A DNA stretch of 50,496 bases from contig CAILMF010000009.1 of the NCBI GenBank assembly GCA_903835235.1, positions 1-50,496 on the forward strand. The letters run 5' to 3'. How positions within the stretch are numbered: position 1 is the first letter of the stretch; each line of letters opens with the position of its first letter. The notes beneath the pieces are model-generated. The model had not been told where the DNA came from. It saw nothing but the letters and a program-made list of their open reading frames with translations, and did no database searches. Source of the DNA: an uncultured Rhodospirillales bacterium (GTDB taxonomy: Bacteria > Pseudomonadota > Alphaproteobacteria > Acetobacterales > Acetobacteraceae). Positions 1-50,496 of the stretch are shown here, piece by piece. The position numbers and the translations under genes are program-made.

Positions 1-456
1 GCTGCAGGCCGATGACGTGCTGCAGGCGCTGGCCGACCTGTTCGTCGAGCGCGGGCCGCCGGACAACATCCGCTCCGATAACGGGCCGGGGTTCGCGGCG
101 AAGGCAGTGCGCGGCTGGCTCGGCCAGGTGAGGGTGAAGACCCTGTTCATCGAGCCCGGTAGCCCTTGGGAGAACGGCTACAACGAAAGCTTCAACGGCA
201 AGCTGCGCGACGAACTGCTGGCGGGCGAGATCTTCTGTTCGCTGCGGGAGGCCGAGGTGCTGATCGAGCGCTGGCGGCGGCATTACAACACCATCCGGCC
301 GCACAGCAGCCTGGGTTACCGCCCGCCGGCACCCGAGGCAGTGTTGCCACGCCCGGCTGGGCCTGCCTACGTTACGCTCCGGCACGCCCAGCCGGGCGCG
401 CCATGGCACGGGTCGGCCCTCTCATAATCCGTGGATCCGCTTTCCGGGGCAGGTCA
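1..456 (+). mobile_element. Right end of an IS3-family insertion sequence (left end outside window)
   Basis: The window opens inside an IS3-type transposase frame. The element appears to end at 456: the last bases (CCGGGGCAGGTCA, 444-456) are the complement of a TGACCTGCCCC-type terminus, which I recall as typical of this family's inverted repeats. From 457 the sequence becomes in-frame RTX coding DNA with GND and GG repeats, so the junction is sharp. The left inverted repeat and the target-site duplication cannot be seen. The exact end is inferred from the terminus and the change in coding content. Confidence 0.75.
2..427 (+). CDS. IS3-family transposase OrfB, C-terminal part (5' end outside window)
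   Basis: This is the C-terminal part of a DDE-type integrase-core transposase, which cuts and joins IS ends. The frame is open from base 2, and the first in-frame ATG (17) is internal to the protein. Counting from that Met, the second catalytic Asp is D21 in RSDNGPGF and the catalytic Glu is E57 in [14 protein letters not shown], giving the DX35E spacing of IS3-family enzymes. The [19 protein letters not shown] stretch is the usual C-terminal rve signature. The first Asp and OrfA lie upstream of the window. TAA at 425-427 falls about 30 bases before the inferred IS end. What is visible looks intact. Confidence 0.88.
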
Positions 457-1127
457 ACGGCAACGATACGCTGACCGGCGGCAATGGGGTCGACAGCCTG
501 CTCGGCGGCGCCGGCAACGACATCTACGTGGTTGGGACGCTCGGCGATGTGGTGGTGGAGGCCTTCGGCGAGGGTATTGACCTGGTCAAGGCCAGCGTCA
601 GCTTCACGCTCGGCACCGACGTCGAGAACCTGACGCTGAGCGGCGCCGGGCCGTTCTTTGGCACGGGCAACGGGCTCGGCAACAGCATCACCGGCGGCAG
701 CGGCAACGACACGCTGAACAGTGGCGATGGCGCCGACACGCTGAGCGGCGGCGACGGCAACGACCGTCTGGTCGGCGGTGCCGGACTGGACCGGCTGACC
801 GGCGGCAATGGCGTCGACACATACGTCTTCAGTGCTGCGGTCGTGGGCGACGAGGACATCGTCACCGGCTTCGTCAGCGGCGCCGACCGCATCGAGATCG
901 CGGTCAGCGGCTTCGGCGGTGGGCTGGTGGCAGGCGCGCCGCTCGGTGCGCACTTCATCACGAATCTGACGGGCACTGCCAACGCGGCCACCGGGCAGTT
1001 CGTGTACGAGACCGACCTCGGCAAGCTCTGGTGGGATGCGGACGGCACCGGGGTCATCGCGCATATGCTGGTGGCAAGCTTCGTGGGGGCGCCTGCGTTG
1101 GTAGTGACGGACTTCCTGCTGGTGTGA
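457..1127 (+). pseudogene. RTX calcium-binding protein, 3' part cut off by the IS
   Basis: The C-terminal piece of a secreted RTX protein. The frame runs directly out of the IS end with no start of its own. It shows nonapeptide-type repeats ([49 protein letters not shown]) that would bind Ca2+ as a beta-roll. A non-repetitive C-terminal domain of about 115 residues follows ([16 protein letters not shown] to VTDFLLV), resembling the serralysin/type I secretion target region. TGA at 1125-1127. The upstream half is either beyond the IS or deleted. As it stands the gene has lost its promoter and N-terminus, so it is probably non-functional unless transcribed from the IS. Confidence 0.8.
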
Positions 1128-1289
1128 CCGGCGAGGAGGCGCGTGTCGGGCCGCGGGCGAACTTCTCGCCGCAAGGTTGCCTGCTCGCCTGCAGTTCCAG
1201 CGCCGGCGAAACGTGCCTTCTGTGTTACGAACGCTGCCGCGACGGGGGCTGCAAATCTTGGTCAGAATTTCTTGCTCGTATCCATCCGT

Positions 1290-3010
1290 TCAAATCGCCA
1301 CTTCGATGTATTGGCATCGTCGGTTGCGTGTCCCCGCATCCAACGTTCCCGAACTCAGGAACACATCAAGCCCGTCGGCCATCGCCGATGGGCTTTTGTC
1401 GTTTCCGACACCGGTGAACCCCGCCGCCCGCAGCATCGCCGCCAGGTGGCCGACCAGCTCCAGCCGCGGCTGCCCTTTGGGCGCGGCCGGCGCATGCACC
1501 TCAACCCGGTCGATCAGCGCCCGCGCCGCCTCCAGCGCCTCGGGACCATTCTCCACCGCCAAGGCCTGCCGGAGCTGCGCCACCCGGGCGCGGTAAACCT
1601 CGGCCAGGTTCGGGTGCAGCCGGGGCAGGGCGGGGCCTTGCTCGCCGGCGGCCACGTCCGCCAGCAGCGCCTGCTTGCGCGCCTCCAACTCGTCCAGGCG
1701 GCCCTGCAGCCCCGGCGCCCGAAAGCCGTCGATCAGCGACTGGATCAGCCCGGCCAGTTGGCGCTCTACGCCAGCCAGCTCCCGCCGCTTGCTGTCCAGC
1801 CCGGCGGAAGCCAGCGCCCGGAGCTTGTTCCATTCGGCGGTGAACTCCGCCACGAAGACGGCCACCAGCTCCGGCTGCATCAACTGGCTGCCGAGCGCCT
1901 CCAGGGTCTGTGCCTCGACTTGGCTGCGCCGGATCCGGGTCTGGTTGTCGCAGCCGCCCCGCTGCATGGCGACCTTGCAGGCCAGGTAGTCGCGGCCGAT
2001 CGGGGTGAAGGCCGCACCGCAGCCGCCACAGACGACCTTGCCGCTCAGCAGGTGAACCGGGCGACGACGGTGCCAAAGGTGGTCGGGGCCGCCTCCGTCC
2101 GGCATCCCCTTAGGCACCGGGCTGCACTCCGGCCGGGCCGACGCTTCAAGCCGCGCCTGCACCCGCTCCCACAGCTCCTGATCGATGATGCGGAGGTCCG
2201 GCACGCTCTCGGTCACCAGCATCCCGGCGTCATTGGCGCGAGCGCGGCGCCGGCCGCTGTCCGGGTCCTTGGCCCAGTTGCGCTTGTTCCAGACCAACTC
2301 GCCGACGTAGAGGCGGTTGCGCAGGATACCGGTCTCGCGGGTGGCCTGGCCGCGGATGCTCCCGGCGCACCAGATGCCGCCGCGCGGGCCGGCGATGTGT
2401 TCCTCGTTCAACTGCCGGGCCAAGGCGATCGGGCTGGAGCCGGCAGCGAAGGCCTCGAAGATGCGGCGCACCACGGCGGCCTGGGCCGGGTCGGTCTCGC
2501 GCAGACCGCGCTCGGCCTGCCGTCCCGACCGACCGGACCGCGCACTACCTTGTAGCCATAGGCATTGCCGCCCCCCGACCGCCCCTGCCGGACCCGCCCC
2601 TCGAGGCCACGCCTGGTCTTGTCGGCCAGGTCCTTGAGGTACATCGCCCCCATCGTGCCCTTGAAGCCGATGGCCATCTCGCTGACCTCGCCCTCCGACA
2701 GGGTGACGATCCGCACCCCGGCAAAGCGCGCCTGCTTGTAGAAGCCGGCGATGTGTTCCTGGTCGCGCGAGAAGCGGTCGAGGGACTCAGCCAGCACGAC
2801 GTCGACCTGCCGGCGGCGCACCAGTTCCAGCAGCGCCTGGTAGCCGGGCCGCAGCATGGAACTGCCGGAAAGGGCAAAATCCGAGCAGACCTCCACGACC
2901 TGCCAGCCCTCGCGCTCGGCCCGCGCCTCGCAAACCCGCAGCTGGTCAGCGATCGAGGCCTCGCGCTGGGCGTCGGAACTGTAGCGGGCGTAGATTGCAC
3001 AGCGCGTCAT
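1290..3010 (-). pseudogene. Large serine recombinase, frameshifted
   Basis: The ATG (3008-3010) opens a resolvase catalytic domain: YARYSSDAQ with the catalytic Ser at about residue 11, then LAESLDRFSRD and the helix GAMYLKDLADKTRRGLEGR. Near 2520-2526 the frame is lost by one missing base: the first frame reads RGPVGRDGRP, and the next frame continues as QAERGLRETDPAQAAVVRRIF. The second part (to 1290) has the Recombinase domain (LARQLNEEHIAGPRGGIW, RNRLYVGELVWNK), a zinc ribbon (VCGGCGAAF with CKVAMQRGGC) and a long charged coiled coil. The combined length of about 570 residues is normal for the family. It could be a true pseudogene or a sequencing error in a GC run. Its last codons share a 22-bp identical string with the remnant at 39733-40629. 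Confidence 0.88.
1329..1350. repeat. 22-bp direct repeat, copy 1 (partner at 39766-39787)
   Basis: A 22-base string starting TGTCCCCGCATCC and ending GTTCCC is identical at both positions and in the same orientation. Both copies lie in the 3' ends of serine-recombinase genes (the GTLDAG codons). The flanking bases differ at once on both sides. Confidence 0.8.
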
Positions 3011-3236
3011 CGGCGGGGCTCATGGGCGGTTGGCGGTGCGGGATTCTAGCGCCTAGCCGAGGACAAAGAACAGACGTTCTTCCGGCCAATGCCCCAGACG
3101 CAGGTTCGCATCTTGAGCCAGCAGGCAAAGATCCTCTGTCGGGCACCTACAGCAGGAGGCGACCCAAAGCAGTCGCTCATCTGGCCGGCGCCGTGTCGCG
3201 CCGGCATGCCGGCCCGCCCTGGCACGGGGGAACGAA

Positions 3237-4208
3237 TTACTCCTCCGCGTTGAAGCCCGATGCTTGAACAATGCGCCGCCAGGTCGCGGATTCGGCCCGG
3301 ATCCGTGCTGCAGTCTCCGCCGGCGAGAGCACCATAGGCGTGATCTCCAGTCGCTTGAGCCGTTCGCGAAGCGTCGGGTCGGCCACTGCTGCGGCGATCG
3401 CTGCGTGCGGTGCGGCGGACACGCGATCCGGCTCTTGGGCCGGCAGAACCACCACCGACGCCTCGCCACCCGTAAATTGCGGGAAGCCTTGCTCGGCGAA
3501 GGTCGACGCCTCGGGAAAGCCGGGCAGCCTGCCACCGCTGCTGACGGCGAGCAGCCGGATGCGGCCGGCGCGAAGCTGCGGCGCGAGTTCGGCCATGTGG
3601 GACATGAAGGATTCGATGCGGCCGGCCAGCAAATCCTGCATTGCCTGGCCGTTGGTGCGATAGGCGATCACTTCGAAGGTCGCGCCCCCGGCCTTGGCCA
3701 GTTCGAGCCCCAGCATGTGCTGCGGCGAACCGAGCACGGCCGGGGCGAAGGTGACACTCCCCTTTGCCGCCGCGCCGGCGAGAAATTCCGCAAGGTTTCG
3801 TGCGGGGTGGTCAGCCTTCACCGCCAGACCATAGGCAACCTCGCCCACCGTTGCGACAGCGGTGAAGTCGGTCACTGGATCGTAGCGGGTGGTGCGCGGC
3901 AGGACATGGGGAAAGAGGGTCAGCACCGGCATCGGGCCGAACAGCATCGTCGCGCCATCCGGTGCCGCGCCCTTAACGGCCTCGGCGGCGAGGCGGGAAC
4001 TCGCGCCGGTTCGGTTTTCCACGATGACTTGCGGCGCGTAGGAGCCGGCAAGCCTTTCGGCGAGTAGCCGCGCGACGGTGTCGGTGCCGCCGCCAGGCGC
4101 TGCGCCGACGACGATGCGCGCCGTGCGGTCTGGTTGGGCATGGGCGGGCGTGGCAAGGCAGGCGGCGCCGAGAAGAAGGACCGAGCGGCGGGTAAGTGCA
4201 GGGCGCAT
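3237..4208 (-). CDS. Bug-family (TctC-like) periplasmic solute receptor
   Basis: A 323-residue extracytoplasmic binding protein of the tripartite tricarboxylate transporter receptor (Bug) family. These proteins bind small carboxylates in the periplasm and often work as orphan receptors. The N-terminus is a signal peptide with a Tat-like RR (LTRRSVLLLGAACLATPAHAQ). Family motifs follow: RIVVGAAPGGGTDTVARLLAERL, VENRTGASSRLAAEAVKGAAPDGATMLFG, then FAPAVLGSPQHMLGLELAK. The start at 4208 is preceded by GGAG about 10 bases upstream. No TctA/TctB permease genes are nearby. A LysR-type gene remnant lies divergently upstream, a common arrangement for Bug genes. The ligand cannot be predicted. Confidence 0.93.
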   Translation of the reverse strand: MRPALTRRSVLLLGAACLATPAHAQPDRTARIVVGAAPGGGTDTVARLLAERLAGSYAPQVIVENRTGASSRLAAEAVKGAAPDGATMLFGPMPVLTLFPHVLPRTTRYDPVTDFTAVATVGEVAYGLAVKADHPARNLAEFLAGAAAKGSVTFAPAVLGSPQHMLGLELAKAGGATFEVIAYRTNGQAMQDLLAGRIESFMSHMAELAPQLRAGRIRLLAVSSGGRLPGFPEASTFAEQGFPQFTGGEASVVVLPAQEPDRVSAAPHAAIAAAVADPTLRERLKRLEITPMVLSPAETAARIRAESATWRRIVQASGFNAEE

Positions 4209-4306
4209 GGGGCTGTCTCCGACGGGACGTACCGACCTTGCGGTCTCGGCCAGTTTCGTGGAATTTCTGATTTGAACCCCCCGGTTGCCCTACAGGCTAC
4301 GCCACC

Positions 4307-4478
4307 ATGGACTGGACGGACCGCATCGGCAGGCGGCTTAGCCCGCGCGACCTGCACATCTTTCTCGCCGTCGCCGAGGAAGGCTCGATGGCTAAGGCCG
4401 CCGACCGGCTCGCCGTCTCTCGACCCGTCGTGTCGAAGGCGATCGCGGCGATGGAGGCCACGCTGGGCGTGCGCCTGG
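4307..4478 (+). pseudogene. LysR-type regulator, N-terminal HTH remnant
   Basis: The first 57 residues match the winged-helix DNA-binding domain of LysR regulators: LSPRDLHIFLAVAEEGSMAKAA, then LAVSRPVVSKAIAAMEATLGVRL. After about 4478 similarity stops abruptly and the frame runs on antisense to the exosortase operon. The whole effector-binding domain of about 230 residues is missing, so no functional regulator is made. It was probably the divergent regulator of the Bug receptor, cut off by the rearrangement that put the exosortase block here. Confidence 0.8.
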
Positions 4479-4560
4479 GGGGCCAGCTGCGCCTGGTCAG
4501 CAGGGCTCGCCTTGCCCGGTTCTGGTCCAGCATTCGGAGCGGCCACGGGTCGGGCGACGG

Positions 4561-5040
4561 TCAGTCGAAGATGCGGCTCAGGTCCGGCACGCCACACGGG
4601 GCTGGCGGCCCCTCACTGGCGAAGGCGAGGATGAGGCCGGGCGCCGGCCCTGCGGCGCCGAGCCGATGGCGCAGTTCCTGCCACGGCGCGGCCAGCCGAT
4701 CCCATGGCGCAGTTGGCATCACCTGGGTGCCGGACTCGGTCAGGAAGACCGCTCTGCTGCCCCAGCTGGATTGCACAAGGGCGCCCAGTGCCGGGTCCGG
4801 TGGTAGCACCAGGCTGGCCAATATGCAGGCGCCGCGGCCATGGCGCCGTGCGGTGAGCGAGCCATCCGCCAGCAGCGGCTGGTCGTTCAGGCGGTGCCAA
4901 CCCTGGCGTTCCAGCGCAAGGCTCAGCCGTGCGACGGCGGCGGCCTCCTGGTGGATGGGGGCCTGGCCGTAGTGCAGCAGGCGCAGGCCCAGCGCCAAGG
5001 TGAACCAGGCCAGCAGCAGGAGGGCCGCACGGCTACGCAT
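4561..5040 (-). CDS. Small exosortase-associated membrane-anchored protein
   Basis: The last gene of the exosortase operon, 159 residues. The start at 5040 (MRSRAALLLLAWFTLALGLRLLHYG) overlaps the exosortase stop by 8 bases. A longer in-frame reading to 5160 would begin with a Pro/Trp-rich stretch that is the exosortase gene out of frame, so I reject it. One N-terminal membrane segment (about residues 4-20) is followed by a roughly 135-residue domain likely outside the cytoplasm, ending CGVPDLSRIFD. Exosortase loci often encode such a partner (EpsI-type or other small accessory proteins). I see no clear family motif, so the role in protein sorting comes from position. Confidence 0.6.
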   Translation of the reverse strand: MRSRAALLLLAWFTLALGLRLLHYGQAPIHQEAAAVARLSLALERQGWHRLNDQPLLADGSLTARRHGRGACILASLVLPPDPALGALVQSSWGSRAVFLTESGTQVMPTAPWDRLAAPWQELRHRLGAAGPAPGLILAFASEGPPAPCGVPDLSRIFD

Positions 5041-5857
5041 GGTCGCCGGTACCATCGGCGGCCAGTTGTATGGCCATGGCGGCGGCCAGGCCGAACAGGT
5101 TGGCGCCAACCAACCCATGGCCCCAGGCGTAGCCGGCCGGAGACCACGCCAGCACGCCAAGTCGCAGCAGGTTGAGCCCGGCCAGCAGCAGCAGCAGCCC
5201 TGCCAGCGCGGTCAGGGTACGGCGCGCCAAGGGGGCGGCTTGGTGCATCAGCACGAAGCACAGGATGGCGGGAGGCAGGGTCTGCCCCAGGGAGCAGCCG
5301 GGCAGGATGACGATGCCATGGCCGCCGGGCATGCGGAGCTGATGGCCCAGGCGCATCAAGCCTGGCTCGGCGAGCGAGAGCAGGGCGTGGGTCGCCCAGG
5401 CCTCGGCATCGATCAGCGGGCCACCGAAGGCCGGCTGGCCATGGCGCAGCCAGAGCAGGTTGGCGCCCAGCCCGGCCATGCCGAGCGCGCCACGGCGGGC
5501 AGCGCCGCGGCTTTCCCAGGCGAGGATGCCACCGAAGCCCATCAACAGCAGCGCGGCCAGCAGGGTGGAGGGCAGCAGCATGCCAGCGGCAAACACCCAG
5601 GCGGCCGGGCCGGCCAGGCCACCACCGCCAGCCTCGCCCGCAGCGCTGCCGCGCCATAGCGCCCCCAGGGCCAACCAGAGTGCCAGCACCTCCAGCGGGC
5701 CGGGGCTGCCCGATTCAAGCAGCGCCACGGGCCCATCGGCCCGCCAGGTGAGAATGACGCTGCCGGCCTGCATGTTGAGCCAGCCGCCGAACAGCAGCAG
5801 CGTGGACACGTGGCCCCACGGCAGCGTGGCGGCCTGCCCGGCTGTGGAGATGCTCAT
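5033..5857 (-). CDS. Exosortase family transpeptidase
   Basis: A 274-residue multi-pass membrane protein with the exosortase catalytic set: Cys188 in ILPGCSLGQTL, Arg232 in GLNLLRLGVLAW and His247 in YAWGHGLVGANLFG. Exosortases cleave C-terminal sorting tails of surface proteins and pass them on, functionally like sortases. Several hydrophobic segments fill residues 15-265. The start at 5857 overlaps the stop of the surface-protein gene (ATGA), so the two are translationally coupled. The Cys context GCSLG differs from the usual CSGL of PEP-CTERM exosortases, pointing to a separate subfamily serving the neighbouring substrate. It lies beside, but transcriptionally apart from, the polysaccharide locus. 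Confidence 0.8.
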   Translation of the reverse strand: MSISTAGQAATLPWGHVSTLLLFGGWLNMQAGSVILTWRADGPVALLESGSPGPLEVLALWLALGALWRGSAAGEAGGGGLAGPAAWVFAAGMLLPSTLLAALLLMGFGGILAWESRGAARRGALGMAGLGANLLWLRHGQPAFGGPLIDAEAWATHALLSLAEPGLMRLGHQLRMPGGHGIVILPGCSLGQTLPPAILCFVLMHQAAPLARRTLTALAGLLLLLAGLNLLRLGVLAWSPAGYAWGHGLVGANLFGLAAAMAIQLAADGTGDHA

Positions 5858-6624
5858 GCCGTGGAAGGGCGGCGGCGGCGGCGCAGCGCGCCCACCAGCA
5901 AGGCCAGCAGTGGCGAGGCGGCAATCGGTGCGGCGTTGACGGGCACCGTGACGGCACTGGCCTTGCCGGTGTCGCCGGCCGCCACGACGGCCTCAGGGGT
6001 GATCGCCTGGGTGGTGGCGGCATAGGCGACCACGTTGAACTCGAAGGCCGGGTTGCTGCTGGTGAAGACGACGCTGTCAAAGCCGGACCGGGCGCCGAAG
6101 TTCAGGTTGACCCAATAGCTGTTGCTGCCGTCTCGCGCGCCGTTGGGGTTGGTGGTCACGGTCTTGCCGGTCAGCTGCTCGACCAGCGTGTTGCCCTGAT
6201 AGAAGCTCAGGGTGTTGTAGGCGTCGACCGAACCCCACTGCAGGCCGAAATACTGCTGGCGCGTCGCATACTCGACGATGATGCCGCCCTTCGGCTCGGC
6301 GGCGAAGTAGTTGCCGGTGGTGGCACCGCTGGCGGTATAGGGCGCTGCGGTGACGCCGGCGACATTGCCCGAATAGATTCCCGACGTACCGGTATAGGTG
6401 ATGTTTCCGGCGCTGGCGCCCTGGCCGAAGCTCACCGGCTGGCTGCTGACCAGGCCATTGGTGCCACTGGTTCCAAGGTCCAGTACGCTGACGCTGCTGG
6501 ACTGGGCCACGGAGGTCAGGCTGGTGGAGATGGTGACGTTGGGGTCGAGGAGCTGGGCACCGGCTGGCGCCGCCACCAGGCTACAGGTCCAAGCCGCCAG
6601 CCCGCCGGCGAGAAAGCGTTGCAT
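5854..6624 (-). CDS. Secreted surface protein with atypical exosortase sorting tail
   Basis: 256 residues. A signal peptide (MQRFLAGGLAAWTCSLVAAPAGAQ) precedes a Ser/Thr/Gly-rich beta-type domain, then a tripartite C-terminal tail. The tail has a short motif region (VNAAPIAASP), a hydrophobic helix (LLALLVGAL) and an Arg cluster (RRRRR). This is the layout of exosortase substrates, but the PEP motif is absent. The central FGLQWGSVDAYNTLSFY stretch resembles what I recall of the Npun_F0296-type exosortase-dependent surface proteins. The start codon overlap places it directly before the exosortase, and it is the only obvious substrate in the window. It is likely anchored or released at the outer surface. 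Confidence 0.72.
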   Translation of the reverse strand: MQRFLAGGLAAWTCSLVAAPAGAQLLDPNVTISTSLTSVAQSSSVSVLDLGTSGTNGLVSSQPVSFGQGASAGNITYTGTSGIYSGNVAGVTAAPYTASGATTGNYFAAEPKGGIIVEYATRQQYFGLQWGSVDAYNTLSFYQGNTLVEQLTGKTVTTNPNGARDGSNSYWVNLNFGARSGFDSVVFTSSNPAFEFNVVAYAATTQAITPEAVVAAGDTGKASAVTVPVNAAPIAASPLLALLVGALRRRRRPSTA

Positions 6625-6659
6625 AATCTGCTCCGAAACATGTTCGGGCGAAATCAGGC

Positions 6660-6698
6660 AAAACCGATGCCGGCGAAATGCGAGGCGTTTCGCCCGGC
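6660..6698 (-). terminator. Possible weak terminator/attenuator between operon genes
   Basis: Reading leftward, a stem of TTTCGCCGGC type (one bulge) with a 9-base loop occupies 6669-6698, followed by ATCGG and TTTT. It lies between the 160-residue secreted protein gene and the surface-protein gene. It could end or attenuate transcription so that the exosortase trio is expressed at a different level. Confidence 0.3.
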
Positions 6699-6702
6699 AG
6701 CG

Positions 6703-7185
6703 TCAGTTCAGGTTCCGCAGGGTGCGTTCAGCCCGGCGGCGCAGCGCCTGCAGTGCCGGTTGCAGCACGCCAGCCTGGTTCAGCGGCCGCGACACGTCGG
6801 CCGGCGGCAGGCCCAGGGCCTGCAGGTGTGGCGCCAACTGCGTGGCGCAGCCGGGTGCATCCGCTATCGGGCCGCCCGCCGCATTGGGCTGGCAGGGGGC
6901 GGCGCCGAGCAACAGCGTCCAGAGCTGGTCGGTCGCGGTCAGGGCGCGAGCCATGTCATCCAGTTCCGCCAGGGTATTGGCGCCGCCGAGGCGCTGGACC
7001 CGGATCTCCGCGTTGATCTCGATGCGCAGGCTGCGCAGGTCGCCGCGGGTCAGCCCGGCATCCAGGGTCTCGATCAGCCGGGCGAGCGACAGCCGCAATT
7101 CAGCGGTGCCGGCGGCGGCCGGGGTGGGGAGGAGCCAGGCGGCGAGCAGACATAGGGCGGCGGCGAGGCCTGGGCTTAGGGGCAT
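6703..7185 (-). CDS. Secreted protein of unknown function
   Basis: 160 residues from the ATG at 7185, which has AGGAG 7 bases upstream. An upstream TTG (7203) would put that ribosome site inside the gene and is rejected. The N-terminus (MPLSPGLAAALCLLAAWLLPTPAAAG) is a signal peptide. The mature part is helical in character, with two Cys residues (APCQPNAAGGPIADAPGCA) that could form a disulfide, and ends in an Arg-rich helix (LQALRRRAERTLRNLN). No family is recognised. It is the first gene of the leftward run that ends with the exosortase, so a link to surface-protein sorting is possible but unproven. Confidence 0.6.
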   Translation of the reverse strand: MPLSPGLAAALCLLAAWLLPTPAAAGTAELRLSLARLIETLDAGLTRGDLRSLRIEINAEIRVQRLGGANTLAELDDMARALTATDQLWTLLLGAAPCQPNAAGGPIADAPGCATQLAPHLQALGLPPADVSRPLNQAGVLQPALQALRRRAERTLRNLN

Positions 7186-7337
7186 TGCGGTCTCCTGACC
7201 CAACCAGACTGCGTTGCCGCCGGCGCGGCGGCAACCTGGGCGCGTGCGGGCGGCACGCTCGCCCCGGCGCCGGCGCCAGCCGCCTGCTCGGCAATGACCT
7301 GAAGGCGGGCATCAAGGCGGCTTGCGGTTAGGGCAAT

Positions 7338-7367
7338 ATCCGTTCTGATGAAGCCATCCGAACGGAT
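7338..7367. repeat. Inverted repeat upstream of the exosortase operon
   Basis: ATCCGTTC (7338-7345) and GAACGGAT (7360-7367) form a perfect 8-bp inverted repeat with a 14-base spacer, in AT-rich DNA between the GT39-like gene and the exosortase operon. It could be an operator or a weak hairpin. No sigma-54-like element was found in this gap. Confidence 0.45.
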
Positions 7368-7429
7368 TTCTTATTCTGCTTTCAATGAGTGATGGAGCAC
7401 GAACTGCGCCCGGCAGGGCGCATCCCGCG

Positions 7430-8986
7430 TTAGCAACCCACCGCGAACAGCGCAGGACGGTAGCGCTCTCGCTCCAGCCAGCGGGCCAGGCCGGCTGGCA
7501 GCAGGGCGCTCGTCCGTGTCACCTCCGCCAGTCGCCATGCCAGGCTTGGCGAGGTCACACCCCGCCACACCTCCCGTAGCCGCGGCCTGCCGTCCGCACA
7601 GCTGGCGGCCAGGTCCGGCTGGTCATTGCCCGGCATGGCGAAAAGGAGCGCCCCGGCAACAGGCGAGGGGCCGGAGACCCACCCGGCCAGCCCGGCCTGG
7701 CGCAGCGCCAGGCGCGCTGCCGCTTCCACCGGGCCGGAGACGTGGAATACCGTCGCGGGACGCGCCTGGAGCTGCGCGACCAGCTGCGGCACCACGCCGC
7801 GCGGGGTGGGGTTCAGGTCCGCCACCACCGGCCCGGCCAGCGCCAGCGCGGCCAGGGCGGCCAGGGCCAGCCGGGGCAGCACTTCGGCCAGCCGCGCCAG
7901 GCCCAGCGCCACCACCAGGCATGCCAGGTAGGTGGCCATGGCGAAGTAGCGCGGCTCCGGCGCCAGGGAGAGCACGAAGACCACCACCACATAGACGGCG
8001 GCCATGGTCAGCAGCAGGTCGCGCCGCAGCCCCGGTGCCTGGCCGGCGAAGACAAGGCGCGGCCAGCCCAGCAGCGCCAACGCCGGCAGCCAGGTCAGCA
8101 GGCCTGAAGGGTAGGTGACCAGCCGCAGGAAGGCGTCCACCGTCCAGTGCAGGTGCAGCATCCCCTGCGTGGTGTTCTGCCACTTGGACGCCAGGTCGGC
8201 GTTGAACAGCGGCGAGGCGGCGGTATAGGCGCCGCCCGGCAGCGGCTGGCCCTCTACCTGCACGTGGCGCATGTCGATATGCAGCCGCGCCAGCGGGTCG
8301 CCGGTGAGCACGGTGTAGAACAGCGCTTCCGCCACCACCGGCAGCGCGGCGATGCCGGCCAGGATGAAGGCGTCGCGCCAGCGGCCGCGCAGCACCAGCA
8401 TCAGCCCCAGCCCGATGGCCAGCGCCGCCGAGGTCTGCCGCGTCAGGATCGCCAGGCCGAGCAAGACGCCGGCCCATGCCAGCTGCGCCATGCCGGCGCC
8501 GGCCAGCCGCTGCCGCACCAGCCAGAAGGCGCCGGCGGCCAGCAGCAGTTCCAGCGCCTCGATCGCCAGCCGGCCGGAGAGCTGCTGCACGAAGGGCGAG
8601 AGCGCGAGCAGCGCGGCGAAGGCCATCGCCGGCCGCGCGCCCACCACCGGCCGCGCCAGCGCCCAGGAGACGACGACCAGCGCCATGCCCAGGGCCAGGT
8701 GCAGCGCCAGCAGCGCGCCCGGCGAGGTGCCGCACAGCGCGATCAGCAGCACATAGGGCAGCCGGGTTTCCCAGTGGTTGCGCGCCACGTGGAGGCCCTC
8801 GGCCAGCCAGGCCTCGGCGCCGGCGACATAGCGGGCGTCGTCGCTGCCCTGGTAGCCGTTCATGTCGCTGGCCAGCACGGCCAGCAGGAAGGCCAGCAGC
8901 AGGGCGCCCAGCCAGAGGAACTCGGCACGGGGCAGGGCGGCGCGCAGCCGCAGCGGCGGGTAGAGGAAGGCGGTGGCGGGTGGCAT
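7430..8986 (-). CDS. GT39/ArnT-like membrane glycosyltransferase
   Basis: 518 residues, start at 8986 with GGAG about 9 bases upstream. It is an integral membrane protein with about ten or more hydrophobic segments. The first periplasmic loop holds MNGYQGSDDARYVAGAEAWL, where paired acidic residues match the catalytic loop of dolichyl-phosphate-mannose/undecaprenyl-phosphate sugar transferases (GT39, GT83). Such enzymes move a sugar from a lipid carrier to a protein, lipid or polymer outside the inner membrane. The C-terminal roughly 120 residues are soluble. It is divergent from the GH123-like gene and shares its intergenic control region. The acceptor is unknown. Confidence 0.8.
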   Translation of the reverse strand: MPPATAFLYPPLRLRAALPRAEFLWLGALLLAFLLAVLASDMNGYQGSDDARYVAGAEAWLAEGLHVARNHWETRLPYVLLIALCGTSPGALLALHLALGMALVVVSWALARPVVGARPAMAFAALLALSPFVQQLSGRLAIEALELLLAAGAFWLVRQRLAGAGMAQLAWAGVLLGLAILTRQTSAALAIGLGLMLVLRGRWRDAFILAGIAALPVVAEALFYTVLTGDPLARLHIDMRHVQVEGQPLPGGAYTAASPLFNADLASKWQNTTQGMLHLHWTVDAFLRLVTYPSGLLTWLPALALLGWPRLVFAGQAPGLRRDLLLTMAAVYVVVVFVLSLAPEPRYFAMATYLACLVVALGLARLAEVLPRLALAALAALALAGPVVADLNPTPRGVVPQLVAQLQARPATVFHVSGPVEAAARLALRQAGLAGWVSGPSPVAGALLFAMPGNDQPDLAASCADGRPRLREVWRGVTSPSLAWRLAEVTRTSALLPAGLARWLERERYRPALFAVGC

Positions 8987-9018
8987 CGCGGCGGTCTCCG
9001 GGTTGGTGGCGGACCCAC

Positions 9019-9034
9019 TGCACGCCGCATGCCC
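9019..9034 (-). promoter_or_regulatory. Sigma-54-like -24/-12 promoter for the GT39-like gene
   Basis: Leftward it reads GGGCATG-CGGC-GTGCA, matching TGGCAYG-N4-TTGCA with the invariant GG-N10-GC spacing. The -12 GC is 34 bases before the ATG at 8986. Confidence 0.5.
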
Positions 9035-9041
9035 GCGCTTC

Positions 9042-9060
9042 GCCTCGCAGAATGCAGGCG
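9042..9060. promoter_or_regulatory. Shared inverted-repeat site, copy A
   Basis: GCCTCGC-AGAAT-GCAGGCG, matching the pattern GCCTTGC-N5-GCAAGGC seen in four other polysaccharide intergenic regions. It lies between two divergent genes and next to sigma-54-like elements. Confidence 0.6.
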
Positions 9061-9071
9061 CGGCGATTGCT
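9056..9071 (+). promoter_or_regulatory. Possible sigma-54-like element for the GH123-like gene
   Basis: AGGCGCG-GCGA-TTGCT keeps GG-N10-GC, but the -12 GC is only about 13 bases from the ATG, which would give an almost leaderless message. A weaker alternative (TGGCGGA-CCCA-CTGCA, 9007-9022) is better placed. Confidence 0.3.
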
Positions 9072-9082
9072 TCACCGGGCGC

Positions 9083-11521
9083 ATGAGAAACATGCTGCTG
9101 CTTGCCCTGCTGCTGCCCTTCGCGGCCCTGGCGCAACCGCTGCCGGGCTTCGCGCCTGGCCCCACGCCGCTGCCGCTGGAGGCGGCGCAGGACCTCTCGG
9201 CCGCCGCCGAGATTTTGTTGGTGGGTGAAAACCCCAACCCCGGCCCGGTGGTGCTGGTGCTGCGGATCGATGACGGGCAGTCCAGCAGCTACGCCTCGCG
9301 CTTCGAGCTGGAGCGCACCGTGCTGCCGGGGCCTTTCCGCATCCGTACCGCGCCGACGGCGTGGCGGACCCCTGCCGGACGCTTCCTGGACCGAACGGGC
9401 ATCCGGCGCATCATCATCAATACCGGCTATGGCGCGGCGCCGGTGCGGATTGTTGGCCTGGAGGCGGTACGACCGCTGGCCTTCCCACCCGGCGTGGCGG
9501 CCCTGCAATTCGGGCCGCTGGAGGCGCCGACCTTCCCCGGCTTCACCCGCGTGGCGCCTGATGACCCGCGGATCGTCAATGGCGGCAGCCCGCGCGTGCC
9601 CATCCGCCGCAGCGGCGAGCACCCGCTGATCGGCGCCGGCCAGCGCGGGGTGGAGCGCTTCGAACTGCCCTGGCCCGACGGGCGCTGGACGGTTTCGCTG
9701 TGGGTGGAGGATATCGGCGACTGGGAATACGTGCCGCACCCGCTGCAACGCCGCATCCGGGTGAATGGCGAGACGTTCCTGGAATACCTGCACACGCCGG
9801 AAAGCTGGCTGCGCCAGCTCTACTTCGCCGGCCGCGAGACCGAGGATGTCAGCGACCCCTGGACCGCCTTCGCCGCCCGCCGCGGCGGCCTGCTGACGCG
9901 GGAGGTGGAGGTGCGCGACGGCCGCCTGGTGGTGGAGCTGGCCGGCAACAATATCGAGAGCACCTTCCTGGCCGCCCTGCTGGTGGAACCGGCCGAAGGC
10001 GCGCGCGCCGTGCTGGAGCAGGTGCAGGCGGCGCGGCGGGAGCGGGTGCTGGAAGCCTGGCCCGTCGTTGGCCCGCGCCGCGGCACGCCGCCGCCCCGCC
10101 TGACGCTGGGCCTGCTGCCGGAAGGCCAGCCCGCCCGGGCGGATTGGCGCCCCGATGCCACCCCGGCCGCGCCGCCGGTCATCGCGCCGGGCACGCTGGG
10201 CTGGGTGGACATGATGGTGCTCTCGCCCGCCGATGACGCGGCGCCCGAGGTGGCGCTGACCCCGCCCAGCCGCAACGGCCGCAGCCTGCCGGCCGAGTTG
10301 CGCTGGGGCCATTGGCGCTACACCCGGCACAACCCCAGCGAGGGCCAGTTGACGCTGGAGGCCGAGCAACTGCGCGGCGAGGCCGACCGGCTGACCTTGC
10401 AGGCCGGCCTGCCGCGCCGCCTGAACATCCTGGTGCGGGTGCCGGAGGATGCGCCGCCGGGGCCGTATCGCGGCCGGGTGCAGGTGGCGGCGCTCGGCAC
10501 CAGGCTGGAGCTGGCCTATGCGGTGGAGGTGCCGCCGGTGACGCTGCCGCACGCCGACCGGCCGGTGGGCGTCTATCACGACATTCCGCCCTACGCGCAT
10601 TGGTTCCCCGAGTTGGAGGCGATGACCAGGCGCGGCATGGCCTGCGAGCTTGCCACCATGCGCGGCCTTGGCCTTACCGGCCTTTCCCCCGCCCTGGCCA
10701 CCCCGGCGCCGGGCCAGGTGCAGGACATCGCCGAGGACCTGGCCGTGGCCCGCAATGCCGGCTTCGGCATGGATGTGCTGGCCTACACGCCGATCAAGCG
10801 CATGCTGGAGTATCGCGGGATCGACGCGCTGGGCCGCACGCTGGAACAGGTGCGGGATGCCTTCGCCGCCCGCGGCCTGGCGGCGCCGGTCTGGAGCATT
10901 GCCGACGAGCCCGGCAACCCCGGCAGCACCCCGGCCGACCTGGCCAACCTGCGCGCAGTAATTCGCGCGGCCATGCCGGGCGCCCGGGTGGCGGGGCAGC
11001 TGAACCGCCCGGCGGACCGGCAGCTGCTGGGGCTGTTCGACGTGGTGCTGCTGAATGACGGCTTCGGCGTGCAGGCCCCCGAGGTGGCGCGCTGGCGCCG
11101 CACCGGCCCCACGCCCTGGCTGTACAACATGCCGGACGTGGAAGCCGCCGCCGGCTTCTTCCTGTGGCGCAGCAATGCCGCCGGCTACCTGCAATGGCAT
11201 GCCCGGGCGATCGGCGCCGACCCCTTCGACCCCACCGATTCCGGCGAGGCGGATGTGCAGCTCTACCCGTTGCAGCCGGAACCCTGCCACGCCGTGCCGG
11301 ACCTGGACCTGGGGCTGCTGCGCATCGCCCGGGGCGTGGGCGACCTGCGCTGGATGCTGTGGCTGGAGGCCAAGGCGGCGCAGGTTCCGGCGGCCCGCGC
11401 ACTGCTGATGGAGTTGCGCCAGGAAATCCCGGATAACTGGCGCCGCGGGGACCGCCCCGCCTTCGATGCCGTCGCCTGGCGCTCTCGCCTGGCGGCGCTG
11501 GCGAGGAGCCTGGACCGGTAG
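9083..11521 (+). CDS. Secreted GH123/DUF4091-like protein of the polysaccharide locus
   Basis: 812 residues from ATG 9083 (MRNMLLLALLLPFAALAQ signal peptide; a second ATG is at 9092). The N-terminal half looks like beta-sandwich domains, including RRIRVNGETFLEYLHTPESW and IPDN-type carbohydrate-binding features. The second half resembles GH123/DUF4091 proteins: VEVPPVTLPHADRPVGVYHD, a TIM-barrel-like region with WSIADEPGNPG, and the C-terminal GYLQWHARAIGADPF, VQLYPLQP and LRIARGVGDLRWMLWLE, the usual end of that family. It may trim or modify the exported polymer in the periplasm. It is 5 bases before the Wzy-type gene and probably co-transcribed. The family call is moderate and substrate and activity are unknown. 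Confidence 0.62.
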   Translation: MRNMLLLALLLPFAALAQPLPGFAPGPTPLPLEAAQDLSAAAEILLVGENPNPGPVVLVLRIDDGQSSSYASRFELERTVLPGPFRIRTAPTAWRTPAGRFLDRTGIRRIIINTGYGAAPVRIVGLEAVRPLAFPPGVAALQFGPLEAPTFPGFTRVAPDDPRIVNGGSPRVPIRRSGEHPLIGAGQRGVERFELPWPDGRWTVSLWVEDIGDWEYVPHPLQRRIRVNGETFLEYLHTPESWLRQLYFAGRETEDVSDPWTAFAARRGGLLTREVEVRDGRLVVELAGNNIESTFLAALLVEPAEGARAVLEQVQAARRERVLEAWPVVGPRRGTPPPRLTLGLLPEGQPARADWRPDATPAAPPVIAPGTLGWVDMMVLSPADDAAPEVALTPPSRNGRSLPAELRWGHWRYTRHNPSEGQLTLEAEQLRGEADRLTLQAGLPRRLNILVRVPEDAPPGPYRGRVQVAALGTRLELAYAVEVPPVTLPHADRPVGVYHDIPPYAHWFPELEAMTRRGMACELATMRGLGLTGLSPALATPAPGQVQDIAEDLAVARNAGFGMDVLAYTPIKRMLEYRGIDALGRTLEQVRDAFAARGLAAPVWSIADEPGNPGSTPADLANLRAVIRAAMPGARVAGQLNRPADRQLLGLFDVVLLNDGFGVQAPEVARWRRTGPTPWLYNMPDVEAAAGFFLWRSNAAGYLQWHARAIGADPFDPTDSGEADVQLYPLQPEPCHAVPDLDLGLLRIARGVGDLRWMLWLEAKAAQVPAARALLMELRQEIPDNWRRGDRPAFDAVAWRSRLAALARSLDR

Positions 11522-11526
11522 CGCTG

Positions 11527-12981
11527 ATGCGCCTGCGCGAATTCCTGCTGCAATCGCAACTGGGCCAGCTGCTGCTGGCGGTGCTGGTCACCGCCGGCGT
11601 GGCCAGCCTGTGGTGGGTGGTGCAGAACCCCTTCGTCATCGCCGCGCTCTGCCTGGCGCCCATTGCCGCCTATACCGCGCTGAACAGCCCGTTTCCGCTG
11701 GTGCTGGGCTTCATCCTGTTCAGCTTCTTCCGGCTGCACGAGGCCTATCCGTTCCTGGAGCCGCTGAAGCTGCCGCTGCTGCTGGCGCTCGGCACCATCT
11801 CCGTGCTCGGCGCGCAATTCCTCACCAAGCGCATCCAGCCCTATTGGCGGCCGGAACTGTCCTGGCTCAGCTGGTTCTTCCTGCACGTGACGGTGGCGAT
11901 GTTCTTTTCCGCCGGCCGGCCCATTGCCATGCAGTATTGGACCGACACCTTCGTCAAAATCTACATCATGGTCTTCGCCATCGCCTGGCTGACCACCACG
12001 CCGAAGCGCTTCAACCTGGCGGGCGTCAGCTTCATCCTCGCGGGTGTCGCGGTCTCGCTGGTCGCCATCTCCAACAGCCTCCAGGGCATCGGCCTGGTGG
12101 AGGGCTCGCGCGTCACCATCGGGCGGGCGAATGGCTCGGTGCTGGGCGACCCCAACGACCTCTCCCTGGTGCTGCTGTTCCCCATGGCCTTCTCGGTCTC
12201 GCTGATCGTCACCCGGGGCGTGGGGGTGCTGAACCGGATGATCGGCCTCGGCGGCTTCGTCCTCATCGGCTGGGCGGTGCTGGCCACGCAGAGCCGCGGC
12301 GGGCTGCTCGGCATCATGGCCATTTGCGGCGTGGTGGGCATGCGCGTCATCAAGTCCAAGGCGCTGCTGGTCACCATCGGCGTGGTCGGCGCGCTGGGGC
12401 TGTTCGCGGCGGCCGGCATATCGTCCCGGTCCTCCGGCGGCGCCGGCGAGGCGGGCGTGGTGGATGAAAGCGCACAGGGCCGCTTCAACGCCTGGGCCTG
12501 CGCCTTCTGGATGGCGGTGGACCACCCGCTGTTCGGCGTGGGGATCGATAACTTCCGTTACAACTACTACACCTACAGCACCATGCTCGGCACCTTCGAG
12601 GGGCTGGCCAAGGCGGTGCATTCCACCTGGTTCGCGGTGCTGAGCGAGGGCGGCTTCCTCGGCTTCGCGCTGTTCATGGTCCTGACGGTGAAGACCGTGG
12701 CGCTGTCCTTCCGCGTGCTGTCGCGGCTGGACCAGGCGCGCGCCGCCGGCATGGTGATTCCGCCCGCCGCCTTCGCCATGGCGCAGAGCGTGCCGGCGGG
12801 GATGGTCAGCTTCATCGCGTCCGGCAGCTTCCTGACCCAGGCCTTCACCTGGCCGCTTTATATCCTGGTGGCGCTGGCGGTGGCGGTGGCGCACTACGCC
12901 ACGGCCACCTTGGGCGTGGTGGTGGACGATGCGCCCAGGCGCCGCGCCCAGGCGGCGGTGGGAGCCTCCACGGCCAGGTAG
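11527..12981 (+). CDS. O-antigen ligase/polymerase family protein (Wzy/EpsK type)
   Basis: 484 residues with about ten or more membrane segments and a Wzy_C-type centre (GRANGSVLGDPNDLSLVLLF, LATQSRGGLLG). A large periplasmic loop contains ARFNAWACAF-type sequence (SAQGRFNAWACAFWMAVDHP, FGVGIDNFRYNYY) and HSTWFAVLSEGGFLG. The GDPNDLSL region and the overall layout recall the exosortase-associated O-glycosylation ligase group. It would polymerise repeat units or ligate glycan to an acceptor outside the inner membrane. It is co-transcribed with the GH123-like gene. Its last 88 bases overlap the 3' end of the convergent acyltransferase gene. Confidence 0.85.
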   Translation: MRLREFLLQSQLGQLLLAVLVTAGVASLWWVVQNPFVIAALCLAPIAAYTALNSPFPLVLGFILFSFFRLHEAYPFLEPLKLPLLLALGTISVLGAQFLTKRIQPYWRPELSWLSWFFLHVTVAMFFSAGRPIAMQYWTDTFVKIYIMVFAIAWLTTTPKRFNLAGVSFILAGVAVSLVAISNSLQGIGLVEGSRVTIGRANGSVLGDPNDLSLVLLFPMAFSVSLIVTRGVGVLNRMIGLGGFVLIGWAVLATQSRGGLLGIMAICGVVGMRVIKSKALLVTIGVVGALGLFAAAGISSRSSGGAGEAGVVDESAQGRFNAWACAFWMAVDHPLFGVGIDNFRYNYYTYSTMLGTFEGLAKAVHSTWFAVLSEGGFLGFALFMVLTVKTVALSFRVLSRLDQARAAGMVIPPAAFAMAQSVPAGMVSFIASGSFLTQAFTWPLYILVALAVAVAHYATATLGVVVDDAPRRRAQAAVGASTAR

Positions 12982-13985
12982 CAGCCCCAGCCGGCCAGCA
13001 GGGAAAGCCCGGGTACCAGTGCTACTGCCCAGGGTACCGGCACCACGCCCGCCAGCCCATGCACCACGGCCAGCAGCACCGGCACGTGCACCAGGTACAG
13101 GCTGTAGCTGACCCGCCCCAGCCACAGCAGCGGCGGCGCCTCCAGCAGGCCCGGCCGGGTGAGCGCCAGCGCCATCATCAGCCCGGCGCCAAGCGTGCAG
13201 GTGGCATCGATCGACGGCATCTGTAGCGCCACCGCCGGCAGCCACAGGGCGACAAAGGCCCAGCGCGGCAGCCGCAGCAAGGCCGCGCGAATGGCGGCCA
13301 GCCGCAGCGCCAGCACGCAGCCCAGCAGGAAGCAGTTGGCGAAGTGCAGCGTGGTCAGCAGCGCCGCCAGCCCGCCTTCACCATGGAAGGGCGCCAGCGG
13401 CAGCCCGGCGGCGCGCATCGCGGCATCCACCGCCAGTTGGAAGGCCAGCATGCCCGGCACCAGCCAGCGCAGCGGCAGCGCCGCCAGCCCCAGCAGCAAC
13501 GGGAACACCAGGGAGAGCCGGAGTTCATACACCAGGCTCCACATCACCACGTTAAGCCGGGTGCCCTCCACGTCGCCCAGCATCAGCAGGTGGCGCGCCA
13601 GCACCGCCGGGGTCAGTGGCATGGCCCAGGGGTCGCCGTTGAACCAGCCGCTGGCATCGGCCACCGGCTGCGGGTTCAGCAACAGAAGCAGCCCGGCGGA
13701 GAGCAGCACGGAGAAGGCGAAGGGCAGCCAGATCCGCGCCACCCGCCGCAGCGCAAAGCCGCGCCAGCCGGGTTCCCGCTGCAAGGCCAGCGCCAGCACG
13801 AAGCCGGACAGCACGAAGAACAGCACCACCGCGGGGCGCGCCCCGACGATGGGCTTGAGTGGCGTGTACAGCAGCGCGGCGCGGATGCCATCGGCCAGCG
13901 CGCCATCCAGCGTCTGCCAGCAATGGTACAGCACCACCATTAGCGCGGCGATCCCGCGCAGGGCGTCCAGCGCCTTCAGCCGCAT
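12894..13985 (-). CDS. Acyltransferase 3 family membrane protein
   Basis: 363 residues, ATG at 13985. It opens with the family signature LDALRGIAALMVVLYHCWQ containing the conserved His, and VVLFFVLSGFVLALAL follows. About ten hydrophobic segments fill the rest. Such proteins transfer acetyl or other acyl groups to sugars of surface polymers across the inner membrane. Its start overlaps the end of the GT2 gene by 10 bases, so the two are coupled, and the pair probably decorates and builds one sugar unit. Its 3' end overlaps the Wzy-type gene on the other strand. A much longer upstream frame is only antisense of GT2 coding DNA. Confidence 0.88.
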   Translation of the reverse strand: MRLKALDALRGIAALMVVLYHCWQTLDGALADGIRAALLYTPLKPIVGARPAVVLFFVLSGFVLALALQREPGWRGFALRRVARIWLPFAFSVLLSAGLLLLLNPQPVADASGWFNGDPWAMPLTPAVLARHLLMLGDVEGTRLNVVMWSLVYELRLSLVFPLLLGLAALPLRWLVPGMLAFQLAVDAAMRAAGLPLAPFHGEGGLAALLTTLHFANCFLLGCVLALRLAAIRAALLRLPRWAFVALWLPAVALQMPSIDATCTLGAGLMMALALTRPGLLEAPPLLWLGRVSYSLYLVHVPVLLAVVHGLAGVVPVPWAVALVPGLSLLAGWGCYLAVEAPTAAWARRLGASSTTTPKVAVA

Positions 13986-14917
13986 GGCACCGCCTCCGCC
14001 AGCATGGCGTGGGCCGGCACCACCTGCCGGCAGGCCACCAGCTCGGCCTTGCCGGGGCTGCGGGGCTGGCGCAGGCGCTGCACCGCCAGGCGGGAGAAGC
14101 GGTCCGCCGGAGGCGGGTTGCCGGCCAGCCAGTCCAGCAGCATCGCATCGGCGTAGCGTGGCAGGTTGGCGAAGCCGTCGCGGTAGATCGCCTCGCGCAG
14201 CGCCGCATCCTCCAGCCGGCCGCGCGCCTGCTGGATGCGACGGTTCCAGTAGCGCCGGAGGTCGGCCGGGCGCAGCGGCGAAAGCGGGCGGACCTGCCAG
14301 CTGGCGCCCGCCGCCACGGCGATGCGCGCGGGGTCCCAAGGGTTCGCGGCGGCGTCCAGGTCATGCATCACCATGCTGCCCAGCAGCCCGTCGCCGCGAT
14401 ACAGCCCCACCGGCAGCCGCAGCCCGCGCGCGGCGATGCGCTCGACGAAATCGCCGCGCAGCGCGTGCAGCGAGCCATGCAGCGCCGGGTTGGCCAGCAT
14501 GGCATCGCGCGTAGCCGCAGCGCTGCGGCCGCAGCTGGGCACCGCGGCGGCGGCATTGGCGGAGGGCGTCGCCTCCAGCGCCGCGCGCAGCGCCGCCAGC
14601 GCGCCGGGCTGCACCCGTGCATAGGCGTCCAGGAAGGCGTAGTGGTGCGCGGCGGGCCGCACCGCGTGGATGAACTGGTTCCAGGCATTGGATTTGTCGG
14701 CAAAGCCGATCTGCCACACCTGCACCGGCACGGGCGCGCGGGCTGCCAGCGCCGCGGCCACGCCGCCGGAGCCATCGGTGCAGCCGTTCAGCATCAGCGT
14801 CACCGTGGCCCGTCGGCCACCCAACCCGGCGTAGATCGCCTCCAGGCAGGGCGCCAGGCTGGCGGCCTCGTTGCGGGCAAAGACGGCGATGCTCCAGTCG
14901 AAGGCGGGCGTTGGCAT
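13976..14917 (-). CDS. Family 2 glycosyltransferase
   Basis: 313 residues from the ATG at 14917 (MPTPAFDWSIAVFARNEAASLAPCLEAI). An in-frame Met at 15058 would put the sigma-54-like promoter inside the gene, so the shorter start is chosen. GT-A features are the N-terminal nucleotide-binding strand (IAVFARNEA), VTLMLNGCTDGS and HYAFLDAYARVQPGAL, where the metal site is LDAYAR rather than a strict DXD. The C-terminal part has an Arg-rich region (RRYWNRRIQQARGRLED). It is probably cytoplasmic or peripheral and adds one sugar during repeat-unit synthesis. It forms a unit with the acyltransferase. Confidence 0.82.
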   Translation of the reverse strand: MPTPAFDWSIAVFARNEAASLAPCLEAIYAGLGGRRATVTLMLNGCTDGSGGVAAALAARAPVPVQVWQIGFADKSNAWNQFIHAVRPAAHHYAFLDAYARVQPGALAALRAALEATPSANAAAAVPSCGRSAAATRDAMLANPALHGSLHALRGDFVERIAARGLRLPVGLYRGDGLLGSMVMHDLDAAANPWDPARIAVAAGASWQVRPLSPLRPADLRRYWNRRIQQARGRLEDAALREAIYRDGFANLPRYADAMLLDWLAGNPPPADRFSRLAVQRLRQPRSPGKAELVACRQVVPAHAMLAEAVPCG

Positions 14918-14947
14918 GCGGGTGTTCCCTGTCGTCGCCTGGTCTGT

Positions 14948-14963
14948 CGCAAGCCGCGTTCCA
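14948..14963 (-). promoter_or_regulatory. Sigma-54-like promoter for the GT2-acyltransferase unit
   Basis: Leftward TGGAACG-CGGC-TTGCG: GG-N10-GC spacing and one change from TGGCACG-N4-TTGC. The -12 GC is 32 bases before the ATG at 14917. Confidence 0.6.
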
Positions 14964-15059
14964 TGCGGGCTGCGAGGCGAAATGCGATCACCCCGCAGCA
15001 TGTCCCGGCCTCGCCGGATCGTGCGCCGGGCGGCGCGTGTCGCGGCAGCACCGCGCATC

Positions 15060-15077
15060 GCCTCGCAATGCGCGAGG
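15060..15077. promoter_or_regulatory. Shared inverted-repeat site, copy B
   Basis: GCCTCGC-AATGC-GCGAGG: a perfect 6-bp inverted repeat (CCTCGC/GCGAGG) with a 5-base spacer, in the divergent region between the GT2 and epimerase genes. Confidence 0.6.
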
Positions 15078-15114
15078 GATTGCTCATCAGGTTAAGAAAT
15101 TCGCCGCAATCTGC

Positions 15115-15130
15115 CGGCACGCCGCTTGGA
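15115..15130 (+). promoter_or_regulatory. Sigma-54-like element for the epimerase gene (imperfect -12)
   Basis: CGGCACG-CCGC-TTGGA. The -24 box matches well and the -12 has GG in place of GC. The -12 position is about 38 bases before ATG 15167, the same spacing as at the other units. Confidence 0.4.
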
Positions 15131-15166
15131 CCACAGCTCCCCGCAACCCAAGCGGAGGCTCCATCC

Positions 15167-16111
15167 ATGGCCCTTTACCTCGTCACCGGCGGCGCCGGCT
15201 TCATCGGTTCCCACCTGGCGGATGCGCTGCTGGCCAATGGCCACCAGGTGCGCGTGGTGGACGACCTCTCCACCGGCCACCGCGGGAACCTGGACCCGCG
15301 CTGCGAGCTGCTGGTGGGCGACGTGGCCGACCCCGCGCTGATGCAGCGCGCCACCGCGGGCACCGCCGGCGTCTTCCACCTGGCGGCCATCGCCTCGGTG
15401 CAGCGTTCCAACGAGGATTGGCTGGGCACCCACCGCACCAACCTGGGCGGCACCATCGCCGTGCTGGAAGCCGCGCGCGGCGCCGGCCGCATCCCCGTGG
15501 TCTATGCCAGCTCCGCGGCGATCTATGGCGACCAGGGCGCCGGTGCGGTGGCCGAGACCGCCACGCCGCGCCCCGCCACCGCCTATGGCGCCGACAAGTA
15601 TGGCAGCGAGCTGCATGCGCGCATCGGCTTCACGGTGCATGGCGTGCCCACGCTGGGGTGCCGCTTCTTCAACGTGTACGGGCCGCGGCAGGACCCCAAG
15701 TCGCCCTACAGCGGCGTCATCAGCATCTTCGCCGCGCGCTTCGCCAATGGGCAGGGCGTCACCATCCATGGCGATGGCGGCCAGACGCGGGATTTTGTTT
15801 ATGTGGCCGACGTGGTGGCGCACCTGATGGCCGGGATGAAGCTGCTGCACCGCGCGCCGCAGGCCGCCGTGTTCAACGTGTGCACCGGCCGCGCCACCAG
15901 CGTGCTGGCGCTGGCGCGGACCCTGGCCGAGATCAATGGCCGCCCCGCCGCGCTCAGCTTCACCGAGGGCCGCGCCGGCGACATCCGCCAGAGCCTGGGC
16001 AACCCGGCCGCCGCGACGGCGGCGCTGGGCGTGAAGGCGCTGGCGCCGCTGGAACAGGGCCTGCGGCTGACCTGCGAGAGCCTGCGCGCGCCGCTGGAGC
16101 GCGCTGCCTGA
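15167..16111 (+). CDS. NAD-dependent nucleotide-sugar epimerase/dehydratase
   Basis: 314 residues, start at 15167 with GCGGAGG about 10 bases upstream. An extended SDR enzyme: glycine-rich NAD site TGGAGFIGSHLADALL at residues 7-22, Asp binding the ribose in VVDDLSTGHRGNL, and FHLAAIASVQRS. The catalytic Ser-Tyr-Lys are in YASSAAIYG and the YGADKYGSEL motif, here with YGADK instead of YxxxK preceded by Y-P. RFFNVYGPRQDP and GDGGQTRDFVYVADVV complete the UDP-glucose 4-epimerase-like core. It supplies an epimerised or modified nucleotide sugar to the polysaccharide enzymes. It is a single-gene unit closed by a strong terminator. The exact sugar cannot be read from sequence. Confidence 0.9.
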   Translation: MALYLVTGGAGFIGSHLADALLANGHQVRVVDDLSTGHRGNLDPRCELLVGDVADPALMQRATAGTAGVFHLAAIASVQRSNEDWLGTHRTNLGGTIAVLEAARGAGRIPVVYASSAAIYGDQGAGAVAETATPRPATAYGADKYGSELHARIGFTVHGVPTLGCRFFNVYGPRQDPKSPYSGVISIFAARFANGQGVTIHGDGGQTRDFVYVADVVAHLMAGMKLLHRAPQAAVFNVCTGRATSVLALARTLAEINGRPAALSFTEGRAGDIRQSLGNPAAATAALGVKALAPLEQGLRLTCESLRAPLERAA

Positions 16112-16144
16112 CGGCATTTCCATTGGTGCCACGACGCGGCATCG

Positions 16145-16179
16145 GGCCCGGACGCGCAGCACGCGTCCGGGCCTTTTTT
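16145..16179 (+). terminator. Rho-independent terminator of the epimerase gene
   Basis: A perfect 12-bp stem (GGCCCGGACGCG, 16145-16156, with CGCGTCCGGGCC, 16162-16173), a 5-base loop and six T (16174-16179), 33 bases after the epimerase stop. Confidence 0.93.
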
Positions 16180-16660
16180 GTGGTGGTGCCGTGGCTCGGC
16201 TGAAGCTGGGCATTCTCGCCGCCCAGCGGGTGGCGGGCAGGAGCAGGTGGCGTAAGCCCCACCGCGCTGTCGTTCGCTTTGGCCAGCGGCCTCGCTTGCG
16301 CCGCGCCGATGCCGTCGCGCACAAGCACGGTAGCGGAATCCCTACGTCGCTTGGGACGCCTTCGCCGCTTGGCGAGAGGCCGCTTTGTGCCAGCGGCCAG
16401 ATCGCATCCGCGGCTTCAATGTGTGCCGCACGCAGGCAGTTCGCCCTTGCGGCCCGCCCGGTGATCGAGGCGCAGGACGACCTGTTCCTGGTGCGCCTGG
16501 CAGCAGTGGTGGTCGTGATCCAGACCTTGATCGTCGCAGCCGGAATCGTCGAAGACGTGATTCCGCCGCTCAGACAACAGCTTGGAGTCTGTCAGGCGCT
16601 TTCATCCCGCCTGACGGACTCCAGACGCTGCCGGGCGCTTCTGTCTGCGCCTGACGGACT
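16180..16660. other. Gene-free stretch between terminator and flippase gene
   Basis: About 480 bases with no convincing gene. A rightward frame (16191-16664) has atypical composition and no family signature. The right half holds the interspersed repeat described separately. Confidence 0.6.
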
Positions 16661-16664
16661 CTAG
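16528..16664 (+). repeat. Interspersed repeat, copy 1 (partner at 28057-28155)
   Basis: TGATCGTCG, then GACGTGATTCCGCCGCTC, ACAACAGCTTGGAG and CTGTCAGGCGCT, is clearly alignable with 28057-28155. The right end GTCTGCGCCTGACGGACTC is also shared and contains CAGGCG/CGCCTG inverted repeats that can fold. This copy has an extra duplicated hairpin unit. It ends at the TAG stop of the leftward flippase gene, just as copy 2 ends at the stop of the leftward P-loop gene. Confidence 0.7.
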
Positions 16665-18076
16665 CCCAGCGCCAGCCGCGCGCTGACCAGCCGCGGCGTC
16701 GGCAGCAGGCCCAGCCGCGCGCCCAGCAGCGCCAGCGCCAGCATCGCCGGCACCGCCACCGCCATCACCACCACCGGCGCCAGCAGTTGCGGCAGCGCCG
16801 CCACCAGCGCCGCACCCAGCGCCAGCAGCGCCACCTGGAGGAAGCCATAGTCCAATGGCGCGCTGCGCTGCGACGCCCAGGCGAACCACACCAGCCGCAC
16901 CGCCTGCCCCAACAGGGTGGCCGCCACCGCGCCTGCCACGCCGAAGCGCGGGATCAGCGCCGCATAGGCGGCCAGCGCCACCAGGCCGGCGCCGCCATTC
17001 ACCACCAGGCTCTGCCGCCCGGTGCGCTGCATGTAGCAGCCGATGTTGAACAGGCTGCCCAGGCTCTGCAGCGCCAGCGCGGCGCACAGCCACGGCACGA
17101 AGCGCGCGGCACCATGATAGGCGGCGGGCGTCGCCCAATGGATCAGCAGTGGTCCGGCCAGCGCGGCCAGCGCGGCGGCGCAGAGCGTGACGGCGGCGCC
17201 GGTGGCGGCAAGCCGCGCCACCTGCTGGCGCCCCTCCGGCGTGCCGTACAGCGCGATGCGCCGCGGGTAGAACCACAGGTCGAAGGGCTGGGTCAGGAAA
17301 GCCATCACCAGGCCCAGCTTGGCCGCCAGCGCGTAGTGCCCCAGCTCGGCCGCCGAGACCGTGCCGGCCAGGAACCAGCGGTCCGCGGTGCCCAGCAGGA
17401 AGGCGGCCAGGCCGCCCGCGGTCAGCGGCAGGCCATAGGCCAGCAGGTGCTTCCAGCCGCTGGGCGCCAGGCGAATTCCGGTCAGCCTGGCCTGGCCACC
17501 CAGCAGCGCCAGCGCCGCCAGCAGCGACCCGGCCGCCCCCGCCGCCAGCATGCCGGCCACGCCGAAGCCCTGCCACAGCAGGAGCGCCAGCAGCGCCGAA
17601 TGGAGCGTGCCGCGCGCCACCACCAGCGCGGCGTAGTGCGCGGCGCGGCCCTGCATGCGCAGCCAGGCCAAGGGCACGCCGATAGCGGCCTCCAGCGCCA
17701 CGGTCACGCCCAGCAGCAGCACTTCGGTGGGCGTGGCCGGCATGGGCAGCAGCGCGCCCAATGGCGAGACCAGCGCCGCCAGGGCAAGCCCGCCCAGGCT
17801 CACCACCAGCGCCAGCCCGGCCACCTGTGCGGCCGAATGGCGGCCGGCCTCGCCCGGCTCGGAGCCGAAGCGATACAGCGTGTCCACCAGGCCGGCGCCG
17901 GCCAGCAGCGCGGCGATCTCCGCGGCGGAACACAGGAACTCCATGCGACCATATTCCTCGGCCGGCAGCAGCGCGGTGACCAGCGGCAGCAGCAGCAGGC
18001 CGAGCCCCTTGGTCCAGACCATGGCGCCGGCGTAAAGCCCGGCGGCACGCAGCGACGCTGGGATGCGGGCCAGCAT
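16661..18076 (-). CDS. Oligosaccharide flippase (Wzx/MOP family)
   Basis: 471 residues with about 12-14 hydrophobic segments and a polysaccharide-biosynthesis N-terminus (GLYAGAMVWTKGLGLLLLPLVTALLPAEEYG, containing the usual amphipathic EEYG after the first helix). An internal second half begins near GWKHLLAYGLPLTAGGLAAFLLGTADRW, as in MATE/MOP exporters. It would flip undecaprenyl-linked repeat units to the periplasmic face. It starts 3 bases after the stop of the GT4 gene and must be co-transcribed with it from the sigma-54-like promoter at 19326-19341. Its stop codon abuts an interspersed repeat. Confidence 0.87.
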   Translation of the reverse strand: MLARIPASLRAAGLYAGAMVWTKGLGLLLLPLVTALLPAEEYGRMEFLCSAAEIAALLAGAGLVDTLYRFGSEPGEAGRHSAAQVAGLALVVSLGGLALAALVSPLGALLPMPATPTEVLLLGVTVALEAAIGVPLAWLRMQGRAAHYAALVVARGTLHSALLALLLWQGFGVAGMLAAGAAGSLLAALALLGGQARLTGIRLAPSGWKHLLAYGLPLTAGGLAAFLLGTADRWFLAGTVSAAELGHYALAAKLGLVMAFLTQPFDLWFYPRRIALYGTPEGRQQVARLAATGAAVTLCAAALAALAGPLLIHWATPAAYHGAARFVPWLCAALALQSLGSLFNIGCYMQRTGRQSLVVNGGAGLVALAAYAALIPRFGVAGAVAATLLGQAVRLVWFAWASQRSAPLDYGFLQVALLALGAALVAALPQLLAPVVVMAVAVPAMLALALLGARLGLLPTPRLVSARLALG

Positions 18077-18079
18077 GGC

Positions 18080-19294
18080 TCAGCGCGCCCGGCAGGCGGC
18101 GAAGGCGGCACCGAGCCGTTCAGCCTGCGCCGCCAGGGTGAAGCCGCGCAGCAGATGCGCCCGGCCATTCTGTCCCAGCATCCGGCGTTCCGGCTCATGC
18201 AGCGTGGCCAGCCAGGCCAGCGCCTCGGCCAGTGCGGCGGCATCCCCGGGTGGCACCAGGCGGCCGGTCTCCGGCGTGACCATTTCCTTCACGCCCATCA
18301 GGGCGGAGCCGACCACCGGCAGTTCCATGCCCATTGCTTCCTTCACCACCATCGGGCCGGTATCGCGGTCGCCATTGGCGCAGATCACGTAGGGCGCGAC
18401 AAAGCCCAGATAATGCGGCCCGTGCTCGGCGATCCATGCGCTGTCGCGCGCACCGAGGAAGTGGACGCTGTCGCTGACGCCCAGCGTCAGTGCCTGGGCG
18501 CGCAACTCGTCCAGCAGCGGGCCGGTGCCCACAGCGTCCACCACCGGGCGGCTCGCCTCCGGCAGCAGCGCCAGGGCGCTCAGCAGCACCGGGTAGCCCT
18601 TCTGTTCGGTCAGCCGGCCGATGGCGAGCAGGCGGCGGTTGCGTCGCACCATGCCGGCCGGGCGCCTGAAGCGGTCAGGGTCGGTCCCGCAGCGGACCAC
18701 CTTCACCAGGGCCGTCGGTGCCAGGCGCCGGAAGTCCACGGCCATGTCGTCGCAGGTTGCAATCGCCAGGTCGGCGGCGTCCAGCTTGGCGGCCAGGTCG
18801 GTCGGCGTGCCGTACACGTCGTAGCCATGGCCGATGAAGGAAACAGTGGTGTCGGCCAGCCGGGCGGCGACGATGGCGGTGGCCGCCGCAACATGCGCGA
18901 AATGCGCGTGGATATGCGTGGCGCCCACCCGCCGCGCCGCCTGTGCCACCCGGGCGCCGGCCAGTAGCAGGGAAGCGGCGCCGATGCTGCGCTGGCGCAG
19001 CGCGAAGGCCATGGCGCGCGCCAGCCCGGCCGGATGCTTCGCCACTGCCGCCACGGCGCCGGCGGCATGCTGCGCACCCAGCGCAAGCGTCTCCGCGCGG
19101 AACGCCTCGTCCTGCGGCTGGCAGGGGCCGTGAAAGGGGGCCAGGGCCAGCGGCGTTACCCTGTGGCCGGCAGCCCGCATGGCGCGGATCTCGTTGCTGA
19201 CGAAGGTCTCCGACAGCACCGGGAAGGCCGCCATCACATACAGCACGTTCAGGCTGCGGGTGGGCAGGGTGAGAAACGGGTTGCCGTCTGGCAT
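18080..19294 (-). CDS. Family 4 glycosyltransferase
   Basis: 404 residues from the ATG at 19294, with AAGGA about 10 bases upstream. An upstream in-frame GTG/ATG region to 19399 would swallow the promoter and is rejected. GT-B fold: the N-terminal domain has LYVMAAFPVLSETFVSNEIRAM and HIHAHFAHVAAATA. The C-terminal domain has LLAIGRLTEQKGYPVLLSAL and VDAVGTGPLLDEL. The donor-site region reads DTGPMVVKEAMGMELPVVGS, where GPMVVKEA stands for the usual E-x7-E motif with the first Glu replaced. It is a cytoplasmic retaining transferase coupled to the flippase. Confidence 0.88.
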   Translation of the reverse strand: MPDGNPFLTLPTRSLNVLYVMAAFPVLSETFVSNEIRAMRAAGHRVTPLALAPFHGPCQPQDEAFRAETLALGAQHAAGAVAAVAKHPAGLARAMAFALRQRSIGAASLLLAGARVAQAARRVGATHIHAHFAHVAAATAIVAARLADTTVSFIGHGYDVYGTPTDLAAKLDAADLAIATCDDMAVDFRRLAPTALVKVVRCGTDPDRFRRPAGMVRRNRRLLAIGRLTEQKGYPVLLSALALLPEASRPVVDAVGTGPLLDELRAQALTLGVSDSVHFLGARDSAWIAEHGPHYLGFVAPYVICANGDRDTGPMVVKEAMGMELPVVGSALMGVKEMVTPETGRLVPPGDAAALAEALAWLATLHEPERRMLGQNGRAHLLRGFTLAAQAERLGAAFAACRAR

Positions 19295-19325
19295 CGGGGT
19301 GGTTCCTTGCGATTGGCAGCGGCAC

Positions 19326-19341
19326 TGCACCGGCCATGCCA
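19326..19341 (-). promoter_or_regulatory. Sigma-54-like promoter for the GT4-flippase unit
   Basis: Leftward TGGCATG-GCCG-GTGCA with GG-N10-GC spacing. The -12 GC is 33 bases before the ATG at 19294. Confidence 0.58.
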
Positions 19342-19359
19342 GGCCCGGGACCGCAGGCC

Positions 19360-19378
19360 GCCTTGCATTCCGCAAGGC
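19360..19378. promoter_or_regulatory. Shared inverted-repeat site, copy C (best match)
   Basis: GCCTTGC-ATTCC-GCAAGGC: a perfect 7-bp inverted repeat with a 5-base spacer, between the divergent GT4 and GT2 genes. Confidence 0.7.
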
Positions 19379-19390
19379 ACGCCGGTTGCG
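19375..19390 (+). promoter_or_regulatory. Possible sigma-54-like element for the GT2 gene
   Basis: AGGCACG-CCGG-TTGCG is a near-consensus match, but the -12 GC is only about 13 bases before ATG 19402. The same odd placement occurs at 9056-9071. Confidence 0.35.
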
Positions 19391-19401
19391 TTTGCCCATG
19401 C

Positions 19402-20337
19402 ATGGACACGCACCCGGACCTTTCGGTCATCATCCCCGCGCGCAACGTGGCCGGCTACCTGCCGGCCTGCATTGCCAGCATCGATGCCGACCTGCCGCTG
19501 GAGATCATCGTCGTCGACGATGGCTCCACCGACGCAACGCCCCACGTTTTGGCCGCGCTGGCCGGCCGCGACCCGCGACTGCGGGTGCTGCGCGGCCCGG
19601 CGCGCGGGCCTTCCGTGGCCCGCAACCTGGCCCTGGCCGAAGCGCGGGCGCCGCTGGTGGCCTTTCTGGACGCCGACGACACCTGGCGGCCGGGCAAGCT
19701 GGCGGCGCAGCTGGCGCTGCATCGGGCCTTTCCCACCCTGGGCTTCAGCTTCACCGACTATCGTCACGTGACGCCGGAAGGCGAGGATCGCGGTACCTGC
19801 TTCCAGTATTGGCCCGGTTTCGCCGCCCGCCACGCTGGCAGCGGGGATAGCTTCCTGCTGGGGAAGGACGCGCTGGCGCAGTTATATGCCGAGAACGTGG
19901 TCGGCACGTCCACCGTGATGGCGCAGGCGTGGCTGTTGAAGCGCTGTTGCGGCTTCGGCGAGGTGCTGGCTTCGGCCGAGGATTGGGACCTGTGGCTGTG
20001 GCTGGCCGCCCGGGCGCCGGTGGGCTGCCTGAAGCTGATGGGCACCGACTACCTGATGCACCGGCCCGGCAACCTTTCGCACAAGGCGGCCGAGCGTGCC
20101 GCCGCGCTGCGCCACGTGGCGGATCGGCATCGTGCTGCGGCCGAAGCGCAGGACCCCGCGGCACTGCGGCTGTGCGAGGCCAGGCTGCTGGCCGCCGAGG
20201 CCGAGGCCGCGGTAGCGGCTGGCCGGCCCTGGAACGCCCTGGCCAAGCAATGCGGCGCGGCGCTGCACCAACCCAACCGGCGCCACCTGCGGCACGCGGC
20301 CGCGCTGCTGCTGCGGGCGATGCGCCCGGCGGCGTGA
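19402..20337 (+). CDS. Family 2 glycosyltransferase
   Basis: 311 residues from ATG 19402. GT-A fold: LSVIIPARNVAGYLPACIASI, EIIVVDDGSTDATPHVLAAL, GPSVARNLALAEARAPLVAFLDADDTW with the metal-binding DADD, and a later acidic motif ASAEDWDLWLWLA matching the catalytic-base ED of GT2 enzymes. The C-terminal tail is Ala/Arg-rich and helical. No clear ribosome site precedes the start, and the possible promoter is very close, so the start is uncertain by a few codons. It is a single-gene unit, divergent from the GT4-flippase pair and convergent with the HNH gene, with 6 bases between the ends. Confidence 0.87.
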   Translation: MDTHPDLSVIIPARNVAGYLPACIASIDADLPLEIIVVDDGSTDATPHVLAALAGRDPRLRVLRGPARGPSVARNLALAEARAPLVAFLDADDTWRPGKLAAQLALHRAFPTLGFSFTDYRHVTPEGEDRGTCFQYWPGFAARHAGSGDSFLLGKDALAQLYAENVVGTSTVMAQAWLLKRCCGFGEVLASAEDWDLWLWLAARAPVGCLKLMGTDYLMHRPGNLSHKAAERAAALRHVADRHRAAAEAQDPAALRLCEARLLAAEAEAAVAAGRPWNALAKQCGAALHQPNRRHLRHAAALLLRAMRPAA

Positions 20338-20343
20338 ACTGCC

Positions 20344-21033
20344 TCAGGCAAGGGCCCGGTGGCGGGCCCGATGCTGTTCCATGTAGCCCTGGTGCCGAAC
20401 ATCCAGCGCCAGGGTCTTCGCCGTGCCGGCCAGGCCGAACGCCGTCCGTTCCAGGGCCGGCAGCCGAGACGAGACCAGCAGCGTGCCGCTGGCGCTGAAG
20501 CTGATGAGGGCCGCGTCGAACAGCGCATCCAGATGAACCGCCAGCAGCAACCCGTTGAAAGGGTCCAGCCGCTCGGCATCATCGCTGGCCGCCCATGGCT
20601 TGATATGGGACGCGCGCAGCAGCACTGGCGTGGTGGCGCCGGTCAGCGGGCAACGAGCCTGCCAGTATCTCAGCAGGTCATCGCGGAAGGGGCCTTGCCC
20701 AAGGCGGGCCAGCGCCAACGTCTTGGCTTGTGTGGGCGGTGCTGTGGTGCTGCCTTCGGCCCGGAAATGCGCATAGGCGCGCAAGGCCGAAACCAAGTTC
20801 TGCACCACGTTGAGAGGCGTGCCGGCCGATTGCCACGCCCGATGCAGATCGCCCCGGTCGGCCAGGCCGCGCAGCTCGGTCGGCGTGGAATGGTCCAGCG
20901 CCTGCCCGAGCAACCTTTCCACTTTTCGCATATTTGAGGCGTAATCGCCCGCTGCACCAGGCACCAACGGCCTGCCCGTCTTCGGAGAGCGATAGGTCGT
21001 CTGCAGGTAGCGTTGAAACGGTGCGTACGGCAT
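20344..21033 (-). CDS. HNH endonuclease family protein
   Basis: 229 residues. The C-terminal part is an HNH domain of the restriction-endonuclease-like type: CPLTGATTPVLLRASHIKPW with His143, then ERLDPFNGLLLAVHLDALFD with Asn160 and His167, and LISFSASGTLL. The roughly 120-residue N-terminal part (FQRYLQTTYRSPKTGRPL, PLNVVQNLVSALRAYAHF) may be a specificity or partner domain. Family members cut DNA in restriction or defence settings. No methylase is nearby. It sits between two polysaccharide genes, immediately downstream of the terminator-flanked operon and convergent with a GT2 gene, so it looks like an inserted cargo gene. Confidence 0.8.
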   Translation of the reverse strand: MPYAPFQRYLQTTYRSPKTGRPLVPGAAGDYASNMRKVERLLGQALDHSTPTELRGLADRGDLHRAWQSAGTPLNVVQNLVSALRAYAHFRAEGSTTAPPTQAKTLALARLGQGPFRDDLLRYWQARCPLTGATTPVLLRASHIKPWAASDDAERLDPFNGLLLAVHLDALFDAALISFSASGTLLVSSRLPALERTAFGLAGTAKTLALDVRHQGYMEQHRARHRALA

Positions 21034-21063
21034 GGCGCACTATCAACCGGGCCGGCGCCATAA

Positions 21064-21093
21064 CGCAAAGCGCCCCGGCGTTGCCGCCGGGGC
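21064..21093 (-). terminator. Probable terminator of the seven-gene polysaccharide operon
   Basis: Reading leftward, a perfect 8-bp GC stem (GCCCCGGC/GCCGGGGC, 21072-21093, 6-base loop) followed by GCTTTGCGTT, 25 bases after the sugar-transferase stop. The T-run is short. Confidence 0.55.
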
Positions 21094-21117
21094 CTGCCAA
21101 CCGCGGTGTCGACGCGC

Positions 21118-21759
21118 CTACTGGCCGCGGCCGGTCACCATCACCTGCACCGTCGTCAGCGCCACGCGGGCGTCCACCGCCAGCCAGCCGCGCAGGCTGG
21201 TCAGGCTCAGCGCATAGGCGTGGTCCCAGCCGGCCTTCTTGCGCACGTCGTCCAGGCAGGTGTCGTAGCCCTGGTACACCTGAGCCATGCCGGTGATGCC
21301 TGGCCGCAGCCCCGCGGTGCGCTCGGCGAAGAACGGCACCGCCTTTTCCAGCTTGCCGTAGAAGCCCGGGCGCTCTGGCCGCGGGCCGACGATGCTCATC
21401 TCGCCTTTCAGCACGTTGAACAGCTGCGGTAGCTCGTCCAGCCGGGTCTTACGCAGGAAATTGCCCACGCGGGTGATGCGTGGGTCGCGCTTGGCGGCCC
21501 AGACTGCGCCGGACTTCGCCTCGGCGTCCTGGCGCATGCTGCGGAACTTGTACATCACGAACAGCTCGGTGCGGTCCGGCCGGATGCGGCCAACGCGCAA
21601 CTGGCAGAACACCGCGGGGCCGCGGCTGTCCAGCTTCACCGCCAGCGCGATCAGCGGGAACAGCGGCAGGGTGATGGCCAGCGCGAGCAGGGCCACGAGG
21701 ATGTCGAAGCCGCGCTTGGCGTAGGCCACATGCAGCGGCAGGTGAAGGTGATCCGGCAT
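21118..21759 (-). CDS. Undecaprenyl-phosphate sugar transferase (priming enzyme)
   Basis: 213 residues, a small PglC-type bacterial sugar transferase. One membrane-entering helix (KRGFDILVALLALAITLPLFPLIALAV) precedes the catalytic core, with KLDSRGPAVFCQLRVG, YKFRSMRQDAE, RITRVGNFLRKTRLDELPQL and NVLKGEMSIVGPRPERP. It transfers a sugar phosphate from a UDP-sugar to undecaprenyl phosphate, starting repeat-unit synthesis at the inner-membrane face. It is the last gene of the leftward operon 27911-21118, 16 bases after the preceding GT2 gene, and is followed by a hairpin. The C-terminal region is usual for the small class without the Wbap-type N-terminal domains. Confidence 0.94.
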   Translation of the reverse strand: MPDHLHLPLHVAYAKRGFDILVALLALAITLPLFPLIALAVKLDSRGPAVFCQLRVGRIRPDRTELFVMYKFRSMRQDAEAKSGAVWAAKRDPRITRVGNFLRKTRLDELPQLFNVLKGEMSIVGPRPERPGFYGKLEKAVPFFAERTAGLRPGITGMAQVYQGYDTCLDDVRKKAGWDHAYALSLTSLRGWLAVDARVALTTVQVMVTGRGQ

Positions 21760-21775
21760 GGGTCTGTCTCTCTCG

Positions 21776-22927
21776 TCAGGCGGCGGCTGGCGTCATGGCG
21801 CGGCGCCAGGGTTGGCTGGGACGCAACAGCAGGTAGCGTGCCACGCCCAATGCGCTGGCCAGGTGGCCCGAGGCCAGATAACGCAGCACCGCCAGCGGTT
21901 TTGGCGCCGCCGCGCCGCAGAATGCGCCCAGCGCGGCCAGCGCCAGGCCCAATGCCTCGCAGGCTGCGAGAACGGCGAAGAACCCGCTGGCCGGCGCCAG
22001 CAGGAAGCTGCCCAGCACGGCGAAGCCGAGCAGGAAGGGCATCACCACCCGCAGCGCCTTGCCGGAAGCGAATGCCAGGGCCACGCCGCCCTGGCGCGGA
22101 TGCAGCAGCGCCCGCAGCCGCCACAGCTGCTGCGCATTGCCGGCCGCGATCCGCCGCCGCCGCCGGGCTTCCAGCGCGGGGTCGGAGACCTCGGCCTCCA
22201 CCACGCGGATGCGTTCGTCATAGGCCAGGCGCCAGCCGGCCAGGTGCAGGCGCAGCGGCAGGATGAAGTCGTCGTTGATGGTATCGGCCTCCAGCGGCTG
22301 CCAGGCCTGGCGCCGGAAGCACCAGAAGGCGCCATGCAGGCCGAGCGGCGCGCCGAGTGCGGCCTCGCCCCGCTTCACCGCCACCTGGTAGCGCCAGTAG
22401 GTCGCCTCGCCGGCGGAACCGGGGCGGGAGAGCAGATAGGTGCCGCCCACAGCGCCCAGCTTGGCGTCGGCGAAATGCGCGGTGGCCAGCCGCAGCGCAT
22501 CCGCCGGCAGCATGGCCGAGACATCGCTGAGCGCCACGATCCCTTCGGGGATGGCGGCGATGGTCTCGTTCAGCACCGCCAGCTTGCCGCGGTTGGGGCT
22601 CAGGTCGCGGATCTCGGCGTGCAGGTCGAGGCCGGCCAGGGCTTCGCGTGCCAGGGCCACGGTGGCATCGGTGCAGCCGTCGCAGGCCACCACCACGCGC
22701 AGTTTTTCCCGCGGGTAGTCCAGCGCGGCCAGGTTGCGCAGCTTGGCGGCGATGAAGGCGGCCTCGTTGTGCGCGGGCATCACCACGGTCACCAGGGGCA
22801 GCGCGGCCTCGGCCAGCGGCGCCGGTGCCGCGGGCACGGAGCGCGCGGCATGGCGCAGCAGCAGCGGCCAGCCGGCATGGTGCCAGGCGGCAAGACCAAG
22901 CGCGGAAAGCGTGGCGGTGGCGAGCAT
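21776..22927 (-). CDS. Membrane family 2 glycosyltransferase (synthase-like)
   Basis: 383 residues from the ATG at 22927, which overlaps the preceding stop (TGATG). One N-terminal hydrophobic stretch (LGLAAWHHAGWPLLL) precedes a GT2 core: LVTVVMPAHNEAAFIAAKLRNL, VVVACDGCTDATVALA, IVALSDVSAML (metal site), GAVGGTYLLSRPGS, TINDDFILPLRL, and RRRRIAAGNAQQLWRL in the place of the QxxRW motif. Two to four C-terminal membrane segments follow (LGFAVLGSFLLAPASGFFAVLAACEAL). The build resembles processive or chain-extending transferases such as those with hyaluronan/cellulose-synthase folds. It works in the same operon as the priming enzyme and the GT4. Confidence 0.87.
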   Translation of the reverse strand: MLATATLSALGLAAWHHAGWPLLLRHAARSVPAAPAPLAEAALPLVTVVMPAHNEAAFIAAKLRNLAALDYPREKLRVVVACDGCTDATVALAREALAGLDLHAEIRDLSPNRGKLAVLNETIAAIPEGIVALSDVSAMLPADALRLATAHFADAKLGAVGGTYLLSRPGSAGEATYWRYQVAVKRGEAALGAPLGLHGAFWCFRRQAWQPLEADTINDDFILPLRLHLAGWRLAYDERIRVVEAEVSDPALEARRRRRIAAGNAQQLWRLRALLHPRQGGVALAFASGKALRVVMPFLLGFAVLGSFLLAPASGFFAVLAACEALGLALAALGAFCGAAAPKPLAVLRYLASGHLASALGVARYLLLRPSQPWRRAMTPAAA

Positions 22928-24000
22928 CAGGCGGCCTCCTCGGCAAGCGTCAGGTAGGCCCCGGCGGCGGCGGCCAGGCTGGCATGGGCCAGCACGAAGC
23001 CACGCGGGTCGCCGCCGCGGTTTGCCAGCAACGACTGCATGCCCTGTGCCAGGGCGGCCGGGTCCTCGCTGGCAACCAGCCTTGCAGAATGCGGGTCGCA
23101 GGCCGCGGGCACGCCACCGACCCGTGCCGCCACCACGCCCAGCCCGGAGGCTTGCGCTTCCAGCAGCGCCAGCGGCAGGCCCTCGTTGCGGGACGGCAGG
23201 CAATAGCCGTCCAGCGCCCGGTAGAAGCCGGCCATGTCCTGCACCAGGCCCAGGAACCGCACGCGGTCCGCCACGCCCAGCGCCTGCGCCTGGTCGCGCA
23301 GGGCGGCGGCCTGGCTGCCATTGCCGGCCACCGCCAGCAGCGCGTCGCCCGGCAGGTGCGCCATGGCGGCAATGGCCAGGTCCACGCCCTTCACCGGCTC
23401 CAGCCGCGCCGCCACGCCCAGGATGGCGCGGCCCGGCGGCAGGCCCAGCGCGGCCCGGGCGGCGGCCTGGTCGCCCGGCGTGAAGCGCGCGGTGTCCACG
23501 CCATTCAGCACCACCTTCGGCAGCAGCCCGATCGCGGCCTGCACGGCTTCCGCCACATGCGGCGCATCCGCCACCAGCACGGGCCTGGCCAGGCGCAGCG
23601 CCAGCATCACCACCGCGCGGCGCTTCGCGTCGTTCAGGTGCCAGGCGTCGTGTTCGGTGTGCAGCCGGCGCTTCACCCCGGCCAGCCGCGCCGCGGGGCC
23701 GGCATAAAGCAGCGGGCCGACGTGATGGGTATGCACCGCCCAAGGGCGCAGCCGGCGAAACAGCGCCACCAGTCGCGGCAGCAGCGCCGCATCCAGCCCC
23801 GGCCGCTTGCCCAGGAACAGCAGCTGGTCGCGGTGCTGGGCCAGCCGCGGCCAGGCGGCGATCGCGGTCTCGGCATCGCCTTCCAACGAGAGCACCAGCG
23901 TGGGGCGCTGGCCGGCCTGGGCGCGGGCCAGTTCCAGCGCCATCACTTCCAGCCCGCCGGGCGCCAGGTGCTGCACCACATGGATGAGGGGGTTCTGCAT
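22927..24000 (-). CDS. Family 4 glycosyltransferase
   Basis: 357 residues from the ATG at 24000 (MQNPLIHVVQHLAPGGLEVM). A longer upstream frame is antisense-type reading of the chain-length gene and is rejected. GT-B motifs are APGGLEVMALELARA, AVHTHHVGPLLYAGPAARLAG, VVLNGVDTARFTPGD, GVAARLEPVKGVDLAIAAMA, and the donor-site motif NEGLPLALLEAQASGLGVVA with both Glu residues of E-x7-E. It is a cytoplasmic retaining transferase. It sits 11 bases after the chain-length gene and is coupled to the next GT2 by a stop/start overlap. An internal copy of the shared inverted repeat lies at 23079-23097. Confidence 0.92.
   Translation of the reverse strand: MQNPLIHVVQHLAPGGLEVMALELARAQAGQRPTLVLSLEGDAETAIAAWPRLAQHRDQLLFLGKRPGLDAALLPRLVALFRRLRPWAVHTHHVGPLLYAGPAARLAGVKRRLHTEHDAWHLNDAKRRAVVMLALRLARPVLVADAPHVAEAVQAAIGLLPKVVLNGVDTARFTPGDQAAARAALGLPPGRAILGVAARLEPVKGVDLAIAAMAHLPGDALLAVAGNGSQAAALRDQAQALGVADRVRFLGLVQDMAGFYRALDGYCLPSRNEGLPLALLEAQASGLGVVAARVGGVPAACDPHSARLVASEDPAALAQGMQSLLANRGGDPRGFVLAHASLAAAAGAYLTLAEEAA
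23079..23097. promoter_or_regulatory. Intragenic copy of the shared inverted-repeat site
   Basis: GCCTTGC-AGAAT-GCGGGTC matches copy D (27971-27989) over 17 consecutive bases but lies inside GT4 coding sequence, about 150 bases before the GT2 start. No sigma-54-like element was found next to it, so it may be chance or a decoy. Confidence 0.3.
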
Positions 24001-24011
24001 GGCGCTGCTTC

Positions 24012-25508
24012 TCAGGCCCGGGCCAGCGGCGGGATGCGCGCCAGCACCGTGACGCCGGTGGCCTTTTCCACGTCGCGGGGGCGGCGGAAGGTGCTGTCGA
24101 ACAGTTCCATCAGCACCGCCAGGCCCAGGCCCAGGCCAATGCCCGCCACCAGGCCGACGATGGTGAAGATCAGCTGCATCGGCTTGGTCGGCGCGGTCGG
24201 CACGAAGGGCCGGTCGATGATCTTGATCCGCTCCGGCGCCTGCTGAATGGCGAGATCGGTGGTCACCTGCGCCATCTCGTAGCGGCGGCGCAGCGTGGTC
24301 ACGAGTTCGGCCTTCACCGCCACATCGCGTTCCAGGCCGCGGATCTGGCGTTCCACCTCGCCGCTGCCGGCGATGCGGGCTTCCACCTCGGTGATGCCGG
24401 CGCGCAGGTTGGCCACCTCGGCGCGATACTGCTCCACCCGGTCGCGCACGCCGGCCATGGCGCCCACCTGGCTGATCAGCAGCGGCTGCGCCCGCTCGCT
24501 GCGCGGCTCCGCCATGGCGGCCAGGTTCCACAGGCGGTTGGGGTCCATGGTCGGCGCGGTGCGGGCGGCTTCCAGCAGCGCCAGACGTTCATGTTCCAGC
24601 CGGTCCAGCTTGAACTGCGCCGCCTGCACCTTGGAATGGTCGTCGGTGTAGCGGGCGCGCAGCAGGGCCAGTTCGCCCATGGTGGTGACGATATCCTGCT
24701 CGATCCGCCCCAGCACCGGGTTGGTGGCCAGCAGGCGTTCGCGCATGGCGCCAACCTCGCCCTCGGCGCCGGCCAGCTTCACCTCGCGGTCCGCCAGTTG
24801 TTCACGCAGCGAGGCCAGGCGCTGGATATTGGTGGCCCGCAGGTCCGGCAGCTGGGCGGCGTGTTCGGTCTTGAAGCCGGCCAGGCGGGTTTCCACCTCG
24901 TCCAACTCGGCGGTGGCCGTGCGCATCTGTTCCTCCAGGAAGCGCGTGCTGCTGCGCAGGCTGCTGTCCTCCGGGCCGCGCACGCGTTCGATGAAGCGTT
25001 CGCCGATGCGGGTCAGAACCTGGTCCATGCCGGCCGGGTTGGCAGCGCGGTAGCGCAGCTCCACCATCTCCTGGCCCACCAGCTGCACCGAAACGCCGGC
25101 CGCCAGGTGGCTGACCGCCTCGCTCTGCTGGCGTTCGCTGGCATCGCGCGGGATCATGTTCAGGTCCTTGGCAACCTCGGCCAGCACGTAGCGGCTGGTC
25201 ACCAGCGCCCGCAGGCCCTCCATGCGGTCGCGCAGGTTGGAGGTGACGGTCAGGTCCACCATGAAGGGGTTGAACTTGGCGGGGTCCTGGATCAGCACGC
25301 TCATCCGCGCTTCGAAGCTGCGCGGGGCGAAGCCGCCGATGATGCCGCCGACGATGGGCAGCACCAGGATCGGCAGCGCGATGACGTAGCGGCGGCGCCA
25401 GGCGGCGGCCAGCAGGCCGTGGATCACCTCGGCCAGCGGCGGCGGGCCGGCGGCAGGGCTGGTGGCAAGGCCTGGGGCGGTGGCAGCGGAATGGGCTGCG
25501 GCGGTCAT
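24012..25508 (-). CDS. Polysaccharide chain-length determinant (Wzz/GumC family)
   Basis: 498 residues. A cytoplasmic N-terminal tail of about 35 residues leads to the first membrane helix (YVIALPILVLPIVGGIIGGF). A periplasmic Wzz domain with long coiled coils follows (about residues 180-420, e.g. RLASLREQLADREVKLAGAE and VEQYRAEVANLRAGITEVEA). The Pro-rich pre-helix stretch DRPFVPTAPTKPMQL leads to a second helix (IFTIVGLVAGIGLGLGLAVLMELFDSTFR). The short cytoplasmic C-terminus carries no kinase domain, so any kinase partner is separate. The P-loop protein at 28153 is the candidate but lacks key residues. It controls chain length and links the synthase to the Wza-type export protein. Confidence 0.92.
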   Translation of the reverse strand: MTAAAHSAATAPGLATSPAAGPPPLAEVIHGLLAAAWRRRYVIALPILVLPIVGGIIGGFAPRSFEARMSVLIQDPAKFNPFMVDLTVTSNLRDRMEGLRALVTSRYVLAEVAKDLNMIPRDASERQQSEAVSHLAAGVSVQLVGQEMVELRYRAANPAGMDQVLTRIGERFIERVRGPEDSSLRSSTRFLEEQMRTATAELDEVETRLAGFKTEHAAQLPDLRATNIQRLASLREQLADREVKLAGAEGEVGAMRERLLATNPVLGRIEQDIVTTMGELALLRARYTDDHSKVQAAQFKLDRLEHERLALLEAARTAPTMDPNRLWNLAAMAEPRSERAQPLLISQVGAMAGVRDRVEQYRAEVANLRAGITEVEARIAGSGEVERQIRGLERDVAVKAELVTTLRRRYEMAQVTTDLAIQQAPERIKIIDRPFVPTAPTKPMQLIFTIVGLVAGIGLGLGLAVLMELFDSTFRRPRDVEKATGVTVLARIPPLARA

Positions 25509-25544
25509 GGCGGCTCCGGTGTCCCGGCCGCCGCAGCCCCTGGA

Positions 25545-26030
25545 TCAGGGCTGGCGCGACGATGCGGGGACCGCGGCTCCTGGGGCAAGAGCCGTGCCAG
25601 CCTCTCGCAGCACCAGAACCTGGCCGGCGGGGGCATCCTTCTCGAAACGCAATTGCACGTCGCGGAAATCGGCCTGCAAAAGGCGAGCGACGGCCAGCGC
25701 GCGACGCTGGCTCAGCAGCGAGCCATCCTCCCCCGGTGCGCCGGCGGCGCGCGACAGCACCACCACCACGGGCGCGCCGCGGTTGGCGGTGGCGAAGCGG
25801 GCGAGTTCACCGCGCTGGGCCTCGTCGGGCAGGACTTCCGTGGCGGCATAGCGCAGCACCATCTGGCCGGGCGGCGCGGTGCCGGCGGCCCGGGCACGGG
25901 CCAGCATGTCCGCGACGCTGGTGCCGCCGCCACCACCCGCGGCACGCGCCTGGGCCAGCGCCAGGGTTTGCTCGGGCGCCGGCTGGCAGGCCGCCAGCAG
26001 CAGCAACAGGGGCAGGACGGGACGTGACAT
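25545..26030 (-). CDS. Lipoprotein with OmpA-like C-terminal features
   Basis: 161 residues from the ATG at 26030, preceded by AGGAGG. The lipobox (LLLLLAAC, Cys at about 15) indicates a lipid-anchored protein. The body contains MVLRYAATEVLPDEAQRGELARFA, VVVVLSRAAGAPGEDGSLLSQRRALAVARLL and a C-terminal strand region. The spacing and the LSQRRALAVARLL helix resemble OmpA-type peptidoglycan-binding domains, though the usual NxxLSxxRA is degenerate. It lies between the GT and chain-length genes of the operon. It may tether or position the export machinery in the periplasm. The fold call is tentative. Confidence 0.6.
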   Translation of the reverse strand: MSRPVLPLLLLLAACQPAPEQTLALAQARAAGGGGGTSVADMLARARAAGTAPPGQMVLRYAATEVLPDEAQRGELARFATANRGAPVVVVLSRAAGAPGEDGSLLSQRRALAVARLLQADFRDVQLRFEKDAPAGQVLVLREAGTALAPGAAVPASSRQP

Positions 26031-26082
26031 GGGAGGGCGCCTCCTTCCGGCGCAACGCGGAGTCGGGCTGCGCCGGGGCATG

Positions 26083-27195
26083 CTACAACGCTTCGATCAG
26101 TTGCGCCGCCCGTGCGGCACGGGCCACCCAGGATTCGGTCGCCACCGCCTGCTGGCGGGCGGTATCGGGGCCGGCAGGCCCAGCCGCCGCGGCCAGCAGC
26201 GCGGCGGCGAAGCCCTCGGCCGTGCTCGCCTGGCGCACCAGCCCGACATAGGACTGCAAGGCCGGGAAGGGCGTGCTGACCACCGGCCGCCCGGCCGCCA
26301 GGTATTCCCGCAGCTTCAACGGGTTGCAGGCGCGGATCTGCGCGTTGTCCAGGAACGGGATGACCCCGGCGGTCCAGTGCTGCGCATAGGCCGGCAGGGC
26401 GTCATGCGGCCGGGGCCCCAGCCGCACCACATTGGCCAAGCCGTCCAGCGGCGAAAGGTCTGTCCCGGCCGCCGCGGCGCCGATGAACAGGAAGCGCCAA
26501 TCCGGCAGCAGCCGCGCGGTCGCCGCGACCAGCCCGAGGTCCAGCCAGGGCGCCAGCGCGCCGTAGAAGCCCGCGACCGGCCCTTCGGGCATGTCGGCCG
26601 GGCGCGCCTGCGGCGTGGCGAACAGCGAAAAATCCACGCCATGTTCCAGCAGCGCGGTCTTGTGCGCCGGGAAGCGCGCGGCCAGGGCCGGGGAGGCCGC
26701 GAGGATCAGGTCGGCGCGGGCGGCCAGCTCGGCTTCCATGGCCAGGGCGGCGGCGTGGTCCACGCCGGCCAGCGCGCCGAAATCATCGCCGCAGTAGTAC
26801 ACCACCGCGCTTTCCCCGCAGTTGCCCAGCGCCTGCACCGCCGAAGGCAGGCTGGCCCAGACCACCGGGCGCCGCAGCCCGGCCGAGGCGCCGCGCACCT
26901 TGGCGCCGATCAAGGCCCGGTTCAGTGCCCGCGCCGGCGCCCCTTGGGCCATGGGCAGCGCCAGCGGCTGCACCACGGGGAAGGGCGCCTGCGGCCCTGC
27001 CGCCGCCACGCGCCGGCCGCCGCGCAGCTTGCGCCAGGCCCGGCCCAGGTCGCGCGCGGTCAGCCGGGGCCGGCGTAGGCCGATGGAGTTCACCCACAGC
27101 ACGCCGCGGTCCTGCGCCAGAAGCCGCACCAGGTGCTGGGTGGAGGAGGGGTGGGCACCCCAATCCTCGCCGAAGACGATGAGGTCGCGGGCCAC
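26083..27195 (-). CDS. Glycosyltransferase (GT-B, TuaH/GT1-like)
   Basis: 370 residues. The N-terminus IVFGEDWGAHPSSTQHLVRLLA followed by VLWVNSIGLRRP is typical of GT-B transferases related to teichuronic-acid enzyme TuaH. It continues with VVYYCGDDFGAL, LILAASPALAARFP, LLEHGVDFSLFATP, GPVAGFYGALAPWLDLGLV and the donor-site stretch ACNPLKLREYLAAGRPVVST. It has no membrane segment. It lies 5 bases after the hexapeptide acyltransferase gene in the seven-gene operon. It probably adds one sugar to the lipid-linked unit. Confidence 0.83.
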   Translation of the reverse strand: MARDLIVFGEDWGAHPSSTQHLVRLLAQDRGVLWVNSIGLRRPRLTARDLGRAWRKLRGGRRVAAAGPQAPFPVVQPLALPMAQGAPARALNRALIGAKVRGASAGLRRPVVWASLPSAVQALGNCGESAVVYYCGDDFGALAGVDHAAALAMEAELAARADLILAASPALAARFPAHKTALLEHGVDFSLFATPQARPADMPEGPVAGFYGALAPWLDLGLVAATARLLPDWRFLFIGAAAAGTDLSPLDGLANVVRLGPRPHDALPAYAQHWTAGVIPFLDNAQIRACNPLKLREYLAAGRPVVSTPFPALQSYVGLVRQASTAEGFAAALLAAAAGPAGPDTARQQAVATESWVARAARAAQLIEAL

Positions 27196-27200
27196 GGCGC

Positions 27201-27911
27201 CTAGACCTCCAGCACGCGGATGGCGCGGCAGGGGTTGCCGGCGGCCAGCACCATGGAGGGCAGGCTTTTGGTCACCACGCTGCCGGCGCCCACCACGGTA
27301 CCGCGGCCGATGGTGACCCCGGCCAGCACGGTGACGCCGGTGCCCAGCCAGACATCGTCTTCCAGCACGATGTCACCGGCCTGGTCGTCGCCGCAGGCCA
27401 GGCCGGCGGCGCGGGCGCTGGGGTCCAGGGGATGGCCGGGATAGCCGGCCAGGAAGTTGCGCCCGGCCAGCCGCACGTTGTGGCCCAGCACCACGCGCGT
27501 GCCCACCGCAATGGTGGTTTGCCAGCCGATATCCACGTTGTCGCCCACCTCCAGCAGCGGTTGCGGCCGGCTGGTCGGGCGCGCCGACAGGGTGGAGGCG
27601 GCGGAGAGCCGCACATCGCGGCCGAGGCGCAGCCGCAGCGGGCCGCTGATGAAGGGCATGCCGCCTTCCAGCCGCAGGCCGGGCGCCGGGGTTTCGCAGC
27701 GCGAGAGGAACAGCGGGGTCCAGTACAGCGCCCGCGCCGCCTGGGAGAGCGCGCCGCGCAGCCCGGTATGCAGCGCGTAGAGCGCGCGATGCAGCGGCCG
27801 CACCATGGGCATGCGGGCACCGCGCACCGCCTTGACACCGCGCCAGGCCAGCCGGGCCAGCGGGGTTTCCTGCGCCTTGATATGTTGCCTGAGGGCCAGC
27901 ACCGCGCTCAT
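27201..27911 (-). CDS. Hexapeptide-repeat (LbH) acyltransferase
   Basis: 236 residues from the ATG at 27911, with GGAG about 10 bases upstream. The frame is open further upstream, but the promoter element lies there. The N-terminal 80 residues are helical (WRGVKAVRGARMPMVRPLHRAL). The rest shows left-handed beta-helix hexads: VGDNVDIGWQTTIAVGTRVVLGHNVRLAG, then IVLEDDVWLGTGVTVLAGVTIGRGTVVGAG and SVVTKSLPSMVLAAGNPCRAI, the usual C-terminus of maltose/serine-type O-acetyltransferases. It would acetylate or acylate a sugar in the cytoplasm. It is the first gene of the operon running to 21118. Confidence 0.85.
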   Translation of the reverse strand: MSAVLALRQHIKAQETPLARLAWRGVKAVRGARMPMVRPLHRALYALHTGLRGALSQAARALYWTPLFLSRCETPAPGLRLEGGMPFISGPLRLRLGRDVRLSAASTLSARPTSRPQPLLEVGDNVDIGWQTTIAVGTRVVLGHNVRLAGRNFLAGYPGHPLDPSARAAGLACGDDQAGDIVLEDDVWLGTGVTVLAGVTIGRGTVVGAGSVVTKSLPSMVLAAGNPCRAIRVLEV

Positions 27912-27946
27912 CGCCTTGGTCTCCGCATTGGACTCCCGGCCACCAA

Positions 27947-27962
27947 GGCAGCCACCATGCCA
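27947..27962 (-). promoter_or_regulatory. Sigma-54-like promoter for the seven-gene operon
   Basis: Leftward TGGCATG-GTGG-CTGCC with GG-N10-GC spacing. The -12 GC is 37 bases before the ATG at 27911. The -24 box is identical to that at 19335-19341. Confidence 0.58.
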
Positions 27963-27970
27963 GGCAGACC

Positions 27971-27989
27971 GCCTTGCAGAATGCGGGGC
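27971..27989. promoter_or_regulatory. Shared inverted-repeat site, copy D
   Basis: GCCTTGC-AGAAT-GCGGGGC, 9 bases upstream of the sigma-54-like element for the operon. Confidence 0.6.
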
Positions 27990-28056
27990 TGGAGTGTGAT
28001 CGTCGCAGGCGGTTTCGCCGGAGACGTGAACCACATGACAAGACGAGGCGCTGGCG

Positions 28057-28155
28057 TCTGATCGTCGTTGGTAGAATCACCGGCGGCGTGAATCAGCCGC
28101 TCGAACAATCGCTTGAAGCCTGTCAGGCGCTGCTGTCTGCGCCTGGCAGACTCTA
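28057..28155 (+). repeat. Interspersed repeat, copy 2
   Basis: Alignable with 16528-16664 (TGATCGTCG, GAATCACCGGCGGCGTGAATC, GCCGCTC, CTGTCAGGCGCT, GTCTGCGCCTGGCAGACTC). Its left part has a partial tandem relative at about 27996-28030 (GTGATCGTCGCAGG, GACGTGAAC). TGTCAGGCGC and GCGCCTGGCA can pair as a stem next to the stop codon of the leftward P-loop gene. Confidence 0.65.
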
Positions 28156-28842
28156 GGCCCGCATGCCCAGCACCGTGGACCGCCGCAGCCGGTTGCGGGC
28201 TTTTTCCACCAGGCCAGGCGCCCAGCGCGCCAGCCGGGTCAACTCGCGCTCCATCTCGGCGCGGAGCGAGGGATTCTCCCGGTCGTTCAGCACTACGCCG
28301 GAAAGGTGGCCGCCGGCGCGCAACAGCTTGTCCTGCGCCTGGCGCAGCTTGTCGGCCTTGGTGCGGCCGGCCAGCACCACCAGCACGGTGGTGGCGGCCT
28401 TCGCGGCCACGGTCAGCCCACCCGGACCATTGGGCTGCGCGGCCGCCAGCAGTGGCGGCGTGTCCAGCACCACCATGGACCAGTCGCGCTGCCATTCCGC
28501 CAGCTTCCAGGCCAGGAAGCCCGGTTCCTTCCAGTTGCCGCCGGCATCGGCCGGCACGCTGACCGCGCCGAAGCCATCCGCCCCGATCCGCAGCGGCACA
28601 CCTGGCTCCAGCTGCTGCCCCAGCCGCGTCGCCAGCATCGGCCGACGCGGGCTGATCTCGGCCAGCAGCGTGGTCTCGCCGGCCAGCACCGCGCGGCGGG
28701 CCAGCGCCGCGGCCAGGGTGGAGGCGCCTTCCTCTGGCTCCGCCGAGGTGACGCAGACGCAGCGCTGGCCGCCCTGCACCAGGCTGCGCCACAGCGCCTC
28801 CACCTCGTCGGTCATTGCTTCGGGCAGCAGGGTGTCGCGCAT
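28153..28842 (-). CDS. BY-kinase/ParA-like P-loop protein with degenerate ATP site
   Basis: 229 residues, related to the CpsD/Wzc tyrosine-kinase domain of polysaccharide loci. The P-loop region reads SAEPEEGASTLAAALA where active members have GEGKST, so the Walker A lysine is replaced by Ala (codon GCC). The Walker A' segment is LLAEISPRRP where LLIDxDxRRP is usual. Walker B (MVVLDTPPLL) is kept. There is no C-terminal tyrosine cluster; the tail is basic (KARNRLRRSTVLGMRA). It is probably not an active kinase but may still bind the chain-length protein. It is the last gene of the leftward STAS-lipoprotein-Wza operon, 2 bases after the export gene. Confidence 0.82.
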   Translation of the reverse strand: MRDTLLPEAMTDEVEALWRSLVQGGQRCVCVTSAEPEEGASTLAAALARRAVLAGETTLLAEISPRRPMLATRLGQQLEPGVPLRIGADGFGAVSVPADAGGNWKEPGFLAWKLAEWQRDWSMVVLDTPPLLAAAQPNGPGGLTVAAKAATTVLVVLAGRTKADKLRQAQDKLLRAGGHLSGVVLNDRENPSLRAEMERELTRLARWAPGLVEKARNRLRRSTVLGMRA

Positions 28843-28844
28843 GG

Positions 28845-30953
28845 TCAGAGCACCTTCAGGAACGCGAGGATGGAGACCGCGGTGACCACGTCGCGCAGGT
28901 TGTCGAAGAAGAAGCGCCAGTCGCTCTGCTGCTGGTTCGGCACGTAGATCGTGTCGCCCGGCCGAACCAGGGGCAGCATGGCGAAGTCGCCGGTACGGGC
29001 GAAGCGCGGCAGGTCGAAGGTGCGGGCCTCGTTGCCGCAGCAGCTAAGGTTGACCACCACGATACGGCTGTCCATCGCGCTGCCGGTGGGGCCACCGGAT
29101 TCGGCCAGCAGGTCCAGGATCGTCATGCCGGCGGCCAGCGGATAGCGGCCCGGCTTGCCCACCGCGCCGAGCACGCGCACCACGTTGTTGGGCGCAATCT
29201 CCAGCCAGTTGCGGTTGCGGTCGGGCACGAAGATCACGTCACCGGGCTGGAGCACGGGCAGCAGCGTGTCGTCGCCGGTCTCGAAATAGGCGGCCAGGTT
29301 CACCCGGGTCACGCGGTCACGCGACTCGCCGCGGTGGGAGACGCGGATGTTGATGATGTCGGCGGCCGGGGTCGGCCCATTGGCGGCGCTGACGATGTCG
29401 AGGAAGCTGAGGCCGCGTTCGAAGGCGTAGCGCCCCGGCGCCCCCACCGCGCCCATCACGTAGATGGAGTTGTCCGAACGCTGGCGCAGCCAGGTGGTGC
29501 GGCTGTCGCCTGGTGGGGCCGGCGGCAATTCGGCGATGGAGATGGTGTAGCCGGCGCGGATCACCGGCAGGCTGGAAAGCGAGCCACCCCTCTCCAGGAA
29601 GCGCTTCAGGTCGAAGCGCACCGCGGCGCCATTGCGGTCGCCCGAGAGGATCTGCACGTTGCTCATGTCGGCACGTTCGGTCGGGCCGCCGGTCTGGGCG
29701 ATCAGGTCCAGCAGGCTCATCTCGTCGCCCCATTCCAGCCGGCCCGGGCTTTTCACCGCGCCCAGCACCCTGACGGCACGGGAAGGCGGCGTGCGCAGCC
29801 AACTGGTGCTTTCCTGCTGCTGCTTTTCCGGGATGAAGATGGCGTCGCCCGGGCGCACTTCCGGCGGGCGGCCACCGGCCCCCTCGATGAAGCCGCCGAG
29901 GTCGAACATCTCCACCGTGCGGCCATCGGCGCGGATGATCTTCAGGTTGCGCGTATCGGCGAAGCGTGTCGGCCCGCCGGCATTGGCCAGGATGTCGAAG
30001 AAGCTGGTGCCGGCCCGCACCTCGAAGGCGCCGGCGCGCTGCACCTCGCCCATCATGTAGATCACGCTTGGCCCGGTGCGTACCGCCTCGGTCAGCGCCG
30101 GCACGAACAGCGTGGTGCCGGCCTCCAGTTCCGGGTTCAGGCTGGCATTGCCACTGTCCAGGTAGGTCTTCAGGTTGAACAGGCGTGGTTCAGTACCGTT
30201 GATGATCCGCACCTGTTCGGTGCCGGCGAAGCGCGTGACGCCGCCGGCGCGCAGCAGCGCGTCCATCACCGTCATGCCCTGCCGCCAGGAAAAGCTGCCG
30301 GCGTTGTTGACCTCGCCGAAGACGCGCACCGCCTGACGGTCATCGGTGTCGCCACTGGCGGCGCGGCCGTCGAAGGGCATTTCCACATTGCCGGTCTGCG
30401 GGCTAGCGGGCACGAACACCTCGTCCAGCGGGCGCAGCGCCGGCAGCGCGCGGGCATCGCCGGTATCCAGGTAGCGCTTGTAGTCGAAGGTGATCGGCTC
30501 CTGGCCCTGGCGGCGCAGTTGCAGCCGGTCCAGCTGGGCGCCGGCGCTCAACCCGCCGGCCGCGCCCAAGGCCTGCTGCACATTGGCGCCGGCCGGCAGT
30601 TCCACCGGGCCGGGCGTCTTCACGTAGCCGAACACCGAGAGCAGCAGCTTGCGTTCGCGCAGCACCAGGTTGAAGCGGGAGAGGTCGCGGTAGTGGCGGG
30701 AGAGGGCTTCGCGCACCCGGTCGCGCGCCTCGCGCAGGGTCAGCCCTGCAAGCTCGGCCGGGCCGGCCTCGGGCAGGTCTATCCGGCCCTCGCGGTCGAT
30801 CTGGAAGGTATTGGCGAAGGCGTCCTCGCCCGGCAGCACCACCTGCAGCACGTCGCCGACATTCAGCCGCGATTGCGTGCCCGGCTGCGCCGAGGCGGGG
30901 GCTACCGCCAGCAGCAGCAGGAAAGCCAGCAGCAGGCGCAGCGCATGGCGCAT
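28845..30953 (-). CDS. Wza-type polysaccharide export protein with six SLBB domains
   Basis: 702 residues. Signal peptide (residues 1-22, no lipobox Cys) and a Poly_export domain (LNVGDVLQVVLPGEDAFANTFQIDREGRIDLP) with the usual LTLREARDRVREALS helix. Six SLBB-type repeats follow at about 105-180, 208-285, 297-375, 393-473, 497-577 and 591-672. Each starts like VRVLGAVxxPGRY and ends with RPGDxIFVP. A hydrophobic C-terminal segment (VVTAVSILAFLKVL) closes it and may cross the outer membrane. Known Wza has two or three SLBB domains, so this periplasmic stalk is unusually long. It is coupled to the lipoprotein gene upstream (adjacent stop and start). Confidence 0.93.
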   Translation of the reverse strand: MRHALRLLLAFLLLLAVAPASAQPGTQSRLNVGDVLQVVLPGEDAFANTFQIDREGRIDLPEAGPAELAGLTLREARDRVREALSRHYRDLSRFNLVLRERKLLLSVFGYVKTPGPVELPAGANVQQALGAAGGLSAGAQLDRLQLRRQGQEPITFDYKRYLDTGDARALPALRPLDEVFVPASPQTGNVEMPFDGRAASGDTDDRQAVRVFGEVNNAGSFSWRQGMTVMDALLRAGGVTRFAGTEQVRIINGTEPRLFNLKTYLDSGNASLNPELEAGTTLFVPALTEAVRTGPSVIYMMGEVQRAGAFEVRAGTSFFDILANAGGPTRFADTRNLKIIRADGRTVEMFDLGGFIEGAGGRPPEVRPGDAIFIPEKQQQESTSWLRTPPSRAVRVLGAVKSPGRLEWGDEMSLLDLIAQTGGPTERADMSNVQILSGDRNGAAVRFDLKRFLERGGSLSSLPVIRAGYTISIAELPPAPPGDSRTTWLRQRSDNSIYVMGAVGAPGRYAFERGLSFLDIVSAANGPTPAADIINIRVSHRGESRDRVTRVNLAAYFETGDDTLLPVLQPGDVIFVPDRNRNWLEIAPNNVVRVLGAVGKPGRYPLAAGMTILDLLAESGGPTGSAMDSRIVVVNLSCCGNEARTFDLPRFARTGDFAMLPLVRPGDTIYVPNQQQSDWRFFFDNLRDVVTAVSILAFLKVL

Positions 30954-31337
30954 TCAGGAACACTCCGGGGCAAGGGTGGTGCCTGGCGGCAACTCGGCCG
31001 CCAGGGCGGCGGTGGTCAGCCGCAGTCGCTGCAGGCTGCGTTCGGCATCGGCCAGGAAGCCGGCGGCGAATTCGCGCTGCACCAGGGCGGCCTCATCCTG
31101 CGCCAACATGAAGCGCCCGGTCAGCACGCCGCGTTGGCCAGCCTGCTGGTGCAGGGTGTCCAGGCGATTGACCGCGCACCCCATGCGCAGGCGCAGGTTC
31201 TGCGCTGCGGAGGTGGGCTCGGCATCCTCGGCCAGTACAGGCGCGCGCCATTCCGCCATGCCGCCATATCCGCGTTCTGGCCAGTTGGTGCAGGCGGCCA
31301 GGGCGAGGAGCAGGGCCAGCAGGGCGGGCATTCTCAT
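30954..31337 (-). CDS. Small lipoprotein of the export operon, unknown function
   Basis: 127 residues with a lipobox (LLALLLALAAC, Cys at about 16). The mature part has a Trp/Tyr-rich start (TNWPERGYGGMAEW), then helices (RLRMGCAVNRLDTLHQQ, FAAGFLADAERSLQRLRLTTAALAAEL) and a C-terminal Cys. With the internal Cys this could form a disulfide. The start overlaps the STAS stop by 4 bases and the stop abuts the Wza start, so it is tightly coupled to export. No family was recognised. A pilotin-like or accessory role for the export protein is a guess. Confidence 0.6.
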   Translation of the reverse strand: MRMPALLALLLALAACTNWPERGYGGMAEWRAPVLAEDAEPTSAAQNLRLRMGCAVNRLDTLHQQAGQRGVLTGRFMLAQDEAALVQREFAAGFLADAERSLQRLRLTTAALAAELPPGTTLAPECS

Positions 31338-31693
31338 GCGGCGCGAGCCAGACCCAGCGCGGCGGCGAAGCCAAGCCGCCGCGGCGCTGGGCAGTTAATG
31401 CCAAGCGCGCGGTCCAGCCCCAACTTGCGCAGCAGGACCAGCGGCTGGCCTGCGGCGCCTTCGACCTTCAGGGTGTATCCCTGCGCCGCCAGGCGCTTGA
31501 AGGTGAAAGCCAGCGCGCCGATGCCGGAACCGTCCATGTAGGTCACCTCGCTGATGTCCAGGGCCAGGTCCCGATTCGCATCGGCCGCCAGCGCCTCCAA
31601 CAAGGGACGTAGCGCGAGAGCGCCCTCGGCATCCAGCGCGCCCGAGATGGCGAGGTGATTGCCGTGCGGGCCGGATTGGATGCTGCTGATCAT
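31334..31693 (-). CDS. STAS-domain protein
   Basis: 119 residues from the ATG at 31693 (AAAGG about 8 bases upstream). An upstream TTG at 31711 is rejected. It is a single STAS domain of the anti-sigma-antagonist type: HLAISGALDAEGALALRPLLEAL, LALDISEVTYMDGSGIGALAFTFKRL and LVLLRKLGLDRALGI. The usual phospho-site context DSSG is DGSG here, so one of the two Ser is missing. A partner kinase is not present in the window. It is the first gene of the export operon, under a nearly consensus sigma-54 element, which suggests a regulatory or membrane-association role in polysaccharide output. Confidence 0.82.
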   Translation of the reverse strand: MISSIQSGPHGNHLAISGALDAEGALALRPLLEALAADANRDLALDISEVTYMDGSGIGALAFTFKRLAAQGYTLKVEGAAGQPLVLLRKLGLDRALGINCPAPRRLGFAAALGLARAA

Positions 31694-31731
31694 GGGGATA
31701 CCTTTGCTCAATGTGTTGCTGAAGGGTTATC

Positions 31732-31747
31732 GGCAACACGCGTGCCA
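31732..31747 (-). promoter_or_regulatory. Consensus sigma-54 promoter for the export operon
   Basis: Leftward TGGCACG-CGTG-TTGCC, matching the full -24/-12 consensus TGGCACG-N4-TTGC. The -12 GC is 40 bases before the STAS ATG. It would drive STAS, lipoprotein, Wza-type and P-loop genes. Confidence 0.75.
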
Positions 31748-31827
31748 CTGCCGCCGGCGCGGTTTGCGGCCCCCAGCTTGCAAAACACAGGCAAAACCGG
31801 CCCAAGCCACCCACCGGGTCGCAGGCT

Positions 31828-31846
31828 GCGTTGCAGGATGCAAATA
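31828..31846. promoter_or_regulatory. Shared inverted-repeat site, copy E
   Basis: GCGTTGC-AGGAT-GCAAATA: the core TTGC-N5-GCAA is conserved and the outer bases differ. It lies 81 bases upstream of the sigma-54 element and just before the rightward GT4 start. Confidence 0.5.
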
Positions 31847-31848
31847 CG

Positions 31849-32877
31849 ATGGAAGTGCCTGAACTGTGGTTGCTGCTGGACAGCCGCGGCATGGGCGGCA
31901 TTGAAAGTCATGTGGCGGAACTGGCGGCCGGACTGGCCGAGGCTGGGCACCGCCCCCGCGTGCTGTTCCTGGCGGATCACGGCCCACACCCCCTGCAACA
32001 GCGGCTTTCCCAGGACAGAATTCCTTGGGAGTGCCCGGCCGGCAACCTGATTCGCAGGTTGCGGCAGGGCAGGCCAGCGGTGCTGCACACCCATGGCTAC
32101 AAGGCCAATTTGCTGGGCCGCGCCGCGGCGTTGCTGACCGGCACCCGGCACGTGGCCAGTTACCATGCCGGCGAAAGCCCCCCCGGCCGGGTTGCGCAAT
32201 GGGACCTGGCGGATCGGTACACGGCCTGGATGGGCCGGCGTATCGCCGTCAGCCGGCCGATCCAGGCCCGCATTCCGTTCGGCGCAACCTACGTGCCCAA
32301 CTTCGTTGCGCTGCCGCCGCAGCCGACCGCGGCCTCGCCCAACAGCATCGGCTTCGTCGGCCGCTTCAGCCGGGAGAAGGGGCCGGACCGCTTTGTCGAC
32401 CTCTCCCGCATGGTGGCGGGTCCGGCCTGGCTGGCCTTTGGCGACGGCCCGGAGCGGGCGATTTGCGAGGCGCGCGGCAGCACCAGCGTTGCGTTCCGTG
32501 GTGCCGTGCCGAGCATGGCTCCGCATTGGGCGGAACTGGGTCTGCTGGCCGTTACCAGCCGGGCCGAGGGCTTGCCGCTTGCCGTGCTGGAAGCTATGGC
32601 CGCTGGTGTGCCGGTGGCCGCCTTCGCGCTGGGAGCCCTGCCCGAGGTGATCGTGCATGGCCAGAACGGATTTCTGGTGGCGCCTGACGACATGGACGGG
32701 CTGGCCGAGGCGGTGCGCCGCTGGGCCCGAATGGGCGCCGCCGAACGTGCCGCCCTCAGCGCAGCGGCACGGCAGACTGTGGCGCGGAACTATGGTCGCC
32801 GTGCAGGCGTGACGCGGATTCTGGCGGTCTACGAGGTCAGCGGCAGCGGCGCGAGTTGCGCGATCAGGCCGCGGTAG
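31849..32877 (+). CDS. Family 4 glycosyltransferase, C-terminal tail altered
   Basis: 342 residues from ATG 31849, with AGGA about 10 bases upstream. A TTG 18 bases earlier is rejected. GT-B features are WLLLDSRGMGGIESHVAELAAGL, AVLHTHGYKANLLGRAAA, YVPNFVALPPQP, IGFVGRFSREKGPDRFVDL, and the donor-site motif AEGLPLAVLEAMAAGVPVAA with both Glu. It is short for a GT4. The last dozen residues (VSGSGASCAIRPR) are encoded by DNA that is antisense to a serine-recombinase remnant, so an insertion probably replaced the original end after RILAVYE. It is the rightmost polysaccharide gene before the recombinase-flanked transporter unit. Confidence 0.87.
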   Translation: MEVPELWLLLDSRGMGGIESHVAELAAGLAEAGHRPRVLFLADHGPHPLQQRLSQDRIPWECPAGNLIRRLRQGRPAVLHTHGYKANLLGRAAALLTGTRHVASYHAGESPPGRVAQWDLADRYTAWMGRRIAVSRPIQARIPFGATYVPNFVALPPQPTAASPNSIGFVGRFSREKGPDRFVDLSRMVAGPAWLAFGDGPERAICEARGSTSVAFRGAVPSMAPHWAELGLLAVTSRAEGLPLAVLEAMAAGVPVAAFALGALPEVIVHGQNGFLVAPDDMDGLAEAVRRWARMGAAERAALSAAARQTVARNYGRRAGVTRILAVYEVSGSGASCAIRPR

Positions 32878-32968
32878 ACCTCGGCCAGGTTTGGGGGCAT
32901 CGGGGCAGGGCAGGGCCCCGCTCGGTAGCGGCTACGTCTGCCAGCAAGGCTTGCTGGCGCGCCTTCAG
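32845..32968 (-). pseudogene. Serine-recombinase remnant (coiled-coil segment only)
   Basis: Reading leftward, LKARQQALLADVAATERGPALPR and, after a frameshift, PNLAEVYRGLIAQL match the recombinase at 1290-3010 (LEARKQALLADVAAGEQGPALPR and PNLAEVYRARVAQL). Only this segment is present and its frame is broken. It overlaps the 3' end of the GT4 gene. Confidence 0.8.
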
Positions 32969-33447
32969 CTAATGGGGCCGCGCTTTCTCCCGCTCCGGCT
33001 CTCTGATCCGGCAGAGTTGGCCCGGCTCCACCCGCCGTATTCCGACCGCCAGCGGTAGTCGTTGGCCTCCAAAATCCCAAGGCCACGGCAGACGTCGCAC
33101 CCTCCCTCGCCATCCTTAGCCCCCTTCTCAGGGGCCAACTCTCACATTTCCACCGGACCGAGTTCGGGGGGAAAGGTCACGGCCCGAACCCCGGCACTCC
33201 CTCGACAACCGATGGGTGAAATCAATGGTGCTGCCGGGCGACTTCGGCGTGACGGCGCCCGAGGGATGCACGTATGCCAGGCATAAACGGCTGCTTTTCG
33301 CCGGCCTCTTCAACATGGCGGTGAAGCACCCGGACATCCTGGGCGTCGAAGCCACGGCCCTGCACGCCGTTGGCGTCCGAATCCTGCAATCGCCGTTGGC
33401 TGGCGCGGTTTGTGCATTGAAGTGTCCCGATATTTCGGAGCAACGCC
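32969..33447. other. Gene-free stretch left of the ABC transporter unit
   Basis: About 480 bases with no supported gene. A rightward frame (33216-33680) runs into the transporter gene in another frame and has no family signature. The start of the stretch may be scar DNA from the recombinase-associated rearrangement. No promoter could be assigned with confidence. Confidence 0.5.
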
Positions 33448-35091
33448 ATGTCCGGCATCCCCACCCCGCATCTCAGCCGCCGTGCCCTGTTGCTGGCCAG
33501 CGCCGCCATGGCCGTTACCGCGCCACCGGCAGCCGAGGCGCAGACGTCGCGCCCGGGCGGCACGCCCACTCCAGTGCCTGGCGGCACCATGGTGATGATC
33601 GTGAACCCGGAGCCGGCGACGCTGGCGACCTACGCGGTCTCCGCCGGCAACATCCCGCCGATCACCACGCAGATCTATGAAGGCCTGCTGACCTACGACT
33701 GGGACCTGAAGCCGCAGCCGCTGCTGGCGAAAAGCTGGACCGTCAGCCCCGATGGCAAGACCATCACCTTCAAGCTGCAGGAGGGCGTGACCTTCCACAA
33801 TGGCGCGGCCTTCACCAGCGCCGACGTGGCCTACTCCTTCATGGAGATCGCCAAGAAGGTGAACCCGAACGGCCCCGTCATCCTGCGCGAGCTGGAGGCG
33901 GTGGAAACGCCGGACGCAATGACGGCGGTGTTCAAGCTGGCGAACCCGGCGCCCTACCTGATGATGTCGCTGTCGTCGAACAACATCCCCATCATCTGCA
34001 AATCGGTGTTCGAGGACACCGTGCCGATGCAGAACCCCAGCGCCAACCGCCCGATCGGCACCGGTCCGTTCAAGTTCGCGGCCTGGGAGCGCGGGCAGTT
34101 CGTCCGTCTGGACAAGAACGACAAGTACTGGAAGCCGGGCCTGCCGCTGCTGAACCGCATCATCGCCCGCTTCATCCCGGATGCGGCGACGCGCAGCGCG
34201 GCGCTGGAAACCGGCGAGGCGCACTACGCCGCCTACAGCGCGGTCAATGCCGCCGACATCAAGCGCATGCAGGCCAACCCGATCCTGGGCAGCACCACGC
34301 GCGGCTACGGCACCACGGCCGCCACCAGCGTGCTGGAGTTCAACATGCGTCGGCCGCATTTGGCGAAGAAGGAAGTCCGCCAGGCGATCTGCTACGCCAT
34401 CGACCGGCAGTTCATCGTCGACAACATCCTCTACGGCTTCGGCAAGCCGGCGGTCGGGCCGCTCTCCTCGGTGTTCAGCACCAGCGGCTGGTTCACCGCG
34501 GATGTCCGCCGCTTCGACGTGCCGAACCGGCTGGAGATCGCCAACAAGCTGCTGGACGATGCCGGCTACCCGCGCGGCGCCAACGGCGTGCGCTTCGGCC
34601 TGCACCTGGAGATCAACAGCTTCGGCGAGCAATGGCTGCGCCAGGGCGAATACCTGAAGCAGGCGCTGGCGCAGATCGGCATCAACCTGACGTTGCGCAG
34701 CGAGGACACCGCCACCTGGCTGCGGCGCTGCTACACCGACTACGACTTCGACATCAACGAGCCGTTCTATTCCGCCGGCGCCGACCCGGTCATCGGCGTG
34801 CATCGGCACTATGTGTCGTCGGCGATCCGCCAGGGCACCACCTTCGTCAACAACAAGGACTACCGCAGCCCCGTCGTGGACAAGCTGATGGACGACGCGA
34901 CGCGCGAACTGGACCCGAAGAAGCGCGCCGACCTGTACCACGCCGCGCAGAAGCAGATGGTGGAGGACAGCCCCGGCGCCTGGCTGGCCGAGGTGCAGTA
35001 CGTGACCATCTTCAACAAGAAGCTGCACGACCACACCATGGGCCCCTTGGGCACCTATGAGGCCTTCAGCCGAGCCTGGCTGGAGCGGTAG
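33448..35091 (+). CDS. Peptide-type ABC transporter substrate-binding protein (DppA-like)
   Basis: 547 residues, ATG 33448 with GGAG upstream. A Tat-like signal (LSRRALLLASAAMAVTAPPAAEA) precedes an SBP_bac_5 domain: IYEGLLTYDWDLKPQPLLAKSW, TITFKLQEGVTFHNGAAFTSADVAYSF, NRPIGTGPFKFAAWERGQFVRL, EVRQAICYAIDRQFIVDNIL and a C-terminal VDKLMDDATRELDPKKR. It binds peptides or related amides in the periplasm and delivers them to the following permeases. It is the first gene of a five-gene rightward operon (binding protein, two permeases, fused ATPase, amidase) with 3-base or overlapping junctions. Confidence 0.94.
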   Translation: MSGIPTPHLSRRALLLASAAMAVTAPPAAEAQTSRPGGTPTPVPGGTMVMIVNPEPATLATYAVSAGNIPPITTQIYEGLLTYDWDLKPQPLLAKSWTVSPDGKTITFKLQEGVTFHNGAAFTSADVAYSFMEIAKKVNPNGPVILRELEAVETPDAMTAVFKLANPAPYLMMSLSSNNIPIICKSVFEDTVPMQNPSANRPIGTGPFKFAAWERGQFVRLDKNDKYWKPGLPLLNRIIARFIPDAATRSAALETGEAHYAAYSAVNAADIKRMQANPILGSTTRGYGTTAATSVLEFNMRRPHLAKKEVRQAICYAIDRQFIVDNILYGFGKPAVGPLSSVFSTSGWFTADVRRFDVPNRLEIANKLLDDAGYPRGANGVRFGLHLEINSFGEQWLRQGEYLKQALAQIGINLTLRSEDTATWLRRCYTDYDFDINEPFYSAGADPVIGVHRHYVSSAIRQGTTFVNNKDYRSPVVDKLMDDATRELDPKKRADLYHAAQKQMVEDSPGAWLAEVQYVTIFNKKLHDHTMGPLGTYEAFSRAWLER

Positions 35092-35094
35092 CCC

Positions 35095-36066
35095 ATGCGG
35101 CGTTGGCGCTACTTCGGCTATCGCCTGGCCTTCGCGTTGCCGGTGGTGTTCGGCATCCTCGTGCTGAACTTCTTCCTGATCCAGCTGGCACCGGGCGACG
35201 CTGCCTCGGTGCTGGCGGGCGAAAGTGGCGCCGCCTCGCCGGAATACACCGCCATGCTGCGGGAGAAATTCGGCCTGGACCGCCCGCTGCTGGAGCAGTT
35301 CCTGGCCTATATCGGCAATGCCGTGCAGTTCAACCTCGGCTACTCCTTCCGCAACGACAGCCCGGTGTTCGAGCTGATCCTGGCCCGCCTCGGCCCGACG
35401 CTGCTGCTGATGCTGACCGCCTTCGGCGCCGCGCTCACGCTGGGTACGGCGCTGGGCGTGCTGGCAGCCGTGGCGCGAAACTCGTGGCGGGATGCGTTGA
35501 TCTCCGTCGTCACGCTGATCTGCTACGCCACGCCGGTATTCTGGCTCGGCCTGATGCTGATCGTGGTGTTCTCGGTCAACCTGAACTGGCTGCCGACCAG
35601 CGGCTTCGAGAACATCGCCGAGGGCTATGAGGGCTGGGAACGCTGGGTGGATATCGGTCGCCATCTGATCATGCCCGGCACCGCGCTCGGGCTGTTCTAC
35701 CTGGCGCTGTACACGCGGGTGATGCGCGCCTCCATGCTGGAACAGACCGGCATGGACTACGTCACCACCGCCCGCGCCAAGGGCCAGACCGAGCGGAAGA
35801 TCGTGTTCGGCCACATGCTGCGCAACGCCTTCCTGCCGGTGCTGACCATGGCGGGCGTGCAGGCCGGCAACCTGATCGGCGGCTCGGTTGTGGTGGAGAC
35901 GGTGTTCGGCTGGCCGGGCCTCGGCACGCTGGCCTTCAATGCGCTGCAATCGAGGGACCTGAACCTGCTGCTGGGCATCTTCTTCATCTCGGCCAGCCTG
36001 GTCGTCATCATCAACCTGGTGGTGGAGCTGCTGACCATCACGCTCGACCCGCGGATCCAGGCCTGA
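35095..36066 (+). CDS. Peptide-type ABC transporter permease (DppB-like)
   Basis: 323 residues with six membrane segments. The N-terminus RLAFALPVVFGILVLNFFLIQLAPGD is typical of DppB/OppB permeases. The EAA loop region reads MDYVTTARAKGQTERKIVFGHMLRNAFLPVLT, the contact site for the ATPase. VVVETVFGWPGLGTLAFNAL near the end is also characteristic. ATG at 35095 is 3 bases after the preceding stop, and its own stop overlaps the next start (TGATG). Confidence 0.95.
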   Translation: MRRWRYFGYRLAFALPVVFGILVLNFFLIQLAPGDAASVLAGESGAASPEYTAMLREKFGLDRPLLEQFLAYIGNAVQFNLGYSFRNDSPVFELILARLGPTLLLMLTAFGAALTLGTALGVLAAVARNSWRDALISVVTLICYATPVFWLGLMLIVVFSVNLNWLPTSGFENIAEGYEGWERWVDIGRHLIMPGTALGLFYLALYTRVMRASMLEQTGMDYVTTARAKGQTERKIVFGHMLRNAFLPVLTMAGVQAGNLIGGSVVVETVFGWPGLGTLAFNALQSRDLNLLLGIFFISASLVVIINLVVELLTITLDPRIQA

Positions 36067-36893
36067 TGCGTGCCGCGCTGAAGCGCTTCGCGCGCAATCG
36101 CATGGCCGTGCTGGGGGCCTGCGTCATCGGGCTGGTGGCGCTGCTTACCGCGCTGGCGCCGCTGCTCTACCCGGCCGGCGCCTTCACCCTGGCCGGGCCG
36201 CCGTTGCAGCCGCCGGGCCTGCGCTACCTGCTGGGCACGGATGCGCTGGGGCGGGATGTGGCGGCCGGTGTGGTCGCGGGGGCGCGGACGTCCCTGCTCA
36301 TCGGCCTGTCGGCGGCGCTTTCGGCGGTGCTGTTCGGTTCGCTGATCGGCGCCCTGGCGGGCTACTACCGCGGCGCCGTCGATATCGTGCTGATGCGACT
36401 CACAGAATTCTTCCAGACCATCCCGGCCTTCCTGCTGGCCATGCTGCTGGTGGTCATCCTGTCGCCCTCGGTATTCAGCGTCATCATCGCCATTTCAGCC
36501 GTTTCCTGGCCCGGCATCGCACGGCTGGTGCGCGGCGAGTTCGTGGCGCTGGGCGGGCGGGAGTTCGTGCTGGCCAGCATCGGGTTGGGTGCCAGCGGGC
36601 CGCGCATCATCTTCCGCCACCTGCTGCCCAACTGCGTCTCCGCCATCATCGCGGTCGGCTCGCTGCTGGTGGCCAGCGCGATCCTGCTGGAAAGCGGCCT
36701 GGCCTTCCTCGGCCTGGGCGACCCCAATGTGATGAGCTGGGGGCTGCTGATCAGCGCCGGGCGCGTCACGCTGCGTTCGGCCTGGTGGGTCTGCACCTTC
36801 CCGGGCATCGCCATCCTGCTGACGGTGCTGTCGATCAACCTGATCGGCGACGGGCTGAACGAAGCATTGAATCCGAGGCTGCGCGAGCGATGA
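36066..36893 (+). CDS. Peptide-type ABC transporter permease (DppC-like)
   Basis: 275 residues. DppC features are an N-terminal cytoplasmic helix (KRFARNRMAVLGACVIGLVALLTALAPLL), LLGTDALGRDVAAGVVAGARTSLLIGLSAAL, an EAA-type loop (REFVLASIGLGASGPRIIFRHLLPN) and SGLAFLGLGDPNVMSWG. Five to six membrane segments. It pairs with the DppB-like permease as the membrane channel. Its stop overlaps the ATPase start (ATGA). Confidence 0.95.
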   Translation: MRAALKRFARNRMAVLGACVIGLVALLTALAPLLYPAGAFTLAGPPLQPPGLRYLLGTDALGRDVAAGVVAGARTSLLIGLSAALSAVLFGSLIGALAGYYRGAVDIVLMRLTEFFQTIPAFLLAMLLVVILSPSVFSVIIAISAVSWPGIARLVRGEFVALGGREFVLASIGLGASGPRIIFRHLLPNCVSAIIAVGSLLVASAILLESGLAFLGLGDPNVMSWGLLISAGRVTLRSAWWVCTFPGIAILLTVLSINLIGDGLNEALNPRLRER

Positions 36894-38518
36894 GCGACGT
36901 GGTCCTCGATATCGCCAACCTCACCATCGGCCTGCCGCCGGGTGCTGACCGCGCCGCCGCCGTCCAGGGCATGAACCTGGTGCTGCGCGCCGGGGAGGTG
37001 ACGTGCCTTGTCGGTGAATCCGGTTCCGGCAAGTCGCTCGCCGCGCGGGCGGTGCTGGGACTTCTGCCGCCGCGTGTCGGCGTGACGGCCGGCAGCATCA
37101 TGTTCGAAGGCCAGGACCTGACCAAGGCCACGCCGGCGCAACTGGCGAAGGTACGCGGCGCGCGGATCGGCATGATCTTCCAGGAACCGATGACGGCGCT
37201 GAACCCGCTGCACAGCATCGGCCGGCAGATCGAGGAAGTACTCAGCATCCACACCCCGCTGGACCCCCGCGCGCGGCGGGAGAAGGTGGTGGCGCTGCTG
37301 GCGGATGTGCATCTACCGGACCCGGCGCAGATCGCCCGCTCCTTCCCGCACCAGCTTTCCGGCGGGCAGCGCCAGCGGGCGATGATCGCCATGGCGTTGG
37401 CGCTGGACCCCAAGCTGCTGATAGCGGACGAGCCCACGACGGCGCTGGACGTGACCACGCAGGCGCAGATCCTGCACCTGATCCATGAGTTGCAGCGCAG
37501 CCACGGCACCGCGGTGCTGTTCATCACCCATGATTTCGGCGTGGTCGCGGATATCGCCGACCAGGTGGCGGTGCTGCAACGCGGCGTGCTGGTGGAAGCC
37601 GGGTCGCGCGACGCGGTGCTGAACGACCCGCAGCACCCCTACACGCAAGCCTTGCTGGCCGCGGTGCCGCGCCTGGTGGTGCCGCAACGCACCGCGGCAA
37701 AGCCGGGCATCGTGATGCTGGAGAGCATCAAGGCGCGCAAGGAATATCGCCAGCGCTCGCTGTTCGGCCGTGGCCGCAGCACGGTGGCGCTGGATGCCGT
37801 CAGCGTCACGCTCAGGCGCGGCGAGACGCTGGGGCTGGTGGGTGAATCCGGCTCCGGCAAGTCCACCCTGGCCCGCGCCATGACCCGGCTGCTGAGCATC
37901 GACAGCGGCGATATCGTGCTGGATGGCGACGAGATCACCCGCATTCCCCCGCGGCTGATGCGGCCGCACCGGCAGAAGATCCAGATGATCTTCCAGGACC
38001 CCTATGCCTCGCTGAACCCGCGGCAGAAGGTGGTGGACGTGATCGCGGAAGGCCCGATCATCCATGGCCTGCCGCGGGCCGAAGCCGAGGCCCGGGCGCG
38101 CGAGCTGCTCGGCCTGGTCGGGCTGGACCCCTCGGCGGCGGACCGCTTCCCGCATGAGTTCAGCGGTGGCCAGCGCCAGCGCATCGGCATCGCCCGCGCC
38201 CTGGCGCTGCGGCCCCAGGTGCTGGTGGCGGATGAACCGGTCAGCGCGTTGGATGTCAGCGTGCAGGCTCAGGTGCTCGCCTTGCTGGCGGATATCAAGG
38301 CGCGGTTGCAGCTCTCGCTGCTGTTCGTCACGCATGACCTGCGCGTGGCCTTGCAGATCTGCGATCGCATCGCGGTGATGCGCCATGGCAGCATCGTGGA
38401 GTTGGCCGACACGGCGGATATCTACCATTCGCCGCAACACCCCTATACCAAGGCCCTGTTCGCGGCGGTGCCTGGCGCCGCCTGGTTGCAGAAGGAAGCC
38501 GCCGATGCAGCACCCTGA
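36890..38518 (+). CDS. Fused two-domain ABC transporter ATPase (DppD-DppF-like)
   Basis: 542 residues from ATG 36890. Two full ATPase domains are joined. The first has Walker A GESGSGKSLAA, Q-loop FQEPMTALNP, signature LSGGQRQRAMIAMAL, Walker B LLIADEPTTALDV and the H-loop HD in FITHDFGVV. The second has GESGSGKSTLARA, FQDPYASLNP, FSGGQRQRIGIARAL, VLVADEPVSALDV and FVTHDLRVA. Both look catalytically complete. The C-terminal parts (HPYTQALLAAVP, HPYTKALFAAVP) are the usual oligopeptide-type ends. The ATPase powers the two permeases. Its last 14 bases overlap the amidase start. Confidence 0.95.
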   Translation: MSDVVLDIANLTIGLPPGADRAAAVQGMNLVLRAGEVTCLVGESGSGKSLAARAVLGLLPPRVGVTAGSIMFEGQDLTKATPAQLAKVRGARIGMIFQEPMTALNPLHSIGRQIEEVLSIHTPLDPRARREKVVALLADVHLPDPAQIARSFPHQLSGGQRQRAMIAMALALDPKLLIADEPTTALDVTTQAQILHLIHELQRSHGTAVLFITHDFGVVADIADQVAVLQRGVLVEAGSRDAVLNDPQHPYTQALLAAVPRLVVPQRTAAKPGIVMLESIKARKEYRQRSLFGRGRSTVALDAVSVTLRRGETLGLVGESGSGKSTLARAMTRLLSIDSGDIVLDGDEITRIPPRLMRPHRQKIQMIFQDPYASLNPRQKVVDVIAEGPIIHGLPRAEAEARARELLGLVGLDPSAADRFPHEFSGGQRQRIGIARALALRPQVLVADEPVSALDVSVQAQVLALLADIKARLQLSLLFVTHDLRVALQICDRIAVMRHGSIVELADTADIYHSPQHPYTKALFAAVPGAAWLQKEAADAAP

Positions 38519-39713
38519 AACCGGCTTTCTGCCCGGCCCGCGCCACACGCTGCCCGGGGCGCCCGGCGGCCCGTTGGCTGGCCTCACCTTTGCGGCGAAG
38601 GACCTGTTCGACGTCGCCGGCGTGCCGACCATCGGCGGCAACCCGGATTGGGGGCGGACGCATCCGGTGCCGTCAGCGCATGCATGGGCGGTGCAGCGGC
38701 TGCTGGATGGCGGCGCCAAGCTGGTCGGCAAGACCATCACCTGCGAAATCTCGCTGGGCATCCTCGGCTACAACCAGTTTTATGGCACCCCGCCCAACCC
38801 GGCGGCGCCGGGCTGCCTGCCGGGTGGGTCGTCCTCCGGCTCGGCCTCGGTCGTTGCCGCCGGCCTGGCCGATGTGGCGCTGGGCACGGATAGCGGCGGC
38901 TCGGTGCGCGTGCCGGCCAGCCTGTGCGGGCTGTATGGGTTGCGGCCGACGCATGGGCGCATCTCCATCGCCGGCCTGCTGGCGCAGGCACCCACCTTCG
39001 ATACGGTGGGTTGGTTCACGCGCGATGCCGCGACCTTCGGCCGCGTCGCCGCTGTCATGTTCGGCGAAGCGCTGCCCGCCGCCAGCGCTGCCGGCGTGCT
39101 GCTGGCCGAGGACGCCTTCGCCCTGGCCGACCCCGAGGTATCAGCCGCGCTGCAACCGGCGGCCGAGCGGCTGGGCGCGCAGTTCGGCGGGCTGACGCGG
39201 ATGACGCTGGGCGAGCCGGGCGAGCTGGAGACCTGGGCGGGGCAGCGCAACATCCTGCAACGGGCGGAATCCTGGGCCACCTTCCGGCCTTGGATCGAAA
39301 AGGAAAACCCGACCTTCGCCTACAACATCGCCCGCAACCTGGCCGGTGGCTCCGCCATTACCGCGGAGCAGGTGGCGGTGGCCAAGGTGGTGCGGCGCCA
39401 GGTGGTGGACCATGCAAGGCGGCTGCTGGAAGGCGGCGCCATTCTCTGCCTGCCGACCACGCCCTTCCCGGCGCCGCCGCTCGGCCTGCCGCTGCCGGAG
39501 ATCGATGCGCTGCAGGCACGGATTGGCATCACGACGTCCTTCGCCGGGCTGTGCGGGCTGCCGCAGCTGAACCTGCCGTTGGGCAAGGTCGGCGGGAAGC
39601 CATGCGGCCTTTCGATCATCGGTTGGCGTGGCTCGGATGAGCGGCTCGTGGCCATAGCCCATGACCTGGCATGGTCAGGCCTCGGCGTTGCTCGGACTGA
39701 ACGGTGGGGCTGA
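38505..39713 (+). CDS. Amidase-signature family hydrolase
   Basis: 402 residues from ATG 38505. It carries the Ser-Ser-Lys set of the amidase signature family: Lys32 in TFAAKDLFDVAG, the Gly/Ser loop GGSSSGSASVVAAGLADVALGTDSGGSVRVPA with the cis-Ser near 110 and the nucleophile Ser133. CGLYGLRPTHGRIS follows. It hydrolyses C-N bonds of amides and, given its place at the end of the transporter operon, probably acts on the imported compound or a peptide-like amide. Some AtzF/allophanate or biuret-type amidases look similar, so the substrate is open. It is about 20 bases from the recombinase remnant downstream. Confidence 0.92.
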   Translation: MQHPETGFLPGPRHTLPGAPGGPLAGLTFAAKDLFDVAGVPTIGGNPDWGRTHPVPSAHAWAVQRLLDGGAKLVGKTITCEISLGILGYNQFYGTPPNPAAPGCLPGGSSSGSASVVAAGLADVALGTDSGGSVRVPASLCGLYGLRPTHGRISIAGLLAQAPTFDTVGWFTRDAATFGRVAAVMFGEALPAASAAGVLLAEDAFALADPEVSAALQPAAERLGAQFGGLTRMTLGEPGELETWAGQRNILQRAESWATFRPWIEKENPTFAYNIARNLAGGSAITAEQVAVAKVVRRQVVDHARRLLEGGAILCLPTTPFPAPPLGLPLPEIDALQARIGITTSFAGLCGLPQLNLPLGKVGGKPCGLSIIGWRGSDERLVAIAHDLAWSGLGVARTERWG

Positions 39714-39732
39714 GTAACGGAAGCCGACCACT

Positions 39733-40629
39733 TTATCGCAACGCTGTTCGGCATAGGCCGAATCCTGTCCCCGCATCCAACGTTCCCATAACTTCTCCAG
39801 TCCGACCAGAACGGCCGTTCTCCACCCGGAGGACGGCCGTCTTGTTGTTCTGGCCCCCGGCACCGCCGGGCTCGCCCAGGTGCAGGAAGGCGGCCAGATC
39901 GCCGCGTAGTTGGACGCTGATCTCGCCGCACTTGGCGCAGCCCAGCCGACCGACAGAACCCATCACCGTCAGCGATCCCCGGCACAGGCCGCAGCGGACC
40001 AGCCCTGCCAGCAGCCAAGCCGGGCGCCGGACGGCCGCCAGACGCGCGCCGCGATTCGGCGCAGGCAAGGAGGCTTCGTCACCCGGCAGGACATCGGGGA
40101 CTGCCATGATGCGTAGACCGGCCTCCAGCCGCGCCTGGGTGGCTGCCCAAAGTTCTTGGTCGATGATGGCGAGTTTGGGCACCTGGGTGACGATCCAGGC
40201 CTCGCGCGGGTTTATCCGGGCGACCCGCTTGCCGGTGCTGGGGTCCTTGACGAAGCGCTGCCGATTCCACACCCGCTCGCCGATGTAGAGCCGGTTGCGC
40301 AGCATACCAGTCTCGCGCTTGGCGCCGCCCAGCAGCAGCACCGAAGTCCATTTGCCGCCACGCGCGCCGGCCACGCCCTCGACATTCAGGCGCTTGGCGA
40401 TGGCGCGCGGCGACTGGCCGCCGGCCTAGGCGCTGAAGACGCGCTGCACGACCGCGGCCTCGTCCTGGGCGATCTCCACTCCACCCGTGATCATCGCGCC
40501 ATCGGCGCGCAGCCCTCGCGCCACCCGGTAGCCGGAGCTCAGCCCGCCGCCACTGTGGCCAGCCCGCACGCGCCCTTCCAGGCCACGATAGTTCTTCTGC
40601 GCCAGGTCCTTTAGGAACCGCGATGACAT
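39733..40629 (-). pseudogene. Serine recombinase remnant (catalytic domain missing, internal stop)
   Basis: Reading leftward from 40629, MSSRFLKDLAQKNYRGLEGRVRAG is the helix after a resolvase domain. The catalytic N-terminus is absent. After VFSA an in-frame TAG (40426-40428) interrupts the Recombinase domain (AGGQSPRAIAKRLNVEGV, RNRLYIGERVWNR). A zinc ribbon (RCGLCRGSL, LGCAKCGE) follows. The coiled coil after it is deleted, and the end GTLDAGT matches the recombinase at 1290-3010. The missing coiled-coil segment is the part present as the separate remnant at 32845-32968. Confidence 0.85.
39766..39787. repeat. 22-bp direct repeat, copy 2 (partner at 1329-1350)
   Basis: Identical in sequence and orientation to 1329-1350, at the same place in the 3' end of the second recombinase gene. 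Confidence 0.8.
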
Positions 40630-41026
40630 TGAGATTCGACACCCAGATGGGACCCCGGCAACTCCGGCGACAACACCCAGATCCGGCTCGGAAAATTAGT
40701 TTACTGGGGTTCCTTTCGGCGCCGCGTTGGACCCAGGCGTCATGCTATTCATAAAAGCAAATTCAACGCTACACGCAGCGCTAGAAGGCTGAGGAAATTC
40801 GATTTTCGGCACCGGACGACGCAAGATTGATTCGCGGCGCCGACGCGGAGCGACGGGAAGTTTCAGGCAAAGGCCCGGACGGATTCCATTGCGACCTTTG
40901 TCGCCCTCCAGGGGTAGAATTTCCGCAGCCTGCTATGGATTGGGGTCCCACTTGCACGCCGAAACACAGCTACTCAACATGCAGTGGGGAGTCACGTTAG
41001 TGCTCCAGCACAAATCGGAGGACAGC
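40630..41026. other. AT-richer gene-free stretch before the adenylate-forming enzyme
   Basis: About 400 bases without a supported gene and clearly richer in A+T than its surroundings (40690-40830 especially). It probably contains the promoter of the rightward enzyme gene, but no recognisable sigma-54 or other consensus was found. An upstream in-frame start at 40889 lacks a ribosome site. Confidence 0.5.
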
Positions 41027-42535
41027 ATGGCGCCCACGTGGAAGAATCTTTCCGACGCGATTTTCGCGCAGGCGGGAGCGCGCCCCACCGCGCTGGCCAT
41101 CAGTGAGGGCGACGAACGCATCAGCTATGCCGAACTGTCGGAGCTGGTTGCCAAGGCCGCGGTCTCGCTGCAAAGGCTGGGGGTGGAGCCCCGCGAAATG
41201 GTCGGCGTGGCGCTGCCCACCAACATCGACCATATCATCCTGAGCTTTGCGCTGATGCGGGTGGGGGCGCTGGCGGTGGACCTGCCGCTGCGTCTGCCGC
41301 CAGGGTTTCCCGACCCGGTGAGCCACCTGAAACTGCCCCGGGTCTTCGTCACAGCCACGGCGCCGCCGCCGCAGGGCGCGGTGTTCCATCGCATCGGCCC
41401 CGAATGGCGCTCTGAAATTGCCGCGCTGCATGGCGACTATCGGATCCAGCGCTTGCCGGAGGAGCCGCATATCGTCAACCTCACCTCCGGTACCACCGCG
41501 GCGTCCAAGGCAATCCTGACCAGCCTGACCGCCTGGTTGGCGCGCTGCGAGGCGGGGCGGCGCACCGTGCCGGAGATACTGGATGCCGAGCGTCCCCCGC
41601 AGTTGGTATTGGCCGGCGGCATGGGCTTCGCTTACTACTTTTTCTTCCTGGTCAATCAGCTTTGCCTGGGCGGGCCGGTGGTGCTGCTGCCTGAGGGACT
41701 TCCACTGCCGGTCCTGGCCCGTACCCTGGCCGAAACCGATGACGCCCTATGTCTGTTGATCCCACAGGTCTGCCGCGCATTCCAGGAGTTGGCGCCGGCC
41801 GAGGGCCCGCTCTTCCCGCGGATGCGCGCCATGATCGTCAGCGCCACGCCGCTGTTTGTCGAAGAGAAGCGCGCAATGGCGCGGCAACTGACGCCGAACC
41901 TGTATGAAATTTACGGCACGTCAGGCACGGGCTTCATTTCAGTATTGCGGCCCGCCGACCTGGCCGCCAAGCCGGCCACGCTGGGCAGCATTGCGGCGGG
42001 GATCGAAGTAAGCATTGTCGATGGCGAGGGCCGTGCAGTGCCGCCGGGGGAGGTGGGGCACCTGCGTTGCCGCGGCCCCGGCATGGCCACCGCCGTGCAT
42101 GACCCCATGCCAAGCCTGGCACAGCACTCGGAGGGCATCCGCGACGATGGCTACTTCCCGGGTGATATCGGCAGCATCGACGTCGACGGCTACCTGACGC
42201 TGAAAGGCCGTGTCACCGACGTGATCCAGCGGCGCGGGGTGGAGATTTTCCCGCCCGAGTTGGAGGAGGCGTTGCTCGCGCATGGCTCGGTCGCGGAGGC
42301 GGCCGTGCTCGGGCTGACGGTCACCGGTTCCGAGCCGCAGGTGGTCGGCTTTGTGGTGCCGCGCCACGAGCCTGACAAAGTGGGCCTGGCAAAGCATTGT
42401 CGTTCATGTATTCCTGCAAATAAATTCCCAGACCATGTCTATTTTGTTCGGGAAATTCCCAAAAATCCAAATGGAAAACCGGATCGGGCGCAGCTTTCCC
42501 TTATTGCACGGCGTATTCAAAGCGCTGCCGGCTGA
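41027..42535 (+). CDS. Orphan adenylate-forming (AMP-binding) enzyme
   Basis: 502 residues, ATG 41027 with GGAGGA 5 bases upstream. ANL-superfamily motifs: A3-type NLTSGTTAASKAI (the usual P of the PK pair is S), A5-type EIYGTSGTGFISV, A7-type DDGYFPGDIGSIDVDGYLTLKGRVTDVI and A10-type NPNGKPDRAQL with the catalytic Lys. It would activate a carboxylic acid as acyl-AMP, then form a CoA or carrier thioester. No carrier or condensation domain is attached. It is an isolated gene between the transporter unit and the giant RTX gene. The last about 55 codons are AT-richer than the rest, as are the flanks, which suggests transfer. Confidence 0.86.
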   Translation: MAPTWKNLSDAIFAQAGARPTALAISEGDERISYAELSELVAKAAVSLQRLGVEPREMVGVALPTNIDHIILSFALMRVGALAVDLPLRLPPGFPDPVSHLKLPRVFVTATAPPPQGAVFHRIGPEWRSEIAALHGDYRIQRLPEEPHIVNLTSGTTAASKAILTSLTAWLARCEAGRRTVPEILDAERPPQLVLAGGMGFAYYFFFLVNQLCLGGPVVLLPEGLPLPVLARTLAETDDALCLLIPQVCRAFQELAPAEGPLFPRMRAMIVSATPLFVEEKRAMARQLTPNLYEIYGTSGTGFISVLRPADLAAKPATLGSIAAGIEVSIVDGEGRAVPPGEVGHLRCRGPGMATAVHDPMPSLAQHSEGIRDDGYFPGDIGSIDVDGYLTLKGRVTDVIQRRGVEIFPPELEEALLAHGSVAEAAVLGLTVTGSEPQVVGFVVPRHEPDKVGLAKHCRSCIPANKFPDHVYFVREIPKNPNGKPDRAQLSLIARRIQSAAG

Positions 42536-42753
42536 CCTGGCCTGCGAACCAAGGCCCGATTGCCGTTTATTGTATGTGATCAGATGGATTGCTCAACAAA
42601 CGGTCTCGAATTAATGCCTAGTCAGAACGTCAGCTGCTGATTAGCCTCGGGTTGATGAAACCTTAAGTCTGCGGGTGCCGCCATCTACGCACCTGCCGGA
42701 CCCGGCCGACGCATGTCAGCGGCGAAGGCCGGTCTTCAACGGGGGGCTTCGCG

Positions 42754-45700
42754 ATGGGCTTGATCACCGGCAACACGAGCAGCGATACCCTGATGGGATC
42801 GCTCGGCGATGATACGCTGGTCGGCCTTGGCGGGGATGACTCGCTCGACGGCGGGGGCGGCACCGATGTTGCGGCCTTCAGCGGGGTGAGCGGCGACTAC
42901 ACGCTGAGCACCGCCGGCGGCGTGCTGACGGTGACCGACAATCGCCCCGGCGCGCCGGATGGCGTGCAGCAGCTCAGCAACATTGTCAGCCTACATTTCG
43001 TTGATGGCTCGGTGGCGGTGGCCGGTCTGGACCCGGCCGCGCCGGTGGTGGTGCCAGCCGCGCCCAGCGTCAGCGGCACCGATGCCGCGGAGTTGTTCCT
43101 CGGCGAAGCGGGCCAGACGATCACGGCAGCGGCCGGCGAGGACAGCATCGCCCTGGCCGGTGGCAATGTGGTGGACGGCGGCGCCGGCAACGACGTGTTC
43201 GTTGATTTCGGGCGTGGCCAGGCGGGCAGCACCCTCACCGGCGGCGCCGGGCAGGACCAGTTCAGCCTGAACGACGCGGTGCTGGTGGACCCCCCGCATT
43301 TCCAACCTGACACCATCACCGATTTCCAGCCCGGCGCGGGTGGCGACAAGCTTGACCTCTCGGGCCTGCTGGCCGGCTTGCAGGCGGTTGGCTACGACGG
43401 CACCTCCAACCCCTTCACACATGGCTGGCTGCGCTTCACCAAGGCCGAAAACGGCGACGAACTGCTGCAGGTGAATGCCGATGGTGCCGGCGCCTGGACG
43501 ACGGTGGAGGTTATGCAGACGGCCGCCGCCGGGCTGCCGGCGTATCTGGATGGCGTGTCGATCCCGGTCGGCAGCCTGGATGCCTATTCGCGCCCGCTGA
43601 ACGAGGGCGTCTGGAGTGTGTCGGCGCCACCCTATCCGTTCAACGACCACAGCGGCATCGGCTACCTGGTGAACCCAGGCTGGGACGGCTACTTCGTCCT
43701 GCACGACCACCACAACATTTCTGAGCATGTACCCGACCCCAGCCGGTCGGTGGTCACCTTCCATTTCACCGCACCAGTGGCGGTCGACAAGATCGAACTG
43801 ATCGAACACTCGAACGGCATCTCTGGCCTCCACGCCTATGTCGGCGATTCATTGGACGCGATGACTGACCTTGGCTCCGCTATCGGATCGCTGGGCGAGC
43901 GGCTTGGCGATCGCGCTTACGCGGACGGCTCAAGCAACGTGTTCACCTTTAACAATGGCCTTGCTGGCACCTATTTCCAGGTGGTGATCGACGAGATCAA
44001 CGGCAGCTATGATGGCTTTGCTCTTTACCGCATGTACCCCGAGGATGCCGCCGGCAACCGGATCCCGCTGGCGCCGGCCGACCCGTTCCTGGCGGCGTTC
44101 ACCGCCGACAACTTCTCCGATGGCTGGAGCCTGAACGGCGTCGGCCAGAGCTTCGCCGGCGACGACAGCGCCAACATGCTAATCGGCACGCTCAACAACG
44201 ACACGCTGCTGGGCAATGGCGGCGCGGACAGCCTGGATGGTGGCTGGGGCGACGACAGCGTCGACGGCGGCAGCGGCGACAACACCCTACTGGGCAATGC
44301 CGGCAACGACACGCTGGTAGGCAGCGGCTTCGACAGCATGAGCGGCGGCACCGGCAACGACGTGCTGGCCTCGCACAGCGTCGCGCCGCTGGCCTTCAAC
44401 CCGACCAATGGCCACTACTACCAGTACGTGAACACCAACGTGACCTGGTGGGACGCCTCCGCCGCGGCATCGGCGATGCAGTTCGGCGGCTTGCAGGGCT
44501 ACCTCGTCACCATCACCTCGGCCGATGAACAGGCCTTCATCAACACCAATATCGGCATCACCAATCGCGGCTGGATCGGCGCCAGCGACGATGGGCATGA
44601 GGGCGATTGGCAATGGGTGACCGGGCCTGAAGCCGGCACCACCTTCTTCAACCAGGGCGCAGCGGTGCAACCGGGCTATTCGTACTGGAGCCCCGGCGAG
44701 CCGCAGGGAGGGAGCGCCGAGAACAATGCCTCCTTGTGGAACTATCCCAACTACTGGGTCGACGTGTACGGAAGCTACCTCACCAGCTACATCGTCGAAT
44801 ACGGCGGCCTGCCCACCGACGGCGCCGCGCCCACGCAACGCGGCAGCGTGCTGCACGGCGATGCCGGCGACGACACACTGACCGGCGGCGCCGGCGAGGA
44901 CAGCCTCTACGGCGAGGCCGGCAATGACAGCCTGGCCGGCGCCGGCACCAGCAGCCTGCTGGATGGCGGCGATGGCAATGACAGCATCGACCTCGGCACC
45001 GGCCCCTGGGCGGGCTATTGGCACACGCCCACCGCGATGACTGTGCAGGGCGGCGCCGGCGACGACCTGGTCCTCGACGTCTCCTATTGGAATGGCGGCG
45101 GCAATACGCTCAGCGGCGGTGGCGGCCACAACGCCTACAGCCTGGCCTCGCTTGACTTCATCAGTTGGAACCACGTCACCACTGCGCCCGACCACATCGC
45201 CGACTTCAAGGCCGGCGCGGGCGGCGATGTGCTGGACCTGGCGCCGCTGCTGCCGGTGCTGGGCAACTGGTACGGCCTGGCCAATTTCGACAACCCGTTC
45301 CTCGATGGCTACCTGCGCCTGGCCGACGACGGCGCAGGCAACACCGACCTTCAGGTGGACACGCTGCGGAATGGCGGCTGGCGCACGATTCTGGTGCTGG
45401 ACGGCCAAGCTGCTGGCGACCTGACCGCGGCCAATTTCGCCCAGGGCTATGCGCCCGATGGCGCGGGCCTGCTGGTGACCGGCACCCCCGGCAACGACAA
45501 CCTGCCCGGCACCAGCAACAACGACACCATCCTGGGCCTGGGCGGCGACGACACGCTGGACGGCAGCGGCGGCAACGACCTGGTGCAGGGCGGCGAGGGC
45601 AATGATTCGCTGGACGGCAGCAGCGGCTACGGCAGCGGGCTGGGCAGCGATACGCTGCATGGCGATGCCGGCAACGACACGCTGGTGGCCGGCCGCGGCA

Positions 45701-48700
45701 GCGACCAGCTGTTCGGCGGCGATGGCGATGACAGCCTGAATGGCGGCGTGGTGCTGGATGGCGGCGCGGGCAATGACAACATCTATACCGGCAGCTACGG
45801 CGCCAACCTTGCTGGCGGCGATGGCAACGACACCATCGGTGCCTGGTTCAGTACCATCGATGGCGGTGCCGGCGCCGACCTGTTCTTGGACGTCTCCTAC
45901 TGGGGCAATGGCGGCGGCCAGACGCTGACCGGCGGCACCGGGCAGGACACCTATGTGCTCAACGCCATGTGGGCCGGCAACTACCAGCCGACCGCGGCGC
46001 ACATCTCCGATTTCACCGCCGGCGCGGGCGGCGACATCATCGACCTGTCGCCGGTGCTCAACGCCTTCAGCAACTGGTTCAGCCTGCCCTGGGGCGACAA
46101 CGGCTTCTCGGATGGTTACCTGCGCCTGGTGGATGACGGCGCCGGCAATGCCGAACTGCAGATCAGCACTTATGGCTGGCACAATGTGCTGGTGCTGGAA
46201 GCTGTTGCTGCCACGAGCCTGACCGCGGCCAACTTCACTCAGGGTTTTGCACCGGATGGCGTGGGCCTGCTGGTCACCGGCACCGCTGGCGACGACTCCC
46301 TCACCGGCACGGTGAACAACGACACGCTGCTGGGCCTGGACGGCAACGACACGCTCTCAGGTGACCATGGCAGTGACTCGCTACTGGGCGGCGACGGCAA
46401 TGATTCGCTGCTCGGCAGTGCCGGCCTAGGTCGGGCGACGCTGGATGGCGGCGCCGGCGACGACACGCTGCTGGGCGGCGGGCAGGCGTTCGGCGGCGAG
46501 GGCAGTGACAGCTTGGTCGCGACCTTCGGTGGGGCCAGCATGGATGGCGGCGCCGGCGACGATACGCTGGTCACGACCTTGTCCAGCACGCTGCTGGTGG
46601 GTGGCGACGGCAACGACAGCCTGGACGCGCGCGACGGCGGCGGTGGCGCTGAGACGCAGCTGGGCGGTGCCGGGGATGACTTCCTCGTTGCCGGCAGAGG
46701 CAGCAAGCTGGACGGCGGCGACGGCAACGACACGCTGGATGCCTTTGGTGGGTCCACCGCCGATGGAGGTGCCGGCAACGACCTGTTCCTGGAAGTCGGC
46801 GACACCCGGTATGCCGGTGGCGACGATGCCTTCACCGGCGGCGCCGGGCAGGACACGTTCCAGTTGACCTACCTGTATGGCGGGTTGCAGTTCGGCACGC
46901 CCGACCACATCAGAGACTTCACGGTCGGCGAGGGTGGCGACGTGTTGGATCTGTCGCCGCTGCTGCAATCGCTGCACAGCTTCGGCTACACCAGCGGCAA
47001 CCCCTTCGCCGAGGGCTTCCTGCGCCTGGCCGATGACGGCACGGGCAACGCGCTGGTCCAGGTGGCCGGCCATGGCGACGGCAACTGGTTTACCATGGCG
47101 CTGCTGGACGGCGTCGCCGCCGCCGCGCTGACGGCGGACAACGTGGTGGGTGGCTGGACCACGCCCTTGGCGCCGGTGGCCCTGACCGACAACACGGATG
47201 GCGCCATCCTTGCGGGCTCTCCGTTCGACGACACGCTGATTGGCACCGGGTTGAACGACACGCTCTATGGTGGCGACGGCAATGACAGCCTGGTCGCCAC
47301 CGGCGGCACGGCCGGCCTTGGCGACATGCTGGAATTCGACCTCGCGGCTGATTCCTACCTGGGCGACCCGCTGTTCACGGTTGCGCTGGATGGCGCCGTC
47401 ATCGCCGGGCCACTCTCGGTCAGCGCACAATACGGGCTCGGGCAAAGCCAGCACTTCGCATTTCATGTGACCGCGACCCCTGGCACCCACACCGTTACCG
47501 TCACCTTCCTGAACGACGGCTACGGCGGAACCCCATCGACCGATCGCAATCTCTACATCCGCGACCTCACGCTCAACGGGGTCCAGCTTACCGGGGATGC
47601 GTTCAGCCTTGATGGCGCGAACTATACCGGACATAACGTTTCGCCGTCCGCCATTCTCTACAATACTGGGTCAGCGAGTGTGCAGGTGCAGCTGCCGCAG
47701 CGTTACGGCAATGCGCTGCATGGCGGCGCCGGCGACGACAGCTTTGTTGGTGGCGCGGGCAACGACAGCTTCTACGGCGGCACCGGGCACAACACCGCGG
47801 ACTACAGCGCCGACCCCGTCGGCATCACCGTCAACCTGGCCGGACACACGGTGGTCGATGGCAGCGGTGGCACCGACCAGACCAGCAACATCCAGGGCTT
47901 CGTCGGCAGCGCCGACGCCGACGTGTTCAACGACGTTTCGTACTACGGCGGTAGCGAAGGCAGCCATGACCTGACCGGCGGCGATGGCCAGGACACCTAT
48001 GTGGTGGACGCTGCCCACGCCACCCCCGGGTGTTGCAGTCTGAATTATTCGCAGGTCGGTGCCCCGGATCAGATAACGGACTTCGCCGCCGGCCCGGGCG
48101 GCGATCGGCTCGACCTGGCGCCGGTACTGACCACGCTGATCAGCTATTACGGCCTGGCCGCCAACACCGACCCCTTCGCGCAGGGCTACCTGCGCCTGGG
48201 GTCTGACGGCGCCGGCAATACGCTGCTGCAACTGGACCACACCGCCTCCGATAATTGGGGCACGATCCTGGTGCTGCGCGGCCATGGGCCGGGCGACTTC
48301 ACCGCCGACAACTTCGTCCAGAACTTCGCGCCGCCGACCGGCCCGCTGAGCATCGACGATGGCGACAACGGCAATTTGCTGTGGGGCACCGCCTTCGATG
48401 ACACCATCCTGGGCAATGCTGGCGATGACACCATCCGTGGCGAGGGCGGCAACGACAGCCTGGACGGCGGCGTCGGCAACGACTTGCTGGTCGCACTTGC
48501 CGGCCACAGCACGCTCGCGGGTGGCGACGGCAACGACACGCTGCACGCTCAGGGCGGAGCGGCTCTGATCGGCGGCGCCGGCAACGACCAGTTCTACGGC
48601 GACGCCGGCAACAACACGGTGGACTACAGCGGCGCGCCAGGCGCGGTGACGGTCGATCTCAACGGCGGCTGGTCCGCCAGCGATGGCAGCGGCGGCACCG

Positions 48701-50496
48701 ACTATCTCTCCAACATCAGCGCCGTCATCGGCTCGACGTTCAATGATTCGCTGGTGGCGCGCGGCGACGATACCGTGGACGGCGGTGCCGGTGACGACGT
48801 GGTTTCAGTTACCGGCAGCGGTAACTCTGTCAATGGCGGCGACGGAAACGACAGCATTCTCAACGGGAATTTTTACTATTCTGGATTCGACACTTTTATT
48901 GGTGGTGCCGGCGACGACAGCATCATCACAAACGAAGGGCATGCCTCGATCAGCGGCGGCGAGGGCAACGACAGCCTGAGTGCCCAGGGCTACTCCACCA
49001 TGGTTGGTGGCACGGGTGACGACACCATCTATGCTGGCCAAGGCTACTGGGGCCATAGCGTGGTCGATGCCGGAGACGGCAATGATCTGTTTATGTACGT
49101 GTCCACCTGGAACGGGCCAGGCGAGGACACGCTGACTGGTGGCTCCGGCCATGACATTTACTATTTGAGCGCGGTGCGCGCTGACGGGAATGATGGCCCT
49201 GGTGCGCCCGACACCGTTACTGACTTCGTCACGGGCGCAAATGGTGATTTTTTTGACCTGAGCTACATTTCGTTGGGTTTGGAGCGATTCCATGGCTTGG
49301 CAGCCGGTGACAATCCCTTCGCCGCTGGCTATCTGCGCCTAGTCGAAGACGGCATTGGTGATACGTTAATACAAGTTGATCTTTCGGGCCGAGTAAATAC
49401 TTGGTCGACTGTCCTTGTGCTGAACAACACCAATCCGGGCGACTTCACCGCCGACAACTTCACCCAGGGCTTCAACCCGCAGGGGACCGGCGTGCTCATC
49501 ACCGGCGGGCCTGGCGCCGCGGTGCTGACCGGCACGGTGAACAACGACACGCTGCTGGCCGGGCCGTATGGCGATACGCTGGACGGCGGCGCGGGGCATG
49601 ACAGCCTGGTGGCGAGCGGCGGCTTCAACCTGCTGCAGGGCGGCCATGGCAATGATACGTTGGTGGGCAGCGCCTCGGGCAATGACACGCTGCTAGGCGG
49701 CGACGGCAATGACCTCCTGCTGGCTGGTGCTTCTGGCCTCAGCTACCTCGACGGTGCTGCTGGTGACGACACGCTGGTGGGCAGCGCTGCCGGCACTGAT
49801 ACGCTGCTGGGCGGCTATGGCAACGACAGCCTGGACGCGAGCGCGAGCGGCATTGGCCGGGATTTCACTTTTGAATATGGTAATGACACCCAGGCGGGCG
49901 GCGCGGGCAATGATACGTTTGAGGACTACCAGGGCAACAACAGCCTGAACGGCGGTGCCGGCGACGACCATTTCTTCCACGTATCATCCGGTCGCGGCGA
50001 TACGATGAGCGGCGGCGCGGGCAGCGACACCTACCACCTGGGCGGCGCCTACGGGCCGATCGGCCCTTACTGGTCGATGGTGGCGGCCGAGATCACCGAC
50101 TTCCAGGGCGGCCCGGGCGGCGATGTGCTGGACCTGGGCAACATCGCCTACCTGCCGGGCGGCCAGAACCCCTTCTTCAACGGCTGGCTGCACCTGGTCT
50201 CAGACGGCGCTGGCGGCACGCTTCTGCAGGAGAACTACGCTCAGGTGCAGGGCGGCGCGGCCAACTGGGTCACCATCCTGAAGCTGGATGGGATCGACCC
50301 CACGACTCTTACCAAGGAGAACTTCGCCCAGGGCTGGGCGCCGAACGGCGAGGGTATCCTCATCACCGGCACGGGGCCGTCGCAATACCTGTACGGCACG
50401 GTGAACAGCGACACGATCCAGGCGGTGGGCGGCCGCGACAACCTGTACGGCCGCTATGGCGATGACACGTTGCTGGGCAGCGCCGAGGGCAGCGAC
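42754..50496 (+). CDS. Giant multi-domain RTX protein (3' end outside window)
   Basis: ATG 42754 opens a frame with no stop through the last base, 2581 codons so far. There is no N-terminal signal peptide, as expected for type I secretion. Many Ca2+-binding RTX repeats (GGxGxDxLxG) are arranged in cassettes. Between them are: residues 268-430, a jelly-roll-like module (VDKIELIEHSNGISGLHAYVG, YFQVVIDEI); 552-685, a C-type-lectin-like module (NGHYYQYV, GYLVTITSADEQAFI, GWIGASDDGHEGDWQWV, YIVEYGG); about 1521-1640, a CBM60/CBM36-like module (HTVTVTFLNDGYGG, DRNLYIRDLTLNGVQ). Seven copies of a module starting xIxDFxxGxGGDxLDL begin near residues 190, 817, 1086, 1388, 1776, 2157 and 2449. I infer a carbohydrate-binding adhesin or matrix protein. 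No type I exporter genes are in view. Confidence 0.9.
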   Translation, partial: MGLITGNTSSDTLMGSLGDDTLVGLGGDDSLDGGGGTDVAAFSGVSGDYTLSTAGGVLTVTDNRPGAPDGVQQLSNIVSLHFVDGSVAVAGLDPAAPVVVPAAPSVSGTDAAELFLGEAGQTITAAAGEDSIALAGGNVVDGGAGNDVFVDFGRGQAGSTLTGGAGQDQFSLNDAVLVDPPHFQPDTITDFQPGAGGDKLDLSGLLAGLQAVGYDGTSNPFTHGWLRFTKAENGDELLQVNADGAGAWTTVEVMQTAAAGLPAYLDGVSIPVGSLDAYSRPLNEGVWSVSAPPYPFNDHSGIGYLVNPGWDGYFVLHDHHNISEHVPDPSRSVVTFHFTAPVAVDKIELIEHSNGISGLHAYVGDSLDAMTDLGSAIGSLGERLGDRAYADGSSNVFTFNNGLAGTYFQVVIDEINGSYDGFALYRMYPEDAAGNRIPLAPADPFLAAFTADNFSDGWSLNGVGQSFAGDDSANMLIGTLNNDTLLGNGGADSLDGGWGDDSVDGGSGDNTLLGNAGNDTLVGSGFDSMSGGTGNDVLASHSVAPLAFNPTNGHYYQYVNTNVTWWDASAAASAMQFGGLQGYLVTITSADEQAFINTNIGITNRGWIGASDDGHEGDWQWVTGPEAGTTFFNQGAAVQPGYSYWSPGEPQGGSAENNASLWNYPNYWVDVYGSYLTSYIVEYGGLPTDGAAPTQRGSVLHGDAGDDTLTGGAGEDSLYGEAGNDSLAGAGTSSLLDGGDGNDSIDLGTGPWAGYWHTPTAMTVQGGAGDDLVLDVSYWNGGGNTLSGGGGHNAYSLASLDFISWNHVTTAPDHIADFKAGAGGDVLDLAPLLPVLGNWYGLANFDNPFLDGYLRLADDGAGNTDLQVDTLRNGGWRTILVLDGQAAGDLTAANFAQGYAPDGAGLLVTGTPGNDNLPGTSNNDTILGLGGDDTLDGSGGNDLVQGGEGNDSLDGSSGYGSGLGSDTLHGDAGNDTLVAGRGSDQLFGGDGDDSLNGGVVLDGGAGNDNIYTGSYGANLAGGDGNDTIGAWFSTIDGGAGADLFLDVSYWGNGGGQTLTGGTGQDTYVLNAMWAGNYQPTAAHISDFTAGAGGDIIDLSPVLNAFSNWFSLPWGDNGFSDGYLRLVDDGAGNAELQISTYGWHNVLVLEAVAATSLTAANFTQGFAPDGVGLLVTGTAGDDSLTGTVNNDTLLGLDGNDTLSGDHGSDSLLGGDGNDSLLGSAGLGRATLDGGAGDDTLLGGGQAFGGEGSDSLVATFGGASMDGGAGDDTLVTTLSSTLLVGGDGNDSLDARDGGGGAETQLGGAGDDFLVAGRGSKLDGGDGNDTLDAFGGSTADGGAGNDLFLEVGDTRYAGGDDAFTGGAGQDTFQLTYLYGGLQFGTPDHIRDFTVGEGGDVLDLSPLLQSLHSFGYTSGNPFAEGFLRLADDGTGNALVQVAGHGDGNWFTMALLDGVAAAALTADNVVGGWTTPLAPVALTDNTDGAILAGSPFDDTLIGTGLNDTLYGGDGNDSLVATGGTAGLGDMLEFDLAADSYLGDPLFTVALDGAVIAGPLSVSAQYGLGQSQHFAFHVTATPGTHTVTVTFLNDGYGGTPSTDRNLYIRDLTLNGVQLTGDAFSLDGANYTGHNVSPSAILYNTGSASVQVQLPQRYGNALHGGAGDDSFVGGAGNDSFYGGTGHNTADYSADPVGITVNLAGHTVVDGSGGTDQTSNIQGFVGSADADVFNDVSYYGGSEGSHDLTGGDGQDTYVVDAAHATPGCCSLNYSQVGAPDQITDFAAGPGGDRLDLAPVLTTLISYYGLAANTDPFAQGYLRLGSDGAGNTLLQLDHTASDNWGTILVLRGHGPGDFTADNFVQNFAPPTGPLSIDDGDNGNLLWGTAFDDTILGNAGDDTIRGEGGNDSLDGGVGNDLLVALAGHSTLAGGDGNDTLHAQGGAALIGGAGNDQFYGDAGNNTVDYSGAPGAVTVDLNGGWSASDGSGGTDYLSNISAVIGSTFNDSLVARGDDTVDGGAGDDVVSVTGSGNSVNGGDGNDSILNGNFYYSGFDTFIGGAGDDSIITNEGHASISGGEGNDSLSAQGYSTMVGGTGDDTIYAGQGYWGHSVVDAGDGNDLFMYVSTWNGPGEDTLTGGSGHDIYYLSAVRADGNDGPGAPDTVTDFVTGANGDFFDLSYISLGLERFHGLAAGDNPFAAGYLRLVEDGIGDTLIQVDLSGRVNTWSTVLVLNNTNPGDFTADNFTQGFNPQGTGVLITGGPGAAVLTGTVNNDTLLAGPYGDTLDGGAGHDSLVASGGFNLLQGGHGNDTLVGSASGNDTLLGGDGNDLLLAGASGLSYLDGAAGDDTLVGSAAGTDTLLGGYGNDSLDASASGIGRDFTFEYGNDTQAGGAGNDTFEDYQGNNSLNGGAGDDHFFHVSSGRGDTMSGGAGSDTYHLGGAYGPIGPYWSMVAAEITDFQGGPGGDVLDLGNIAYLPGGQNPFFNGWLHLVSDGAGGTLLQENYAQVQGGAANWVTILKLDGIDPTTLTKENFAQGWAPNGEGILITGTGPSQYLYGTVNSDTIQAVGGRDNLYGRYGDDTLLGSAEGSD

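Follow-up and report, generated by a model that had tools for sequence, protein, structure and literature searches.

A likely LuxO/SypG-type sigma-54 regulon with helically phased, promoter-proximal sites in polysaccharide loci of Acetobacteraceae-type bacteria

In the polysaccharide locus of an uncultured Rhodospirillales bacterium (Acetobacteraceae), copies of the palindrome TYGCANNNTGCRA precede sigma-54-type promoters, and across the family the distance between the two follows the turns of the DNA helix. We consider it likely that a bacterial enhancer-binding protein (bEBP) of the LuxO/SypG type, here the LuxO-like response regulator encoded on contig C29, uses the palindrome as its upstream activating site, and that this site is phase-locked to its promoters. 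The motif match, the phasing, the co-occurrence and adjacency of the regulator gene, and its recognition helix together point to a regulon of the LuxO/SypG type whose enhancer is promoter-proximal and phase-locked.

Sites and promoters in the window

The window is the whole analysed stretch of 50,496 nucleotides. An earlier note on it described GCCTTGC-N5-GCAAGGC as a half-site and spacer common to five positions. All five locations are real and lie between called genes, and sigma-54-like elements are present in these intergenic regions. The repeat as written is perfect at 19360-19378 only; the copies at 9042, 15060, 27971 and 31828 carry 4, 3, 2 and 4 mismatches out of 14. At up to three mismatches, the 19-mer has 19 matches in the window versus 12.0 expected, a count reached by 3 of 100 shuffles, and it is thus near chance; given this count and the 2-4 mismatches in four of the five copies, it was rejected as the functional unit. 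The conserved core is the inner 13-mer TYGCANNNTGCRA, which has no mismatch among its ten specified positions at 31831-31843 and one each at 9045, 15063, 19363 and 27974. Further sites of this type, overlooked before, lie at 14963-14975, 31819-31831, 21957-21969 and 23082-23094, the last two within coding sequence.

Promoters were scored with a sigma-54 consensus and weights (maximum 22.2, threshold 19.0). Within 9-130 bp the window holds nine motif-promoter pairs, where shuffles give 0.42 (0 of 200). The closeness to the -24 box that had been remarked upon is genuine, with start-to-start distances of 11, 12, 24, 34 and 43 bp. Target types overall are glycosyltransferases, a STAS-export operon, a GlmS-like protein and an acyltransferase (Table 1). 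The ATG of gene A, at 9083, is at about +1/+2 relative to promoter A, and the product of this gene (9083..11521) matches no Pfam/NCBIfam family at E 0.001. The role of the 15063 palindrome, the weakest of the five originally listed sites, is the least certain; a weak element at 15115-15130, read by eye and with TTGG replacing TTGC, lies about 52 bp from it.

Table 1. Predicted sites, promoters and target genes in the window; positions in brackets are those of the 19-bp copies
Feature	Coordinates	Strand	Details
LuxO-type site A (9042)	9045..9057		TCGCAGAATGCAG; 1/10 mismatch; 11 bp from promoter start
Sigma-54-type promoter A	9056..9071	+	AGGCGCGGCGATTGCT; score 19.7/22.2
Target gene A	9083..11521	+	812 aa, signal-peptide-like N-terminus
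LuxO-type site B (not a listed copy)	14963..14975		TCGCAGCCCGCAT on minus strand; 2/10 mismatches
Sigma-54-type promoter B	14948..14963	-	TGGAACGCGGCTTGCG; score 19.5; identical 16-mer in G106, G015
Target gene B, GT2-like glycosyltransferase	13976..14917	-	PF00535 E 9e-5, slightly below gathering score
LuxO-type palindrome (15060)	15063..15075		1/10 mismatch; 112 bp from promoter B
LuxO-type site C (perfect 19-bp copy), two divergent promoters	19363..19375		TTGCATTCCGCAA; 12 bp (+), 34 bp (-)
Sigma-54-type promoter C1	19375..19390	+	AGGCACGCCGGTTGCG; score 20.5
Sigma-54-type promoter C2	19326..19341	-	TGGCATGGCCGGTGCA; score 19.7
Target gene C1	19402..20337	+	GT2-like glycosyltransferase
Target gene C2	18080..19294	-	GT4-like glycosyltransferase; top model EpsE, under its cut-off
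LuxO-type site within coding sequence	21957..21969		exact TYGCANNNTGCRA; 126 bp from promoter 21843
Sigma-54-type promoter within coding sequence	21828..21843	-	TGGCACGCTACCTGCT; score 21.2
Target gene, polyprenyl glycosylphosphotransferase-like	21118..21759	-	TIGR03025 E 3e-71, below cut-off
LuxO-type site within GT4 coding sequence	23082..23094		1/10 mismatch; 43 bp from promoter 23051
Sigma-54-type promoter within coding sequence	23036..23051	-	TGGCACAGGGCATGCA; score 20.2
Target gene, GT2 glycosyltransferase	21776..22927	-	PF13641 above gathering score
LuxO-type site (27971)	27974..27986		1/10 mismatch; 24 bp from promoter 27962
Sigma-54-type promoter	27947..27962	-	TGGCATGGTGGCTGCC; score 19.0, exactly at threshold
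Target gene, hexapeptide acyltransferase	27201..27911	-	PF00132 above gathering score
Perfect LuxO-type site (31828)	31831..31843		96 bp from promoter 31747
Second tandem LuxO-type site	31819..31831		84 bp from promoter 31747
Sigma-54-type promoter, export operon	31732..31747	-	TGGCACGCGTGTTGCC; score 21.5
STAS-domain protein, first gene of export operon	31334..31693	-	PF13466/PF01740 above gathering score
Small putative lipoprotein	30954..31337	-	LAAC box in translation; no Pfam family
Polysaccharide export protein	28845..30953	-	TIGR03027 188.2 bits, cut-off 180
Tyrosine-autokinase-like protein	28153..28842	-	TIGR01007 E 1e-9, below cut-off; no Pfam family

A similar frequency in unrelated coding sequence had been named beforehand as a possible refutation. 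Exact TYGCANNNTGCRA occurs nine times in the 5.97-Mb genome, three of them in the 50-kb contig (backwards control, 4); against the proposal, six of the nine are without a promoter-like element downstream. In the scanned ranges such an element lies downstream of the copies at 31831, 21957 and C15:127895, and none lies downstream of those at 18750 in the window contig, at C15:123495 and on C1, C21, C54 and C70. Exact TTGCN5GCAA alone does not cluster in the window contig (80 places genome-wide, 2 here).

Conservation in related loci bore out the expectation, as motif and promoter are kept together in relatives. The counterparts of site B in G106 and G015 have one mismatch each (9/10) and lie 12 bp from an identical promoter sequence, and the divergent arrangement of site C recurs in G106 (34/12), G204 (33/12) and G165 (33/12). 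The 126-bp pair of the 21957 site is found again in G106 and G015, and the 23082/23051 pair at identical distance in G238 (locus L143). A gene similar to the acyltransferase, judged by its first residues, has a pair in four relatives, at 22 bp in G161 and at 24 bp in the other three (G106, G015, G238); distances of the 31831 type are 96 bp in G015, and 98 and 86 bp in G106.

Helical phasing across the family

A set of 42 family loci yields 47 non-redundant pairs within 9-60 bp (55 before removal of near-duplicates), which cluster at 11-12, 20-24, 32-34, 41-44 and 53-56 bp, with none between. Their spacing has a period of 10.35, and 0 of 5000 uniform draws were equally periodic; the loci tested include some that had served to define the motif, the promoter weights and the in-phase bins. 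Of 60 permuted half-site motifs, 59 gave at most four pairs versus 55 for the true motif; the remaining one, YTGCA, gave 37 and overlaps the true motif. A uniform-gap pattern scan of 299 family genomes, with a distance range picked after the first clusters were known, returned 35 matches, some of them orthologous promoters, in 23 genomes (backwards control, 1). Thirty-two of the 35 are in phase (0 of 20000 draws), as are 23 of the 26 matches new to the analysis (P 2e-5); the three out-of-phase distances are 38, 39 and 40, and in the 38-bp case another promoter-like element lies at 33. Outside the family, pairs were found in only 3 of 20 stretches (19 around LuxO-like matches, and G501:C58 around a pattern match), at other distances (28, 29, 56, 57, 65 and 66, among others).

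The described 19-mer hardly exceeds expectation, as it would if the repeats had arisen by chance in GC-rich DNA. The shuffles, the backwards and permuted motifs, the phasing and the conservation counter this explanation; we rejected it as having virtually no probability, contradicted already by the phasing test.

Site centres lie near -32, -42, -53, -62 and -73, with some near -105/-116, mostly at 1, 2, 3, 4 or 5 whole turns. Such whole-turn spacing would hold an activator to a single face of the DNA beside the polymerase, and a site one to five turns from the promoter suggests an activator that works adjacent to it, not from afar.

The candidate regulator

The earlier note knew of no described regulator with this site. 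It belongs to the LuxO/SypG type of site: the enhancer site published for LuxO, TTGCAW3TGCAA, is present near the sigma-54 promoters as TYGCANNNTGCRA, with the W3 centre not kept in the window.

The genome itself encodes six sigma-54-activator domain matches, two of them weak and partial and four full-length (NtrC, NtrX, FlbD-like and LuxO-like). The LuxO-like response regulator on C29 (526 aa) combines a receiver, an AAA+ domain with GAFTGA, a long Pro/Ala-rich linker and a Fis-type HTH; receiver, AAA+ (GAFTGA) and Fis-type HTH are the domains of LuxO, and the Pfam domains are displayed for the homologue in G020. An HPt domain is encoded directly before the gene here, in G020 and in G165; LuxU is the HPt partner of LuxO. 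The best NCBIfam model is LuxO NF041946, at 575.4 bits against a cut-off of 800, and since this cut-off is missed the protein is filed as LuxO-like, not LuxO. Its best PDB match is LuxO 5ep0 (437 bits). Among the 11 LuxO HTH residues reported in the literature as essential, an ungapped alignment by hand finds six identical (L418, S423, Y426, R427, K428, L429), four similar and one different (G409 = Q). The other three full-length activators read RNTLRKK, IRTLRNK and RSALHRK at the recognition helix, so that among the four only the LuxO-like protein has a LuxO-type helix.

Nineteen of the 23 pattern-bearing genomes have the LuxO-like gene, versus 58 of 276 others (P 4e-9), as do 11 of the 12 with the export gene versus 66 of 287 others (P 2e-6). 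In G020, G099, G165 and G241, 1.1-1.3 kb separate it from the export gene, and L012 and L013 also have it in the export-gene locus, six relatives in all. Fifty-eight LuxO-positive genomes are without the strict pattern. Among the pattern genomes, G238 (89% complete), G082 (73% complete), G056 and G131 (complete) have no LuxO-like match. Such a match is also missing from G167 (88% complete), which has the export gene and pairs. In the window's own genome the LuxO-like gene sits on a contig other than that of the polysaccharide locus, and the surrounding 19 kb yielded no motif-promoter pair.

The earlier note proposed that one dimeric DNA-binding protein regulates the locus; this is supported, together with a coupling to sigma-54 and an unusually short distance to -24. 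A PrsR/NtrC-type regulator is not supported by the tests made, the LuxO-like protein reaching 372 bits on PrsR model TIGR02915 versus 575 on LuxO. All four activators score 337-372 bits on the PrsR model, and none reaches its cut-off of 502.6. Several XrtA/PEP-CTERM-system models match in the window, and PrsK/PrsR with the PEP-CTERM enhancer likewise links a sigma-54 activator and an enhancer to exopolysaccharide. The enhancer differs from the sites here in motif (a TTTACA motif appeared) and in its mean spacer of 62.8 nt, as described (PMC1569441). With this different motif, the missed PrsR cut-off and the different recognition helices, a reading of the palindrome by NtrC/PrsR was rejected. 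More broadly, a repressor, NtrC, NtrX, FlbD or PrsR could read the palindrome: promoter-near palindromes are typical of many regulators, and four pattern-bearing genomes have no LuxO-like match. Against the agreement of the site with that of LuxO, the recognition helix confined to the LuxO-like protein, the co-occurrence and adjacency of its gene and the PrsR scores, we regard another regulator as very improbable.

Comparison with Vibrio systems and mode of action

The system resembles Vibrio LuxO/qrr in the palindrome TTGCAW3TGCAA, the sigma-54 dependence, the helical step in spacing, the HPt partner gene and a receiver-AAA+-HTH protein with a matching recognition helix. In Vibrio, tandem sites form loops of about 80-120 bp and drive small RNAs, whereas here many sites lie at 11-56 bp before polysaccharide genes and the regulator falls below the NCBIfam LuxO cut-off. 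SypG is described as a LuxO-like activator of the polysaccharide locus syp, with a STAS protein, in Vibrio fischeri (rbd in V. vulnificus), and its sites as overlapping those of LuxO. Here, the window and L013 each have a STAS gene directly after the export promoter, and six relatives encode the activator next to the export gene; control of these loci by the activator, as in syp, is putative. Unlike in syp, the hosts are Alphaproteobacteria, judging from the names of their relatives, and the reported SypG motif TTCTCANNNTGMDWN has a different first half-site, which here is TYGCA. Further background came from PMC9850573, PMC11443567, PMC10162802, PMC11407668, PMC4517449 and PMC12369376; the open-access literature searched yielded nothing on LuxO with exopolysaccharide in Acetobacteraceae.

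In the pathway that we propose, a hybrid sensor kinase would pass phosphate to the HPt protein and from there to the LuxO-like regulator, which, once activated, would use its recognition helix to bind TYGCANNNTGCRA as a dimer. Its AAA+ ring would then open sigma-54 polymerase at the neighbouring -24/-12 promoter, and polysaccharide synthesis and export would be switched on; a single palindrome could serve two divergent promoters. We infer binding, activation instead of repression, this order of the phosphorelay, and little or no looping at the close sites.

The distance itself bears on how the activator would work. The remark that the sites are close for a classical enhancer captured the central fact, which proves to be a spacing quantised by the helix, and it fits five of the nine window pairs, at 56 bp or less. 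Of the 85 upstream pairs that 41 family loci have within 200 bp, 55 are separated by no more than 56 bp; the other 30 fall in the 61-200 bp range, spread over 64-199 bp, and a further 20 pairs have the site downstream of the promoter. This is not the placement of a classical distant enhancer, usually given as 100-150 bp upstream (PMC7057263). A conventional looping enhancer, in which distant sites function and the close ones play an auxiliary part or show that loops tolerate whole-turn changes, would accord with the sites at 84-98 bp before the export operon and with the 61 Vibrio qrr enhancers, whose LuxO-promoter loops of about 80-120 bp change in steps of about 11 bp (PMC4740811). We take the distances of most pairs as too short for an ordinary loop, and consider this explanation unlikely. 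LuxO sites in helical steps at 80-120 bp are known already from Vibrio; what is new, as far as the open-access literature searched shows, is their placement at one to five turns.

A second alternative is that the LuxO-like protein binds as proposed and activates from two turns or more, while sites at one turn (centre -32) act negatively by covering the -24 element and blocking polymerase. In the 12-bp class the last base of the palindrome is the first of the promoter 16-mer (window 19375; L066, L079, L141). Under this reading the 19363 palindrome would switch on one of its divergent genes while holding back the second. Both of these genes are glycosyltransferases of one locus, and the 12-bp class shares the helical phase of the others, which a simple block would not need; we give this a modest chance, on the unlikely side.

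A promoter-fused enhancer, which we put forward tentatively and hold quite possible, would have the dimer at one to five exact turns from -24, on one face and in contact or almost in contact with the polymerase, which would make a DNA loop unnecessary. One palindrome would fire two divergent promoters, and the linkers between AAA+ ring and DNA-binding domain, which are long (up to about 90 residues) and probably disordered, could replace the reach of a DNA loop. Counted by hand from WPGNVR to the helix, the linker of Vibrio LuxO has about 90 residues; among proteins with a readable PGNVR and helix (which leaves aside, for example, L063), it spans 91-160 residues in 34 family proteins and 91-167 in 18 rows from outside the family, some repeating the same protein. 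Since long linkers occur outside the family as well, the exchange of linker for loop is offered as a suggestion.

Implications

Textbook sigma-54 activation proceeds from a distance, via DNA looping, and class II geometry is known for sigma-70 activators; if true, the promoter-fused enhancer would be the sigma-54 counterpart of the latter. Within one family the loci provide a natural spacing series (1, 2, 3, 4, 5 and about 8-9 turns) in which activator and promoter type stay the same, so that the distance and the face permitted to a bEBP become directly testable. For the polysaccharide loci of Acetobacteraceae-type bacteria a candidate regulator can now be named, along with its site and sensor pathway, and the findings point to a LuxO/SypG kind of polysaccharide control beyond Vibrio.

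The palindrome and its promoter pairing in the window

The window, an entire contig of 50,496 bases, belongs to a 5.97-Mb genome whose closest named relatives are MAGs labelled Acetobacteraceae, Rhodospirillales and Roseococcus. It carries a polysaccharide locus encoding glycosyltransferases, a flippase-like protein, an export protein and others, together with homologues of a chain-length protein and a polyprenyl glycosylphosphotransferase. The earlier note had proposed five copies of the 19-mer GCCTTGC-N5-GCAAGGC in this locus; only that at 19360-19378 is perfect, the other four having 2 to 4 mismatches in 14 positions, and at up to three mismatches the window holds 19 matches versus 12.0 in dinucleotide shuffles, a slight excess only. 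What stands is an inner 13-mer, TYGCANNNTGCRA, found in all five sites with 0 or 1 mismatch in 10 and hereafter called the LuxO-type site; a LuxO site in print reads TTGCAW3TGCAA.

Sigma-54-type -24/-12 elements were scored with a hand-set weight table built on the sigma-54 promoter consensus (maximum 22.2, threshold 19). Nine pairs of site and element lie 9-130 bp apart, start to start, versus a mean of 0.42 in 200 shuffles, and five lie within 9-60 bp versus 0.20; none of the shuffles came up to the count observed. The distances are 11, 12, 24, 34, 43, 84, 96, 112 and 126 bp. The pair at 21957 was found again in the relatives G106 and G015, and that at 23082 in G238, in each case at an unchanged distance. 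The exact motif occurs nine times in the genome versus four for the backwards control, and three copies (31831, 21957 and C15:127895) have a promoter-like element downstream. No such element was detected, in the ranges scanned, downstream of the copies at 18750 on the window contig, at C15:123495 and on contigs C1, C21, C54 and C70; these six of nine count against a coupling of the motif to sigma-54 promoters. Since both plus-strand promoters have a predicted transcription start 1 base before the ATG, and in G106 the second of the two genes likewise follows its promoter element after 11 bases, the mRNAs from the promoters at 9056 and 19375 may be leaderless.

Features in the window and on two other contigs of the same genome
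Position	Feature	Remarks
1290-3010 and 17-427	Two neighbouring pieces resembling serine recombinases, and the end of an IS3-type transposase	Contig edge
5033-6624	Exosortase-like match to XrtR, weak and under the cut-off	Close to the polysaccharide locus; adjoined by an exosortase-dependent surface protein of the Npun_F0296 type, which exceeds the cut-off
9056-9083 and 19375-19402	Plus-strand promoters	Predicted start 1 base before ATG
19363-19375	Palindrome between two divergent promoters	Distances of 12 and 34 bp
20344-21033	HNH endonuclease-like gene	Amid polysaccharide genes
21957 and 23082	Sites inside coding sequence	Downstream of each lies a promoter-like element for the gene that follows
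31831-31843	Perfect site	TTGCANNNTGCAA
33401	Sigma-54-like element	Apparent half-site upstream
33448-38518	Dipeptide/nickel-type ABC transporter genes	Behind the element at 33401
C15:123385-127907 (L134:8385-12907)	Phased LuxO-type promoter, then 127-aa gene, DctP-type periplasmic binding protein, 967-aa hybrid histidine kinase	
C15:127860	Second promoter of this kind in the genome	Site at 33 bp; this is the promoter of the preceding row
C29:64588-64821	HPt match	Stops 20 bases ahead of the LuxO-like gene start

Helical phasing across the family

Spacing was analyzed in 42 family loci (762 kb), comprising EPS loci and LuxO-like neighbourhoods. These yielded 55 pairs at 9-60 bp, or 47 once near-duplicates were removed, with distances of 11-12 (4), 20-24 (13), 32-34 (10), 41-44 (15) and 53-56 bp (5) and none between. 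The best period is 10.35 bp, and none of 5000 uniform draws was equally periodic; taking GC at -13/-12, the site centres fall at about -32, -42.5, -53, -62.5 and -73.5. With the half-site permuted in sixty ways, the same loci had 1.7 pairs on average, and the count exceeded four only for YTGCA (37), which overlaps the motif. The backwards motif formed 3 pairs versus 57 for the motif (22 loci, 8-200 bp), and 0 versus 22 in 20 LuxO-like neighbourhoods (8-140 bp). When 41 of the loci were scanned more widely, the site lay 11-56 bp from the promoter in 55 pairs and 64-199 bp from it in 30, and it was downstream in a further 20.

Independently of the choice of loci, a uniform-gap pattern was scanned over 299 whole family genomes at distances of 20-44 bp, this range and the in-phase bins having been fixed after the first clusters were seen. 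It matched 35 times in 23 genomes, not all matches being independent because some are orthologous promoters of related genomes, versus once for the backwards pattern. Thirty-two matches fall inside the clusters and three at 38-40, the intervals 25-31 and 35-37 being empty; nine of the 35 were already known, and the other 26 include 23 in phase (P 2e-5).

In a draw of 385 genomes from the class, five had the pattern, two of these belonging to the same family, and 73 had a LuxO-like protein. Of twenty stretches from outside the family, fetched around LuxO-like matches (19) or a pattern match (one), three contained pairs, 12 in all (control 1), at 28, 29, 56, 57, 65, 66, 75, 83, 87, 88, 107 and 110 bp. 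Thus, elsewhere too the site goes along with some LuxO-like genes, but the series of close, phased distances has so far been seen only in this Acetobacteraceae-type family, within the genomes and stretches scanned. Three outside loci (L167, L183 and L184) have sites at 28-29, 56-57 and 87-88 bp among others, in near-even steps of about 29 bp, the cases being too few to establish a rule.

A LuxO-like candidate regulator

Six Pfam sigma-54-activator matches, two of them weak and partial, were found in the window's own genome, with four full-length activators: NtrC, NtrX, an FlbD-like and a LuxO-like protein. The last has LuxO as its nearest solved structure by sequence and a recognition helix reading STVYRKL; by hand alignment, 6 of the eleven LuxO residues reported as essential for DNA binding are identical and 4 conservative. 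The recognition helices of the other three depart from that of LuxO. The protein is named LuxO-like rather than LuxO because it missed the LuxO model cut-off.

The LuxO-like protein is present in 77 of the 299 family genomes and the export protein in 12 (in one, G241, with an internal stop), 11 of which also have the LuxO-like protein (Fisher P 2e-6). Of the 23 genomes with the pattern, 19 carry the LuxO-like gene, versus 58 of the 276 others (P 4e-9). The LuxO-like and export genes lie 1.1-1.3 kb apart in G020, G099, G165 and G241, and within one fetched locus in L012 and L013. In G020 and G165 an HPt gene directly precedes the LuxO-like homologue, and their loci (L077 and L079) end in the order export, short gene, HPt, LuxO-like, then a phased promoter and a GlmS-like gene; the short gene, tested in L079, had no Pfam match.

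Possible mechanism and sensor branch

Sigma-54 activators usually bind 100-150 bp upstream and require looping (PMC7057263). Vibrio qrr enhancers reportedly form loops whose lengths, about 80-120 bp, change by about 11 bp per step (PMC4740811), so a tolerance of LuxO enhancers for helical steps has already been described; a natural series of sites at one to five helical turns was not found in the accessible text of the literature searched. The simplest reading of the sequence pattern is that the predicted activator would act while positioned alongside the polymerase, always on one face of the DNA. At the one-turn site it could either activate or block, and its long linker possibly contributes.

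The system probably works like LuxO/SypG regulation. The reported sites of Vibrio fischeri SypG overlap the LuxO site, and the syp locus shows a strong likeness in gene content, namely an activator, a STAS gene (domain tested in the window and L013) and polysaccharide export; the reported SypG motif, however, departs from the present one in its first half.

The promoter and gene order on C15 were found again in G015 (L140), and an Hpt match lies in the reading frame of the hybrid kinase. LuxP-LuxQ consists of a binding protein and a hybrid kinase, and the C15 pair is alike in composition; the kinase scores 234 bits over the catalytic part against the LuxQ model (cut-off 1200), the TorS model being better at 303. 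We infer that this kinase may feed the LuxO-like protein; it is a candidate for the pathway's sensor, with feedback.
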